A stretch of 64,000 nucleotides of DNA from Sabellastarte sp. h YS-2021. Taxonomy: Eukaryota; Annelida; Polychaeta; Sabellida; Sabellidae. The first letter of the stretch is position 1. Each line of letters opens with the position of its first letter. A program made the translations under genes and the position numbers. Positions 1-64,000 of this stretch are shown in pieces. The stretch is taken from positions 29,615,596 through 29,679,595 of the forward strand of contig OZ024935.1 in the NCBI GenBank assembly GCA_964017235.1, read 5' to 3'. Under the pieces are notes generated by a model that had not been told where the DNA came from, made no database searches, and saw nothing but the letters and a program-made list of their open reading frames with translations.

Positions 1-981
1 TGCTCTCTCTGTGTTGTGGCTGACATGTGCTACCTAAATTTCGAATCCTGACTTCTGTACACTTATAAAACCGTGTGGACACTACCAAAACACAAAACGA
101 TTTGCCGCGAACAGTCCCAGATAAATTAAATATTTTGCTGTTGTATATATTAAATAAGCTCATGGGGACAGCATAGAACTGTGTGATACAGGTATATCCA
201 AGTAAAATCTCACTCTTCCCAAAATATGTAACCATCTCTAATGTATTTGAATGTGGTTTGCCATAGTTTTGGCATAGTTTGGATTTGATCTGCATCTGTA
301 TGTTTCAAATACATGTTTCTGTATTTTTACTTCCTATATTTCTCTGTATTTTATAATATATTGAGTAAAATGACTGTTTTATGTGTAAATGTGGTAGAAA
401 CTCTATTTGCCAAATATTCACTGAAACAAATATAAATTAAACTAAAAAGACACTCTATGTATGAATATATAATAATAACTTTGCTGTCTGAAGTTTTCGC
501 TGTTTTTAAATTAAATTTCACTCCCTCTGCCTTTCCAGTCTTTGCCCAGAGTTTCTGCTCTACTGCTTAGCTTGGTAATCCAGTACTTTATTTAAATCAT
601 GAAAAACTTGAGAAAATTTTACTATGACCATTTTGAAAGCACTCGAACAGGTAAATTTGTTGATTTTTTTGGCAAAGTATAATTTTGAAACTTGTGCTTG
701 TGTTAACATATATTTAAATATAAAGAATTTGCACTGCTATAAATGTTTGAAGTTGAAATAATGATGTTGTGATCCAACTTCTACTGGATTTACAAGCCAG
801 GTAGTACACACTCTGCAAATAACTCTGCCACAGTGACCAATCATTGACTTTCAATCTGTTCTGTATTTTTACACTAAACAAACCAATATTTCCTGTAAAT
901 ACTATCTAAATCATGTATTTATTCAAACCATCCCAGATTGATTTTGTACAGTTTAGTATTATTTGTGTGGATATTTGCCAG

Positions 982-1051
982 CTGTCTAGCTCTGGCTCTA
1001 ATGGGGCCCTCACACCACTTCTGGTTGACGTTGAGTTCATAAGAACTATCA
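982..1051 (+). other. possible internal exon (weak)
   Basis: A 70-nt open stretch follows an acceptor-like TTTGCCAG and is followed by a donor-like GTAAGT. One frame reads LSSSGSNGALTPLLVDVEFI and continues open to the donor. The segment is richer in G+C than its surroundings, which is the main reason to list it. No family is recognised and no partner exon was linked, so this may be chance. Confidence 0.15.
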
Positions 1052-1568
1052 GTAAGTTTCCTACAATCACAGTTGTGTGGGCGGCTGCTCCGTGCTAAAA
1101 AATCCCTCCCTGGGGTGGGTTGTAGACTTCTGACACTTGGTTTGGGTGGGGGTAGATATCTGTGTGATGTGGCATTGGGATAAGGACTGGGAGTAGACTG
1201 TGGAAGGCTTTATCAGAATCTATAAAATGTAAAATGAGATACAGTAAGTGAGGTAGTTAATGTAAGGAGGTTTACAATGCATTGTATATGTTGATATCCT
1301 CGCCCAGTTTAAGTTAAAATATGATTTTGCATTTGCATGAATGATCTGATGACTACTAATTTCTCATTACGAAATTAGCTTCTGTTGATATATGTATGGT
1401 ATTAAAAATGATTGTAACACTTTAAAAAGTAATTATATTTCATCAAACAACTCAAGATTCTTCTTTCAAAGTTTGCATGTTAATGATTTAAATATAAAAA
1501 GGCATTTTCTTTTGTAAAAAGTACTTAAAGTTACACCAATAGTTTAAAAATACTTCTTGATTATTGGA

Positions 1569-1604
1569 AACAATGTGGAATCAGTATGCTGATTCCACAT
1601 TGTT
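1569..1604. repeat. perfect 16-bp-stem hairpin
   Basis: The left arm AACAATGTGGAATCAG is followed by a 4-nt loop TATG and its exact reverse complement. There are no mismatches in 32 paired bases. It may be a minimal MITE remnant or an RNA hairpin; nothing nearby identifies it. Confidence 0.8.
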
Positions 1605-2850
1605 CAGTCCAACTTCAGTCTGGTAACACCCACTGTAGTTTTTACATTGACCTGAGCTGTATTACGAAGGACAAAGTTCTTGTGCCATATTTTATGGTTT
1701 GAAATGCATATATTATGAGAATGTCTCGGGATATTTTATGGCTGATTTTATGGAGCTCAAATAATATATATTGATTCTACATTGACTGTTTTAGTTCAGT
1801 ACAATATACTGGTATATATATATATATTTTTTTTTTTTTTAATGTTGACATGGTATTTACAATGTCACACTGTGAGGAACATGACTTATGATTCTAGTTT
1901 TGTGACATGTGCATGTACCTGAATGGTGGGTGGGGGGAAATAGACAGATCTTATTTATTTCTATATAAGAATAAAATATGAGAATAACAGAAATAAAAAC
2001 AAAAGTAGTGACACAAATAAAAATGAACAATTAAGTAATGTACAAAATATGAGTGAAGAAATGCAGGTATTTTATATTTAATATGTAAGCTTCAGCTTTA
2101 TCTTTGTGTGTTTTGATGCATGGTCCACTAAGGTATTTTCATGTCATCAGTGTTTTTATGTATCCTGTTTAACTATAAACTCTAATGCTAAATTTTTACT
2201 TGCATGGGTTAAAAAATAATGTATTTTCAACTTTACATAAATAACAGCAATTACCACATGCAAGTTACAAAATATATTAAAAATATGCTAAAAATGTGAA
2301 ACAAGGGTTGTACAACATTTTTCATTGCAGTTTCTCTAGTAAGTGATAATAGGCATATCATTCAAGCAATAAAAAGAACAATCTTGTAATATTAATACTC
2401 AAAGCACTAGGAAAATACTTGTACTAAACTAGGATTTTAAAATTACAATAAAGCTCACTGGAAGAGGCTTTCTAAGGACTTAATAATTCTACTTAAATTG
2501 AACTTACTTATTTATTCATATGAACACCCCCTCCATATTAAATGCTCCTGAATCCTCTCCATAAAAAGGTGTGGTTTACTTCATCCCCAATCAAAACAAC
2601 CACAAACAGGAAATAAAATAAACAAAACATGGCAGTTTTAAAATCCCATTAAAATCTACCAAAATATGAGATAAAGTTTATACCGACTGTGACAGGTTTG
2701 TTTCCTGACTATCCTAAGTTTGTGTTTCAGAGCAAAAATCAAGAAAATTTTATGGCTAATATTTTTTTTACTTGTGAAGCTCAAGGGCAAAATCAAGGGG
2801 AACACGGTCACACCTGCTTGAAAAAAAAACTTTTTATTGCGTTAATACAT

Positions 2851-3015
2851 CCTATCCAATGGACAATATGCTAAACTGGTGCAGACCGCCAAACGTCAGA
2901 AAAAGACGTCCTGGGTTTCCACCGGCTGGCCGGTCCTCACACTGTGCACTTGCCAGGTGGCACATCGTACTTCCTTGCTGTCTAGACAATCTGACGTCAT
3001 GGCATCTTTCTCGTT
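2851..3015 (+). repeat. DIRS left inverted terminal repeat
   Basis: Pairs in inverse orientation with 13392-13565. Shared blocks include CCTATCCAATGGACAATATG, AAACGTCAGAAAAAGACGTC, CTCACACTGTGCACT and TTGCTGTCTAGACAA. The arms are similar but not identical, so they have diverged since insertion. Confidence 0.92.
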
Positions 3016-3137
3016 TGGCACATGCACAGCCTGCACGGAATATTTTGAGTTGTGAAACTTTTTGGAATTTTGTGAGTTTGTGGAAGTGTTTTGTTTTACA
3101 ACTTTGCTTATTGCTTCCACGCATATAATAGATCATT

Positions 3138-3311
3138 ATGTCTTCTCCCAGCCAGCGTCGAGGGGGTTGCGGCCACACGATGGCAGGTTTTTAACATCAC
3201 ACTGTTTGTGCGTGTTGCCGCGATAAGAAAAAGAGCTTTGACCCTTGTACAGAAACTCCACCTGCCCCTTGCTTGCATTGTGATGCCTTATGCCCCTGTT
3301 CCACCAAAAGA
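3138..3311 (+). pseudogene. DIRS gag, 5' fragment (frameshifted, cut by Harbinger)
   Basis: An ATG at 3138 opens MSSPSQRRGGCGHTMAGF and then stops. After a frameshift the coding sense resumes with a Cys-rich stretch, CCRDKKKSFDPCTE followed by CLHCDALCPCSTKRL, running to the Harbinger insertion. A Cys-rich start would suit a DIRS Gag-like protein that binds nucleic acid. The reading sense resumes at about 8151 on the far side of the insertion, but offset by one base, so at least one further indel exists. Assignment rests mainly on position between the left terminal repeat and the rest of gag. Confidence 0.6.
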
Positions 3312-3389
3312 TTAAGCCCCGATCCTGTCGGCGACCCTTAATCGTGCACAGTCGGTTGAAAAAAGACAAAAATGGGCGGGAATACTGGG

Positions 3390-3665
3390 TCGGTACTGAA
3401 GTCTGGGATTAAGAACAGATCGTCCCCAGGACGCCTCAGGACACCTCAGGACGCCTCAGGCGGCCGCAGACAGTCCCCGACTGGTCTGGGACTAAGAACC
3501 GACTAAGCCAGTTTTCGGGTCGGTTTCAACCACGATCCTGTCGGACACAAACCGACTGGGTCCCAGGACGCCTCAGGCCTCCTGGGACTAAGAGCCGACT
3601 AACACACGATTAACTACAGGCGTCCTCAGGCCTCCTCAGGCCTCCCCAGACCACGATCCCCGATT
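3390..3665 (+). repeat. Harbinger left subterminal repeat zone
   Basis: Dense with direct and inverted copies of a few words: TCTGGGACTAAG or TCTGGGATTAAG, AACCGACTAAG, and CCTCAGGACGCCTCAGG with variants. The same words occur in the right subterminal zone. Such clusters are typical transposase or partner binding arrays in PIF/Harbinger elements; binding itself is inferred. Confidence 0.8.
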
Positions 3666-3695
3666 ATTGTTTTGCAAAGTTGCTGGATTTTCTGG

Positions 3696-3711
3696 GTATA
3701 TATATATAAAA
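3696..3711 (+). promoter_or_regulatory. TATA-like box upstream of the transposase gene
   Basis: GTATATATATATAAAATTT lies about 45 bp before the transposase ATG, directly after the subterminal repeats. The spacing suits a short 5' leader. It could also be a plain TA microsatellite. Confidence 0.5.
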
Positions 3712-3753
3712 TTTGCGATCTAATCATCATTGCTTTTCTAGGAACACACCAGG

Positions 3754-5058
3754 ATGCCACCTTTTAATGGAAGACAGATTCAACAACAACTTAGGGCTTT
3801 TTTGGTTTTTATTCAGTTACAAATAATCATGTATTTCCATTTTTTACGTCAAGCACAGCAACCACCACCACCACCACCAGCACCCATACAGAGACCTAGA
3901 AGAAGGCACAACATGTGGGTCAGGCCATGGCTACTGCAGAGAGAGGAGAGGGGGGCCTACCACAACATTATGGCTGATCTGTATGCCACAGACATTCCAG
4001 GATTCACCAACTACATGAGGATGACCCCAGAATTCTTTGAAATGATGAAGACCAGACTGGAACCACGTCTAGCCAGGCAGGCCACCAACTACAGAGCTCC
4101 TATCAGTGTTGGGGAGAAGTTAGCCCTCACCATCAGATATCTGGCCACTGGAGAGTCATACACATCATTATCCTGTCAGTTCAGGGTTGGCAGATCCACC
4201 ATTTCCAAGTTTCTACCAGAGGTCTGCAGGGCCATCCAGGATGAGTTCACCAGAGAGTACCTCAAATGTCCTACTACTCCAGATGAGTGGAAAGAACTGG
4301 AAAGGGAATTCAGGATCAGGTGGAATGTTCCACATGCCCTGGGAGCCCTGGATGGAAAGCATGTGGCCCTGAAGAAACCCAAGAACTCTGGAGCCCTCTA
4401 CCACAACTACAAGGGCTTCTTTTCCATTGTCATGTTGGCCTTGGTAGATGGGCAGTACAAATTCAGATGGGTGGATGTGGGTACAGAAGGGTCTTGTTCA
4501 GATGCCCAGATATTTAATGCCTCTCAGCTGAAGAGGAGGATTGAAGATGGCAGGATAGGCTTCCCTGACCCAGCTCCTATAACACAGGGTGGTAGAGATG
4601 TCCCCTACTTCATTTTGGCAGATGATGCCTTTGCCCTGAAGACCTGGCTCATGAAACCCTATGGCAGAAGGCTGTTAACAAGGGAGGAAAGGATTGCCAA
4701 CTACAGAATATCAAGGGGCAGGAGAGTTGTGGAGAACGCTTTTGGCATCCTTGTGTCAAGATTTAGAGTCATGAGGACCACCATTGAACTACCCCCAGAA
4801 ACAGTTAGAGAAGTGGTCATGACCTGTGTGGTTCTGCACAATATACTCAGAAGCCAGTATCAAGGTCAACCTGCTGGTCAGCAGCCTGGGGGGGATGATG
4901 ATGATGATGATGTGCCTGGTGATTGTGGATTGATTGGTGGTGCTGCTGGTGGTGGCCAAGACAGAAACCCTGCTAGAGAGGCCAAAAGACAGAGGGATTA
5001 CCTGAAGGACTACTTCAATAATGAGGGAGCAGTGGCCTGGCAAGATGGCAGAATATAA
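3754..5058 (+). CDS. HARBI1-like DDE transposase (nuclease) of the Harbinger element
   Basis: An uninterrupted 434-residue protein of the HARBI1/DDE_Tnp_4 family, the nuclease that cuts and joins element ends in PIF/Harbinger transposition and needs a separate DNA-binding partner to reach the nucleus and its sites. The catalytic acidic triad is visible: D200 in GALDGKH, D290/D291 in LADDAFALK, and E327 in RRVVENAFG. Other family hallmarks are NYKGFFSIVMLALVD, CSDAQIFN and the helical block RVGRSTISKFLPEV at about residues 140-155. The N-terminus has a proline run and a basic PRRRH patch; the C-terminus has a six-Asp run. Length is slightly above typical HARBI1 proteins (about 350-400). The start was taken at the first ATG after the TATA-like box. 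The gene converges on the MADF gene at 6157-7371. Confidence 0.95.
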   Translation: MPPFNGRQIQQQLRAFLVFIQLQIIMYFHFLRQAQQPPPPPPAPIQRPRRRHNMWVRPWLLQREERGAYHNIMADLYATDIPGFTNYMRMTPEFFEMMKTRLEPRLARQATNYRAPISVGEKLALTIRYLATGESYTSLSCQFRVGRSTISKFLPEVCRAIQDEFTREYLKCPTTPDEWKELEREFRIRWNVPHALGALDGKHVALKKPKNSGALYHNYKGFFSIVMLALVDGQYKFRWVDVGTEGSCSDAQIFNASQLKRRIEDGRIGFPDPAPITQGGRDVPYFILADDAFALKTWLMKPYGRRLLTREERIANYRISRGRRVVENAFGILVSRFRVMRTTIELPPETVREVVMTCVVLHNILRSQYQGQPAGQQPGGDDDDDDVPGDCGLIGGAAGGGQDRNPAREAKRQRDYLKDYFNNEGAVAWQDGRI

Positions 5059-5120
5059 GTCCTGTTGCAGTAAACAGTCCTTTTCAGGACTAACTATAAC
5101 AGTCCTTTTCAGGACTACCA
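5057..5120 (+). repeat. duplicated AGTCCT/AGGACT hairpins after the transposase stop
   Basis: Two near-identical copies of AGTCCTTTTCAGGACT, each a 6-bp stem with a TTTC loop, begin just past the transposase stop codon at about 5079 and 5101. A third, partial AGTCCTGTTGCAG precedes them. They may mark the mRNA 3' region. Confidence 0.75.
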
Positions 5121-5150
5121 AATATTCCAAAAACAATTAATCAGCTATGT

Positions 5151-5370
5151 GGACAAACAGACAAATCCCATGCCAAGCATAACTTGTTGAGACGGACAAA
5201 CAGACAAACCCCATGCCAAACATAACTTGTTGAGACGGACAAACAGACAAACCCCATGCCAAACATAACTTGTTCAGACAGACAAACAGACAAACCCAAT
5301 GCCAAACATAACTTGTTCAGACAGACAAACAGACAAACACAACTTACTCACCCAACAAACAGACAAACCC
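5151..5370 (+). repeat. 43-bp minisatellite inside Harbinger
   Basis: About four to five copies of a 43-bp unit starting GGACAAACAGACAAACCCC and ending ACTTGTTGAGAC. Copies start at 5151, 5194 and 5237 and become less regular after 5300. The strand is A/C-rich, and the last unit is complementary to a G/T-rich stretch at about 5765-5795. Confidence 0.9.
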
Positions 5371-5639
5371 ACTGTTAAACAAAAGCGAAACACAAAGTGA
5401 CACATAATATCCTAAATTGAATAATTATTTTATATATTTTCAAATCCACATCATAATTTAAACATTTTTCTTTTTTCATGGCTGGGAAACTTATTTGTAG
5501 CAGAAATTTTTTTATGGAAATATTCAATTTTAAATATTCATTTCTAATCACAAAAATTTGGAAAATATAACCATGGAACTAGTTTTGCTTTCAATAATGG
5601 GGGATTGTGTTTGCTAAATAGTTTGTCAGTTCGTTGGCA

Positions 5640-5795
5640 TGGGTTCTATTTACTTTTGGGTTTGGGTGTTTGTTGGTTGGTGGTTACTGGGGTTGGTTTT
5701 TTGGGGGGTAGTTGGGTATTAGGTTTGGTACTGGGTTTGTTATTTGGGGGTTATGTTTGGTATTGGGTTTGTCTGTTTGTGGGTTGGTAAGTATG
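5640..5795 (+). repeat. G/T-rich tract between the convergent Harbinger genes
   Basis: Strongly strand-biased sequence made of GGGTTTG, GGTTGG and GGGGGT runs. Its end, GGGTTTGTCTGTTTGTGGG, is the complement of the A/C-rich minisatellite end near 5350, so the intergenic core is a loose inverted repeat. It may form a hairpin or quadruplex. The short open frame through it is low complexity and was not called a gene. Confidence 0.7.
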
Positions 5796-6156
5796 TAATT
5801 ATGCCTTTTAACTCTAGGGAAGGTGCAAGTGTTGGACTTTTCAATTACAGATTTTAAACTATCCCATGGATTTTAATCTAAAAATGGGCTGATTAATGGC
5901 CATATTGGGAGTTACTTTTAATATTTTTTTATGTGGCCTTTTTGGTTATGTGTAGTACCATGGGTTATTTGTTTCATGTTTGGGGTGGTGTAAGTGTTGG
6001 ACTTTAATTTTTTTTTTGCTTGTGATAAGTATTTGTACTGAACTTTTTTGTTTTGGGAGGGGAATTGGAAGAACACGTAGCTGAATAATTGTTTTTGGAA
6101 GATTTGGTGGCCCTGAAAAGGGCCTGGCAGGTCAAAGACCCGCCCTGACTGGATGG

Positions 6157-7371
6157 CTACTGAGGAGGCTGCTGCTGCTGTTGAGGCGGTGCTGAAGTGG
6201 TGATGGTAAAGAGCTGCTGCTGCGGTTGTTGCTGCTGCTGCTGAGGCTGCTCGACGATCTGTGTTGATGTCAGATCTGGTAGCTGGCTTAAGATTCCACT
6301 CAGATTGTGTCTGCTCCCTTCGTCCTGTACAGTTAGGACAGATGTAGGGTTGCTGAAGCCAATGGGGCTTGGTGTATAGTACACAAAACTGCTGCTAGCT
6401 GCTGCTTGAGTGGAACTTGACGCCTGTGGAGTGGTTGTTGGCAGTAGGCCGACCCTCTGGGACTCCGTGGTAACAGTGGCTGATCTTCTGGGCAATGGCT
6501 GACGTCTGCGGTTACTCTTAATATTTTCGATATCTCTGAATATCTTGCCCTTTAATTCTTCAAATTCTTCTTGAGTCATCTTTTCGGCCTCTGATGCCAC
6601 GTAGTCAAAGAAGGGCTGCCTGTCTGACTTCTGATGCAGAAAACCTGAGATAAGTGTCCTCATCTGCTCAAAGTGTTCGAGAATCTTGGAGTCTGTAGTT
6701 GAAACGGGTGTTGATGTAATGATGGACTGACTCCTCTCCCTCAGGACACTGGACTCGAGGTGTTCTGTGTCAGTAGTTGACCCACGTGATTGGTCCTGCT
6801 TGCTGGTATTTGGACTGGCCTCAAAACCTGAACTTCTATTGGCCCCCTTTCTTCTGATGTGGGTTTTAAGAAAACCCATCTGTTGGTAGACCCAGGACTG
6901 TCTCTTGGTCATCTCCCTCGGGGCTTGGCCAGATTGGAGCTTAGACAGCTTTCCATAACGGGTTCGCTGGGACTCAAACCACCTTCTCACATCAAAGGGC
7001 TGGAGCTTAAGTTCTGCAGATATTTCTGCCCAGAGAGCCTCTCTTCTGTTCCTGTCGTGGAAACGTGAATGTTCCTTATCATACAGTTCAGGGTGCAGCT
7101 TGACGAATTCTACAATGGAAACTTCATCACTGTCTGTAAAAGTGGCACACACCCTGGCTCTCTTGGCTGAAGAATGGCACTCCGGATCTTCCTCACACTT
7201 CTCTTCTTCTTCTGCCACAGCTTCCCCAATAGCTGGATCTTCCTGAATCTCCTCCTCCTCTCTCCTCTCACTTCCTTCTGTAATAACTTCACTCCTCTCC
7301 TCTACTTGACTTTCCTTCTCCCTCTCATCCATCTTTTTCCTTCCTCTCTTCCCTCCTTTCTCTTTTCTCAT
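6157..7371 (-). CDS. MADF-domain DNA-binding partner protein of the Harbinger element
   Basis: An uninterrupted 404-residue protein. Residues 1-70 are highly charged with basic KRGRKK and long acidic runs. Residues about 82-172 form a MADF (Adf-1-type Myb/SANT-like) domain, shown by VEFVKLHPELYD, then ALWAEISAEL, then VRRWFESQRTRYGKL. The tail is Ser/Thr-rich and ends in glutamine and proline runs. In PIF/Harbinger elements the second protein binds the element ends and brings the nuclease with it; many families use a classic Myb/SANT trihelix, and MADF versions are also known. It converges with the transposase. Its C-terminal poly-Q lies in a CAG/CTG-rich stretch that could vary in length. 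The domain call is strong; the partner role is inferred from location. Confidence 0.9.
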   Translation of the reverse strand: MRKEKGGKRGRKKMDEREKESQVEERSEVITEGSERREEEEIQEDPAIGEAVAEEEEKCEEDPECHSSAKRARVCATFTDSDEVSIVEFVKLHPELYDKEHSRFHDRNRREALWAEISAELKLQPFDVRRWFESQRTRYGKLSKLQSGQAPREMTKRQSWVYQQMGFLKTHIRRKGANRSSGFEASPNTSKQDQSRGSTTDTEHLESSVLRERSQSIITSTPVSTTDSKILEHFEQMRTLISGFLHQKSDRQPFFDYVASEAEKMTQEEFEELKGKIFRDIENIKSNRRRQPLPRRSATVTTESQRVGLLPTTTPQASSSTQAAASSSFVYYTPSPIGFSNPTSVLTVQDEGSRHNLSGILSQLPDLTSTQIVEQPQQQQQQPQQQLFTITTSAPPQQQQQPPQ

Positions 7372-7542
7372 GATCCAGTCGACAAAATAATAAAAAAATA
7401 GTAAAATGTGTCTCCTAACTGTGAAATTTGCCTTAAGCTCAAGTATATAAAATGTAAAATAAAAATTGAAAACCCCTACAAATCAGTGACACACGTCTCT
7501 CAGTAGCCAAACAGTCAGTAACAATGACAAAGTGTGCGCGGT

Positions 7543-7554
7543 CGCTTATATAGT
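7543..7554 (-). promoter_or_regulatory. TATA-like box upstream of the MADF gene
   Basis: Read on minus, CTATATAAGC lies about 170 bp before the ATG at 7371, next to subterminal repeat words (GGGACTATATAAG). A second, weaker TTTATATAC lies nearer the start. Placement is suggestive only. Confidence 0.4.
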
Positions 7555-7569
7555 CCCAGACCTGCTCAT

Positions 7570-8105
7570 TGCCTCGTTTTAATTTCCAACGCGCGGAAAA
7601 CAGTCGGTTCTTAATTGGTTGTTAGTCCCAGGCCGCCTGGGGCGTCCTCAGGACGCCGCAGACTGAAAATGCGTGGTCCCAGGCGTCCTGGGGAGGCCGG
7701 TTTGGATCGGTTAGGGTCGGTTACCCTTAGTCGGTTCTTAGTCCCAGACCTTGATTTTTGGGTCGCAGGACACCGCAGACGGTCTGAGGCTTCCGGGGAC
7801 TAATGAAACCGACTCACTTTCAGACGCATGAAATTCATACGCATCATATTTGAGTCTGGGATTAAGAACCGGCCGCCTGGGACTAAGCTACGGAGGTCTG
7901 GGACTAAGGGTCGCAGGACGCCTGGGACAACAACCGACTCTGTAAATTTGGGTCTGAGGAGGCCTGAGGACGCCTGGGACTGGACATTTTGTTGACGGCG
8001 GGAAATAGGAATCGGTTGTAGTCGTGTGAAATATCAAACATGTTTGATTTTTCACACGGCCTCAACCGACCACAACCGATCCTTACAGGAAGCCTGGGAC
8101 TAAGC
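7570..8105. repeat. Harbinger right subterminal repeat zone
   Basis: Contains the same words as the left zone in both orientations: CGGTTCTTAGTCCCAG, CCTGGGACTAAG, TCTGGGACTAAG, GAGGACGCCTGGGAC and CGGTTAGGGTCGGTTA. The symmetry with 3390-3665 supports a role in transposase-complex recognition. Confidence 0.8.
8013..8068. repeat. 56-bp spacerless palindrome near the Harbinger right end
   Basis: Two 28-bp arms meet at 8040/8041 (CAAACA against TGTTTG) with only about four mismatches. The arms contain CGTGTGAAA and CGGTTG, and CGTGT, CGGTTG and related words recur elsewhere in the subterminal zones. It could extrude as a cruciform or serve as a paired binding site. Confidence 0.85.
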
Positions 8106-8150
8106 AAATATTTCAAACCGACCCCCCAAAACCCTTAATCGGGAGCCTTA

Positions 8151-9976
8151 GTCGTGTGGTGGAACACCCACATTAACTCCAGAGCAAAAGAATCGATTAT
8201 CAACCCCTTCATACAAACTTAAGAAGGAGAAGAAAGAAACCAAGTCATCTACTCCAGTCAAAGCCTCAGACACTCTCAGTCCCACCCTCGTGGACCCGGC
8301 ACTTGTGTCGGTAGTGGGGGTTGTGGATGGCCAGACAACCTCTGGTTTGAGTGGGCCGGCAGCAAAGAAACCTAAGAAAGCTGAGAGCAAGAAATCTACA
8401 TCTGCATCTTCTAAGCCGGCTAAGTCAGAGAAGTCGGTAAAGCCTTCCTCCAGCCGACCACGGGCTACTTCATCCACCAACCAGGGCAAGTCCACCACCT
8501 CCTCTACCGACACAAGATTCTCTGATCTCGACAGGAAGTGGTCGGACAGATTCAACAGGCTGGAAGCCCTTTTTATGGCCAAGACATTGGACCGTCCTCA
8601 GGACCCTGTTTTCAGTACTGTGAAGGTTACTGCTCCACCAGCTAATGTGGTCTGACCCGACCCTTTTTTGAAGCCAGCCTTCTCAACCGACCGACCCTGC
8701 TATTGATTCACCGGCTATTGACTCTTCTCAACATCAGTCTGTTGCTAAAGCTTCATCTTCAACCCAGCCGGAACCAGCTACTACAGAGACTGCTCAGAGA
8801 CATCTAGCCAGTGCCTTTGACACTTCTAGAAAGGAATCTCTCTCTTCTCCAACTCTCTCTCATCAGACCGACCCCCCTTGGATATCTTCCCTGAAGAAGG
8901 TGAGCTGTCGGATGATCAAGAAGCTAATCTGTCTGATATGACCAATCCCTCTCCGGGGAACAGTCATACCGTGAAACAATGAGGGGGATTCGGTCTTACA
9001 TGAGTTGGAATCACATACCAGACATTGATTCCGGTGCCACTACTTCAGAGGATAACCCCTTTGCGGGCCCAAAGCTACACACCCCAGGCAAAGTCTCTGT
9101 AAACTTTCCAACCGACAAGTGGCGGTCGGAAGATGTCAAAGCTTAACATCACACTGATCCAGGGTTATCCCACATGTACTTCTGAAGCAGGTGGACTTAA
9201 GGGACCAGTTCGTACGCCGTCCAAAGTCACAACAGAAATGGTATGGTTTTCATGCAAACCCTAAGAAGGACTCTGATCAATCTGTCTCCTCTTGGCACAC
9301 CGGATCATAAAGACTCAACAGCACTTATCTCAGGATAGCTTGACAGGCCGGTATTGCTAGTTCGCCTCCCATGTTCCGTCCAATCTGTCAGGAGAATCTA
9401 CGCAAATGGGAGAGGTCTGCACCTGAATCGACAGTGATTTGTAACCATGCAGCCGGTTTCAACCGTTGCCTGTTGAAAATCCAGCAGAACATGAACACTC
9501 AGTTGAAAGCCATAAGAGTGGAGCCCAAGGGGAAGACAGCAGCCAAGGTATCATCAGCAGTGGACGAACTTCAGTTTTTACTGGACTTTAATTCTAGTGT
9601 TTGCCAGGCCATGGCGAAATCCATGGAGCACTTAACTGAGTTATTCTTTGTGAACATGGCTAACAGCACCCTTCTTAGATGTGACTCTTACCTTGCCTAT
9701 CTGAAAGCCGGTGTAAAAGCAGACACACTTAATGCTCTATGTACCGCTCCACTTCATCTGGACACCCTGTTCCCGGACAATATTGTCAAAAGAGCAGAGG
9801 AAGACATAGCTACCTTTGACAAGGGTCTGTCAAGCTCAGTATATAAGGGTCGGAGATATCACCCCTATGAAAGACAGGACTCTAGGTCAGACAAACAACA
9901 AGACAGACCCACTTGGAAAATACTCCTCGTGACCGGCCAAGGGTCAGCAGCAGTACAAATGACAATCAATGTGTAA
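8151..9976 (+). pseudogene. DIRS gag, main part (frameshifted)
   Basis: Continues the interrupted gag. The first frame reads from about 8172 (TPEQKNRLSTPSYKLKKEKK) to a stop at 8655. It is Lys/Ser/Thr-rich with a basic AAKKPKKAESKK stretch that may be a nuclear signal. After frameshifts the sense resumes near 8870 (DIFPEEGELSDDQEANLSD) and again at 9371-9976. The last part holds the helical core typical of DIRS Gag-like proteins, with LLDFNSSVCQAMAKSMEHL and LCTAPLHLDTLFPDNI. The protein packages or binds element RNA. At least two frameshifts plus the Harbinger insertion make it non-functional. Confidence 0.8.
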
Positions 9977-11640
9977 CTCAGTTGAAGCATCTGCTGCTGG
10001 CCGGGAGCCCCACAGAAAAGACAATGAACACTATATCACATGTAAAGCTAAATGTTGTACATTCTGTTCATACTGCGCCCGGGCATTCTCAAAAGAACAA
10101 AATAAGTCCCGGGGCAGCAGTTTGTCAATAGAAGAAAAACAAATTAAAATCTGTGAAAAGTGTTTCTTGTGTCATTCCATTGTCTTATGTAAATCCTGTC
10201 ACAAATGCTCCTAATGTTGCCATAAATCTGACTGTAGGGGCCAGATCTTTTGGAAAAACTGGTTAGATCTAGGGGCCGGGCCGAAAGTAGTTCATATCCT
10301 GAAAGAGGGTTATACCCTCCCCTTCCGGACCCGGCCAACCTTGTCAAGAACTCCCACAGTCATAAGCTGTTATGGCAATCCTCACAGAAACCTAAAAATG
10401 TTAGAGGCATTACATCAGCTTATGGACAAAAATGCCATAGAACTAGTTCACAAACAGTCTTCACTAGGGTTTTTCAACCGATTATTTTTAGTCCCAAAAC
10501 CCGAAAACAAGTGGAGGCCAATCTTGGACCTCAGCAATCTGAACCCTTTCTTCAAGACTGCAAAATTCAAGATGGAGACACCGGAAACCATCAGGACATC
10601 TCTCCAACAGGCAGAGTGGGTAACTTCCGTAGACTTCAAGGATGCTTACTTCCATATCCCAATACAGGAACAGTCAGACCTTCCAGTTCAAAGCACTGCC
10701 GTTCGGTCCATCAACAGCACCCATGGAGTCCACTATCATAGCAAAGGAGGTAAAGCTGATGGCCATTCAAAAGGGCTATAAGGATCCACCAATACCTAGA
10801 CGACTGGTTGGTGAGAGCCACATCCCACTGGGTTTGTCTCCAGCATACACAGGTCCTAGTGAAAATATGCCAAGATTTAGGTTGGCTGGTGAATGTAGAA
10901 AAGTCGGAGCTGGAACCAAAACAAATTTTCAACTTTGTTGGTTACCAGATCGACCTCGAGTCCGGACCGGTGGCAGAGCTTGCAGGAAAAAATACTGGAA
11001 CTTCTCTCCCTACCGGCGTGTTCGGTAAGGGAGTTCATGTCCTTGATAGGCCTGTTAACAGCCACAAAAAACAAGTTCACCTAGGCAGATTGCACATGAG
11101 GCCCATCCAATGGCATCTCAATAGCAATTGGAGTATACCGGAATCGTTGGAAAAAGTGTTTCCTCTACCCAGATCTCTACATCCTCACTTACAGTGGTGG
11201 CTCAGAAAAGACAATGTTCTCATAGGCCAACCATTACACCCCATGCAACATGCTCTGCAAATCTTTACAGACACATCAAAAGAAGGGTGAGGCGCTCACT
11301 TAAACGAGTTCATTGCCATACATTACCTGGAACTAGAGGCAGTGTTTCTGGCCTTAAAAGAGTTCCAAGACTTATCCGTGGGCAAACTGATTCTAATAGC
11401 AACCGACAACACCAAAGTAGTGTCCTATATCAACAAGGAAGGAGGCATGAGGTCGGGCCCACTGTGTGCCCTACTTTGGAGAATCTTGACCTGGTGCACC
11501 GTGAAGCAAGTGACTCTAAGGGCCAGACACATCCCAGGCCATTTAAATGTAGTGGCAGACAAGCTGTCCAGATTAGGCCAGACCATCCAAACAGAATGGT
11601 CCCTCCTTCCAGAGGTTTTCAGACCTTGTGCCTCAAATAG
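9969..11640 (+). pseudogene. DIRS reverse transcriptase-RNase H (frameshifted)
   Basis: Begins in a frame overlapping the gag end. A Cys-rich block at about 10050-10240 (CCTFCSYCARAF, then CEKCFLCHS, then CCHKSDCRG after an in-frame stop at 10212-10214) precedes RT. RT motifs follow: NKWRPILDLSNLNPFF, WVTSVDFKDAYFHIPI, then in the next frame FKALPFGPSTAP, then in the third frame the catalytic YLDD at 10793-10804. RNase H follows with TDTS near 11265, LELEAV, ATDNT near 11400 and VVADKLSRLG near 11560. RT copies the element RNA and RNase H removes it. Two frameshifts and at least two stops break the gene; the order and motifs fit DIRS pol. Confidence 0.9.
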
Positions 11641-12077
11641 ATCTCTTTGCCATGAGATTCAACAACAAACTGCCCCTGTTTGTGTCACCAGTTCCAGACC
11701 CCATGGCCACTGCAGTGGATGCACTCAGTCTACCATGGGAAAATCTGGATGCTTATGCCTTCCCACCGACAGCCATATTGGGCAAAGTGGTGGAGAAGTT
11801 GCAAGACTTTCCATACCAGAGGTCGATTCTTATTGCTCCAGGGTGGCCCAACATGCCATGGTTTTGGGACCTAGTGGAGATGTCCAGTCACATTCCACTA
11901 GTTCTTGCCCCAACTGCCCAACCTCCTGACTCAACCCTTGAACCAGACCCCTCACAGAAATCTGACAAACTTAAATCTCCATGCCTGGCTCCTAGAGCCA
12001 CAGCTATCAAGGAGCAGGGTTTCTCTGAGGAGGTGGCAGCAAGAATTGAAGCTCCTCAAAGAGGGTCAACTAGATAG
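11628..12077 (+). pseudogene. DIRS pol connector between RNase H and recombinase
   Basis: An open frame of 149 codons, frameshifted relative to RNase H. It reads MPQIDLFAMRFNNKLPLFVS, then DALSLPWENLDAYAFPP and LIAPGWPNMPWFWDL. This tract (IDLFA, AYAFPP, PGWPNMPWF) is a well-conserved stretch after RNase H in DIRS-type elements. No adenine methyltransferase-like domain, present in some DIRS families, was recognised in what remains. Confidence 0.75.
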
Positions 12078-13050
12078 TCTACAAAGCAAAGTGGACCATT
12101 TTTACAAAGTGGTGCGTCAATCATAAGGTGGACTTCAGGTCACCACCTGTGAAATCTGTGGCAGACTTCCTCTTATACCTCTTTCAGGACAGGAAGTTAC
12201 AGCCCAGCACCATTGATGGTTACAGATCTGCCATTGCTGATAAGCTGGGGAATTCACCCCTGGACATCAGCAAAGATGAAAACCTCACTCGTCTCCTGGA
12301 TAGTTTCCATAGAGACAGACCCAATGGTCGGACGGGAATCCCCTCCTGGAATCTTTCCCTGGTGTTACACCAGCTGACAAAGGCTCCTTTTGAACCACTT
12401 AAAGAAGCGTCATTGAAACACTTGACCTTCAAAATGTTTTTTCTCTTAGCCCTTGGATTGGGTAAGAGAAGAAGATACATGCTTGGCAGCATAAGAACAT
12501 TAGACACCAGTCCAACTGGTCCAAAGTGTCTCTGTACCCCCCACCCAGCTTCCTTTCTACGAATCAGCTGGCCAAGGAGGGCCCAGGTAGCGTTGCCCCA
12601 GTGGTTATTCCTGCCCTGGCACCAACTCTGGACAAGTCCCTCAAGTCTGATAGGTCCCTCTTTCCAGTCAGGGCCCTGCACTACTATTTGGACAGGACCT
12701 CAGACCTCAGGCAGAATAAGGAGTTAGTCTTTGTCTCTTTTAAGAAATCCTTCAACAAAGACATCTCCCCTGCCACCATCTCCTCCTGGATCAAGCAAAC
12801 TGTGATCCTTTGTTATGAGCTCTCTGATGAGCAAGCCCATTCATTGCATCAGATCAAAGCCCATGATGTCAGGGCATTTGCTGCTTCTAAGGCCTTCCAA
12901 TCTGGAATCTCCTTAGAGCAGATTTTGTCAGCCTGCCACTGGAAATCCCATAATACCTTAACACAATTCTATCTGAAGGATCTGGCTTGGGCTGACTCTG
13001 AGCTTTACCACCTGGGACCTGTTGTGGCTGCCCAACAGATTCACCAGTAG
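11968..13050 (+). pseudogene. DIRS tyrosine recombinase (frameshifted)
   Basis: The N-terminal core-binding part reads DFLLYLFQDRKLQPSTIDGY and FHRDRPNGRTGIPSWNLSL, then MFFLLALGLGKRR with a candidate first catalytic Arg. A frameshift near 12500-12530 moves to the frame that ends at 13050. There the catalytic pocket is visible: IKAHDVRAFAASKAFQ supplies the H-x-x-R pair (12862-12873), then CHWKSHNTLTQFYL supplies the second His and the nucleophile Tyr. This enzyme integrates the circular DNA of DIRS elements in place of a DDE integrase. The upstream end (LEPQLSRSRVSLRRW) is in yet another frame. The copy is inactive. Confidence 0.9.
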
Positions 13051-13232
13051 TCCAGGACAGGGGGGAGATCTGTACATATTTAAATAGTTATACAGATGTA
13101 AATAATATATATAATTAAGAAGCATGAAAAAAAAAACTTTGACGTGCTTCCTTCGGGAGGTTTATTTCCTCAGGGACTGAACTCATCCCTCTCTTCCCCT
13201 ACCTCAGAGCAGATCTGTACCCGCCGACCAAG

Positions 13233-13345
13233 CGGTAGTTATTCAGCATATTGTCCATTGGATAGGATGTATTAACGCAATAAAATTGCAAATTTAATAA
13301 GTAAATTAAATTTATACAAGTTAATACCCTATCCAATGGACACAC
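13233..13345 (+). repeat. DIRS internal complementary region
   Basis: The first half is the reverse complement of the element's left end (TGTCCATTGGATAGGATG then TATTAACGCAATAAA). The second half is the reverse complement of its right end (ACAAGTTAATACCC then TATCCAATGGACA), with an AT-rich joint. The order right end-left end is what a circular DIRS intermediate would give, and this is how DIRS elements template complete ends. It fixes the termini at about 2832 and 13608. Confidence 0.93.
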
Positions 13346-13391
13346 AAGACCCTCCCACAAGACCCTCCCTAGGGGTCTAATAGATTTAGAC

Positions 13392-13565
13392 AACGAAAAA
13401 GATGCCATGACGTCAGGTTGTCTAGACAGCAAGGAAGTATGATGCACCATCTGGCGAGTGCACAGTGTGAGGGCCGGCCAGCCAGTGGAAACATAGGACG
13501 TCTTTTTCTGACGTTTGGTGGGCCGGAATGCGCCGACCGGTTTAGCATATTGTCCATTGGATAGG
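13392..13565 (-). repeat. DIRS right inverted terminal repeat
   Basis: Reverse complement of 2851-3015 with scattered differences. The outer part ends ATTGTCCATTGGATAGGGTA, and an AT-rich tail runs to the terminus at about 13608. Confidence 0.92.
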
Positions 13566-13608
13566 GTATTAACTTATAAAAAATTTAATTTACTTGTTAA
13601 ATTTGCAA

Positions 13609-15440
13609 GTTTATAAGAATTTCTGTTCTGAATGACTGACAATTGTAGTCCAGTTGTAATGGCATTACAGCTTAATGTTTGAGTTGGACAACATATTTTT
13701 TACCCTTTTTATGCTTTGACTAATTGTTATGTAAAGTCCTAAAAAGTCTAATTATGTCACTTGAAAAAAGAGAAGTCATAAAACTTGTATGAGTGTTAAG
13801 ATTTTTCTTCTCCTCTGCCACAACTACTTTGGTGCACTTGGCTGACTTTTGGGAAAAGTGAGGAAGATCAATCACATCTGCCCATGTTTAGTGAAAATAA
13901 TATTTGGAATAGACAAAAGATAAGCCATGGCAAAAGGTAAATGAAAAGTATCACTCAGAAGTGAAAAGTCTTTCTTGCAACGACACAGTGGCTTTGAGTC
14001 GCACAAGTATAAATACTCCCAGTATTTCTTCCTTGCGTCATCGTTATTTTTGACTTTGGATGATGCACTGGTCTAAATGTATAACACTGGTGATATTTTT
14101 GGGAGATATCTTTTTATACTGCACCACAAGTTTATAAAATTTAGGAAGTTGCATCTTATACTTGGCGGGTTGGGGATTTTTGGTTAGGGCAACCAAAGAA
14201 GAAGGTGAAGAGGAAACTACTCAGAAGGGAGAAGCTGGTAGAATGTGAGTTCAGGGCTCCAGTCCTCCTTGTGATGGTTCCTGGGACACAGCAGATAGGG
14301 AAATCTGAAAGAGTGGGAGGAACACAGAACAAAGGATGTGACATCAACACAATGGAAACTAAGACTAAGTGGAGCTGCAGCAGAGGATCTGGAGGTGGCT
14401 GCATTCTTCACAAATTAAAGAAGTGGGGAGAATGTATGCCTGAGTGACCAACATAGCCCATCATGGACTTTCTGAAGGGGCATACCACCTATATAAATAA
14501 GTGTAGAAGAGAAACGTGATGTAGAGTTATTTGAGACCAGAAACCTTGACCTTGAGGAAATCAGGGAAATTGGGTTGCTTCTCAATGCTTCTCAGATACT
14601 GGAAGTTGACACAAATGAAGTCTTGGAAAAGGTGTCCAGGAACCTACTGCTTGCCAGATGTGGGTTAAGCAGACTTTGTTGGACCCTTCCTGAATATTCA
14701 AGTAGTTCAGCATGTTACAAAGAAGACAGGATGCATGGCTGGGCCATCCATTTCTTCTCCCACATGAGGCTATTAGAAGCTAGTCCAGACATTTTGCACA
14801 GACTGAGTGATATTGACACATCCACCATCAGAATGAGTACCTGTGGGGCTGAGTAGCTTCTTAAAATGGTCTTCAGTATGAAATGCATAATCCATTGGCA
14901 GGAGAAGAGGCATACAGTACTTCAACAGAAAGAATGGTTGACTGCCTCTTTGCTTCCATGAACTGGCTTGCGCTGGAATTGGTTGACCAGGATGACCTAA
15001 ATACTTTCAAAACTGAGACTTTTAACTTGGTGCATTGACCTCAGTAGGCCATCAGTAGGGCTCAGCAGAAGTCACAGCATATGTACCAGCAGCATTTCCT
15101 ATTAACTACATACTGGTATATCCTATCAATCGTAACCAGGGATCTCTTAAATCATGGGACTGATTTGCTGCCTCAGCCATATAACCAACAATTTTTCTGT
15201 ATCAGCCACAGCAACAGGTGTCACAGATACCACATAAGCTGTAAACCTCAAGACTCTTTCACACAATATTTTCAGGTGTCCATGCCACCCAAAAAAACTG
15301 CAATTTACTCAGAAGAGTCAAGTGCCTCAGTTCCTGTTGTAGTTTACCACAGCCATCTGTAAATATCCAGGTTATGATCACAGGACCAGATCTGTTTCCC
15401 AGTACCACAATCTTTTTTCCTTCACTGTCGGAAAGGACAC
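13609..15440. other. unassigned region with short coding-like frames
   Basis: The first 550 bp are AT-rich and empty. From about 14190 to 15360 base composition is closer to coding, with plus-strand open frames at 14205-14447 and 14575-14856 (LLNASQILEVDTNEVLEKVS, CYKEDRMHGWAIHFFSHMRL). No family was recognised. The region lies between two mobile elements and may be a decayed transposon or processed pseudogene. Confidence 0.4.
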
Positions 15441-16545
15441 TCTCGGTCAAGGTAGGTAGTACACTCTCGCATCCCGCTGCGCTCCAGTATGGAGTTCCCT
15501 AGGACTCTGTCCTTGAACCAATTCTGTTCTATCTATATACTAACCCAATCAGCTCAATTATTCATTCCCACAGTAGCATCAACTACCACTTTTATGCCGA
15601 TGACACCCAGTTATACATAACACTTTCACCAGAAAATTTCTCTCACTCTATGCAAAACTAAAGAACTACCTAAACGACATTCAAAATTTCATGTTTACAA
15701 ATAAATTAAAACTTAACCCAAACAAAACTGAGTTCATTCTCATAGGCTCCCAAAAAATCGTAAACAACTCCTCCCTCACTTCCCTATCAATATTCTGGGA
15801 AATCAGGTCTCGCCAGCACAAAGTGTCAGGAACCTCGGAGTGGTGTTCGACTCCAATTTCAATTTCTCAAATCACGTGTCACAGGTCATAAAGTCCACTA
15901 GAGTACATGTTAGAGACCTCTACAGAATTTGTCCCCTTCTAGACCTGAATACGTCAGTGCTGTTAACGAATGCTTTGGTGAGCAGTAGGTTGAACTATTG
16001 CAATTCACTCTTCTTATCGCTCACTGATTTTGAGTTAAGGAGATTGTAGCTAGTCCAAAACTCATTCTTCAGGGTTGTCACCCGTTCCTCTAAATCCTCT
16101 CACATCACCCCTCAACTAAAAAAACTCCATTGGCTACCAGTCAGATACAGGGTACAATTTAAAATTAGTCTTATTACTTATAAAATTCTCAATCAGGGTC
16201 AACCAGTTTACCTAAGAGAATTAATCCACCCCTACACCTCTTCCAGAAATACAAGGCGAAGTACCCCCAAACTCAAGTTCCTTCAAACCCCTACTTTCGA
16301 TCGCAGAGTTCACAAATCAATTAAACACTTTTCTTATTCCTTCAGTCACTATGCCCCCTGTCCTTCAAACCCCTACTTTTGATTGCAGAGTTCACAAATC
16401 AATTAAACACTTTTCTAATTCCTTCAGTCACTATGCCCCTGTCCTTGGGAACTCTTTACCCTTTCATGTAAGAAATAGTCCCTCTGTTGCATCTTTTAGG
16501 AAGCACCTCAAAACCCACCTCTTCAGCTCTAGCTTCCCAACTTAG
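15440..16545 (+). pseudogene. LINE reverse transcriptase, 5'-truncated (CR1/L2-like)
   Basis: Starts inside the RT domain with a damaged GVPQGSVLGP motif (seen as GVP-stop-DSVLEPILF), then the catalytic NYHFYADDTQLYI near 15580-15620 and LKLNPNKTEFILIGS. After frameshifts it continues with GVVFDSNFNFSNHVSQVIKS, SSRLNYCNSLFLSL, HITPQLKKLHWLPVRYRVQF and the end LGNSLPFHVRNSPSVASF then KHLKTHLFSSSFP. This is the thumb and C-terminal part common to CR1/L2-type LINEs. 5' truncation is the usual result of target-primed insertion. An 82-bp internal tandem duplication lies at 16280-16442. Dead copy. Confidence 0.85.
16280..16442 (+). repeat. 82-bp tandem duplication within the LINE
   Basis: The block starting CCTTCAAACCCCTACTTT at 16280 recurs at 16362 with few changes. 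It duplicates codons near the LINE C-terminus and shifts the frame. Confidence 0.9.
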
Positions 16546-17089
16546 TTTTTCTTCCCTCCTGGATTACTCCCCTTGAATGCCCCTCGATTCTCCCTATGAT
16601 AATGATTTGTATAATTAACACACTGATTTCCCCTTTGTGGGGAAAATATTGCACTTGCAAAGCAGTAGATTAGATTCACTACAAAAGTCTTGACAAACCT
16701 TTTCTCCTTTTATCCTTTTATCTACAGCTGCCACTTGTTAAGGATATAACTCCAATAACCATACATATTTCACTTGAACATAACCAAAAATAAAATAATG
16801 AATGCTTTTTGGTAAGGTAAAATCTCTTGAAAATAAAAATTCTGGTGAGAAAAATAACAAAAAGCAAGCCAAATGTGATGACAGAAATGTTTAAAAAACT
16901 TTAGTATAAAAACAATTATGGAAATAATAAGTAACAGACGAAAAGACAAACTTGAATGGGCACAAAGACAGACAAATCTTTTGCAAGAACTAAAATAAAA
17001 GTACCAGAGAAAAAAAATTGTAAATTCTTTTTTTTTCCTTTTTAGTATTATAAACCTATTCAGAGTAGCATATCCTCCACCATAGCTTA
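16546..17089. other. LINE 3' tail and AT-rich spacer
   Basis: After the LINE stop there is a short 3' region ending about 16680 with TTGCACTTGCAAAGCAGTAG. Beyond it the sequence is AT-rich with no feature recognised. Confidence 0.5.
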
Positions 17090-17800
17090 TTTCCCCCAGA
17101 AGATGCTAACATGGACATTGACCTCTTTCTGGAAGTGGATTATTCCTTTTTGGACATTAGCACTGTAGAATATGGTTACATCTTTTTGTTGATTTGGAGA
17201 ATTACTTGCATGGGCAATTTTGACTTTTACTGCTTTGAGGAAAGGCTGTTTTAGGCCTATGTACCCATCTTTGATTGTTTCCATCAACTTAGGCTGAATA
17301 TCTTAATCTAACCAGGATCCACGGAACCGATGTCCTACTCACATGTACTGTGTATTAACCAGTGTCTGGACCTTGTAATTAAGGAATTCACTTCCTCTAT
17401 CCCTTTGGTATCTTATGGTTATGTGCTCCCCATCAGCGGCTCCAAGAGCATGTGTTACATTCCCTCTGTTTCTGAAGATGGGATTATTTGGCCAGCCAGT
17501 CTGGTAGGATGGTCAGGGAGACCATTGTGTGATATTCCTCTGTGATAGCCTCATACTTTCTGGTTTAACTTATCCCTGCAGGTATACTGTATACTTCAGG
17601 CCCAGTCCCAGTGGTCTTCTAAACAAATCAGTCCTGGGTGCCACCTTCCTGTCTAATTCCTCATGGAATTCCAGTTGGATCCTCCAGAAGCTCAGGCATG
17701 ACTGTGCATCCCACCTCTTCAACTCTTGCATGAGTATATGAGTACATAATGGTGGCCATGTTCTACCCTGTCCCTGAGCCAGAACTAGATCCAGAGTATA
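17090..17800 (-). pseudogene. decayed PIF/Harbinger transposase
   Basis: Read on minus, three frames together give a Harbinger nuclease outline. FHEELDRKVAPRTDLFRRPL and GLGLKYTVYL (about 17580-17675) match the region before the first catalytic Asp. THALGAADGEHITIRYQRD then GSEFLNYKV (about 17375-17455) match the first-Asp motif (GAxDGKH...NYKG). LMETIKDGYIGLKQP (about 17235-17285) matches the stretch after SDAQIFN. The second Asp and the Glu were not found. Several stops and frameshifts show it is old. It is not a copy of the intact element at 3315-8147, since its sequence differs throughout. Confidence 0.7.
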
Positions 17801-17869
17801 GGTCTTGATCTCCTGGGCCTAAGGTTTTGCTTGTCAACCCTATCCTGGATATATCTAAGCTTTTAAAAC

Positions 17870-18550
17870 TTTCAATAATTTCTAAGAAATGTACTCTTGG
17901 CAATCTTCAAACAATTTTGCTGTCCCCAAAAATGGAAAAACACAAATATGCTTCTATCTCCTTAACCGTGCGAGATAGTGATTTTGTTGAAATTTTCCAC
18001 CCACATGGTACCTAAGAAATGTACTAATGGCAATTTTCAAACAATTTTCCTCTCCCCTAAAATGGTGGCCATTTTGAATTTTCAAATTTTTGCCTTAAAT
18101 AGAAAAACACAAATTTGCTTCTATCTCCTTAACCGTGCGAGATAGAGTGATTTCGCTGAAATTTTCGACCCATAGGGTATCTAAGAGTTGTACTAATGGC
18201 AATTTTCAAACAATTTTCCTCTCCCCTAAAATGGTGGCCATTTTGAATTTTCGAATTTTTGCCAAAAATGGAAAAACAGAAATTTCTTTCTATCTCCTTA
18301 ACCGTGCGAGATAGAGCGATTTCATCGAAATTTTCGACCCACAGGGTATCTAAGCAATGTACTTTTGGCAATTTTCAAAAAAATTTCTCTCCCCAGAAAT
18401 GGTGGCCATTTTGAATTTTCAAATTTTTGCCAAAAATGCAAAAACACAAATTTGCTTCTATCTCTTTAACCGTGCGAGATAGAGCGATTTTGTCGAAATT
18501 TTCCACCCACAGGGTATCGAAGCTATCTACTCTTGCCAATTTTGTCCAAG
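17870..18550 (+). repeat. about 168-bp tandem array, four units
   Basis: Units restart at about 17954, 18121, 18290 and 18458 with CTATCTCCTTAACCGTGC, then GAAATTTTC, then GGTATCTAAG, then AATGGTGGCCATTTTGAATT. It is a diverged relative of the 170-bp arrays at 24325-25275 and 35240-35870. The short minus-strand frame through it is incidental. Confidence 0.9.
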
Positions 18551-18859
18551 TTTTAGAGCTAAACTAATGCTTCCCTTTGGGTAGACATCACGCATGCCAA
18601 TGCGTCCTATTTCTAGTTACAATATTATAACAAATTAGCTGATTATTTGTCATTAGTAAAATGATATATATAGTTGAAATATTGATAAACATGAAGATTT
18701 AATTTTTTATTTTACAAATTCTTATTATAATATGATGCACATTTCTAGACCACAGGCTTCCTCTAAGGTATCCAAGTAACCCCATATTGTAAGTTTACCC
18801 AGATACTGCTTTTGTATTTTAACCCTCATAAATGAGATAGTATAACTATGTAAAATGGG
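18551..18859. other. AT-rich spacer
   Basis: No gene or named element seen. It lies between two tandem arrays. Confidence 0.5.
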
Positions 18860-19380
18860 ATGTTTCGAAAATTAAAAGATTTTTTTGTATCCAGAGTATA
18901 ATCCAGATGTTTTCTGAAATTGAATCACTTCTTCCCTTGGTCAAACTTTACCTCCATAAAAATTTCAAAAAGAAATGTTGATTACTTTTGGAGTAATTTG
19001 AACACAAAGGAGAAAGCATTGTAAATTCAGTGAAAATGGAACTTTTGTACATTCCAGATTTTTTTGTATACACAATTGATCTAGATCTTTTCTAAAATAT
19101 AATAAATTCTTCCAATTCAGGCCATATGCATATCAAATTTTAGAAAGATCCATTCGTTGTTGTTTTAGTAATCTCGGCCACAAACCCAAAGCATTGAAAT
19201 TAGAACTGTTGAGTATTCAGGATTTGATGTGTATTGGGGGTTTTGGATCCAGATCTCACCTCAAATTTAAGAACTTCTTCCGTTGGTCAGACCATAGTCA
19301 CATAAAAAATTCATGTTAGCGTATTACATAGACAATATCAAAAAGCGTTCCACTGAAAGTGAAATTAGTCCTGTATCTTG
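18860..19380 (+). repeat. about 165-bp diverged tandem repeat, three units
   Basis: Units share TTTTTTTGTATCCAGAGTAT, CTTCTTCCNTTGGTCA and AGAAAGATCCATTCG-like blocks and restart near 18870, 19050 and 19220. Related single copies lie at 27980-28110 (plus) and 56790-57010 (minus). The same block organisation recurs in many invertebrate dispersed repeats (general knowledge, not searched). Confidence 0.75.
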
Positions 19381-19662
19381 GATTATGGTGAAGTAAACTT
19401 GGAAATACGGTAACATGAAATACAACGTGATGTAGCTATAGCACTATCAGGCAGCAAATCAGAAAAGATAATTATGGCAATGGGAATTGTATCCACTAGA
19501 AAGACAACTCTCCAAAGTTAGTGAGCAGTTGAGTAAGGACCAAAGGCTCAGTGTAATCAAATGTTCCGAGTCCATGATTTGCAATAGGATGGCTTTAGAT
19601 TGTAAACTTGTAGGACCAGTTATAAGCACTTATAAGTTTGGCTGCTCTCATTTGAACATGAA

Positions 19663-19683
19663 GGGGGGGGGGGGGGGGGGGGG
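19663..19683 (+). repeat. G homopolymer, 21 bases
   Basis: An unbroken run of G in AT-rich surroundings. Length is likely unreliable in any assembly. The Gly run in the overlapping short frame is an artefact of it. Confidence 0.95.
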
Positions 19684-20342
19684 CAAGGTCTTATCTTACC
19701 ACATCAGAAGTATCCCAGCTCATGGTTTCCTAGGTTGGTTTCACATCCCAAAAATCTAGTAGCAATAATAAGCAAGTTACAAGGACTTTTAAAGTGTGAA
19801 GTTTTTTCACCATTTTGTTCAGTGTATCTTTGTCTTGAATAAGACAATTGTCAAGTCGTACATTATAACAAACAAGTCTCTTAAATGTAAAATTATTCCT
19901 GCTTGTGAAGCGTTTAATGAATGGGGTCAACAATTGTTTTACCTCACAAATGTCGCTTTGCTTCAGTTTGAATTTTAGCATACTTAGTAACTAAAAACCA
20001 GGGAACCATAAAATGTCTCTTTATCAATCAAACTATTGAAGAGTTTGCAACATCGAAACTCTTGTTGCGCCTGTTTATAGTATACCATCCCTTCCAGTGG
20101 ATCTGTTTACACATCATAAAATTCTTGTCTATGATTTCCCAACACTGTTTTCCTTTTTGTATGATTGTAGAAATTTTTGAGTGAAGCAAATGGCACTGTA
20201 AATTTTGAAGCACATTTTACTGGACACTGGTATTATCCAGGCTTTTTGGTATTACTAATAATCCACACTTAGTCGGAACTTGGACTGTCACATGTGAGGG
20301 AATTATTTGCATCACATTACCCAAATCTGGTTTGTTTTACAG
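19684..20342. other. no feature recognised
   Basis: AT-rich sequence with short frames on both strands and no recognisable similarity. Confidence 0.45.
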
Positions 20343-20517
20343 TTATGGGTGTATAGTAACTGCTTATGGATTGGGAGACTTTAGCAGTTGTTTGGTTCAC
20401 AAGTTAGATCACTTGGGACTCAATCCTGTGGTCATGGGTTTCTGTCAGGCTCATGAGAAGATGCGGGATTTACTGAAGTCCAGTCCAGAAATGATCTTAG
20501 AAATGAAAAGGACATGA
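20343..20517 (+). other. possible 3'-terminal exon (unknown protein)
   Basis: A good acceptor (TGGTTTGTTTTACAG) is followed by 58 open codons and TGA: YGCIVTAYGLGDFSSCLVHK, then LDHLGLNPVVMGFCQAHEKM, then RDLLKSSPEMILEMKRT. Codon choice and amino-acid makeup look protein-like against the AT-rich background. No family is recognised and upstream exons were not identified. It could be a decayed mobile-element fragment. Confidence 0.3.
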
Positions 20518-20801
20518 AAATCTGACTTTGGCCTGTGGATTGCTACTAGTCCTATGTTTACTGTAGCGATGTGTTTTTTCTGGACTATTGCTTAAAGTTT
20601 TCATGACAACTTCAGCAAGGTTTCACGTATGTAACAGTGAAGGGTATATATATGGAAATGCCACATCATTCGCCACATCACTTTTTTAATATAAGAACAA
20701 GGTTTTCCAAAGTTCTTTTATCCTTATATTTCTTCTGCGGCCTGGTATTTTGAATGCACAAAAGTAAATACTAAAAGCAGATGAATATAGGCTTTTTATT
20801 G

Positions 20802-21585
20802 GTAAATAATGTATTGTCCAGTGCAGTACATTATAAAGTTGGTGACATCTTTACTGATAAGTAAAATACATTGTATGGGTATATTATGAATATAATATTT
20901 TTATTGGGAAGTGTATTGTACAATGCAGTACATTATAAAGTTGGTGACATGTTTACTGCAAAATATAATATATTATATGGGTACATTATGAATATAAACT
21001 TTCTGTTTTAAGTGATACATTGTACTTTGCAGGACGAATCATGGTCAACTCGGACCTTTGCCAACTCGGCCCCATTCAGATGCAAACTCTGCTCTATGTG
21101 AAGCTCATTCTCACATTTGTTAATTATGTATGCACCATATAGTAATCATGTATTGTGTGTTTTATGAGACAAATGATAGCTGAAATATGTTGTATCTGAT
21201 ATCAATGGAAATGGTTTTAGAAAGTAGTATTTAACAGTTGATGGCTAACATTATTAAACTGTTACCAATGGATTTGATAAAACATTTTAATACATATTAT
21301 AATTATTGTGTAAACCTGAATCAAGATTATTTGTTACTATTATATCCATGATTAAAAACTCTAAACAATGATACCTAGATTATCAAAATCCATCCATGAA
21401 TAAAGGTTTTTTGTCATTTTCTAATTGAATAGGGCCGAGTTTGCATAGATGAGTCCGAGTTGGCAGGGGCCGAGTTGGCAAAGGTTCGAGTTGACGAGTT
21501 TCCATGTAGAAAATTATAAAGTTGCTGACATTTTTACTGGTATATATAACACATTATATGGGTACATTATACACTGCTAATTTTG
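20802..21585 (+). repeat. about 105-bp tandem repeat, three units, third split by a MITE
   Basis: Units share CATTATAAAGTTGGTGACAT, TTTACTG and ATGGGTAYATTATGAATATA. The third copy starts near 21011, is interrupted at about 21036-21502 and resumes with AAAATTATAAAGTTGCTGAC. Confidence 0.85.
21036..21502. mobile_element. MITE with long terminal inverted repeats, superfamily unknown
   Basis: The left end GTCAACTCGGACC then TTTGCCAACTCGGCCCC pairs with the right end GGGGCCGAGTTGGCAAA then GGTTCGAGTTGAC. Inner homology (ATGCAAACTC) extends the arms to roughly 80 bp with small indels. The body is AT-rich and non-coding. It interrupts one unit of a tandem repeat, which proves insertion. No clear target duplication was found. 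Confidence 0.85.
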
Positions 21586-21589
21586 AACT

Positions 21590-23640
21590 ATTTATAGTCT
21601 TTAGAAAACCAGAACCTACTCCCAGGTGGCTTCTTTAGGGACTCAAGGGACTCTTTACATAAATCCACTGCAGCTGTAACAGCATATATATCCATCAGAT
21701 TACAGTAGCAGTGAACATGTTGAACACTTCCAAGGGGCTCCTTGACATTGTTCATAATCACGTGTACCAGCAGTCCTGGTAGCTTCATTCAAAAAATCTC
21801 CTTACAATATTAATGTCCACATGATGGTCCCTTTTCTGCAACTCTTGTAGGGTTGTCCCAGCTTGCTTAAATCTGTCACGTTGTATCAAGATCTGCTTTC
21901 TTGGTGTCTGTTTAATTGGCTATGCTCAATCTGGGTCTTGAACGGTCAACATGTCTCTTGTTGTTATAATATTCTGTGCACTATGTGATGTGGACTACAT
22001 CTCTGTTGTATATGACTGTGTTCTTCATTGAATCTTCAGAGTGTGAATATATGTTTACAGGGTAAAGCCTTGGAAGTTCTAAATGGGCAGTCATATTCTG
22101 ACGTGGTCACATTTCTAACTTCTGACAAACTGCTTACAGCGGTGGGTGAAACTACTTTCACTTCGGTTGCAGCTTCTAATTACTGTTTAGCCATCTGAAA
22201 AGCATAAGGCGTTAAAAGAGATCTATACTTGTATTGCTCGTCACATTTCATAGGGGCCACGGGGACGCAGTGGAAACACTCGCCTCCCACCTGTGAGGTG
22301 TGTGGTTCATACCTTCGACCCTATGTGGGAAATTGGTAGTTGCCTTCCAGTGGCCCGCAGTTTACAGAACAGAACCTTGACCAATTGTGTGTATTAGTTT
22401 CCTCTGCCCATAAAACTACCTGTCGTGATATGACCTGTACAGTGTTGAAAGCGATGTTAAAACCCAAAAAATAAATCAGGTATTTCTGTCACAGGTTGCT
22501 CGCTGAGACTAGTCAATAGACAGTGGCTTCTTTCTGTGTGGAGTGTTGTGAGTACCCATGAAATGCTCAAATAATTCCTTCAGGCTGTGTCTGGTAATGA
22601 TGGACTTTTTCAGATGTGAAAAGAATGATTCAATCTTATTGTTTGTTTGTGTCCCTAAGGCACTAAGCTACTCCTCCGGCCTTCTACCCATTGATCCCTT
22701 ATTGTGCCAGTATTTTGTTAAAGTAGTTCTGGACTCTTTCAGGCATTACTGGTATTAGTGAACTGTATTTTCCCATGTAATCGTCATCTCTACTGTAAGT
22801 GATTCTTGGCTGTGGCTCAGTATTGCAATCTTCTCCTCAACTATACATAGCCATAAATTATAATATATCTTGTGTTTCTTTTTTCACTAACTATATACTG
22901 TAATCTCTTAACCAAATGTCTTCAAAACATGAAACAAGCAAATTTTTAATTCAGCTTGTGGTATTCCTGGTTTAATTGTGGCCTTGTCCGTCATATCTTT
23001 ATCAGTCATACTCACTTTGATTGCACTCCATTTGGGGTTGTACTTGAAAGCCTTTTTTGGATGGATATCTCATCTTTTTGTTCAAGGAATAAAAAAGTGA
23101 TCTGACTTTCTCCATTGCCATCCACACAAAACATAGTATAGAGAGTGTTGGTTGTTTGTTTTATAAGTTGCATTTGTCAAAACAACATCTGGGAATCGAT
23201 CAAATGCACCCATCATTTGTGGATCTTCAGAAATATAATCCTACAACTTTCCCTCTAAGAACAATTTCCGTCTTTATGGAAGGGTACTTCTCTGTAACCC
23301 ATTCACACAGATCTTTCATTTGCGTGTTTGATGTTGTGGTACAATCTTCCTTCTTGGAAGCCCAGGTGATATTGTGTATGTCCCTCACTTGTGGCTGTCT
23401 TTCCAGTTTTCTCTGCAAGATGCTGTATCAGCAATTTTTGGTTAGGATTAACCTTGAGCATTTTTTTTTTGTCTCTTTTAAACTTTCTTCATCAAGTTTT
23501 CTCATCTTTGGATGGTGCTGAAACACTTCCTCATTAACTTCATGGTTGTGTTTAATATTCCAACTGCGGAGTTGAAGCATCTTGCCATCTAATGACACAA
23601 CGGATTTTGCTGTTGAAGTGTTTGGAGAAATCCCTTTATT
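21590..23640 (-). pseudogene. decayed MULE-type transposase with FAR1-like and SWIM regions
   Basis: Read on minus from 23640 downwards: WNIKHNHEVNEEVFQHHPKM (end of a FAR1/WRKY-GCM1-like zinc region), a helical stretch LLIQHLAEKTGKT then DIHNITWASKK, a MULE core fragment CVDGNGESQI at about 23100-23125 (compare VDGNGESEI in ZSWIM/MULE proteins), LLTPYAFQMAKQ at about 22190-22240, and a SWIM-like zinc motif YDCPFRTSKALPCKHIF at about 22040-22105. MULE transposases use an RNase H-fold core plus a SWIM zinc finger. Many stops and frameshifts are present. A SINE (22253-22475) is inserted between core and SWIM parts. The last open frame (21588-21788) may be its tail or unrelated. Confidence 0.65.
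22253..22475 (+). mobile_element. tRNA-headed SINE, copy 1
   Basis: The head GGGGCCACGGGGACGCAGTG then CTCGCCTCCCACC resembles a tRNA A-box region, and GTGGTTCATACCT sits where the B box should be. The body holds TTTACAGAACAGAACCTTGA, AAAACTACCTGTCGTGATAT and GACCTGTACAGTGTTGAAAG, with an A-rich tail ending in ATAAA. It shares this whole body with 44266-44495 and 49610-49836. Pol III transcription and LINE-aided spread are inferred from the class. Confidence 0.85.
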
Positions 23641-23944
23641 CCTTCCTGTCCTGAACTGACCACCTTATTCAGAATAAAAAAATTAAAATGAATGGAATAA
23701 AAGTATCTACAAATAAACACATAAAATCAGTTTCTTCCACAGTGAAACAACAACAATCCAACAACAATAACAATCAAACAACAAGGCAATCCTCAGAGTA
23801 AGAAGGAACCAAAAAAATCTTAATTCATATGTACTGCTGGTGTTACACTCAGCAACTGATAATTGACTGAGCAAAGGGGGTCAGGACTTTATAAAACGGC
23901 AGTGTTCATAAAGTTGATGCAAACTGCCAACATAGTTGAGTGAA
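23641..23944. other. A-rich spacer
   Basis: Contains an imperfect CAACAATAACAA simple repeat near 23748-23785. No gene seen. Confidence 0.5.
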
Positions 23945-24324
23945 TTAAGCGTCCCGCAAGGGACGCTTGTTTGTGTATGGGAGAGCTTCCGGCTCCGGCG
24001 GCTCCGCATTTTGTTTTCCTTATAACTCTGTAACCGTTAGGCGGATTCTTTTCAAATTTGGCAGGTTTAGGCAGTAGCCTTGGGGAATTTTTTTGAATAT
24101 GCTGTAGTGACATTTCAACCAATCAGAGAGGTCACATGACCAAAAATGTCTTTTTTCGATGGGGAAGCTTGTCCGGATGATAACTTGAAAGGAATTTTAT
24201 CAATTCACCTGAAACTTGGCAAATACATTCATTCTATTAAAATCTGGAAATCATTAGATTTTGGCATTGATTGGTCAAGAAATGGCCGAGTAATTAATGA
24301 TTAATTAATCATTACAAATTTTCC

Positions 24325-25275
24325 AAATAAGGAAAACACAAAAATGCTTATATCTCGAAAACCGTGCTAGATAGAGCGATTTCGACGAAATTTTTGACCC
24401 ACAGGGTATCTCTGCGGAGTAGTTTTCCCAATTTTCAAAAAATTTTTGTCTCGCCCAAAATGGCGGCCATTTTGAATTTTCGAAATTTTCGCAAAAATTG
24501 CAAAACACAAAAATGCTTATATCTCAAAAACCGTGCTAGATAGAGCAATTTCGACAAAATTTTTGACCTGCAGGATATATCTCTGCGGAGTACTTTTCCC
24601 AATTTTCAAAAAATTTTTGTCTCGCCAAAAATGGCGGCCATTTTGAATTTTCGAAATTTTCGCAAAAATTGCAAAACACAAAAATGCTTATATCTGGAAA
24701 AGCGTGCTAGATAGAGCGATTTCGACGAAATTTTTGACCCGCAGGGTATCTCTGCAGAGTAGTTATCCCAATTTTGAAAAAATTTTTGTCTCGCCAAAAA
24801 TGGCGGCCATTTTGAATTTTCGAATTTTTCGCAAAAATTGCAAAACATAAAAATGCTTATATCTCGAAAACCCTGCTAGATAGAGCGATTTCGACGAAAT
24901 TTTTGACCCACAGGGTATATCTGCAGAGTAGCCATGCCACTTTTCAAAAAAATTTTGTCTCGCCAAAAATGGCGGCCATTTTGAATTTTCGAATTTTTCG
25001 CAAAAATTGCAAAACATAAAAATGCTTATATCTCGAAAACCGTGCTAGATAGAGCGATTTCGACGAAATTTTTGACCCACAGGGTATCTCTGCAGAGTAG
25101 CCATGCCAATTTTCAAAAAAATTTTATCTTGCCAAAAATGGCGGCCATTTTGAATTTTCGAATTTTTGCGCAAAAATTGCAAAACACAAAAATGCTAATA
25201 TTTCGAAAACCGTGCTACATAGAGCGATTTCGACGAAATTTTTTATCTTCAGGGTATCTCTGCAGAGCAGCTATC
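24325..25275 (+). repeat. 170-bp tandem array in copy A, about six units
   Basis: Units restart near 24333, 24501, 24672, 24841, 25010 and 25180 with CACAAAAATGCTTATATCTC, then AAAACCGTGCTAGATAGAGC, then GACGAAATTTTTGACCC, then AAAATGGCGGCCATTTTGAA. Units differ by only a few bases. Short minus-strand frames (such as FENSKWPPFLARQ) run through repeated units and are shadows. Two further diverged units lie at 26050-26310. Confidence 0.95.
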
Positions 25276-25955
25276 CCAAAGAGCTTTCACTTGAAGTTTC
25301 AGACCCATAGCTAATTGCTCACCTACTCAAAAAGAGTAAATGCGAATTACCTCTAAAAGTATTGCAGATAGCCAATTTTCTCAAATAACTCATTCACATA
25401 CTTTTGGGAGAGCTTTCACATGGTGAAGTTTCAGACCCATAACTAATTATTTACCTACTCAAAATGAGTAAATGCTAATTATCTGTAAAAGTATTGCGGA
25501 TACCCAATTTTTATCAAAAACTCATTCATCTACTTGTGGGAGAGCTTTCACATGGTGAAGTTTCAGACCCATAGCTAATTACTCAACTTCTCAAAATGAG
25601 TAAATGCGAATTATCTCTAAAAGTATTGCAGATAGCCAATTTTTCTCAAATAACTCATTCACCTACTTTTGGGAGAGCTTTCACTTGGTGAAGTTTCAGA
25701 CCCATAGCTAATTACTCACCTACTGAAAATGAGTAAATGTGAATTATCTCTAAAAGTATTGCAGATAGCCAATTTTTCTCAAATAACTCATTCACCTACT
25801 TTTGGGAGAGCTTTCACTTGGTGAAGTTTCAGACCCATAGCTAATTACTCACCTACTCAAAATGAGTAAATGTGAATTATCTCTTAATAGTATTGCAGAT
25901 AGCCAATTTTTCTCAAATAACTCATTCACCTACTTTTGGAAGAGCTTTCACACAC
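25276..25955 (+). repeat. 132-bp tandem array in copy A, about five units
   Basis: Units share GGGAGAGCTTTCACNTGGTG, AAGTTTCAGACCCATAGCTA, CACCTACTCAAAATGAGTAA and TTATCTCTAAAAGTATTGCA. Spacing is 131-133 bp. The same unit fills 33940-34915 and 35870-37600. Confidence 0.95.
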
Positions 25956-27120
25956 GAAAATGAAAAATTGTGAATATCTCGGAAAAGCTATTTCTTCTGC
26001 TTTAATGCTCGGTGGGAGATACACACCACGGCAGTGGTCTTGTCAAAAATTTTTGTCTCCCCAAAAATGGTGGCCATTTTGAATTTTCAAAGTTTTTGCA
26101 AAACACAAAAATGCTTATATCTCGAAAACCGTGCTATATGGAGTGAACTCAACAAAATTTTGGACCTGCTGGGTATCTCTGCAGAGTAGCCATGCCAATT
26201 TTCAAAATATTTTTGTCTCGCCAAATATAGCAGACATTTTTAATTTTTTTATTTTTTGCAAAACACAAAAATGCTTATATCTTGAAAACCGTGCTAGATA
26301 GAGCAGACTGCGCTGACTTTGGTTGCCACAACAGTATAAGGCTAGAAACGAAGCATTTTCTTAATACTTTAGCACTCACCTTTATATCCTTTTCGGGACG
26401 CTTTGTTTTTGCTATGCAAAAACATTATCTTTTTTTTTTTGCGAGCGATCCTCTAGTTGCTATTGAATTCAGTTGGGGAAAACATTTTGCAGAAGTTTTC
26501 GGACAAACTGATTACAATTAACTGAGGTGCAGTAGTAATTCAAACTAGATTGCAATTGATTGCAAGCGTTTGTTAACCTGTAAAACAGGTTGGCATTTAA
26601 TGAATGTCTGGTAAGAGTGAAAAGTCAGTGGTGTATGACTGTGCATTGTGAATTATGTCTGCTTAGCTAGAATTTATGTTTGATTGGCATAATAAGCTTC
26701 TTTCTATAATGATGGAGATATGTATTAGTCTCAGTAAACATCCCTACTTGTCAATTGTGTGTGACAATGCTTTGTGAATAATGATTCTGTGGAAATAAAT
26801 CAAGAGAAGTCTATGAAAAATGAAGTCATTCTTTACAGCACTTTCATGCAGTCAAAATACTAGGCCAGAACAGAAATTGAAAAATATAAAGACTTTTGTA
26901 CCCTAACACTCAAAATGTGAATCTGTTTATGCAGATATTTGCATTCAAAACACTAGCCATAGAGGAAATATAAAATAAGACTTCATGTCCTTACATTCAA
27001 AATTTGATTCCGTGTATGCATGTTTAGTAGAGGCATTCCATATCTATAGCATCGGTGTTATACACACGGATCCGGGTACTTGACCATACCATTGGTTTGA
27101 TGTTAATTTCACATTGGTTT

Positions 27121-27144
27121 TATCCCCATCAAACCATGGGGATA
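27121..27144. repeat. hairpin resembling a Helentron-like 5' end
   Basis: TATCCCCAT and ATGGGGATA pair across a short loop, in the style of the 5' hairpins at 23947, 32232 and 62808. No matching 3' end was found. Confidence 0.55.
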
Positions 27145-27239
27145 CTGACCCGCTTTTTGACATGATAATCCACTGTCGTCTTCCTACCTACCTATCCTCT
27201 TTGTTCCTTGTGGAACAAAAGGCAAGGCAAAGACTTCTC

Positions 27240-27375
27240 CACTTTTTTCTATCTTTCGTGACTCTTTCCTCAGTCATTCAGTCCTTCCATCCCATGTCTG
27301 TTCTTTCTCATTCTGCAGTTCTTCTCCATGTTTCTCTTGGCCTTCATCTGTTTCTCTTTCCATCTGGTGTCCAGG
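27240..27375 (-). pseudogene. LINE C-terminal relic
   Basis: On minus, 27312-27375 reads TPDGKRNR-stop-RPRETWRR. This matches a basic GKR-RGRPRETWRRT tract found near the C-terminus of several LINE families. Only this short tract is recognised; the plus-strand frame over it is a shadow. Confidence 0.5.
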
Positions 27376-29420
27376 TAAGTGTTGTTCTTGTATTGTCATA
27401 TTTTTCTTTTCTTTGGACAAAGTTTAATTTTGCAGAAATACATCTCATAAAAGCTACACAGAGTTGATCATTTCATTTTTGTCTGAGAGTCTGCATTGCA
27501 CGTTCAATGCTCTGGTTTTGAAAGTAACACAAACAAAAACCAAATTCTGTGCAACGTTAGGCTACAAGCAGAAAATATATTTTACCTGAGGCTGAGATGC
27601 TTTCTTAAAATAAGTTGTGTATTTGTTGTGTGGTTGTATTTTCCAATATTTTGATTCATAAAACTATTTGGGCCAGTGTTAGTTTTAGTTAGTTAGTTAG
27701 TTTTAGGACTAGTTCATGACTGTTGTGATTAATACTTTAAGATTGAATTACAATTTTAATCAATATGGTATTTGTTATTTAAATTATGTATCAACCGATA
27801 ATATTTGACAGTCATCTTTAATGGACAAGCAAGAAACACTAAGAAGTTTTCTTTTAAGAAAAGTAATAATTTTTTGCTGACATCTTATTGAAGTTGTCAG
27901 TACCACTGTTTCCTGTTATATGGTTTTTCTTATGTACATAACTAAAAAGGATTCACAGTACGTATCTCTTCCAGGGCATTTTCCCGAAAATTATGATTTT
28001 TTTGTATCCAGAATAAAATAGGATCTTTCCCAAGATTTCACAAAACAAAACTGACAAAAATTTTCAGAAAGATCCAGTCATTACTTTTGAAGTTATCGTG
28101 AACACAGATCAAAAATGTAAAAATATTTTGTTTGTTTTATATATAAAAACTACCACTCAAATCCCAGTTATTATTTGTATGACAACTGCCAATTAATGCA
28201 CAAGGACTTTATCTGTTTATATGAGGGCTGCATTTGCTCCAAGTATTTGAGCACTGGCAAATTGAAGAGTCTATTGAGGATCAGCGTGTCTTTTACTGGT
28301 TTTAATTGGGTGAAGTTAGATTTTCTGTTTTAAATTATCACTCGTATATCACTTTGCTTAGGTTTTACCATTATAAATGACAAGCAGCTGTTTGTTTCAA
28401 AGCCAGAAAAACTGGTTTGTACATTTGTAAATGGTCCCACTTCTAAATACTGGCCTTGAATCAGTGCATGAAAGTTGCTTTTCAAGATCAAGTGGTTTAC
28501 AATGAAGGAACATAATGGCACTACTTTTTTCCTCTACCTGTACAATGTGTTGAAAGGTATGCCAAATCTAAATTGGCCAATTCATTGCTACATGCCACTA
28601 GTTATCCAAGGTATGCATAGGCATAAAGGATAAAGTGATGGTTACTTTAATATATGATATATTTACATCAGATGTATCCTAGATAGTACCAATATTTGGT
28701 TCAATGAATTGGAAAGTAATTTAAAAGTGTGCTTGATGTGCAGCTTTTATTATCATTCTAATAATTTTTCCCTAACAGAACCCTGTTAATTTACTTTCAT
28801 ATTTCCTTGACAATTTCCTGTAATTATCAAATATGGTGGATCCCATAACGGTAAAGTAAAATTTTCCTAGACAATTTCCTGTAATTATCAAATATGACAT
28901 CTAGACCAAGGTTGATCTTTGCATTCGGGTGGTTATGTAAATACTGAGGCACAGGCCACCTGATTCTCACACATTCTCATAATGCACATGTGAAGGATGG
29001 TCCAGGAGCCTCTGGCCTTTCTCCTGGTTCTTTTTATGTGTAATTATTTCACATTCCAGTCCTGTGCTTCTGGGTTTGCTGGGTTTCCCCATTGTATTTT
29101 TGATGTAGAGTCACTTCACATTCACATTCTGGGCCTGTGCTGCTGCAGTTGCTGCTGGTGCTGTTATTTCCGCTGAGGTGACCAGTCCCTTTCCACTTTC
29201 CATATTGCTTTCCATTTTTCTCCTCTTGTTCTGAGAAGGACCATACATATATTGTCATTTTATCTGCAGTTGAAGATTTCTCCTCTTTCCAGCTCTCTGT
29301 TGTGTTGGGACAGCTTAACTATTCATCTCAATATTCATCAATAATCGCCTGGAAGACCTCTCAACTCATTTTCATCACACTGGAGCGTCTCACCCTAAAG
29401 TTGAATGCCAGACTCCTAAT

Positions 29421-30872
29421 TGAGTCCCCTGTGACCAGAAACCTTGAGGCTAGTGCTGGCTTCAGTTCTGCAGGATTTGGTACCAGATTCTGCTCCTCAG
29501 CAGTCTACCCAAATGAATATAATTCCTGAAACCCTGGATATCATTTGAGGCCCGATTGGGCAGTAGGACATGTGTATCTGTCTTGAACCCAGATTCTCTA
29601 CCACACCTCTGGATCTCTGCATCGGGTGGAGTGAACTGTCCAGGAGCTAAGCCTCCTGTGACCATGACTGTGAGCCCCGACCTTCTTCTCCTTGTCTCCG
29701 TCATGTGCAGTATATCTTGTAATGTCCATGAAGGTTATCATATGGGTAGCTCCACAAAATGTTACAGGCGTGGCTAGTGCAATTCTAATTCCTCTATGAT
29801 GTGTTGATTTTGGAAGTAAATATCAAACTGTCCTTTTAGAGTGTCGTCAGAAATGTGGGTACCTGGTGTATCATCCTGAGTGACCTTAAGGTTGCTATAC
29901 CAAATCTTTAGACCCAGGAGGTCAGGTATTGGTACCCATGGGAGGATCCAGGGCAACCTGGATCCCAAGACCCTCTAGTGGACATAACCCTGGAAGGAAA
30001 TAGGGTGACATTGAAGGTCACACAGTGTGAGGCATCATTTAAAAAAGTCTGGCATTTCCTCCTCTCTCTGCTGCTCCACTGATCATAGGAAGTGGTAATC
30101 CAAAAACAGCAGAGGAATGGAAGGGGGGGACATCTCCATGGATACATGAGTCCCCTGTGGCCAGAAACCTTGAGGCTAGTGCTGGCTTCAGTTCTGCAGG
30201 ATTTGGTACCAGATTCTGCTCCTCAGCAGTCTACCCAAATGAATATAATTCCTGAAACCCTGGATATCATTTGAGGCCCGATTGGGCAGTAGGACATGTG
30301 TATCTGTCTTGAACCCAGATTCTCTACCACACCTCTGGATCTCTGCATCGGGTGGAGTGAACTGTCCAGGAGCTAAGCCTCCTGTGACCATGACTGTGAG
30401 CCCCGACCTTCTTCTCCTTGTCTCCGTCATGTGCAGTATATCTTGTAATGTCCATGAAGGTTATCATATGGGTAGCTCCACAAAATGTTACAGGCATGGC
30501 TAGTGCAATTCTAATTCCTCTATGATGTGTTGATTTTGGAAGTAAATATCAAACTGTCCTTTTAGAGTGTCGTCAGAAATGTGGGTACCTGGTGTATCAT
30601 CCTGAGTGACCTTAAGGTTGCTATACCAAATCTTTAGACCCAGGAGGTCAGGTATTGGTACCCATGGGAGGATCCAGGGCAACCTGGATCCCAAGACCCT
30701 CTAGTGGACATAACCCTGGAAGGAAATAGGGTGACATTGAAGGTCACACAGTGTGAGGCATCATTTAAAAAAGTCTGGCATTTCCTCCTCTCTCTGCTGC
30801 TCCACTGATCATAGGAAGTGGTAATCCAAAAACAGCAGAGGAATGGAAGGGGGGGACATCTCCATGGATACT
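29421..30872 (+). repeat. 726-bp tandem duplication, nearly identical copies
   Basis: 29421-30146 and 30147-30872 match with an offset of exactly 726 bp and very few substitutions (GTGACCAG to GTGGCCAG near the start, AGGCGTGG to AGGCATGG near the middle). Open frames on both strands recur with the same offset (minus 29462-29704 and 30188-30430; minus 29774-29968 and 30500-30694). The minus-strand reading (DDTPGTHISDDTLKGQFDIY, TVMVTGGLAPGQFTPPDAEI) looks protein-like but matches no family I recognise. It is either a recent duplication or an assembly duplication. Confidence 0.95.
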
Positions 30873-31247
30873 AGGCCCAGGGCCACTCTGGACAGTAGGT
30901 GACAGTGAACAGGAGCTTTAAAATGTCCAAGTCAAAGTGGTTTAAGGTGGAAAACATTTAATGTACGTGTATAAAAATAGACATCACAAGCAAATTAAAA
31001 GTTTTCACATCTGCCAATAGCATGTGTGTAAAACTTAAAACATCTGAGTAGTTCGACTCTCATATTATTAAGTGACAGTGCTGAGCACTTGTCCCAATAT
31101 GACCCTAGCTGTTAAACGGGACATAAAAACTCCAACTTTGAGTTTGACATTTGAAAATCTGAGTTTGAATGAATACAAATTTGTGACATAATCAGAGGCC
31201 AATTTCATAAGGATGATTCATATGCAAACAGCCTTTATGGTAGCTTT
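30873..31247. other. no feature recognised
   Basis: AT-rich spacer between the 726-bp duplication and the next repeat start. Confidence 0.45.
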
Positions 31248-31400
31248 ATCCCCCACACCCTTTAAAGGCTGTGTGGGTATTGTTTTCACCCATGAAATCA
31301 TTATATTGGGCAGGCAGGCGGGCAGGTAAACCTTGTCTTGGCTATATCTCCGAAGCCATTAAGTATAAGAAAGTTCTTAATTGGGGATGTAGAATATACA
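31248..31400 (+). repeat. 5'-end-like segment of a third hairpin repeat family
   Basis: A hairpin (TATCCCCCACACCC then GGCTGTGTGGGTA, 31248-31279) is followed by TTTTCACCCATG and a TATATCTCCGAAGCCATTAA motif. The same order occurs at 62808-62930, so the two are copies of one dispersed family. Confidence 0.65.
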
Positions 31401-31870
31401 GATGATTACTTCTTGAGAGAGTATTCATTTAATAGTGTGATAAAGTGGTTGGATAAAGAGAATGAATATTCAGGTGTTGTGGGTTTGCATATAACCTGTG
31501 CAGTGTGCAATTGATGAGCAATGATCTTATTTACATATCTCAGCACTTCAAACTGTGTATTAAATTTTGTCATGTATAAGTTTTAAAAGTGTGTTTAAAT
31601 TTCTTGGGGTTTGTACAACAAGGTTTAAATCAATGCTTGAATGTATATTATGATGGCATAGGTTATCTTATTAACACTTGACGATAGGAGAGGGTTATTG
31701 TAATCTGTCCTGCTGTCTGTAACCTGTAACCTTTTCACTCTTATAACTCAAAAACTATAGCACTGATCAAGCTAAAATTTCATGAACAGATATTTCATTG
31801 GGCGCAGATGGATTTCTCCAAATTTGGTCTAATTTGATTGAAAATTAAAGTCAGGGGAGAGTTTTTCCTA
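31401..31870. other. AT-rich DNA with one isolated copy of the shared motif
   Basis: At 31736-31785 CTTATAACTCAAAAACTATA then GCTAAAATTTCATG matches the core motif described in the findings. Otherwise nothing is recognised. Confidence 0.5.
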
Positions 31871-32319
31871 TTAAGCGTCCCGCAAGGGACGCTTGTTTGT
31901 GTATGGGAGACCTTCAGGCTCCGCCGGCTCCGCATTTTGTTTTCCTTATAACTCTGTAACCGTTAGGCGGATTCTTTTCAAATTTGGCAAGTTTAGGCAG
32001 TAGCCTTGGGGAATTTTTTTGAATATACTGCAGTGACATTTCAACCAATCAGAGAGGTCACATGACCAAAAATGTCTTTTTTCGATGGGGAAGCTTGTCC
32101 GGATGATAACTTGAAAGGAATTTTATCAATTCACCTGAAACTTGGCAAATACATTCATTCTATTAAAATCTGGAAACATTAGATTTTGGCATTGATTGGT
32201 TAAGAAATGGCCGAGTAATTAATGATTAATTGTATCCCCGACGCGAAGCGGGGATACTATGGATTCATCATCGTTGTCGCCCGCGCCCTCGTCCGCGTCC
32301 GCAGAGATTTCTTGTTAGC

Positions 32320-32617
32320 GACCTACAGTCCACATTTCTTTCCGGATTTCTTTCATATTTGGCAGGTGGCTTGATATGGTAGAGGACTCGCCACCCTATC
32401 TTTTTGGTAGGCTTTATGTCTAAATTAGGCCTGTGGTAGACAAAAATGTCTAAAATGTGGAATATTGCTTGTTAGCGACCTACAGTCCACATTTCTTTCC
32501 AGATTTCTTTCATATTTGGCAGGTGGCTTGGTATGCTAGAGGACTCGCCACCCTATATATTTAGTAGGCTTTATGTCTAAATTAAGCCTCTGGTAGACAA
32601 AAATGTCTAAAATGCAT
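32320..32617 (+). repeat. 149-bp direct repeat, two copies
   Basis: Starts TGTTAGCGACCTACAGTCCA at 32321 and 32470, with CATATTTGGCAGGTGGCTTG and GACTCGCCACCCTAT in each. Part of it recurs near 33860 (GGTAGGCTTTATGTCTAAAT). Confidence 0.92.
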
Positions 32618-32639
32618 TAAAAGTCATGAAATCATGCAC

Positions 32640-33745
32640 TAAATCACTTATAACTTGAAAAGTGTTGCATTTAGAGCATTTTGTTAAAATATGTTATTCA
32701 GCTACTTTTTTCATAGCTACAACATGGTGAGTAACTTGGGTGTCTGTCTCAATAGCTAAGTGAGTAATAGCTACTTTTGGGCTTTTCAGTAACTTCCACC
32801 ATGAGTAAAATCACTTGTAACTTGAAAACTATTGCATTTACACAATTTTGTATCAATATGTTATTCAGCTACTTTTGGGTCAGCTATAACATAGTAAAAT
32901 TTCAGACCTGTAGCTCATGGCATAGCTGAGTAATAGTTACTTTTAGGTTATCACTGTTGAGTAAATTACTTATAACTTCAAAAGTATTACATTTAGAGTA
33001 TTTTGTTTCAATATGTTATTCACCTATTTTGGAGTCGGCTATAACATAGTGAAGTTCCAGACCTGTGGCTCATTGCATAGCTGAGTAATAGCTACTTTGA
33101 AGTTCACACTGTTGAGTAAATCAGTTGTAATTGGAAAACTATTGCATTTACAGAAATTTGTGTAAATATGTTATTCAGCTACTTTTGGGTCAGCTATAAC
33201 ATAGTGAAATTACAGACCTGTAGCTCATGGCACAACTGAGCAATAGCTATTTTCAGGTACTGACTGTTGAGTAAATGACTTGTAACTTGAAAAATATTGC
33301 ATTTGGAGTATTTTGTTAATATATGTTGTTCACCTACTTTTGGGTCAGCTATAGCATCGTGAAATTACAGACTTATAGCTCATGGCATAGCTGAGCAATA
33401 GCCATTTTCAGGTTCTCACTATTGAGTAAATCAGTTGTAACTTGAAAACTATTGCATTTACAGTATTTTGCTTAAATATGTTGTTCACCTAATTTTTGGT
33501 CAGCTATAACATAGAAAAAATTCAGACATGTAGCTCATTGCATAGCTGAGTAATAGCTACTTTGAGGTTATCACTGTTGAGTAAATCAGTTATAACGTGA
33601 AAACTATTACATTTACAGTATTTTGTTTAAATATGTTATTCACATAATTTTTGGTCAGCTATAACAGAGTGAAATTGCAGACCGCTATGTCATGGCATAG
33701 CTTACCAATATCTACTTTCAGGTTCTCACTGTTGAGTAAATCATT
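32640..33745 (+). repeat. 155-bp tandem array, about seven units
   Basis: Units share AACTTGAAAACTATTGCATT, ATATGTTATTCACCTACTTT, GGTCAGCTATAACATAGTGA and GACCTGTAGCTCATGGCATA. Spacing is 155 bp for most (167 for the first). Block order matches the 132-bp unit, so both descend from one ancestor. Confidence 0.93.
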
Positions 33746-33939
33746 GTATCCACTGGATAGCCGCAGTGTGTAGAGAGATTTCACCATTACCGCTCTAATG
33801 AAAAAAATATATTATAGCTAGCCTTCTCAAGTTTGCAAGGTATATTAGAGGGTGCACCACAGTATTCTATTGGTAGGCTTTATGTCTAAATTAGGCCTGT
33901 GGCTAAATTACATGCCTACTAAAAATGAGTAATTCTGCA

Positions 33940-34915
33940 TTTTCTCTAAAAAGTATTGCAGATAGCAAATTTTTCTTAAATAACTCATTCACCTACTTTT
34001 GGGAGAGCTTTCACATGCTGAAGTTCCAGACCTGTAGGTAATTACTCACCTACTCAAAATGAGTAAATGCGAATTATCTCTAAAAGTATTGCAGATAGCC
34101 AATTTTTCTCAAATAACTCATTCACATACTTTTGGGGAGAGCTTTCACTTGGTGAAGTTTCAGACCCGTAGGTAATTACTCACCTACTCAAAATGAGTAA
34201 ATGCGAATTATCTCTAAAAGTATTGCAGATAGCCAATTTTTGTCAAATAACTCATTCACCTACTTTTGGGAGAGCTTTCACTTGGTGAAGTTTCAGACCC
34301 GTAGGTAATTACTCACCTATTGAAAATGAGTAAATGCAAATTATCTCTAAAAGTATTGCAGATAGCCAATTTTTGTCAAATAACTCCTTCAGCTACTTTT
34401 GGGAGACCTTTCACTTGAAGTTTCAGACCCGTAGCTAATTATTCACCTACTCAAAATGAGTAAATGCTAATTATCTCTAAAAGTATTGCAGATATCCAAT
34501 TCTTATCAAATAACTGATCTACTTTTGGGAGAGCTTTCACATGCTGAAGTTCCAGACCCGTAGGTAATTACTCACCTACTGAAAATGAGTAAATTCGAAT
34601 TATCTCTAAAAGTATTATAGATAGCCAATTTTTCTCAAATAACTCATTCATCTACTTTTGGGAGAGCTTTCACATGGTGAAGTTCCAGACCCATAGGTAA
34701 TTACTCACCTACTGAAAATGAGTAAATTGGAATTATCTCTAAAAGTATTGTAGATAGCCAATTTTTCTCAAATAACTCATTCGCCTACTTTTGAGAGAGC
34801 TTTCACTTGGTGAAGTTCCAGACCCGTAGCTAATTATTCACCTACTCAAAATGAGTAAATGCGAATTATCTCTAGAAGTATTGCAGATAGCCAGTATTTC
34901 TCAAATAACTCATTA
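33940..34915 (+). repeat. 132-bp tandem array in the nested element, about seven units
   Basis: Same unit as in copies A and B, with minor variants (CCGTAGGTAATTACTCACC instead of CCATAGCTAATTACTCACC). Confidence 0.95.
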
Positions 34916-34918
34916 ATA

Positions 34919-35106
34919 TGAAAACAACTTATAGGAAGTCATGGGCTGCAAATCTTTTCATGTGGTCAGATTTGACCTTGGGCCCCTCCTGCTTATTATT
35001 GGTCCTAGAGGCTTGCAATGTGAAAACGACTTATAGGAAATCATGGGCTGCGAATCTTTTGATGTGGTCAGACTTCACCTTGGGCCCCTGCTACAGGGCC
35101 AAATAA
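34919..35106 (+). repeat. 107-bp direct duplication near the nested element's 3' end
   Basis: CTTATAGGAARTCATGGGCT, then ATGTGGTCAGA, then CCTTGGGCCCCT occur twice. The open frame spanning both copies (TTYRKSWAANL twice) is a consequence of the duplication, not evidence of a protein. Confidence 0.9.
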
Positions 35107-35239
35107 GGGTAGCCAAACTTAAAAGTGCTTTCAGCTTGCTTATTAACGAAAAATGCTGTTTATCTTCTAAACTATGTTACTTGGCCTTTGTCGGTGGATA
35201 CATCCAGCATCTGGCCACAGATGCGTCCTTAGTCTAGTT

Positions 35240-35870
35240 AATCATTATGAATTTTCCAAATAAGGAAAACACAAAAATGCTTATATCTCGAAAACCGTGC
35301 TAGATAGAGCGATTTTGACGAAATTTTTGACCCCCACGGTATCCCTGGAGAGTAGCCATGCCAATTTTCAAAAAAAATTTGTCTCGCCAAAAATGGCGGC
35401 CATTTTGAATTTTCGAATTTTTCGCAAAAATTGCAAAACATAAAAATGCTCAATCTCGAAAACCCTCCTAGATAGAGCGATTTCGACGAAAATTTTGACC
35501 CGCAGGGTATCTCTGCAGAGTAGCCATGCCAATTTTCAAAAAAAATTTGTCTCGCAAAAAATGGCGGCCATTTTGAATTTTCGAATTTTTCTCAAAAATT
35601 GCAAAACATAAAAATGCTTATATCTCGAAAACCGTGCTAGATAGAGCGATTTTGACGAAATTTTTGACCCACAGGGTATCTCTGCAGAGTAGCCATGCCA
35701 ATTTTCAAAAAAAGATTTTCTTGCCAAAAATGGCGGCCATTTTGAATTTTTGAATTTTTGCGCAAAAATTGCAAAACACAAAAAATGCTAATATTTCAAA
35801 AACCGTGCTACATAGAGCGATTTCGACGAAATTTTTGATCTTCAGGGTATCTGCAGAGCAGCTATCCCAA
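35240..35870 (+). repeat. 170-bp tandem array in copy B, about four units
   Basis: Same unit as 24325-25275 (AAAACCGTGCTAGATAGAGC, AAAATGGCGGCCATTTTGAA). It resumes immediately after the nested element. Confidence 0.95.
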
Positions 35871-37600
35871 AGAGCTTTCACTTGGTGAAGTTTCAGACCC
35901 GTAGCTAATTATTCACCTACTCAAAATGAGTAAATGCTAATTATCTCTGAAACTATTGTGGATACCCAATTTTTATCAAATAACTCATTCATCTACTTTT
36001 GGGAGAGCTTTCACATGGTGAAGTTTCAGACCCGTAGATAATTACTCACCTACTCAAAATGAGTAAATGCGAATTATCTCTTAAAAGTATTGCAGATAGC
36101 CAATTTTTCTCAAATAACTCATTCATCTACTTTTGGAAGAGCTTTCACATGGTCAAGTTTCAGACCCATAGCTAATTACTCACCTACTCAAAATGAGTAA
36201 ATGCGAATTACCTCTAAAAGTATTGCAGATAGCCAATTTTTCTCAAATAACTCCTTCACCTACTTTTGGGAGAGCTTTCACTCGGTGAAGTTTCAGACCC
36301 ATAGCTAATTACTCACCTACTCAAAATGAGTAAATGCTAATTATCTCAAAAACTATTGGGGATACCCAATTTTTATCAAATAACTCATTCATGTACTTTT
36401 GGGAGAGCTTTCACATGGTCAAGTTTCAGACCCGTAGATAATTACTCACCTACTCAAAATGACTAAATGCGAATTATCTCTTAAAAGTATTGCAGATAGC
36501 CAATTTTTCTCAAATAACTCATTCACCTACTTTTGGAAGAGCTTTCGCATGGTGAAGTTTCAGACCCATAGGTAATTACTCACCTACTCAAAATGAGTAA
36601 ATGCGAATTATCTCTAAAAGTATTGCAGATAGCCAATTTTTCTCAAATAACTCATTCACCTACTTTTGGGAGAGCTTTCACTCCATGAAGTTTCAGACCC
36701 ATAGCTAATTATTCACTTACTCAAAATAAGTAAAATGCTAATTATCTGTAAAAGTATTGCGGATACCCAATTTTTATCAAATAACTCATTCACTTACTTG
36801 TGGGAGAGCTTTCACATGGTGAAGTTTCAGACCCATAGCTAATTACTCACCTACTCAAAATGAGTAAATGTGAATTACCTCTAAAAGTATTGCAGATAGC
36901 CAATTTTTGTCAAATAACTCCTTCACCTACTTTGGGGAGAGCTTTCACTCGGTGAAGTTTCAGACCCATAGCTAATTACGCACCTACTCAAAATGAGTAA
37001 ATGCTAAATTATCTCAAAAACTATTGCGGATACCCAATTTTTATCAAATAATTCATTCATGTACTTTTGGGAGAGCTTTTACATGGTCAAGTTTCAGACC
37101 CGTAGATAATTACTCACCTACTCAAAATGACTAAATGCGAATTATCTCTTAAAAGTATTGCAGATAGCCAATTTTTCTCAAATAACTCTTTCACCTACTT
37201 TTGGAAGAGCTTTCACATGGTGAAGTTTCAGACCCATAGCTAATTACTCACCTACTCAAAATGAGTAAATGCGAATTATCTCTAAAAGTATTGCAGATAG
37301 CCAATTTTTCTCAAATAACTCATTCACCTACTTTTGGGAGAGCTTTCACTTGAAGTTTCAGACCCATAGCTAATTATTCACCTACTCAAAATGAGTAAAT
37401 GCGAATTATCTCTAAAAGTATTGCGGATACCCAATTTTTATCAAATAACTCATTCATCTACTTTTGGGCGAACTTTCACTTGATGAAGTTCCAGACCCAT
37501 AGGTAATTACTCACCTATTCAAGAGGAGTAAATGTGAATTATCTCTTAATAGTATTGCAGATAGCCAATTTTTCTCAAATAACTCATTCACCTACTTTTG
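35870..37600 (+). repeat. 132-bp tandem array in copy B, about thirteen units
   Basis: Continuous array with 128-134 bp spacing and some higher-order pattern: units with CTAAATTATCTCAAAAACTA and GTACTTTTGGGAGAGC variants recur about every four to five units. Two diverged 170-bp units follow at 37690-37975. Confidence 0.95.
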
Positions 37601-38900
37601 GAAGAGCTTTCACACACGAAAATGATAAATTGTGAATATCTCAGAAAAGCTATTTCTTCTCCTTTAATGTTCGGCGGGAGATACACACCGCGGCAGTGGT
37701 CTTGTCAAAAAATTTTCTCTCCCCAAAAATGGTGGCCATTTTGAATTTTCAAAGTTTTTGCAAAACACAAAAATGCTTATATCTCGAAAACCGTGCTAGA
37801 TGGAGGGAACTCAACAAAATTTTTGACCTGCTGGGTATTTCTGCAGAGTAGCCATGCCAATTTTCAAAATATTTTTGTCTTGCCAAATATAGCGGACATT
37901 TTGAATTTTCGAATTTTTTGCAAAACACAAAAATGCTTATATCTTGAAAACCGTGCTAGATAGAGCAGACTGCACTGACTTTGGTTGCCACAATAGTATA
38001 AGGCTAGAAACGAAGCATTTTCTTAATACTTTAGCACTCACCTTTATATCCTTTTCGGGACGCTTTGTTTTTGCTATGCAAAAACATTATCTTTTTTTTT
38101 GCGAGCGATCCTCTAGTTTTTAATTGGGTATATACTATGAAGCCTGCTTCTCTTGTCCCATATGTGAAAAATCAATATCTTGACTGGATTTTCTCCTCAC
38201 AAACTTTTGTCCAATCAGAAGTGGACTGTCTTGTGATTTAAGCAATGTGTAGTACATCCTAATTACGTCACTTCATTCATTATTTCTTTGTGGGGATATT
38301 TCTCACTACTAGCAGTACTGCTTGGAAGAGATTGCAAAAGAAACACAGGAAGGGCTTTGGCCTGCATTTTGCACCAAAGTATTTTGGTCACTGTCTTCCT
38401 GCACAGTTAAAATTTAAACAAAAATATATGGGCGATAATGAATACTTTATAACACAATTGAGTTGGGTGACATCCAGTCGAGCGTTTCGCTCTCTCCGAG
38501 TGCATCTTGTTTTACTTTTGTTGAGCACAGAATGCAGTACTTTGGTAACATTTAAACCTTTAAAATACAATCATCTTTTAAATGTAAGACAAAAATAATC
38601 CAAATTTGTGCCAATTTCAGGGGAGATTATAGGTCTAAAATAGCCACAAAAAGTGTAAAATATGTTACGCATTTCCAAGAAGGAAATAGAAAGGGGGTCC
38701 CACACTGCCAAATGTCACAAACTATGGCAAATGTCTTGTTTCATGCTCTACATAATTATATAGCTTCATAAAATTATTTCTGAATGTTTGAAATTTTTGG
38801 ACATTGTTCCCCCCAAATTATTGAATATACAGTTTGGGGTTAGTGATATCCATGTTATGTTACTGTCTGCATATAAAGTCATATCTCTTCACCTTTGCAG

Positions 38901-39072
38901 TATTGTTTCTTAATTGCAAAATCCCTAACAAAAAAATTTTTCCAAGAAAAGATTGAGGTCTGTCTCAAATTACCTATATCTGTACCTACACATCTGTACT
39001 ATTCATCAGCTCCCTGGGCTGTTGAAATGGCTTCTACTTTCAGAACTGGTAATGCCATTGATGCAGTTTTAA
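38901..39072 (+). other. possible internal exon (unknown protein)
   Basis: An acceptor TCTTCACCTTTGCAG is followed by an open stretch ending at a donor-like GTAAGT (TTTTAAT|GTAAGTA). It reads FFQEKIEVCLKLPISVPTHL then YYSSAPWAVEMASTFRTGNA then IDAVL. The composition looks like a globular protein, and the local sequence has less simple repeat than its surroundings. Family not recognised and no linked exon established. Confidence 0.35.
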
Positions 39073-39794
39073 TGTAAGTAAACCACTCTGAGGTTTGAAA
39101 CTTAAATTTTTGTTAATTTTCTGCTGATTTATATCTAAAACAAATGACTCTTGCAGTATAAAATGGAAACTCCATCATACGTGATGTAGTAGAAAAGTTG
39201 TCTCTCTCTCTTCAGCCAATGAGGAATATCCATACATACACAGATGCCTTTTAGAGTTATAAATTTTGATAAAAAAAGTATAGAAAGGCCACAAAATACT
39301 TTTTGCCAAGCTATCTTTCATCTTCTATGCTACCTGTAATAGTATCCGTTTCAATTATTGCAGTGTTCTTATAGCATTATAATTTAATACCTTGTTGTTC
39401 CTCTCACATTGCCAGGTACTGGGTTCAATTCACAGGCTGACCTTAAGTGAGAAAGTTGGTCTTTGCTTGCAAGTGCTCGATGAATTTCAGTGCAGAATTT
39501 TGATTGACTAGTATCCCCTCAATCTACTCCTCATGATCTAACCTTTTCAAAGTGATGAGAGTTACACCCAAATCAAGTGATCTATTCACCAAGTTTTACC
39601 TAATTAAGCTGTGTGCAACACAAGGAGATCAGTTTTGTCAGTCCTACTCTATGCTAAGGAGTTATATTTCTAAATATGCTTTGGTATTGCTGACCACTTG
39701 TTTGTAGTCCTTTGGCAGTCATTTAACCATTCATTTCTTCGAATATTTGGTGCATTTTTTATCAGGGTTTCAAGGTCAATGAAAAATTTACTAA

Positions 39795-39822
39795 TTAAGC
39801 ATCCCTTGAAAAGGCGATGCTT
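39795..39822. repeat. hairpin resembling a Helentron-like 5' end
   Basis: TTAAGCATCCC is followed by an inverse GATGCTTA with a partly paired centre. It has the same layout as TTAAGCGTCCC at 23945. No matching 3' end was found. Confidence 0.5.
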
Positions 39823-40389
39823 ATTGGTTTCACGTCCCATTTTCATACAGCATATGCCACCACCACTTTTGCAGTATTTTAAATAAGTTAAATATCTCTC
39901 TTAATATTAGGCCTTTAAAAATGATTTTTGACGGTTATAATCTGTAGGCATCGGAAATATTTTGACAGATTTGCCAAATATGACCTTTAACCTTTATAAA
40001 GTTCATATGAACAAAAACAAATTTTTTCTTGTACTTCCTTTTTATTAGACTGTCTCAGACATCACAATATAGGGATCCATAAAATTTGGCAAGTGCTTTT
40101 TTTGCATCACAATCTAGGAGCCATGCAAATTTCAGATCAATCGAGCCCTAATTGACTGATTGAGAGCCCATTGATTATCAATTAGTGAAAAAAGTGCTGA
40201 AGTTGACCCCTTCGGTTCATATTTTGTATATCTACTCAAATTGAGGACACAACACTGGTTCAATATGTTACTGAAGCACGAAAACTATCTTTATATAGCT
40301 GCAAAACTTAGATTCTCGTGTTTAGGTTACCTTAAAATCACCCAAGTCAGGTACCTTTGCTATGCAGAATGTAGGCAGAAGAGATTTGT

Positions 40390-41250
40390 ATAATGTCTAG
40401 TATCTCTTTTATTTTTGGATTCAGAGATTGAAAGTGGATTGGGAGGTAATAGGAGACCAAGGCCTGTAATTCCAAAAATCATGTCAACTTTGTCCCAATA
40501 GCCCCTCTCAAGGTCAAACTAGGTTCGTAAAGTTGAATTTCTTGAATTTGGCAGTGTATTTACAAAAGTGTTGCCTGAAGTCCTATAAATCTTACATTAT
40601 TCTTGTGGACTATTTAAACCTAGAAATGTGGCTTTTTTCCACCTTCTTGCATTTAAAGGTAAATTTTATGACTTGAAATTTGTCAGATTTTCTCTTCTTG
40701 CTTAATATATTTTTAATTATTGTAATTAGAACTTTAGAATATACTGGGAGGTAATAGAAACCATGGTCTGGGATTCCAAAAATCAAATTCCCCCCAGTTC
40801 TTTCTCTTGTATTTTGAAGTGTCTCTTTAAAATTATTACCTGAAATCCTCTAAAACTTAATTGATTTATTCTTCGAGACTGTCCAAACCTTGGGATGTGG
40901 GTTTTTGCCTCCTTCTTGCCTTTCAAAGTATATTTTAGTACCCTAAATGGGTCAGATTTTTCACTTATTGCTTAATATCTCTTTAATTATTGCAATTGGA
41001 CCTTTGGGATGTATTGGGAGGTAACAGAAAAACCAAGGACTCCGATTCCAATTATATCATCAAATCTGCCACCCGAGCCCTAACCTCAAGGTCAAACTGG
41101 GGTCATACATTTGAATGTCTTGAAATCCTATAAAAATTAATTGAATTATTCTTGATGACTATTCAAACCTAGCAGCATTGCTGTTTGCCCCCTTCTTACT
41201 TTTCAAGGTCAATTGTATGACCCTAATTTCACTTCTTGCTTAATTTTACA
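40390..41250 (+). repeat. about 290-bp diverged tandem repeat, three units
   Basis: Units share GGGAGGTAATAG, CCTTCTTGCNTTTNAA, CTTCTTGCTTAATAT and TTGTAATTAGAACTTTAGAA-like blocks, with restarts near 40390, 40700 and 40990. Divergence is high, so the array is old. Confidence 0.75.
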
Positions 41251-42229
41251 CACTTTTCATATGCAGCTGTGAATTACTAATGCCAACCCAATTTATGTAT
41301 TTTATAAGCCTTTATCTTTATCATTTTTTACTATTATTCACTTTCTGCTGTGGGACACTTGTTTTGATTGACTATTGAACAGGATTTAAAACTTTGAACT
41401 TTGATATGCAGTAATATTTCTTGCAATATTTGGACCTGTTGTCCCATGATTTTATCCTAAATAAAAATAAGTTTTGGTATCTCTGTCAGTACACTTTATT
41501 ATTTATTTCAGAATTTTTGGTTGGATTTAAAACATTTAGGGTTTTGAACATATGCTATTTGTGACTATGCAAGACATAAATATTTCCGTGATGGTACTTA
41601 TATGGGAAATTTCTCATATCAATAATTTGAAACTTAAAGCTGGAAGAATATTTAATCCAACTTTTTATCACAAGTGTAATGTCAATAATTGATGCCAAAT
41701 TTGAATTTAACCCTTAATTAAAGGCTTAAGAGTTTCAGATTGCTAATATTATTTTAGTTTAAATGGATTTCTTATGAATTGACTTCTTATATACTAATTT
41801 TTAAAATACAGATTACATTTATTGAAGTATCAATATGTTATCTCAAATTATGAAAAAAAATTGAAAAGTATCATCCATTCCTGATGTGTATTGTTACTAT
41901 AATTTCAGATGGAATATATTTATGTATATTTTGTGTCATAAATTTATTCCGCAGTTATAAACCTTTTCCGTGGTTTAAGCTCATGAATATTATTTAAGGA
42001 AAACGCAAATATTTGTGGAAGGACTGACATTGTGATAATTCATTTAATTATATTTTGTTCGTACATCAGATTTAAGATTTTTTGCAAATTAATTTTATAT
42101 TAACTTAAAGGTGGGGAAGCTGCATAAAGGAATTAAAACTAAAAATTTAAATAACAATGTAAAATAATTAATGTAAAATAATTTATTTTCTTTTGTCTAA
42201 CATTAGAAAGAAAGATATAGTTATATAAG
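41251..42229. other. AT-rich spacer
   Basis: No gene, RNA or element recognised. Confidence 0.5.
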
Positions 42230-42332
42230 CATGTCATGGTAACTCTGTTACAAAAAAAAAAAAAAAAAAAAAGTAAAAAAAAAGGAAGATGTTAAAAAAA
42301 AAGTTAAAAAAAGGGAAGAGTTACCATGATGC
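42230..42332. repeat. poly-A tract flanked by inverted repeat (site 1)
   Basis: TCATGGTAACTCTG, a 22-base A run and further A-rich sequence, then AGAGTTACCATGATG. The flanks pair, so the A-rich stretch would form the loop of a hairpin. Confidence 0.8.
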
Positions 42333-42894
42333 AAGTCTGAAGTCTTTTTCCAAATTTTCATATCAAATTTATAACTGGTAATCTGTGCTATTTTATAGTT
42401 ACTTTATTTTAACATTTTAGATGAAATGAAGCCTTTATGCCATTCCATGCCTCTTAATGCCTCTTCATGTATTATTGTATTTTCTGGGAACATGGTACAG
42501 AAGGATAACTTCTTGATTTGTGGATTTATCCAGCTCTCACTGCTGGTAATTGAGGTGTAGTTTGTCTATGATTTCAATAATTTTATGCTATTGTAGAAGT
42601 GTGAGACTCATTTTGTTCCCAAATATTTGTGTATTATAAATGGGTTTAACTGACAGAGTGATACCTGTATGATCAACAAAAGAGAAACAATCCGGTCACT
42701 AATTAGTCTGTTTCCTTGTCCATAAAACTGTTCAATTTTCATTATTTAAAAAATGAAGTTACTTGTATTTATTATGTTCAATTATTTATTATCAGTAGTC
42801 ATATAGAGGTTTTATTTGGTTTTCTATAATTTTGTTTTGTAACCACGAGAAATGTCTTTCAATGTATAAAAATGTGTCTGGTTTTATAAATGCC

Positions 42895-42965
42895 TTGTTA
42901 TGGTAACCATCCTTCCAAAAAAAAAAAAAAAAAAAAAAAAGATGGTCCGTGGATTGCCATAATGT
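42895..42965. repeat. poly-A tract flanked by inverted repeat (site 2)
   Basis: TTATGGTAACCATCC, a long A run, then GATGGTCCGTGG and ATTGCCATAATG. It has the same design as site 1, about 650 bp away. ACATGGTAACA and ACATGGTGATAA near 48330 and 48530 may belong to the same family. Confidence 0.7.
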
Positions 42966-43204
42966 AAATCAGACAGATTTAAAACTATACTTGTTTTCTG
43001 TAGAATATATTCTTCCTGCATTGGTATTGGGATAAACATACTTTTTCTGATTTATGTTTGTAAAACTTGATTTAATTTGAAGTTTCTAAATAATGTGTAA
43101 AAGGAATGTAAAAAGTGTTCATATACAGAATAGAATAGAATAGAATATCATATGATAATCAAAATCCATGTTTTGTTTAAACTTTAACTGTTTGAAAAGT
43201 CATT

Positions 43205-43830
43205 AATGCTAATGCAAGCTATAGATTATATTAACAACACAACACACAAACCCACACAATGGTACTGTCTTGCATCAACCTGCAATAATAAGAGATATTT
43301 AAACAAAATAATGAATGTTACAATATCATGGAGAAAGACGATGCCAATATATCAGCTTTGATTATGTGGGTGAATGCTCAAATATAGACAATGAATTGTT
43401 AAAGCATCTCTTCATTAACAATCTTCATTAATCATTGAGTGAACATATCCAGTGGGCCTAGTGACATGGATATTCCATCCATTGTTGATGCCTGTGATCA
43501 CAGTGAAGGGAGCCTTAGAACCTACAGGATATGGGACCACACCACAAAAATATTCAGATGTCAAATGGAGGCATAATATTGCTAAAATTGGCAAACGACA
43601 GTGAAACACCTTAATGGACATAGATTATAATAAAAACACAACGGAGACCCAGACAATGGTACTGTCATTCACCAACCTGTAGTGATAAGAGACATCTGTA
43701 ACATTGAATATTGTAACATGATGGAGACAGAAAATATGGAGACAGAGGATACCAACTTCAACCAGCTACATTTGAGTTAATGGTGAAATATGGAGAATGA
43801 ATTGTTAAAGGTATCTCAGTGTACTAGTTC
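43205..43830 (+). repeat. diverged direct repeat, two copies about 400 bp apart
   Basis: CAATGGTACTGTC, CACCAACCTG/CATCAACCTG, ATAAGAGA and GACAATGAATTGTTAAAG or GAGAATGAATTGTTAAAG occur in the same order at 43225-43410 and 43630-43830. No coding meaning seen. Confidence 0.7.
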
Positions 43831-44253
43831 AGTATTTTTGAGAACACTATGGTATGGAGAGTAGAATGCAAAATATCTACTAGTGCCATACAGTAGAGTG
43901 CATCAAAACCTTTCAAACAGAGCTACTTCAGGCACTGTTTGACACAGCGGGCTTTGTTATGTTAAAACATGAAGAACTGCTGCATTATTGCTGAGAACAC
44001 CATGAAGCAAATGACAAAATACAGAACAGAGCAAGAACCTTGCACTTGGCTGCTGCTGCTGCTGATGATGCCTAGTTCTGTGTGCTAAGAGAAAACAGTG
44101 ATGCAGGGGTGGAGTTATCACTGAAAGTGAGAAAGGTAGGAACATATTGGACCTCATATTTGTACACGGTGACTTGTTGGTCAAGTGTACTTTCTTAAGT
44201 TGATTTGTACAGTGCGGACAAAACATAATGCAAATGGCTATACAATCACACAT
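43831..44253. other. no feature recognised
   Basis: The minus-strand frame 43957-44253 crosses a CTG-type simple repeat near 44050 and shows no recognisable domain. Confidence 0.45.
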
Positions 44254-44265
44254 ACATGAAGAGTT

Positions 44266-44495
44266 TATTTATTTATTTGGGGTTTTACGTCGCTTTCAAC
44301 ACCTGTACAGGTCATATCACAACAGGTAGTTTTGTAGGCAGAGGAAACCAGTACATACAGTTGGTCAAGGTTCTGTACTGTAAACTGCCGACCATTGGTA
44401 AGCAACTACCAAATTTCCCACAATAAGGTGCAGGGTTTGAACCGCCAGCCTCAGAGTGGGAGGCAAGTGTGTTATCACTGCACCAATGTGGCCCC
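44266..44495 (-). mobile_element. tRNA-headed SINE, copy 2, with target duplication
   Basis: On minus it starts GGGGCCACATTGGTGCAGTG, has a B-box-like GCGGTTCAAACCCTG, the shared body (GTTTACAGTACAGAACCTTG, CTACCTGTTGTGATATGACC) and a tail GCGACGTAAAACCCC followed by AATA repeats. A perfect 12-bp duplication ACATGAAGAGTT flanks it (44254-44265 and 44496-44507), which fixes both ends. This is the best-preserved copy in the window. Confidence 0.95.
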
Positions 44496-44507
44496 ACATG
44501 AAGAGTT

Positions 44508-45298
44508 AAAGCAGTACATACAATTGTACACTTGTGAGTGAACATAATACAATAGCATATTTAAATATGAACAAAATGCAGCACATACTGAGCAATTAAT
44601 ATAGGAACACAATTGTGCAATAAACAACAGAATACTCTACACACCATCCATAGATGTAACATGAGCAAATACAGTAATAAAACATACAACTGACCTTTAA
44701 AAAATATTAAAAGGATAACTTGTTATTTTGTAAAGACATCATAAACTGCAGTGAATGTATTTTGATGAGCTCTCCTTTACCTTTCAGTATAAGGAGGTCT
44801 ATGAGAATTGATTTATGCTTAATTTTCTTAATACTTGGATACCTGAATCTTAATTATATTATTTTTTATTTATTTTGTTTGTTAATGTAATGGTTTGGTA
44901 AAGTTTTTTGTTATGTTTATTGGTTATAGTATTTTACAAGTGTAATCCTCATTGTCTTTTGTTTTTGTAGAATAGGGCTTCTTTGTGGTTTCTAACTGTT
45001 AAAACTGAGTGCAATTAGAACCACAGGTGACAGGTAGCCAGGAAGTTATTGGTAAGGATAACTTACGTTGTTTTAGCTGTTGAAAAGGATATGTAAATGT
45101 CCAGTATATTCAGTAATAATGGTGACCAAATGAAAATTTTATATATTAGTGGTTATATCGTTCAGTAATCCAACAAATTTGATCTAATTGGGAACTCAGT
45201 TTAAGTGTGCTGACATGGTTTTAAAAGTAGACAAGAGTTTGTAAAATATTAAATTTATGTTTTGAATATGTGAAATATAAGGTTTTCATTATGCCTAG
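44508..45298. other. AT-rich spacer
   Basis: No gene recognised. Confidence 0.45.
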
Positions 45299-45379
45299 AA
45301 AATGGTGGCTGCTCAGATCATAACACGTCCAAATCCAGAGTGTCATTTCAAAATGAGGTCCGATGCCAGTGAGCCCCTG
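45299..45379 (+). other. possible internal exon (unknown protein)
   Basis: An acceptor-like TTCATTATGCCTAG, then 81 nt open only in frame 0 (KMVAAQIITRPNPECHFKMR then SDASEPL), then a consensus donor CTG|GTGAGT. Its richer base composition stands out. It is not linked in phase to the candidates at 38901 or 45968. Confidence 0.35.
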
Positions 45380-45967
45380 GTGAGTTGTGCAGTGAATGAG
45401 GGTGGTTTTATGAGTAATTTATCATTAACATGCCAAGTAACTTTCCTAATTGAAATTTTTTTTGTTAAATGTGTGCCATAGACATTTAGGGGCTGTAAAG
45501 TTTTGCAGTATAAAATTGTTATAATGTAACAATGCCAGTAAAATTACTAAGATTAGTACAGTGTTAGAAGGGCCGTAATTACACGTTTTCTTGAATATAG
45601 AAAGACATAAGTTTTCATGTGAATGTGGGACAAGAAATTAGCCATACCCAACACTGATGGTGTTCATAAGATGATGGAGTATACAGAACTTAATTGTGTA
45701 TTCCCCATATTTGCTTGTCATTTTTATCAATACTGGGAATGCAGTGACATTTTTGGTCATCACTATAAACTCAAATCTATATTTGGTAAGACAAAATAAG
45801 AAAGTAACATGTTTGCATAGGATGTGTATATTGTGTATAATATGTGTATGAATGTATAAAAGGCCAATTGTCTGTATCTGTTTCTTCGTATTATTTTGAA
45901 CATCACAGTGTTCTTGTATTGCAGGCATACAAGTGTTAAACTGGTAAATGCCTAAGTTAACATCCAG

Positions 45968-46056
45968 TCAAGAGCCAGCCTTCTGCATCAAGTTTCTTCA
46001 AAGCATTGTCCAGGTGTTGGGCAATAACACTCCATGCTGTTGTGTTCTCTGTTAAG
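45968..46056 (+). other. possible internal exon (unknown protein)
   Basis: Preceded by CATCCAG and followed by a consensus donor AAG|GTAAGA. One frame is open throughout (KSQPSASSFFKALSRCWAIT then LHAVVFSVK). A second frame (EPAFCIKFLQSIVQVLGNNT then PCCCVLC) stops at the donor. The correct frame cannot be decided from the window. Confidence 0.3.
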
Positions 46057-47322
46057 GTAAGAGAAAGGTTTCATAGTTTTAAATATGAAATATATCATTC
46101 ATTGTTTATTATATATAAGGGCTGACTTGTTGTATAATTATATGTGTGAAATGTGTCCAAAGGATGTAGAAAAAAACTCATAACAAAGAATGACATCCAG
46201 TTTCCTAATTTATTCAATTAAATTGCTTCTAGATACAAAGAGAAAAAGACAAACATAGCCTGAAATATGTGTATTGAAACATTTATAATAATTATGTACA
46301 TAGGTGACATACATATTGATGCATCTGATTTAACTCTTGGTTTGTGAAATCTGACTGGTCGTAATGCCTTAATTTTAAAATACAGAGTAAAAATCTGATG
46401 TCACATGTTAACTTAGTGCCCTGCATTATATATTGATTGCTGCTAGGTGTTAACAAATATTTTAATTAACAATAGTAATCCCATCAAAAAACCTGATTGA
46501 AGTTTACCTTTTAATTTTGCTGAATGCTGTTGGACATAATCTCCTGCTTAATTTTTCTCTATTACTCACTGACTTTGGTAACTTTTTAAATTTTAGAATA
46601 TATTGAAAAATATTATAATATTAAATCATTAACAACTTGTCATCTGAACAAACTCTTTCACAGATTTAAAGTCTGTATTTTGATGTTGTTTTTAAAAGTC
46701 TGGGGATATTTTCTTGTCTATTATACGGCAATTCTGATGCTTTACTTTGAATTATTATATGATTGTGTTTTTCAATAGTTTTTTAAAACTTTAACACACG
46801 TTTTGTCTTTTTTCAGTTGGTGCGTTAATGAATGAAAGTATAATGAATAAAAAAAGTAGAAAAAACCTTGCTGATGTTGGATGGTGCTATTGTGTGGGCA
46901 TTATACTGTTGTATCTTTTTTCTAATCAGAGAATAACCTGTATATATTTTACATTAAATATTTATGTTTGAAAAAGAAAAATATAATTACCAAATGTAGA
47001 TTCATTATTTATGAACTTACTTACTTTTTGTTTCTAGGGACAGCTAAGCAATCACCAAATCTTATTTTGTAACATTCAATTTGAGTATACCTGATTTACA
47101 TTAAGTATGAATATATTTTGTTAAGCATTATGATAATTATGATGTTCCTGGAAGCAATGGGTTGTTTATGTAGTAATTATTTGTTATGTTTATGCATGAG
47201 GTGTAATTACAGTAGAGTGTCTATTTACTGAATGCCGACTGCTTGCCACAAGTTGACACAGACAGAACATCAGTTGTCTCTGTGCTTGGTTTTTGTACTT
47301 TAAGGTGAATTTCTTCTGATTA
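46057..47322. other. AT-rich DNA with two acceptor-like sites
   Basis: Strong acceptor-like tracts occur before 46817 (GTCTTTTTTCAG) and 47039 (TTTTTGTTTCTAG), each followed by a short open frame (GALMNESIMNKKSRKNLADV; GQLSNHQILFCNIQFEYT then stop). They could be exons of the same unknown gene, but no joining was demonstrated. Confidence 0.25.
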
Positions 47323-47556
47323 CACGGGTGGTCACAATTGTGTCCAGTTCATAATAATGTCCAATTTTTATTGGAGTTTAATTTTAAAACATTGCAACTA
47401 GAATTTTGAATAGTTTTTTTCAAATTATTCCCTTTATCGATTTTATTTCATGGAAATTTTAAAAATTTGAAGCAAACACCCAAACTGAATACATTTGCGT
47501 TTAGTAAAAAATTAAAGGATACAATTATGACCCGGACGTAATTGCGACCACCCCTG
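47323..47556. mobile_element. Tc1/mariner-type MITE, 234 bp, TA target duplication
   Basis: The left end CACGGGTGGTCACAATTG pairs with the right end read on minus, CAGGGGTGGTCGCAATTACG. The match continues through GTCC and TCATAAT for about 40 bp. TA dinucleotides flank it at 47321-47322 and 47557-47558. The body is AT-rich and non-coding. TA duplication with CAGGGGTG-like ends is characteristic of Tc1/mariner-derived elements. Confidence 0.88.
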
Positions 47557-47558
47557 TA

Positions 47559-49609
47559 AAGTATGTATTGATGCCAGCACATCATATAAATGTACCTAGT
47601 CCAAAAAAAAAAAAAAAGAAACTGATCATTTAACATGGTGCAGTGGTTTTTTAATGGGAGATAATGTAATCATTTCTACCTGAAATTGGCTCATGGCCAA
47701 TCAGAATACAGCTTACAAAGCTATATATGTTTGTATCAGTGATCCTTATTGGCCAAATGATGATAAATGTTTAGTGTTTACCATATTTTTGATACTGTGC
47801 CAATTTAAGGTGTGTTAATTTACCAAACCAAAAAAGTGGTACAATTGAACCATTCCATTTTATGAACTCATTTTTACTCTATCAAAAATACTAATTTTTA
47901 TTGTTTTATAAATTTAGATCTATTTTTACAAATTTTCTAATATCCAACTAAATCTTCCTCTCCCATCTGGTTCAGAAAATAGATGTTCTACTGTGTTGGT
48001 AAAGTTTTGTCACAGTGACCCCTGGTGACCTTAACTTGACTCTTTGACATTGAATATGTCATACCTGACCTTAATAAGGTTACATAAAATACATAAGGTT
48101 ATCATAAATGTGGTTCGATGGACTGTTTTGAACAGTCTTGCCCAGTATAAATGTTTTATTGTATAAAAAGGATGTGTAAAGACTTGTGGTATATTTTTTA
48201 GTTTATTTGATATGGTTAGTGTATCAGGTGCCACTGATATGATGATCTGTTAGTAAAGCAGTGTGTAAATCACTGAAAAAGTTATCTTTTTGTGTTAAAA
48301 CATGTGAGAAATCCTGGTCTTATAAAAAAACATGGTAACAAAAAGTTTTTGTGGAAGTTACAATTTTAAATGTAATTATAAGTATTAAATGAGTATTGAA
48401 TGAGAAAAACCAGTAAAATTTAAAATAAGCTAAAAGAAAGAAATATTGAAAAAAAAAACAGGAAAAAAATGATACCAAAAAAAATGTTTAAATGTTTAAA
48501 CATGGTGAGCATTACTAGTCTTTGTAAAACATGGTGATAATAGATTTTTTTGGAAGTAAGAATTAAAATGAGAATGTAAAGTGAAAAAATAAAGAATAAA
48601 ATGAAAAAATTATATATAAATATTTAAAACAAAAATACAAGAAAAAAAATGAGAAAAAAATACTGAATAAAAAAGGAAAAAAAATAACAAAAAAAAAAAA
48701 TAAATAAATAAATAAAGGTATTTCAGAAAGTAAACTTCAGTCATAATGTAGTTTCATACCCTATTGAGAAGATGTTCAAGCTTCAACATTTTTAATCTTG
48801 TCATTTATTTGACTTGTGTGTTTACAAATATTATTTCTTGTGCAGCAAAATTTGGGGGAGGCAAGTGTATGGCATTCAGGATTATTCTTTTTTTTCTTGC
48901 AAAAAATACAAGCAACTCATTTTGAATTGAAATCTCTTTTACATTATTTTAGGACTGATCAATATTTTGACTGACCTGTCAATTCATACGTTTGACCTTC
49001 ATTGACCTTTATATGTATCTAAGCTAAGCATCTTATTGTGACAGTGTATATGTATATATAGTGCTATAATTTAATCTTGCCTGGGAGAAAACAGATTTTG
49101 AACTGTTGGTCCACTTCTTATGCATGATTCTGAAATTTTGAGTCACCTTATCATTACCTTATGGATGTTTAGAGTTTTTTGAACAAGTGACCTTGAACTC
49201 AGCTTCCAGATATTTTGACAGGGCTGTTGTATCTTGAAAATGCCAAAACAAGTAAATAAGTCTTCCACATCCACAAGTAACATTATCATATTGCTTTTGT
49301 ATTTGGTTTATATATCTTGATGTTGTAAACCTGTACTATAATGTAGAATACTTATTGTACTGGTACAGAGCTGTGGTACTCAGTACTTTGTATACAGATA
49401 AATGTACATAACTTGAATATGGAGTAAGGAGTGTGAAATTCACTACAACATGAGACATTTACCAGTGAGAAAATTCCATTTTATTTCCTTGTTGGAAATT
49501 TTTTACATTTTTTTTTGTGCTACAATATCAGGCCTCTGAGCCTGTATTCCTGAAACTAATGCTAAGACCAAATTTTGTCTCAAGTCTTAAGTTTTGTTCA
49601 CCATTCTAA
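47559..49609. other. AT-rich DNA with an A-rich duplicated segment
   Basis: At about 48300-48560 a block (CTGGTCTTATAAAAAAACAT, then TTTTTGTGGAAGT) occurs twice about 220 bp apart, with A-rich sequence and a TAAA run near 48700. No gene seen; minus-strand frame 48031-48234 has no recognisable domain. Confidence 0.5.
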
Positions 49610-49836
49610 ACCCACCATAACACACTCGCTCCCACCTCTGAGGTCGGCAGTTCAAACCCTGGACCTTATCTGGTAAAATTGGTAGTTTAAATTCTTACCT
49701 ATGGTCAGCTGTGTGAGTTTACAGTACAGAACCTTGACCAACTGTATGTACTGGTTTCCTATGCCCATAAAACTACCCGTCGTGATATGACCTGTACAGT
49801 GTTGAAAGTAACGTTAAAACCCAAATAAAAAATAAA
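49610..49836 (+). mobile_element. tRNA-headed SINE, copy 3 (5' end decayed)
   Basis: Matches copies 1 and 2 from ACACTCGCTCCCACCTCTGA onward, with B-box-like GCAGTTCAAACCCTGG, GTTTACAGTACAGAACCTTG, AACTACCCGTCGTGATATGA and the tail AACGTTAAAACCCAAATAAA. The tRNA-like first 20 bp are unclear. Confidence 0.88.
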
Positions 49837-51510
49837 GACCATTTTTAGACTCAAACTGGTTGGATATTGCAAATTAGATCTCCCATTTGTTCACAGATTT
49901 TAAAACTGGGAAATAGTATCTAGTATAATTTTATCAAAACGGAAAAACTAATTTAACTTTTTCTTTTTATGTAAGAAAAATGTAAGAATATTTTACCCAA
50001 CCTTTTGTTATTGTGTGTAGCTCAAATTTAGTTCTTCAAGAGCACCTTATTTTGAGATGGTGTTTTGTGACTGTGTAGCAACTGAAAAGTCAATAATGTG
50101 ACATGAAAATCAAAATATAATTGATGACAAATGTTACACATATGTTGCTGTGAATCATAACACACGAATACTTTCTGATCTTTATAAAAATCTTATTGCC
50201 TATCAACATGTTTACAGTTTGACATTTAATTTAGAAAGACATGAGACGGGTTTCAGTTGAGATGAAATCTAAAATCTGACATTAGTTCTTGTCTTACATT
50301 TAAGACCTTTCTGTAAATATGTCTCAAGATTATTTTGTTTTAATTTTAAATAGTGCTTGCAGTGGAGAATTTCACATTCTTACTCTACTAAAATATCGAC
50401 TTCTTCATTTTTCGACTTTCTCTTTATATATTCTAACTACAAAAGTATCTGTATGCAAAGTTTATGAAAATAATTTTTATTCAGTGTGTGAAACCTGAGA
50501 CAAAAGATACTAAAAATATTTTTAAAAAGAAAATTAAAACAATAGAAGAATATGGTGTAAATACCCTTAAAGTATGCATTAATTAAAATATATATATATA
50601 CAAATAAAAGTGTGAAGTAAACAAAATGTTCACAAAAGATAAAAAGATTGAATTGTTGTAGAATTGGGTGTTTTGTTAAATTGTATCTTAAAATAGAACA
50701 TAAATATAAAATGAAATTACAAAAATGAAAAAAGCATAAAAGTATGTTAAGATAAGAAATAAAATAGTGAAAAAGTTTCAATAATGTTAAAAACAATGTG
50801 ACAACCTTCAAAATGACAAATAACATGCTAATTTAATGAAAAAATAAACCTTTGTAACCTGTAAGTGGAAATTTTAGCTGTCAGAAAAATAATATTAAAA
50901 TCTAAATTTTTAGTAATTCACTTCTTAAATTCCAGAAATAATGTGTTTTTACATAGTGCATATTAATACATACTTAATGTTTCACATATTACCTAAAATG
51001 AATCGATATTAAAAATTTCCACTTGTAAAGCTAGTATTTTGTATTTGTACCACAGCCTGTAGATTTACAATTAATTACTGTACAGCTATTGTAACCCCAA
51101 GTACTGAGTATTGTGGGAGTGTACTTTAGTTTATATCAGGAATGGATGTTCACATATGTTAATATTGTAAACATTTATAATGTCTGTATTTATGACTTGG
51201 GGTCAAATGTTGTCATCAATATCAGGTAGAGCTTCGTTTGGGATTTTCACATTCTATGATTTTTTGATATTCTCATGATATTTTCCCACTATTTTGTGTA
51301 TTTAAATCTTTGAAAGATTTTGAAATCTTATGTAAAAGGTTACAATGTTTAAAACTAATATTTTTCTAATCAACATTATAGCCTTCAAGTGCAACTCTTC
51401 CCATGATTTTATTAGAATTTTTGACTTTTGTTTCTGATACAAAATATCTTTATTGATTTTTTTTCAGAAATATGAGAACTATTTTAGTTACTCATATTTT
51501 CACTTGTGGC
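49837..51510. other. AT-rich DNA, no gene recognised
   Basis: The minus-strand frame 50437-50826 (129 codons) is dominated by Phe, Leu, Ile and Tyr, as expected from AT-rich DNA read without stops, and is not called a gene. Confidence 0.5.
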
Positions 51511-51720
51511 ATTTTATACCTTCACACACCATGAAGGTTAATCTATCATTGTCCTCCTACAAGGAGGTTTATGTTTGGCCACTGTGTGTTTGTCTGTTTG
51601 CAGAAGAACTTGAAACATTGCGGACAGATTTTGAAAAATTTTTCAGGAAACGTCGACAATGACGCAAGAAATAGATGATCCACATCACCCCTCTAAGTCC
51701 AGGAATGTTTGAAAGGATTT
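51511..51720 (+). repeat. 5'-end-like segment of a dispersed repeat with two hairpins
   Basis: Two hairpins follow each other: ACCTTCA-CACACCA-TGAAGGT (51518-51538) and CCTCC-TACAA-GGAGG (51553-51567). Then come TTTGTCTGTTTGCAG and GAACTTGAAACATTGCGGAC with AAAATTTTTCAGGAAACGTC, a copy of the shared motif. The plus-strand frame here (ETLRTDFEKFFRKRR) comes from this repeat and is not evidence of a host exon. Confidence 0.65.
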
Positions 51721-52641
51721 TTTATCTTTGCACTCATAAGCCATATTGGAGGTTTTTTTACTTGAAGTAGGTTTTGTGCTCTCCAAGTGCCAAGTTGTAC
51801 CAAGTTTCAAAGCCAGATATATGAATTTGAATTCTTTTTAAAGTTTGTTTTGAAAATGTCTGGAGGTCAAGTTCTCTGTTTACACGTCAAGGTCCCAAGT
51901 AGTGTCCTGAATATTTGCATACAGTTTATATAGGAAGCATGTATCTCTGTTTATGGGTAGTTTGGTCCAGTTAGCTTTCTATGGCCATAAATCTTCCTTT
52001 GATCTTACATTTCAAAACTGGGTGGCAGACAAAAGAAGATGAACTATGTTCAGCAGTAGAGCCATCTGTATTTCACACTACAGAATTGTAACTGTAGCAA
52101 TATGTCTTCACTTGAATGATTTGTGGCTTAATTTTAAAAATGGCTTAAAATAATACCTAGAAATTGAATTCCAACTCACATCTATAAACTTACTTTGTGT
52201 CACAAAATAAAGACATCATATTTGGTTTATTTTCTGTGCTGAAATCAGGTAAGTCTGAATTCAATGGAGCCTGTATAAAATTTTCTCCTTAACTGGGTAT
52301 TAAAAGACATCATTACAATTCAACTCCTTATGATCTGCTTGGGATTTTTGGTATTTTAATTGAGAGAATAAAAAATGGTACCTCATAGATCTTTGTAAAT
52401 CAACTTATTAGGGGCTTTCTGTTTATTTAACAATCTATAGTTACTGCAAGAGATATTTGTATGATGACAAATTGTATTTTAAAAGCTGCATATTCTATAT
52501 TTTTGTGTTGTTTATCTAACATTAACAGTTCTAAAGTTGAAAGATGCAATCAGAAAAATTTCTTTAGAAAACTGAGGTGTATTGGATCAGGCTATTGCTC
52601 AGTAATTATAAATATCCCTTAAAGTCTCGTCATGTCCGCAG
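51721..52641. other. AT-rich spacer
   Basis: No gene recognised. A donor-like AAATCAG|GTAAGTC occurs near 52245 without a convincing exon. Confidence 0.4.
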
Positions 52642-52901
52642 ATAAAAACTTCTATTCTATTGGTTTGGTCTTATTGCATCGATGTAATATTAGCTCTTCT
52701 GAAATCTGTATTTTGATTATGTTAACCTATACCTCACACAAGTCCATGTGGCAGTCCAGATCTGTTTCCACTTCTGAAGAGCCTTTTAAAGCAAAATTTT
52801 ACACAGCTCGGGCACATTTTTCAGGATTGTTGAAGGAGTGTGAGAATTATGTTGTATATAGATTACCAGATCATCCATATGTTATTCCCACTCATTTTTA
52901 G
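52642..52901 (+). other. possible 3'-terminal exon (unknown protein)
   Basis: After an acceptor-like CATGTCCGCAG, one frame is open for 86 codons to a TAG: DKNFYSIGLVLLHRCNISSS, then EICILIMLTYTSHKSMWQSR, then SVSTSEEPFKAKFYTARAHF, then SGLLKECENYVVYRLPDHPY, then VIPTHF. The makeup is more protein-like than other frames of this size nearby. No family is recognised and no donor partner was proven. Confidence 0.35.
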
Positions 52902-53939
52902 TTGTTAGTAAGCTTAGAATTTATTATCTTTGTACTTGAAACACATTTGTTTAGTCTTTTACAAGGTCCAACTTATGCATGTTTTTTGTGACTCAGTGTT
53001 TTCAAGTGATAGTGGCTCCTTTGAATTTTTTGCAATTTCTTATTTTTAAATGATGACAGATATTTCAGACTTCATCCAACAGATGATTACTATTTTTTGT
53101 AACTCATGGCATTATTTATTTTTAAACCGATAAACTGCATATTATTTTAAACTAGGCATTTATTTGAAATTTATATAATAGTAACTTTCTGCAGTCAAAT
53201 ATTTTAGATCAAATGTATTATTTGGACCTCGTGATGTTTAGGAATTTATTTCTGCATTGCAGCTAAACACTATGGTCAAATACCTATTGACTGATATAGT
53301 AAGCCACTCTGATAACTGTGCCATCTGTACATACACTCAAGCAATAGAGTTTCTGAATATATCCTTAACATAATCTAGAATAATTTGAGTTATAAAATTG
53401 AAATTTGTTTAATATTTAATGATGTACTGTTAATTTAAAACTAGTTTCATGAAGTATGTAACAAGAGATAGAGGGAATTGTGCACAAATATAGATTTTGA
53501 AATAGGATCTCAAATCCAGACTGCTGTAACTGCTGTCTGTCTGTTTGTGCTGCAGGTTATTTGCAAAGTTGGGACCACCTGTTAACACTAAAATTTTATC
53601 TGACATTACGCTAAAATGTGATTCTGTATAGTAACAACCTCCATTTGTTATATGGTTTTTGTTATCCACCACACGCCATATTTGACCTGTATAGGGGGAT
53701 ACACTCGTATAATATTGTTATCTTCATTCGTGATATATTTGTTCTATATATGTCATTCGGGAAGTTTTCCTATTGTCCATGAACACACACTCGTTGCATA
53801 ACTCCTACTGTCTTTTATATTATACATAAAATGGGACTTTATCATTCTTGATGTGAGGAAAAGTAATTGCCTTTTGTCTATTAATTTATATTAATAGTTG
53901 TCTCTTGTGCTGTCGGGCACTGGTGTTGGCGTTGGTATA
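52902..53939. other. no feature recognised
   Basis: AT-rich DNA. Short minus-strand frame 53430-53672 has no recognisable domain. Confidence 0.45.
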
Positions 53940-54245
53940 AAGTTTGTAGGTGTTCACTACCCCTGTGGATGGAATTCACCAAATTTTCAAGATATGTTTA
54001 GCCCATGTGGACCTACAGCTTATTAGGTATTGGGGATTATCTGGAAGAAGCTGCTGCCATCTCAATGCTTTTAAGATTTTGGGGTCTTAACTTTTGTGGG
54101 TGTTCCACAGCCTAAACCCATGGATAGATTTTCACCAAATTTTCAGGATATGTTTGACCCAAGAGAGTCGAAAGCTGATTAGGTTTTGGGGAGTACCTGG
54201 CAATAGCTGTTGCCATGGGAACACTTTGAAGACTTTGCAGTCTTA
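53940..54245 (+). repeat. about 155-bp diverged direct repeat, two units
   Basis: Both units contain TTTTGTGGGTGTTC or TTTGTAGGTGTTC, CCAAATTTTCARGATATGTTT, GCTGATTAGGT or GCTTATTAGGT, TGGGGANTA and GCTGNTGCCAT in the same order. It resembles the spaced-block repeats found elsewhere in the window. Confidence 0.75.
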
Positions 54246-55260
54246 AACTTTGTACTTAAAAGGGGGAACTATTAAACTATTGTCACTATACATTTTATGT
54301 GTGTATCATTGATATAGAAACTGTTGCTTCATAACAGATTTCCATCTAAAGTGATAGATGTCTTCCTGTTGTTAAATCCACACATTAAATACCTGTGGGC
54401 TGGGGTTCCTGCCTTTCAAAGCTGGCTATTTTCTATATTTGATTTGCTTGTCATTTTTGTTATGAAGGATGGGACATACCCTAAATCTGGGTTTTCGTGT
54501 ACAAAATGGTACAAGATCTGCATTGGAAGCTATCTTAGTTATATTTCTGGATCTTACTGATTTTTCTTTCTTCTATATCTCATGGTGTTGAAAAGTATTT
54601 CCCCAGGCTGTGGGGTACAGATATCTCTGATACTATTTTCATTTCATTATTTTATCAGAAATATTATGATGCTGAATATGTTATCATTTCTGCATTTAAA
54701 TATCAAGTCCTTTATTTATACTTAACCAAGGCACTTGTCTTCATCTATTTCAATGGATATCTGGTTTTATGAAGTCAGATTTAACATAAAACTCATCTGC
54801 AGTGTACTGGACAGAAATTATATTGCTGTTTATTCTTTCTAAAACTCGCATTTCTTTTTTGGCTAAGTATATATTTTTGTTTGCTAATAATTCCATGTGC
54901 CATTTGCACCTAGTAGATTCTACTTGTCCTGATAATACACATCAGCATATACAATCAATACAACCTTTCTCGGGCTCTCTCTGTCCTTCAACCTATCAGT
55001 CTCTTTTCATGACTTGCCCATGTTTTCACCATTCTGCAGAATATGTCTGTTGGTCTGCTCAGCTTTGCTTTTCCTGATGGTGTCCATTTTAGGGAGATTT
55101 CTGTGATTTCAATTTGTTCTCCTTTTCTTAGGATGTGTCTAATCTATGTCCACCTTATCTGTTGCAATAAAGTAGCTCTTTATTATTTCATAAATAAATA
55201 TATCTGTCTTATGAGACTATTGATTCCTGAAATAACAACCAGTATAAATTATTAGCCATT
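54246..55260. other. no gene called
   Basis: A short segment near 54595-54640 (TTTCCCCAGGCTGTGGGGTA) recurs at 63890-63915. The plus-strand frame 54802-55077 is Cys/Ser/His-rich with no recognised domain. Confidence 0.45.
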
Positions 55261-55264
55261 AAAC

Positions 55265-56240
55265 CCCTCATCCTGATGCATCACTAGAGGAAGCAAGACA
55301 TTTTTGAGAGGTACCAGCACCATTAATCATAAAGAATCAGTAGACGACACAAGACATTATTGTGAGGTGGCAGCACATCTAATCCTAATGCACCAGTAGA
55401 GGACAGAAGACAGTCTAGAGAGGTGCCAGCACTGTACAGACATTGTTGTGAGGTGACAACACTGTTCATTCTGAAGCACCAGTAGAAGACAGAAGACATT
55501 GTTGTGAGGTGACAACACCGTTGATTCTGAAGCACCAGTAGAAGACACAAGATATTGTTGTGAAGTGGCAACACCGTTCATTCTGAAGCACCAGTAGAAG
55601 ACACAAGATATTGTTGTGAGGTGACAACACCGTTCATTCTGAAGCACCAGTAGAAGACACAAGATATTGTTGTGAGGTGGCAACACTGTTCATTCTGAAG
55701 CACCAGTAGAAGACACAAGATATTGTTGTGAGGTGGCAACACCGTTCATTCTGAAGCACCAGTAGAAGACACAAGATATTGTTGTGAGGAGGCAACACTG
55801 TTCATTCTGAAGCACCAGTAGAAGACACAAGACATTGTTGTGAGGTGGCAACACCGTTCATTCTGAAGCACCAGTAGAAGACACAAGACATTGTTGTGAG
55901 GTGGCAACACCGTTCATTCTGAAGCACCAGTAGAAGACACAAGATATTGTTGTGAGGAGGCAACACTGTTCATTCTGAAGCACCAGTAGAAGACACAAGA
56001 CATTGTTGTGAGGAGGCAACACCGTTCATTCTGAAGCACCAGTAGAGGACACAAGATATTGTTGTGAGGTGGCAACACTGTTCATTCTGAAGCACCAGTA
56101 GAAGACACAAGACATTGTTGTGAGGTGGCAACACTGTTCATTCTGAAGCACCAGTAGAAGACACAAGACATTGTTGTGAGGTGGCAGCACTCCTCATTCT
56201 GAAGCATCGGTAGAGACAAGACATTGTGGAATGGCATGGT
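55265..56240 (+). repeat. 56-bp minisatellite, about 14 good units plus degenerate edges
   Basis: Unit: GTTCATTCTGAAGCACCAGT then AGAAGACACAAGAYATTGTT then GTGAGGTGGCAACACC. Regular spacing of 56 bp from about 55463 to 56194; units before and after are degenerate (TGATGCATCACTAGAGGAAG and similar). A single related piece, GATGAGGTGGCAGCACTG, lies near 59036. Minus-strand open frames here are by-products of the repeat. Confidence 0.97.
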
Positions 56241-56789
56241 CATTCATCCTGATACATCTATGATACATTTCTACATTTTCTGTGAGGTTGCAGCATCGTG
56301 TATAGTATACATTATACTTCTGCTTTATTTGCACTAGTTGCTAGAACTGGTATTGAGGTATTGAGCTTTATTCAAAACCATCAGTCCTTTTGTTCAGTGT
56401 TTTAAGTCCCACAACATCCCTGGTAATTACTTTCCATTCTTTTATTGAACTGTTTTTCTGGATTTGATTGTCCTGGGTAACATTGTCACTGAGGCCAGAG
56501 TGAGTAAAGTATATTAGATTTAATTTGTTTCTGGTGTGGTGCAGTATCGGTGATCCTAAATTTTGTTAGGCAGTTCATTAATTTCTCCTTTTAGCTCTCA
56601 TCCCTATCTCTGCACTTTTTTAAATCTTTGTTTTCCTATGGATTTCTTCCAAATCTGTGTTGCTTATGCCAGCAAATTATTTAGTCAGAAAGTTGCTTCA
56701 GATGTGGAAATGAAGTAGGTTTACCATAAGAAAGCTCATTTAATGTTATTTTGACTTTCTTGTAAAACTATTACTTTACTAAGGAAATA
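56241..56789. other. no feature recognised
   Basis: AT-rich spacer. Confidence 0.45.
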
Positions 56790-57010
56790 ATGGTTTTGAG
56801 TGCGTTTGTCTCTGTGCATGATTGCTCCAAAGCTAATTAATGCATCTTTATGAATTTTTTTTGTGGGTGGGACCTAACCAAAGTAAAAAGTAATTAGATT
56901 TTGGGAAAGATCCAGATCATACTCTGGATACAAAAACTCCTGAATTTTCAACAGTTCCATTTTCAATGATTCTTGATTTGTGGTTTAGGTTTAATTACAA
57001 TATGAAGATA
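56790..57010 (-). repeat. single copy of the 165-bp repeat family, inverse orientation
   Basis: On minus it reads TTTTTGTATCCAGAGTATGA then GATCTTTCCCAAAATCTAAT, matching blocks at 18860-19380 and 27980-28110. GCACAGACCTCTGCCAAGGT follows on its upstream side at 57018-57037. Confidence 0.7.
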
Positions 57011-57514
57011 CTCTGCTACCTTGGCAGAGGTCTGTGCTCTAGGAGTGCTTTCTAAACATTCAATATTCTAGATTCAACTGTAATTAACCACCCGCCTCTG
57101 CAAATATTTTCAGGTCATAAAAGGCATTAACATTAAACAAACCTTAATGAAACCATAATGATTTTTGTCTCCAATATTCTACAATTCTGAAATCACTAGC
57201 TTTCAAAAAGAATTTTGTAGGATTATTGTGACATTTGACACCTGTCATATCCATATTATAGCAATGAGAACCACAGAAACAAGCTATAAAATGCAAGTGT
57301 TGAGGTATTTTTCTATTTTTATTCAGAACAGCAACAGCTTACTATACAAATGGTGTCTCGTTTCAAATATAAGTTTTCTCAGGAACCTATTTGGTGTTAA
57401 AATACATACACAAGCGGCTCAGAAGTGGAATTTTAGTTGCAAATTTAATACAAAAATATCAGCTTAGTGAGGTATACTGCTAGAACTGACGAAAAGTGTG
57501 TCTACTTCCGGAGA
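57011..57514. other. no feature recognised
   Basis: The plus-strand frame 57165-57467 is open for 100 codons but has AT-driven composition and no recognised domain. Confidence 0.4.
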
Positions 57515-57655
57515 TCCTCATTGGTCTAGTAGTTAGCAAGTTTGGCATCTAATTACAGGCTGTCACCTCTGTAGGATTGAGTCACACAAGGGGCAATACT
57601 GCAAACGTGTCTCAATATTAACCTTGGTATTGAATGGGTGTAAAATCCCAACAAA
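57515..57655 (+). mobile_element. second tRNA-headed SINE type (degenerate)
   Basis: TCCTCATTGGTCTAGTAGTT then AGCAAGTTTGGCATC closely follows the 5' half of an Asp/Glu-type tRNA (A box TGGTCTAGTAGTTAGCA). The B-box position holds a degenerate AGGATTGAGTC. The unrelated tail has TTGAATGGGTGTAAAATCCC. The anticodon stem is not intact, so it is not a functional tRNA gene. Confidence 0.65.
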
Positions 57656-57714
57656 AGTTTCAACTTTGTTCAGGCTTTTAAGCAGTGACTGTGGAACACT
57701 TTGTACATAATATC

Positions 57715-58405
57715 ACAAGTAAGAGAAAGTATGTTCATGTAACACCCATCCTCAGCATTGCCTCTGGTTGCCTGTTAAGTACTGGTGCATGTTCAGAAAT
57801 GCAGCAATGGTCATATATTTCTCTGTGGCGGTCGTCCCAGCTATATTGGACCATCCCAGTCACTTGGCAGTTGCCCCGACAGCACCAGACGTAGTAACCC
57901 TGACTGTCAGTACCTGACACTTTCTCCTTTTCATTCTTCCCTCAACAAGTCAGTCAAATGCTTTGGATATAGATTTGCCTTCAATGCTTTAAGGTTTGGA
58001 ATGACTGTCCAAAGAATGTACAACATTCATTGCCTCCTTCAGCAAAAAGCTCAAAAACTTACTTTTTTGCAAAAGCCTATTTCCTATAGCCTACATTTTG
58101 CACCTTTCCTTAAACCTAGACATGGTGTTTATAATGCACGTAAAAGCCCAGCTGATGGTGTGTTTCTTGAGGTCCCACACTTTGCCACTTCAGTATTTAT
58201 GTCTACTAAGCATTTTGACCTCAGCTTTGCTTATGATACTCCAAAGATTTGGAATGGGTTGCCTGATGTACATTCGGCCACTTCTCCACTCATTCAGAAA
58301 GAAGCTCAAAACCTATCTCTTCGCACAAGCATATACACCTTGACTTCTTCCTTCCTGGTGTCTCTCTGTGGCACTGACCCCGCTATGTCTCATGTTAATG
58401 ATTAA
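57715..58405 (+). pseudogene. LINE reverse transcriptase C-terminal relic (CR1/L2-like)
   Basis: Contains HVTPIL then, after a shift, WLPVKYWCM (compare HITPxLxxLHWLPVxYR in CR1/L2 LINEs). Further on are KHFDLSFAYDTPKIWNGLPD and, in another frame, SFRKKLKTYLFAQAYTP, the usual LINE C-terminus. An earlier FKVWND then KSSKTYFFAKAYF near 57990-58085 looks like a second copy of the same end, so the relic contains a duplication or two stacked insertions. The 206-codon open frame here mixes these pieces and is not a real protein. Confidence 0.75.
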
Positions 58406-59000
58406 AGTTTTTCTGCTCGTTCTGTTTGATGTGCCTAGAGTCTGTCTTTAGATGGAGATTAAATGCTATAAAAATACTATAAAAATTAGAATCCCTCTTG
58501 GCCACCCCACCATCCCTGTCTTCTTGGGTATGACCTGGCTATGTTCAGTGGACCTAAAAATTATTCACTATGTTTATGTATTTATAATCTATTATTACCT
58601 TAGCCTGTCAGTGATAGAGATTAAGTACTATAAAAGTCCACATTATATTAGAAGCATTCAGTAATGACTCAGTAATTATAATTATTCGTGCCAAGAACAG
58701 TGTGATACTAGCTGATAATAAATTTTTTTAACACATTCTTCAGTTCTAAAACATCGGTAGGGATTGTCATTGGTATAGCATATTGACCCCTAGTTAAAGT
58801 GATAAGGACTTTTTTGGGGGTCCAATTTTGCAAAGAAAATCTTTTCCCATTTTTTCCTCTAAACTTTTTTTTTTGAACTGGAGTCTCCTGTATATTTCTA
58901 TGGTCAAAATTAAGTACTGTACTATGTTCAGCACCTAGAGCTTTTAATAGATTAGGTGCTATATAAATACTCGGTAATAATAATAATAATTTAAAGAGGT
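58406..59000 (+). repeat. LINE/SINE 3' tails and AAT microsatellite
   Basis: Three variants of a 3' tail occur: GAGATTAAATGCTATAAAAA, GAGATTAAGTACTATAAAAG, and TTAGGTGCTATATAAATACT followed by AATAATAATAAT. Such tails end many LINE and SINE families. Confidence 0.6.
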
Positions 59001-60299
59001 CACTTCTATTTGAGCATATTGGATGTTACATTCTGGATGAGGTGGCAGCACTGTGTAGAACATAAAATTCAATTTTAGATGCTGATATTGAAGGTCTACA
59101 GTCGAACCTGTGACGGGCAACCACCCTGGGGGAAATCCCAGAAGTGATTGCTGTTCACAGGTGGCTGGTCGCTAGGAATATGAAACAGAAGAAGTAAAAC
59201 TAATATCTTGTATGGAAATACCCGGTATTTATAGAATCCACAATATTATGGATGACATTTATAAACGTTAGGCAAGAAACTCTGTGTGTACACTTAAATT
59301 TAAATCGAGACTGTGAACAAAATATATGGTGAAAAGTTGTATTCGAATTTCACTATGTAAGTAATATTTAAATGTTAGATGGAACATTTCCTTTGTATTT
59401 TTAGGTTTTGATGATTGCATTTATAGTTTCAAAACACAATCAAATTGAAACGTTTGTGTCTTGTACATTACCTTATCAGTTTCAGATGTCCTCGAAATTA
59501 TTGTATTTCTAAAATTAACATTCATATATACTGAATTCTAGGGTACAAGAAGAGTTTTCATGACACAGTACTGAATGAAAATAAAAGTAATTACCCATAA
59601 CGTAGTGTTGCCTGCTGGCTAATCAACAAGGTCTTCCATGAGACAGTATTGAAACACAAACAAGAGCTTTGTTCTCAACTGTTCAGTAACCAGCTGAAAC
59701 TTAAATGTAAATTATAAATTACTTAAATTATGAAACAAATAATTTGCTTGTTTATCTGTACTACCTCATTATAAAAACATAAAGATATGGGTGTAGAACT
59801 GCACGTTTTACAGTGTGTTAGAAAGGAAGTCTTTCTTATAAACATGTACATGTGTATTTTATATATATATTCTGGACTTCCCGACACCACTGTTTGACAG
59901 TTGACAAAACATGTGATAGATAGTACTCTTATTGCACTTGTGATGCCTGTGGTGTCCCTATGTTTTTCTCTTGAAACTTAAATGTAATTTGCCTGTTGTA
60001 ATTGATGATATTGGTGATATAATGGTGATATTTGTGTAAACACATCATTTTTAACCCTAACCCTTGCAGACAATAATTCAGAATATTACTGTAGAATTAG
60101 TAGGCTACCCTATGGAAAAAGGATGCAGAACAATGTCATTGACATGAAAATACCATAGATGGTGGTCACAATGTGTACAAAAACACATACAACATACAAG
60201 GCTAAGTTTACATATAATAGTATAAACATATATTTATTCATACTTTGTACAATAAGATATATGTCGCTACTTTTGCATTTACTTTAATTATTATTCTAG
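59001..60299. other. AT-rich DNA with one small foldback
   Basis: An imperfect foldback at 59106-59162 pairs ACCTGTGA and TCACAGGT, with partial pairing inside. Otherwise nothing is recognised. Confidence 0.45.
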
Positions 60300-61200
60300 C
60301 TCAAAAAGGCCAAACCTTATGCAGGAAGCTAACTCCTGTGAAGAACACCCCACAAATGCAAGGTTTCAGATGGGTGGGCACACTTTTGAATTCATTCAAA
60401 TAGATCTACCTGTTATGTAGAAATATGAGTAAATTCTGTTGATCTGTCTTGCCCCCTCTTATGTAACATACACATTGGAAACATGATGCATCAACAGGCC
60501 TGTTTGTGCAGTGTGACATCTTAAATATACATGTTGTACTGAACCAAAACAGTAGATGAATCAACACACTATACAGTATGGGCTTCATTAAAACAACCAG
60601 GGAATACCTGAACATACTTTCTTGTTTGATGTTTGTTTTTAAGTGCAAGCTCCACAGATGAAGCGATCACATTTTTTGTGTGTGTTTTTTTTTGTTTTCA
60701 CCGGACTTTCATTAAAATTGTCATAGTGTAATCAGTACCTGTCTCTTTATTGAAGTTATGCAGCAATGGGTTATGTTTAGAACATGTACTACTTTGATGG
60801 TGACCATCTGCGTGCACTGCTTGTGTCGGTGATGGCTTTACAGCTTTCACAGATAGACTAAAACACTTTTTGGCCTTGTTCATAGTAGGAAATAAAAGCA
60901 CGAGACTTGTTTGTAACATAGTTAACCGGTTAAGACAAAGCAGTAAGGATAATTTACTTGGTAAACAATTTAGCAAAACCATGCCTGCCTTTTACAGTCT
61001 CTTCCTTGTCTTCACCCCAGTGCCTCAGTACATGGGTATCTGCCTCTACGAACTGGGTGTCAGGGGGGTACAATCTAGCCTGGGGTTGGGATAAGTTGGT
61101 GGCACACGCTTAGCAGTCTCTCTCACACCAGGGGTTGTAGGGAAAATACTAGTAGTTCGTGTGAACACTTCATCCTCTGGTTGTTCTGTGGGGGTTTCAT
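60300..61200 (-). other. coding-like decayed segment, family unknown
   Basis: On minus several short stretches look translated but lie in different frames: EDEVFTRTTSIFPTTPGVRE then TAKRVPPTYPNPRL (about 61160-61060), SVKAVKPSPTQAVHADGHHQ, KCDRFICGAC and KQESMFRYSLVVLMKP (down to about 60400). Stops and shifts separate them. It may be an old transposon or pseudogene; no domain is recognised. Confidence 0.3.
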
Positions 61201-62439
61201 TAGAATTCATCTAGGCAGTTTGCTAATATCCAGTATTTTTTTTTAAATTTTCCTTTTAACTTTAAATTTCTCCCACCATTCATTTTTTGTTGTTATTGCC
61301 CAAAATTGTCCTTTGAATAGATACAACTATTTTGCCTAATGTTTGAATTGTTACTTTAATTATTTTTGGACAACATAAAGGTAAAAAATACAGTGCTGTT
61401 AAAAGTTTTATCTCTTAATTTATATTATATTTTCTCATTTTATATTATTTTTGTTCTTGCTTTAGGTTTTTGCTGCATATGTTGGTTTTTTTCAGCCAGT
61501 TTGAATGAAGATTTCTTGTGTGACATTTACTAACAATTATGGCTATCATGTTAACATTGAAAGTGTAGATTCTGCTCACTTGGGATATAATCTTGTAAAA
61601 TTATTTGTACTCCTTTTTTGACACATGTAATTGCATTTAAATTATCACAGAACATATTTTGTGATTTAAAATGGATTCTTTCCTCTACTTAATTTGCCAC
61701 ACAGAGTAAACTCTTATGTAAATTTATTGCAAGCTATCATTCATTCTGTAATTATTATAATGGAATTGTATTCTTTTATATACAATTTGATTGCTTCTAC
61801 ATGTGTATTTAATATTTTTAACCTTTTCGGAATTTATGGAATAAAGGTATATTAAATTGTACCTGGTTAAACTAAAGTCCTCCATTTTTGCTGAAGTATT
61901 GTCTTGTCTGTGATGTCTTGAATATTAAAATGTTATATATTTGTTTTCTGCATTATTTTGAGAGGAAAGACCAATGGATGTTGAATACAGCAACTGGTCA
62001 GATACACATCCAGCTATTTGAAAGAAAAAATATTTGAATAGTAAGTAAAACTCTATATGATTAATCTTTGGTGTCACTGAAACTTTGAAACACTGCCTGA
62101 AGTTTTACCCTTTAATTGTAAGTTCAAAGTTTTTCCCCTTTAAAGCTTGAAATGGAAATTTATATATACTAATATGCGACAACCTCTTGAATGGTCTGAA
62201 CCATGGGAAAATAGTAAATTTTCACCAGTCTTATCAAGTTTCCATAGTTCTTCAGTTTCAGTTAATAAGCTATATGGTTCTTGCAGTAGGATAACATCTA
62301 TTTTGATATCATTAACCCGTTTTTGCTTAATTTTTCTGTCTCAAGCCTCCTATATTTAATGAAAGTGTGCTAAATTTCAAAATTAAATATACATTGCATT
62401 CAGTTATTTGACAAGTATTAACATATCACAGAACAATTT
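61201..62439. other. AT-rich spacer
   Basis: No gene recognised. The plus-strand frame 62147-62359 has no known domain. Confidence 0.45.
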
Positions 62440-62515
62440 TTTCCCTGTGGGTCCAGGGAAGTAGAATAGGACCAGCGTGTCTTACAGCATGTCGTAAGAG
62501 GCGACTAAATAGAGG
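62440..62515 (+). repeat. short SINE-like fragment
   Basis: CAGCGTGTCTTACAGCATGT then CGTAAGAGGCGACTAAAT. I recall this block as common in dispersed repeats of molluscs and some other invertebrates; it is listed on that basis and was not searched. Confidence 0.45.
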
Positions 62516-62807
62516 TGTGAATATTGTAGTACAATACGAACTTTGACTGGATTTTATTGATGCTTTATTTTATTTTACTCGTTTTGAGAATTGCATTCTA
62601 TTTATGGTTTGTACCTGTTTTATTGTTTCTGTCCCATTTGTTGTATATTCTTGTCAATTTTAATCTGTATATCTAGTGACGAGTTTTTTTATATTTGATC
62701 ATATTATACATATTGTTTAGTTAAAGTATTTCTAGTCTGTATTTATCCTTTCTCTAGTTTTTTTATGTCCATGTGTTTTATCCAAATATTGTTTGCTTAA
62801 TGCCTTT

Positions 62808-63100
62808 TACCCCATAGCCCTTAAGGGCTGTCAGGGTATTTTTTTCACCCATGGTGTCCGGATGGGCGGGTGGCGGGAAAAGTTTGTCTGGCCTGTATCT
62901 CAGAAACCGTTAAGTGTAGGAAGTTGATACTTGGTAGGGACATTGGTTAGGGGAAGTTGATATTTGGTAGGTTGGGGGTTATAGGTGTGCAACGTCATGG
63001 TGTGACCTGGATTTCACCTTTGATCTTGCATATCTGATGCTATTTTATCTCCCTACGGGGATATCTGATACTATTTTATATCTCTTATATCTATCTTATA
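62808..63100 (+). repeat. 5'-end-like segment of the hairpin family also at 31248
   Basis: A hairpin with a perfect 14-bp inner palindrome AGCCCTTAAGGGCT and outer TACCC/GGGTA arms (62808-62838) is followed by TTTTCACCCATGGTGTCC and CTGTATCTCAGAAACCGTTA, then GATACTTGGTAGG. The shared order with 31248-31400 marks one dispersed family. A second small hairpin, TATCTCC-CTAC-GGGGATA, lies near 63048. Confidence 0.65.
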
Positions 63101-64000
63101 TCTTTTTTATTTGAATCTTGGTTGTTGCACCTTTGGGTATCTTTTGATGTAGATTAAGCACTGTTAAAGTCATATTAGAATTTATTAAGGGTTTTACTTT
63201 TGCAACTTCCCATTGTAACAGATGGTATTTCATCAAGTGACCCACAGGCTTTGCCCCAACACCACACATAAGCATGTATTGCCACATTTGGTTGTATGGG
63301 TAATATTCAAAACATTCAAACCATAATTCGACCATTCAAAACAAAGATTAAAATGATAAAGGACTTAAATGTTCACACAAATGTATGAGGTCACTTTAGT
63401 ATGGTTGAACAATATCGAAAACATGCAAATCATAATTCAACTGTGCGAATTGTGCATGTGTAATTGTCTTACAGCTTCTAGACAAACAGACTGGCAGGAT
63501 CTTAATCTTTTCAACCCAATAGCATTTCTGTTGGTTGTGGTATGACGGATTGAGGCTAATTTCGAACCCTGTCTTGAATTGACCTATAATATATTGTCCA
63601 GGCATATCTCGGCAACTGTAAGGATATGGATTGCTGCAACTGATTATGAAATGTACTTTTACATAATTGTGATATTTCCATTGACACCTATTCTCCAGTT
63701 AATATATTGTACAGCTCCGTTATCTTTAGTTTACTGAATTGTCTTGTTTTAATACTTAATCTTTACATGCAGTTTCTTCTCTTAGATGTTATTTTCTCTA
63801 CTTAAACATTATTTGGTCACTGACACTGCTCTGAAAGAATCCCATTCTGTGTACTGTTTCACTACTTATATATCTTATCTTGTTGAAAACTATTTCCCCA
63901 GGCTGTGGGGTACAGGCATCTCTGTTTTTCGTCAGATGTTTTTTTATATATTTGTTCATGCAGTACATATTGTTTAGTTAATGTATTTATTCATTTTAAT
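63101..64000. other. no gene recognised to the window edge
   Basis: AT-rich DNA. GGCATATCTCGGCAACTGTA at 63601 is a weak copy of the shared motif. TTTCCCCAGGCTGTGGGGTA at 63893-63912 repeats the segment near 54600. Confidence 0.45.

Follow-up and report, generated by a model that had tools for sequence, protein, structure and literature searches.

To our knowledge, little is known about the cis requirements of the Helentron superfamily of rolling-circle transposons, which comprises Helentrons and the non-autonomous HINEs. Helentrons and HINEs, including DINE-1 of Drosophila, are treated by Thomas et al. 2014 (PMC4067079), and the available part of that paper describes a 5' subterminal inverted repeat, a short inverted repeat, a microsatellite, central repeats, a Rep-coding partner and a T-rich target; the inverted repeats, microsatellite and central repeats have counterparts here, the Rep-coding partner and the T-rich target may have them, and the same part names no box common to unlike families. 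A core sequence, compared here by description alone, is conserved within Drosophila DINE-1 and absent from the mite HINEs (PMC4067079, same part). The Cg_HINE elements of the Pacific oyster, as far as the compared portions of PMC7492417 describe them, have a left flank with a subTIR, an inverted repeat and a microsatellite, like the box-bearing ends found here, and carry arrays mostly of 140-180 bp, with unlike arrays inside like ends. Two short segments, again compared by description alone, are common to the otherwise unlike Cg_HINE clusters CL1/2/10/13 and CL4, although no motif of all clusters is described in those portions, where it is also debated whether the satellite-like arrays of such elements are captured filler or have grown within them.

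Oyster Helitrons carry conserved pieces at their ends, boxes 1-5, in the sections of PMC8268682 that were compared, and the 156-bp Box 3 has the microsatellite on one side and the central repeats on the other, which corresponds in position to the box reported here; by that description, which alone was compared, Box 3 is common to two related elements only. Lepidopteran Hel-2 has a (CTGT)n microsatellite just downstream of its 5' subterminal inverted repeat, but its ends are Helitron-type and no box is described in the available text of PMC4344730. In Meloidogyne, CENP-B-box-like motifs are short motifs kept in otherwise unlike satellites, differing from the present box in their length of 17 bp, their sequence and the lack of a tie to Helentron ends in the excerpted account (PMC3694981). 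A literature search with the motif strings found nothing relevant.

An initial annotation of the window (the whole stretch of 64,000 nucleotides that was analysed) had proposed that one degenerate motif underlies many seemingly different repeat families and several single copies. The core of this box reads AACTC-nnn-AAC, 19 variable bp and AAAyTTGG, 38 bp in total, and the second block often has TAT or GAT directly before it. With the gap left open from 14 to 24, the pattern AACTCNNNAACN{14,24}AAATTTGG matches 11,454 times genome-wide, as against 28 times for the reversed pattern, and all but one among about 100 matches listed are 38 bp long, with 11 gaps permitted. The pattern AACTCNAAAACN{14,24}AAACTTGG gives 7,799 matches (6 reversed), 8 among the matches listed being 37 or 39 bp and the others 38 bp. 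Eight otherwise unlike pieces aligned on the box have a pairwise identity of 0.70 in one block and 0.61 in the other, of 0.37-0.43 over about 20 bp upstream, and of only 0.24-0.31 farther out, past 20 bp on the upstream side and 50 bp on the downstream side. Judged by eye, the boxes fall into a 38-bp class, found in the leaders and in the 146-, 165-, 168- and 187-bp families, and a 43-44-bp class in the 133-, 155- and 169-bp arrays, where the spacer is longer by 5-6 bp, that is, by half a helical turn, so that a rigid two-block binder would misfit these boxes. Folding of an 11-row alignment predicted no pair in the box consensus, and the box is accordingly modelled as a linear site. A ribozyme or other structured RNA was considered and rejected, as neither a useful Rfam match nor a pair from alignment folding was obtained; across the window, Rfam returned a histone stem-loop at 6084 only, plus one sub-threshold match at 24421-24514.

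Pooled profiles from which the tested family was left out were scored against 400 dinucleotide shuffles per place or family. Eleven of the 13 places or families named initially pass at 2/400 or fewer, among them the 133-bp (1/400), 155-bp (0/400) and 169-bp (0/400) units, the leader of copies A and B, four of the five proposed single copies and the minus-strand 165-bp family (Table 1); one of these single copies, near 63605, is weak, remaining below 5 bits with a 15-row profile. The fifth, near 51600, has no score with the pooled profile, and the nested element's repeat, which had been put at 149 bp and is a 157-bp unit according to TRF, is borderline. A second leader box, absent from the earlier list, also passes. 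Three stretches of the array beginning at 17926 gave 1/400, 1/400 and 6/400, the last at the wrong place and on the wrong strand, a 152-bp variant at locus L014 gave 6/400 with its match at the wrong place, and two further candidate places, 25960 (26/400) and 35150 (15/400), were unsupported by the leave-out test. Thirteen tandem families with units of 90-260 bp were surveyed in 29 stretches: four pass, namely F0 (133 and 155 bp), F1, F2 and F6, one is borderline, two suspected ones fail and six have no match. The 147-bp (F3) and 157-bp (F7) families look motif-like by eye and were rejected on failing the leave-out shuffle test.

Profiles built on one family and run on the others, the outcome of which had been chosen beforehand as the means of refutation, gave a divided answer: of 71 cross-tests, 21 are significant at the 5% level (10 or fewer of 200 shuffles), where chance would give about 3.6, and 50 fail. 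Because single-family profiles so often miss each other, the case rests on the pooled profiles and the fixed gap. Pairwise alignment put 10 of 120 pairs above z 3, four of them plainly related, compared with 4 of 120 on the opposite strand. That the likeness is no more than chance resemblance of AT-rich text, as these weak alignments and single-family profiles might suggest, is contradicted by the reversed, shuffled and column-permuted controls and deserves almost no credence. In 296,742 bases the pooled profile has 266 matches at 7 bits, versus 2 reversed and at most 4 for any of 20 column-permuted profiles, though it contains rows of the families counted, so that the independent tests are the leave-out and single-family ones.

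Table 1. Features of the window that bear on the box; fractions of 400 are dinucleotide shuffles in the leave-out test.
Feature	Position	Strand	Evidence and remarks
169-bp array, second subfamily, four boxes	17926..18543	+	profile scan
165-bp family box	18955..18997	-	17.5 bits; 2/400
165-bp family half box	19128..19153	-	7.3 bits; 2/400, second half only
Copy A, whole (hairpin end, leader, arrays, right end GCGAGCGATCCTCTAG)	23945..26456	+	limits by eye, A vs B
Copy A 5' terminal hairpin	23945..23968	+	9-bp perfect stem, starts 77 bp upstream of box; 1.5% of 600 random places
Copy A 5'-proximal box	24019..24065, core 24024-24061	+	15.1 bits left out, 0/400; 27.7 bits in window scan
Copy A second leader box	24178..24221	+	12.1 bits left out, 0/400; 158 bp after first; flanks unlike
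Copy A 169-bp array, 44-bp box per unit	24333..25279	+	starts 24347, 24516, 24687, 24856, 25025, 25196
Copy A 133-bp array	25280..25952	+	five box matches of at least 5 bits
165-bp family box	28055..28099	-	22.5 bits; 0/400
146-bp family single box	31341..31363	+	first half matched; 0/400
Beta family single box	31740..31783	+	0/400; no hairpin scored here
Copy B, ends as in copy A, nested element inside	31871..38116	+	A/B end comparison
Copy B 5'-proximal box	31945..31990	+	26.9 bits; leader 0/400
Copy B second box	32104-32147	+	20.6 bits
Nested element hairpin, then GC-rich stretch and 157-bp unit	32232..32257	+	0/600 random places as high
Nested 157-bp unit, two copies	32307..32614	+	only second half of motif recognisable; 7/400
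155-bp array, 44-bp box class	32802..33748	+	five matches of at least 5 bits, some units without
133-bp array	33915..34914	+	repeat and profile scan
169-bp array	35266..35870	+	repeat and profile scan
133-bp array, about 13 units	35871..37614	+	repeat and profile scan
146-bp family single box	62893..62938	+	hairpin about 81 bp upstream, 11.8% of random places; 0/400
Degenerate single box	63606..63643	+	4.5 bits, 1/400; below 5 bits in window scan

The position of the box varies within a narrow range. From Helentron/HINE-type 5' ends inward the distance to it is about 77-110 bp, with a hairpin and usually also a microsatellite before it, and the expectation that it would cluster at a fixed distance from Helentron ends was in large part borne out. 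The microsatellite before the box is short and of GTCT, GTCC or CCG type in most copies, and the order microsatellite then box occurs in 5,805 matches (several per long microsatellite, and mostly from the count of one strand), versus 12 for box then microsatellite and 1 for a reversed pattern. Inspection of ten loci by eye found the microsatellite clear in L151, L154, L155 and L157, remnants in five and none in L150; in L155, which carries the beta family, it is (TCTG)n and accompanies a 187-bp unit. Hairpins were scored at 19 places against a background of 600 random places, and eight of them (copies A and B, the nested element, L146, L147, L024, L151 and L157) lie at or below 1.5% of the background. 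Intermediate scores belong to the two 146-bp family boxes, that at 31341 (5.2%, the hairpin preceding it by 94 bp and a GGCAGGCAGGCGGGCA stretch also standing before it) and that at 62893; L153, L154, L155, L156 and L159 lie at 16-30%, and L150, L152, L158 and the box at 31740 gave no score. Four unlike kinds of box-bearing ends have strong hairpins; in L150 and L156, which are alpha copies, and in the beta and gamma copies the hairpin is weak or unscored. Hence a 5' inverted repeat (the hairpin) and a microsatellite inside the 5' end, both typical of Helentrons and HINEs, are present, and copies A and B, the two copies inspected, also have the inverse of the 5' subterminal block near the 3' end, where GGGACGCTT (at 26395 in copy A and 38057 in copy B) is the inverse complement of the left-end AAGCGTCCC.

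The box had also been expected within Rep-helicase elements, and here too the result is largely positive. In a Rep-coding Helentron, boxes lie in the 5' arrays, on the Rep strand and upstream of the coding region, the first of them about 110 bp inside a 5' end that was located from three copies 98.5-98.7% alike with unlike flanks; all three flanks finish in a T run. The end of this box-bearing Rep (Helitron_like_N) element is unlike that of copies A and B, for which no partner was found. At L147, one of five Rep loci, the 2.3 kb examined ahead of the shared part contains no box, and the array at L146, some 4 kb before Rep, is possibly part of another element, a HINE. Tandem boxes before a coding region recall the 5' monomers of mouse L1, which drive transcription, and the box could be bound by a host transcription factor as part of a promoter or enhancer, its tandem copies driving the Rep gene, as would suit both a linear site and arrays upstream of Rep on the coding strand. 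Non-coding HINEs, however, keep the box at the same place although they are moved in trans without a transcript of their own, and we regard this account as quite unlikely; one host site may nevertheless serve transcription and transposition both.

Within the arrays, the period is kept between some unlike neighbours, at 158 bp from the first to the second leader box, 170 bp from the leader to the 169-bp array, and 175, 149 and 160 bp in L014, L151 and L156, while the remaining unlike junctions measure 205-399 bp. This near-constant phase of some joined units could mean that the box is a motif at which satellite arrays recombine or rearrange, comparable to the CENP-B-box-like motif of Meloidogyne, and conserved motifs at junctions of unlike monomers are indeed described for nematode satellites in the compared part of PMC3694981. 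The 5'-proximal position of single boxes would be left unexplained by such a role, which we consider very unlikely, and the CENP-B core TTCGNNNNANNCGGG has no match on either strand of the window, so that identity with the CENP-B box was rejected.

Conservation within and between families bears on whether the box is retained by selection or by descent. Only in 169b does the box clearly surpass the rest of the unit in conservation (2 of 169 windows score higher); the difference is modest in 169a (18 of 170), 146 (17 of 146) and 168 (19 of 168), and conservation is average in 133 (69 of 133) and in 155 (52 of 155, four units in the set), the set 155L016, which holds units of the 147-bp family, having been left out. 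Between families, 169a and 169b are 0.85 identical in the box and 0.78 outside, and 133 and 155 are 0.61 identical in the box, lower than the 0.70 outside. The initial annotation had offered two readings, descent from one very ancient ancestor and a functional site held in common, for example one bound by a Rep/helicase; the positional tests that it proposed were largely positive, but the data do not separate the two, because the box is not clearly better kept within families and so many single-family cross-tests fail. An ancestral Helentron 5' module, merely inherited, whose still-recognisable remnant without present function is the box, would accord with this weak constraint, with the Helentron-type appearance of box carriers that have a recognisable end, and with the likeness that reaches some way upstream. 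Under neutral decay, on the other hand, the likeness would not break off so abruptly, and different families would not retain identical columns; the flanks are at background while two blocks retain both sequence and a fixed gap; we therefore think mere inheritance unlikely and, from these sequence features, favour constraint over plain descent.

The reading that we consider reasonably probable takes the motif for a box conserved in the 5'-subterminal part of Helentrons and HINEs, linear, read by a protein and amplified with its spacer in arrays. The same blocks and gap occur at the same place and on the same strand in Rep-coding and non-coding elements with unlike ends, and the box is probably a protein-bound cis site of Helentrons. 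A protein common to many Helentron lineages, be it a component of the transposition complex or a factor supplied by the host, would read the box at the 5' end, and slippage or re-initiation in rolling-circle copying would have the box with about 110 bp of spacer as its unit. Copying of this kind would yield arrays of 133-187 bp in which the box persists and the spacers in time become unrecognisable. Plasmid-origin iterons are tandem sites of about 20 bp that lie beside the origin and bind the Rep protein; by analogy, the arrays might act somewhat like iterons, as a cluster of binding sites next to an origin-like end, iterons being known by Rep binding and the box from its sequence. The presence of the box in both the 5' end and the array units favours growth of arrays from the element's own text. 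It provides a concrete site for mutation and a handle for detecting Helentrons otherwise too diverged to recognise.

More tentatively, and with more doubt than confidence, the box could be a general cis site of animal Helentrons, a single 38-bp sequence on which many lineages, unlike in their ends, would act in trans, and which would set the start or licensing of rolling-circle transposition and, by slippage of copying between boxes, seed the satellite-like arrays of this genome. We presume that insect genomes, too, commonly contain a 38-bp string that closely resembles it and has identical spacing. Boxes and hairpin ends seem to have been swapped between lineages, L153 pairing, by eye, a hairpin like that of copy A with a box like that of L147. 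Prokaryotic or viral carriers were rejected, as the 38-bp patterns have no match in prokaryotic and viral contigs; a loose pattern hit at least 120 stretches of viral contigs, and among 120 listed the gap was 19 in 11 and peaked at 18 (33), with the profile giving 2 weak matches versus 3 reversed in 1,025,086 bases of viral stretches. Viral and prokaryotic contigs, screened as a route to the Helentrons of other animals, yielded none that could be used, the sole locus, L149, being without a box. A reverse-strand frame across the array, to which no cross-species weight is given, matched 310 predicted proteins, and the search with the Rep protein returned 314 relatives, several bivalves and other invertebrates being among the 120 listed.

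The box, a degenerate motif of two blocks at a fixed gap, is common to repeat families that otherwise look unlike, and the evidence for it comes from pooling and spacing. Letter-level analysis covered 297 kb of one genome of 1.79 Gb, and the 169-, 157-, 155- and 133-bp arrays of the window were all recovered by TRF. Between individual pairs the likeness is slight: in sixteen pieces, 10 of 120 pairs aligned with z >3 (mean z 1.32), and 4 of 120 did so on the opposite strand, used as control (mean z 0.14). A profile pooled from 12 window pieces is much stronger, with 147 matches at E <=20 in the window and 15 random 10-kb stretches, against 5 in reversed sequence. The random stretches alone, none of which was used for this profile, held 54 matches >=8 bits in 7 of the 15 (1 reversed), mostly from families that occur in the window too and hence not 54 independent events. 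A 15-row profile, which contains rows from the very families it counts, gave 266 matches >=7 bits in 296,742 bases, versus 2 reversed and 0 to 4 for each of 20 column-permuted versions.

When its own family was removed from a 10-row profile and the score of each piece compared with 400 dinucleotide shuffles, the real score was reached by at most 2 shuffles for units of 133, 155, 169, 146 and 168 bp, for both leader boxes of copies A and B (the two Helentron/HINE-type copies of the window), for 31740, 31350, 62890 and 63605, for three 165-bp sites, and for L147 and L013, two further stretches of the genome. The proposal of the initial annotation that one motif underlies its listed families and places thus stands for most of them, but the place near 51600 fails, and 7 of 400 shuffles reached the 157-bp unit of the nested element. 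Two of three stretches of the 17926 array stood at 1/400, and the third, like a 152-bp variant in L014, at 6/400 with a misplaced match. The 147-bp family, a second 157-bp family and the additional window places 25960 and 35150 failed the same test, and six other tandem families gave no match to the profile.

Profiles built on one family, whose failure on the others was to count against a common motif, did mostly fail pair by pair: with eight such profiles, each run on other pieces (71 tests, 200 shuffles per test), 50 of 71 tests exceeded 10/200 shuffles. However, <=10/200 shuffles were at or above the real score in 21 tests where about 3.6 were expected, a clear excess. The 169-bp profile recovered the 146-bp unit and leader 1 and missed the other seven. 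With so short and degenerate a motif, single families do not suffice for detection, and this recheck slightly lowered our confidence in the overall reading.

When eight pieces with no further likeness are lined up on the box, pairwise identity is 0.70 in columns 0-9 and 0.61 in columns 30-39, values that are partly by construction because the pieces were picked for carrying the motif; this does not apply to the gap or to the flanks, where identity stays at 0.24-0.31 in columns >20 upstream or >=50 downstream. Genome-wide, AACTCNNNAAC...AAATTTGG with the gap left free at 14-24 matched 11,454 times and its reversal 28 times; the gap was 19 in all but one among the ~100 matches listed, all on one contig. 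A second two-block pattern matched 7,799 times versus 6 reversed, 8 among the matches listed being off by one base. Both counts are dominated by a few high-copy families, but the lists still hold several unlike middles of the same length. The spacer is longer, 24-25, in the 133-, 155- and 169-bp arrays, and no base pair was predicted for the box in an 11-row alignment. Its absence from the prokaryotic and viral sequence collections searched shows only that it is no widespread chance pattern.

At Helentron-type 5' ends the box takes a definite position and orientation. Copies A and B begin with a hairpin and a GC stretch, followed by the box 77 bp from the hairpin start, an order repeated at 31350 and 62890 (94 and 81 bp) and, with a weak box, in the nested element at 32232. 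Four unlike hairpins stand before the box, and the beta family adds a fifth, weak one. Against 600 random places, the hairpin scores of A, B, the nested element, L146, L147, L151, L157 and L024, representing the four kinds, were in the top 1.5%; 31350 stood at 5.2%, 62890 at 11.8%, and L153-L156 and L159 at 16-30%, and s31740 (window position 31740), L150, L152 and L158 gave no hairpin score. Ten more places, taken for their unlike middles from the two genome-wide pattern lists and carrying the box by construction, could all be sorted by eye, on upstream sequence, into three such 5'-end types: alpha with four places, beta with five and gamma with one. Four of the ten have a clear microsatellite, five a remnant, and one has none. 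A (GTCT) microsatellite followed by the box matched 5,805 times genome-wide, several matches per long microsatellite included, against 12 in the opposite order, with at least three kinds of linker among the matches listed. The hairpin is the element end in copies A and B and in the Rep element described below, and is assumed to be so at other loci. At L153 (G000:C1:9884900-9886095) an A/B-like hairpin stands, by eye, before an L147-like box, which may reflect ends being swapped among Helentron lineages.

Rep-coding and non-coding elements have the box in common. A search of the genome for Helitron_like_N, the domain of the Rep protein of autonomous Helentrons, gave 24 matches, for five of which upstream DNA was examined. 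L024, L025 and L148 are one element in three copies, 98.5-98.7% alike over 6.3 kb, and its 5' end could be located because the likeness starts in a T run amid three unlike flanks. This end opens with a hairpin, continues with (GTCC/GTCT)n and reaches its first box after ~110 bp; the box, on the Rep strand, then recurs in units of ~164-188 bp. The Rep domain has E 1.6e-25, and the best protein match among those listed is from Mercenaria. In L146 a hairpin, GC stretch and 146-bp box array, possibly a separate HINE (non-autonomous Helentron), lie ~4 kb upstream of Rep. L147 shares its Rep part with the others, yet no box was found in 2.3 kb upstream of the shared part, and its sole strong box is on the far side of Rep, within another element type. 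A 126-bp repeat without the box lies inside the Rep-coding frame (L024 6345-7025, frame 5532-9998; L148 5919-6950). A reverse-strand open frame spanning the box array (L024 1001-1678, -) is matched by 310 predicted proteins, so box arrays of this sort frequently receive protein annotation. Two Helentron-type Rep/helicase proteins, P0003 and P0043, encoded on contigs of 4.9 and 3.5 kb, are assigned to a Pseudomonadota MAG and to the MAG of a Lucinoma symbiont; host contamination is the probable cause.

Of 226 gaps <400 bp between successive boxes, 201 measure 130-189 bp, as expected from arrays. The period is also kept between some neighbours with unlike spacers, at 158 bp from leader box 1 to 2, 170 from leader to 169-bp array, 175 in L014, 149 in L151 and 160 in L156; others are off period at 205-399, some spanning separate elements, and many among the 50 junctions listed are the same junction repeated across copies of one element. 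Since the period survives such changes, the module seems to be box plus spacer, with spacers replaced or diverged. Arrays may grow from box to box.

On balance, we consider it reasonably probable that the box is a conserved 5'-subterminal cis site of Helentrons that seeds arrays. A protein would recognise it, with a putative role in transposition, and its presence in non-coding elements favours a cis role in movement over one in expression only. Within families, 133 and 155 units keep the box to an average degree and 169a, 146 and 168 only modestly better, with 169b as an exception; this test, low-powered because copies decay freely after insertion, did not support constraint on the box. In the portions of the literature consulted, HINEs are known to have a hairpin or subTIR, a microsatellite and central repeats (PMC4067079, PMC7492417, PMC4344730), and oyster to have two short segments common to otherwise unlike repeat clusters (PMC7492417) and a conserved segment lying between the microsatellite and the repeats (PMC8268682). 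In the running text of open-licence papers, no single box spanning unlike Helentron families was found described; beyond that scope, the finding may be partly known to specialists.

Other features of the window
Feature	Position	Strand	Remarks
DDE_Tnp_4 transposase	3754-5058	+	E 2.4e-32; adjacent to the MADF/Myb-like protein
MADF/Myb-like protein	6157-7371	-	E 2e-11
Histone 3' UTR stem-loop match	6084-6129	-	above Rfam gathering score; immediately past where the Myb-like frame ends
Interrupted frames, one matching tyrosine recombinase weakly	9371-13050	+	PF00589, below cut-off; possible DIRS-like retroelement
56-bp minisatellite	55280-56227		~14 units in main part; no box match reaching 5 bits
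Weak box matches beyond the originally listed places	39241-40228, 51797-51839, 54113-54145, 56820-56859		5.0 to 8.1 bits

The transposase and MADF/Myb-like protein stand side by side, as in PIF/Harbinger elements. The 147-bp tandem family (TGCTTATAACTCGCTTATTATTGG...) of L014, L016, L017, L020 and L146 is like the first motif block only.
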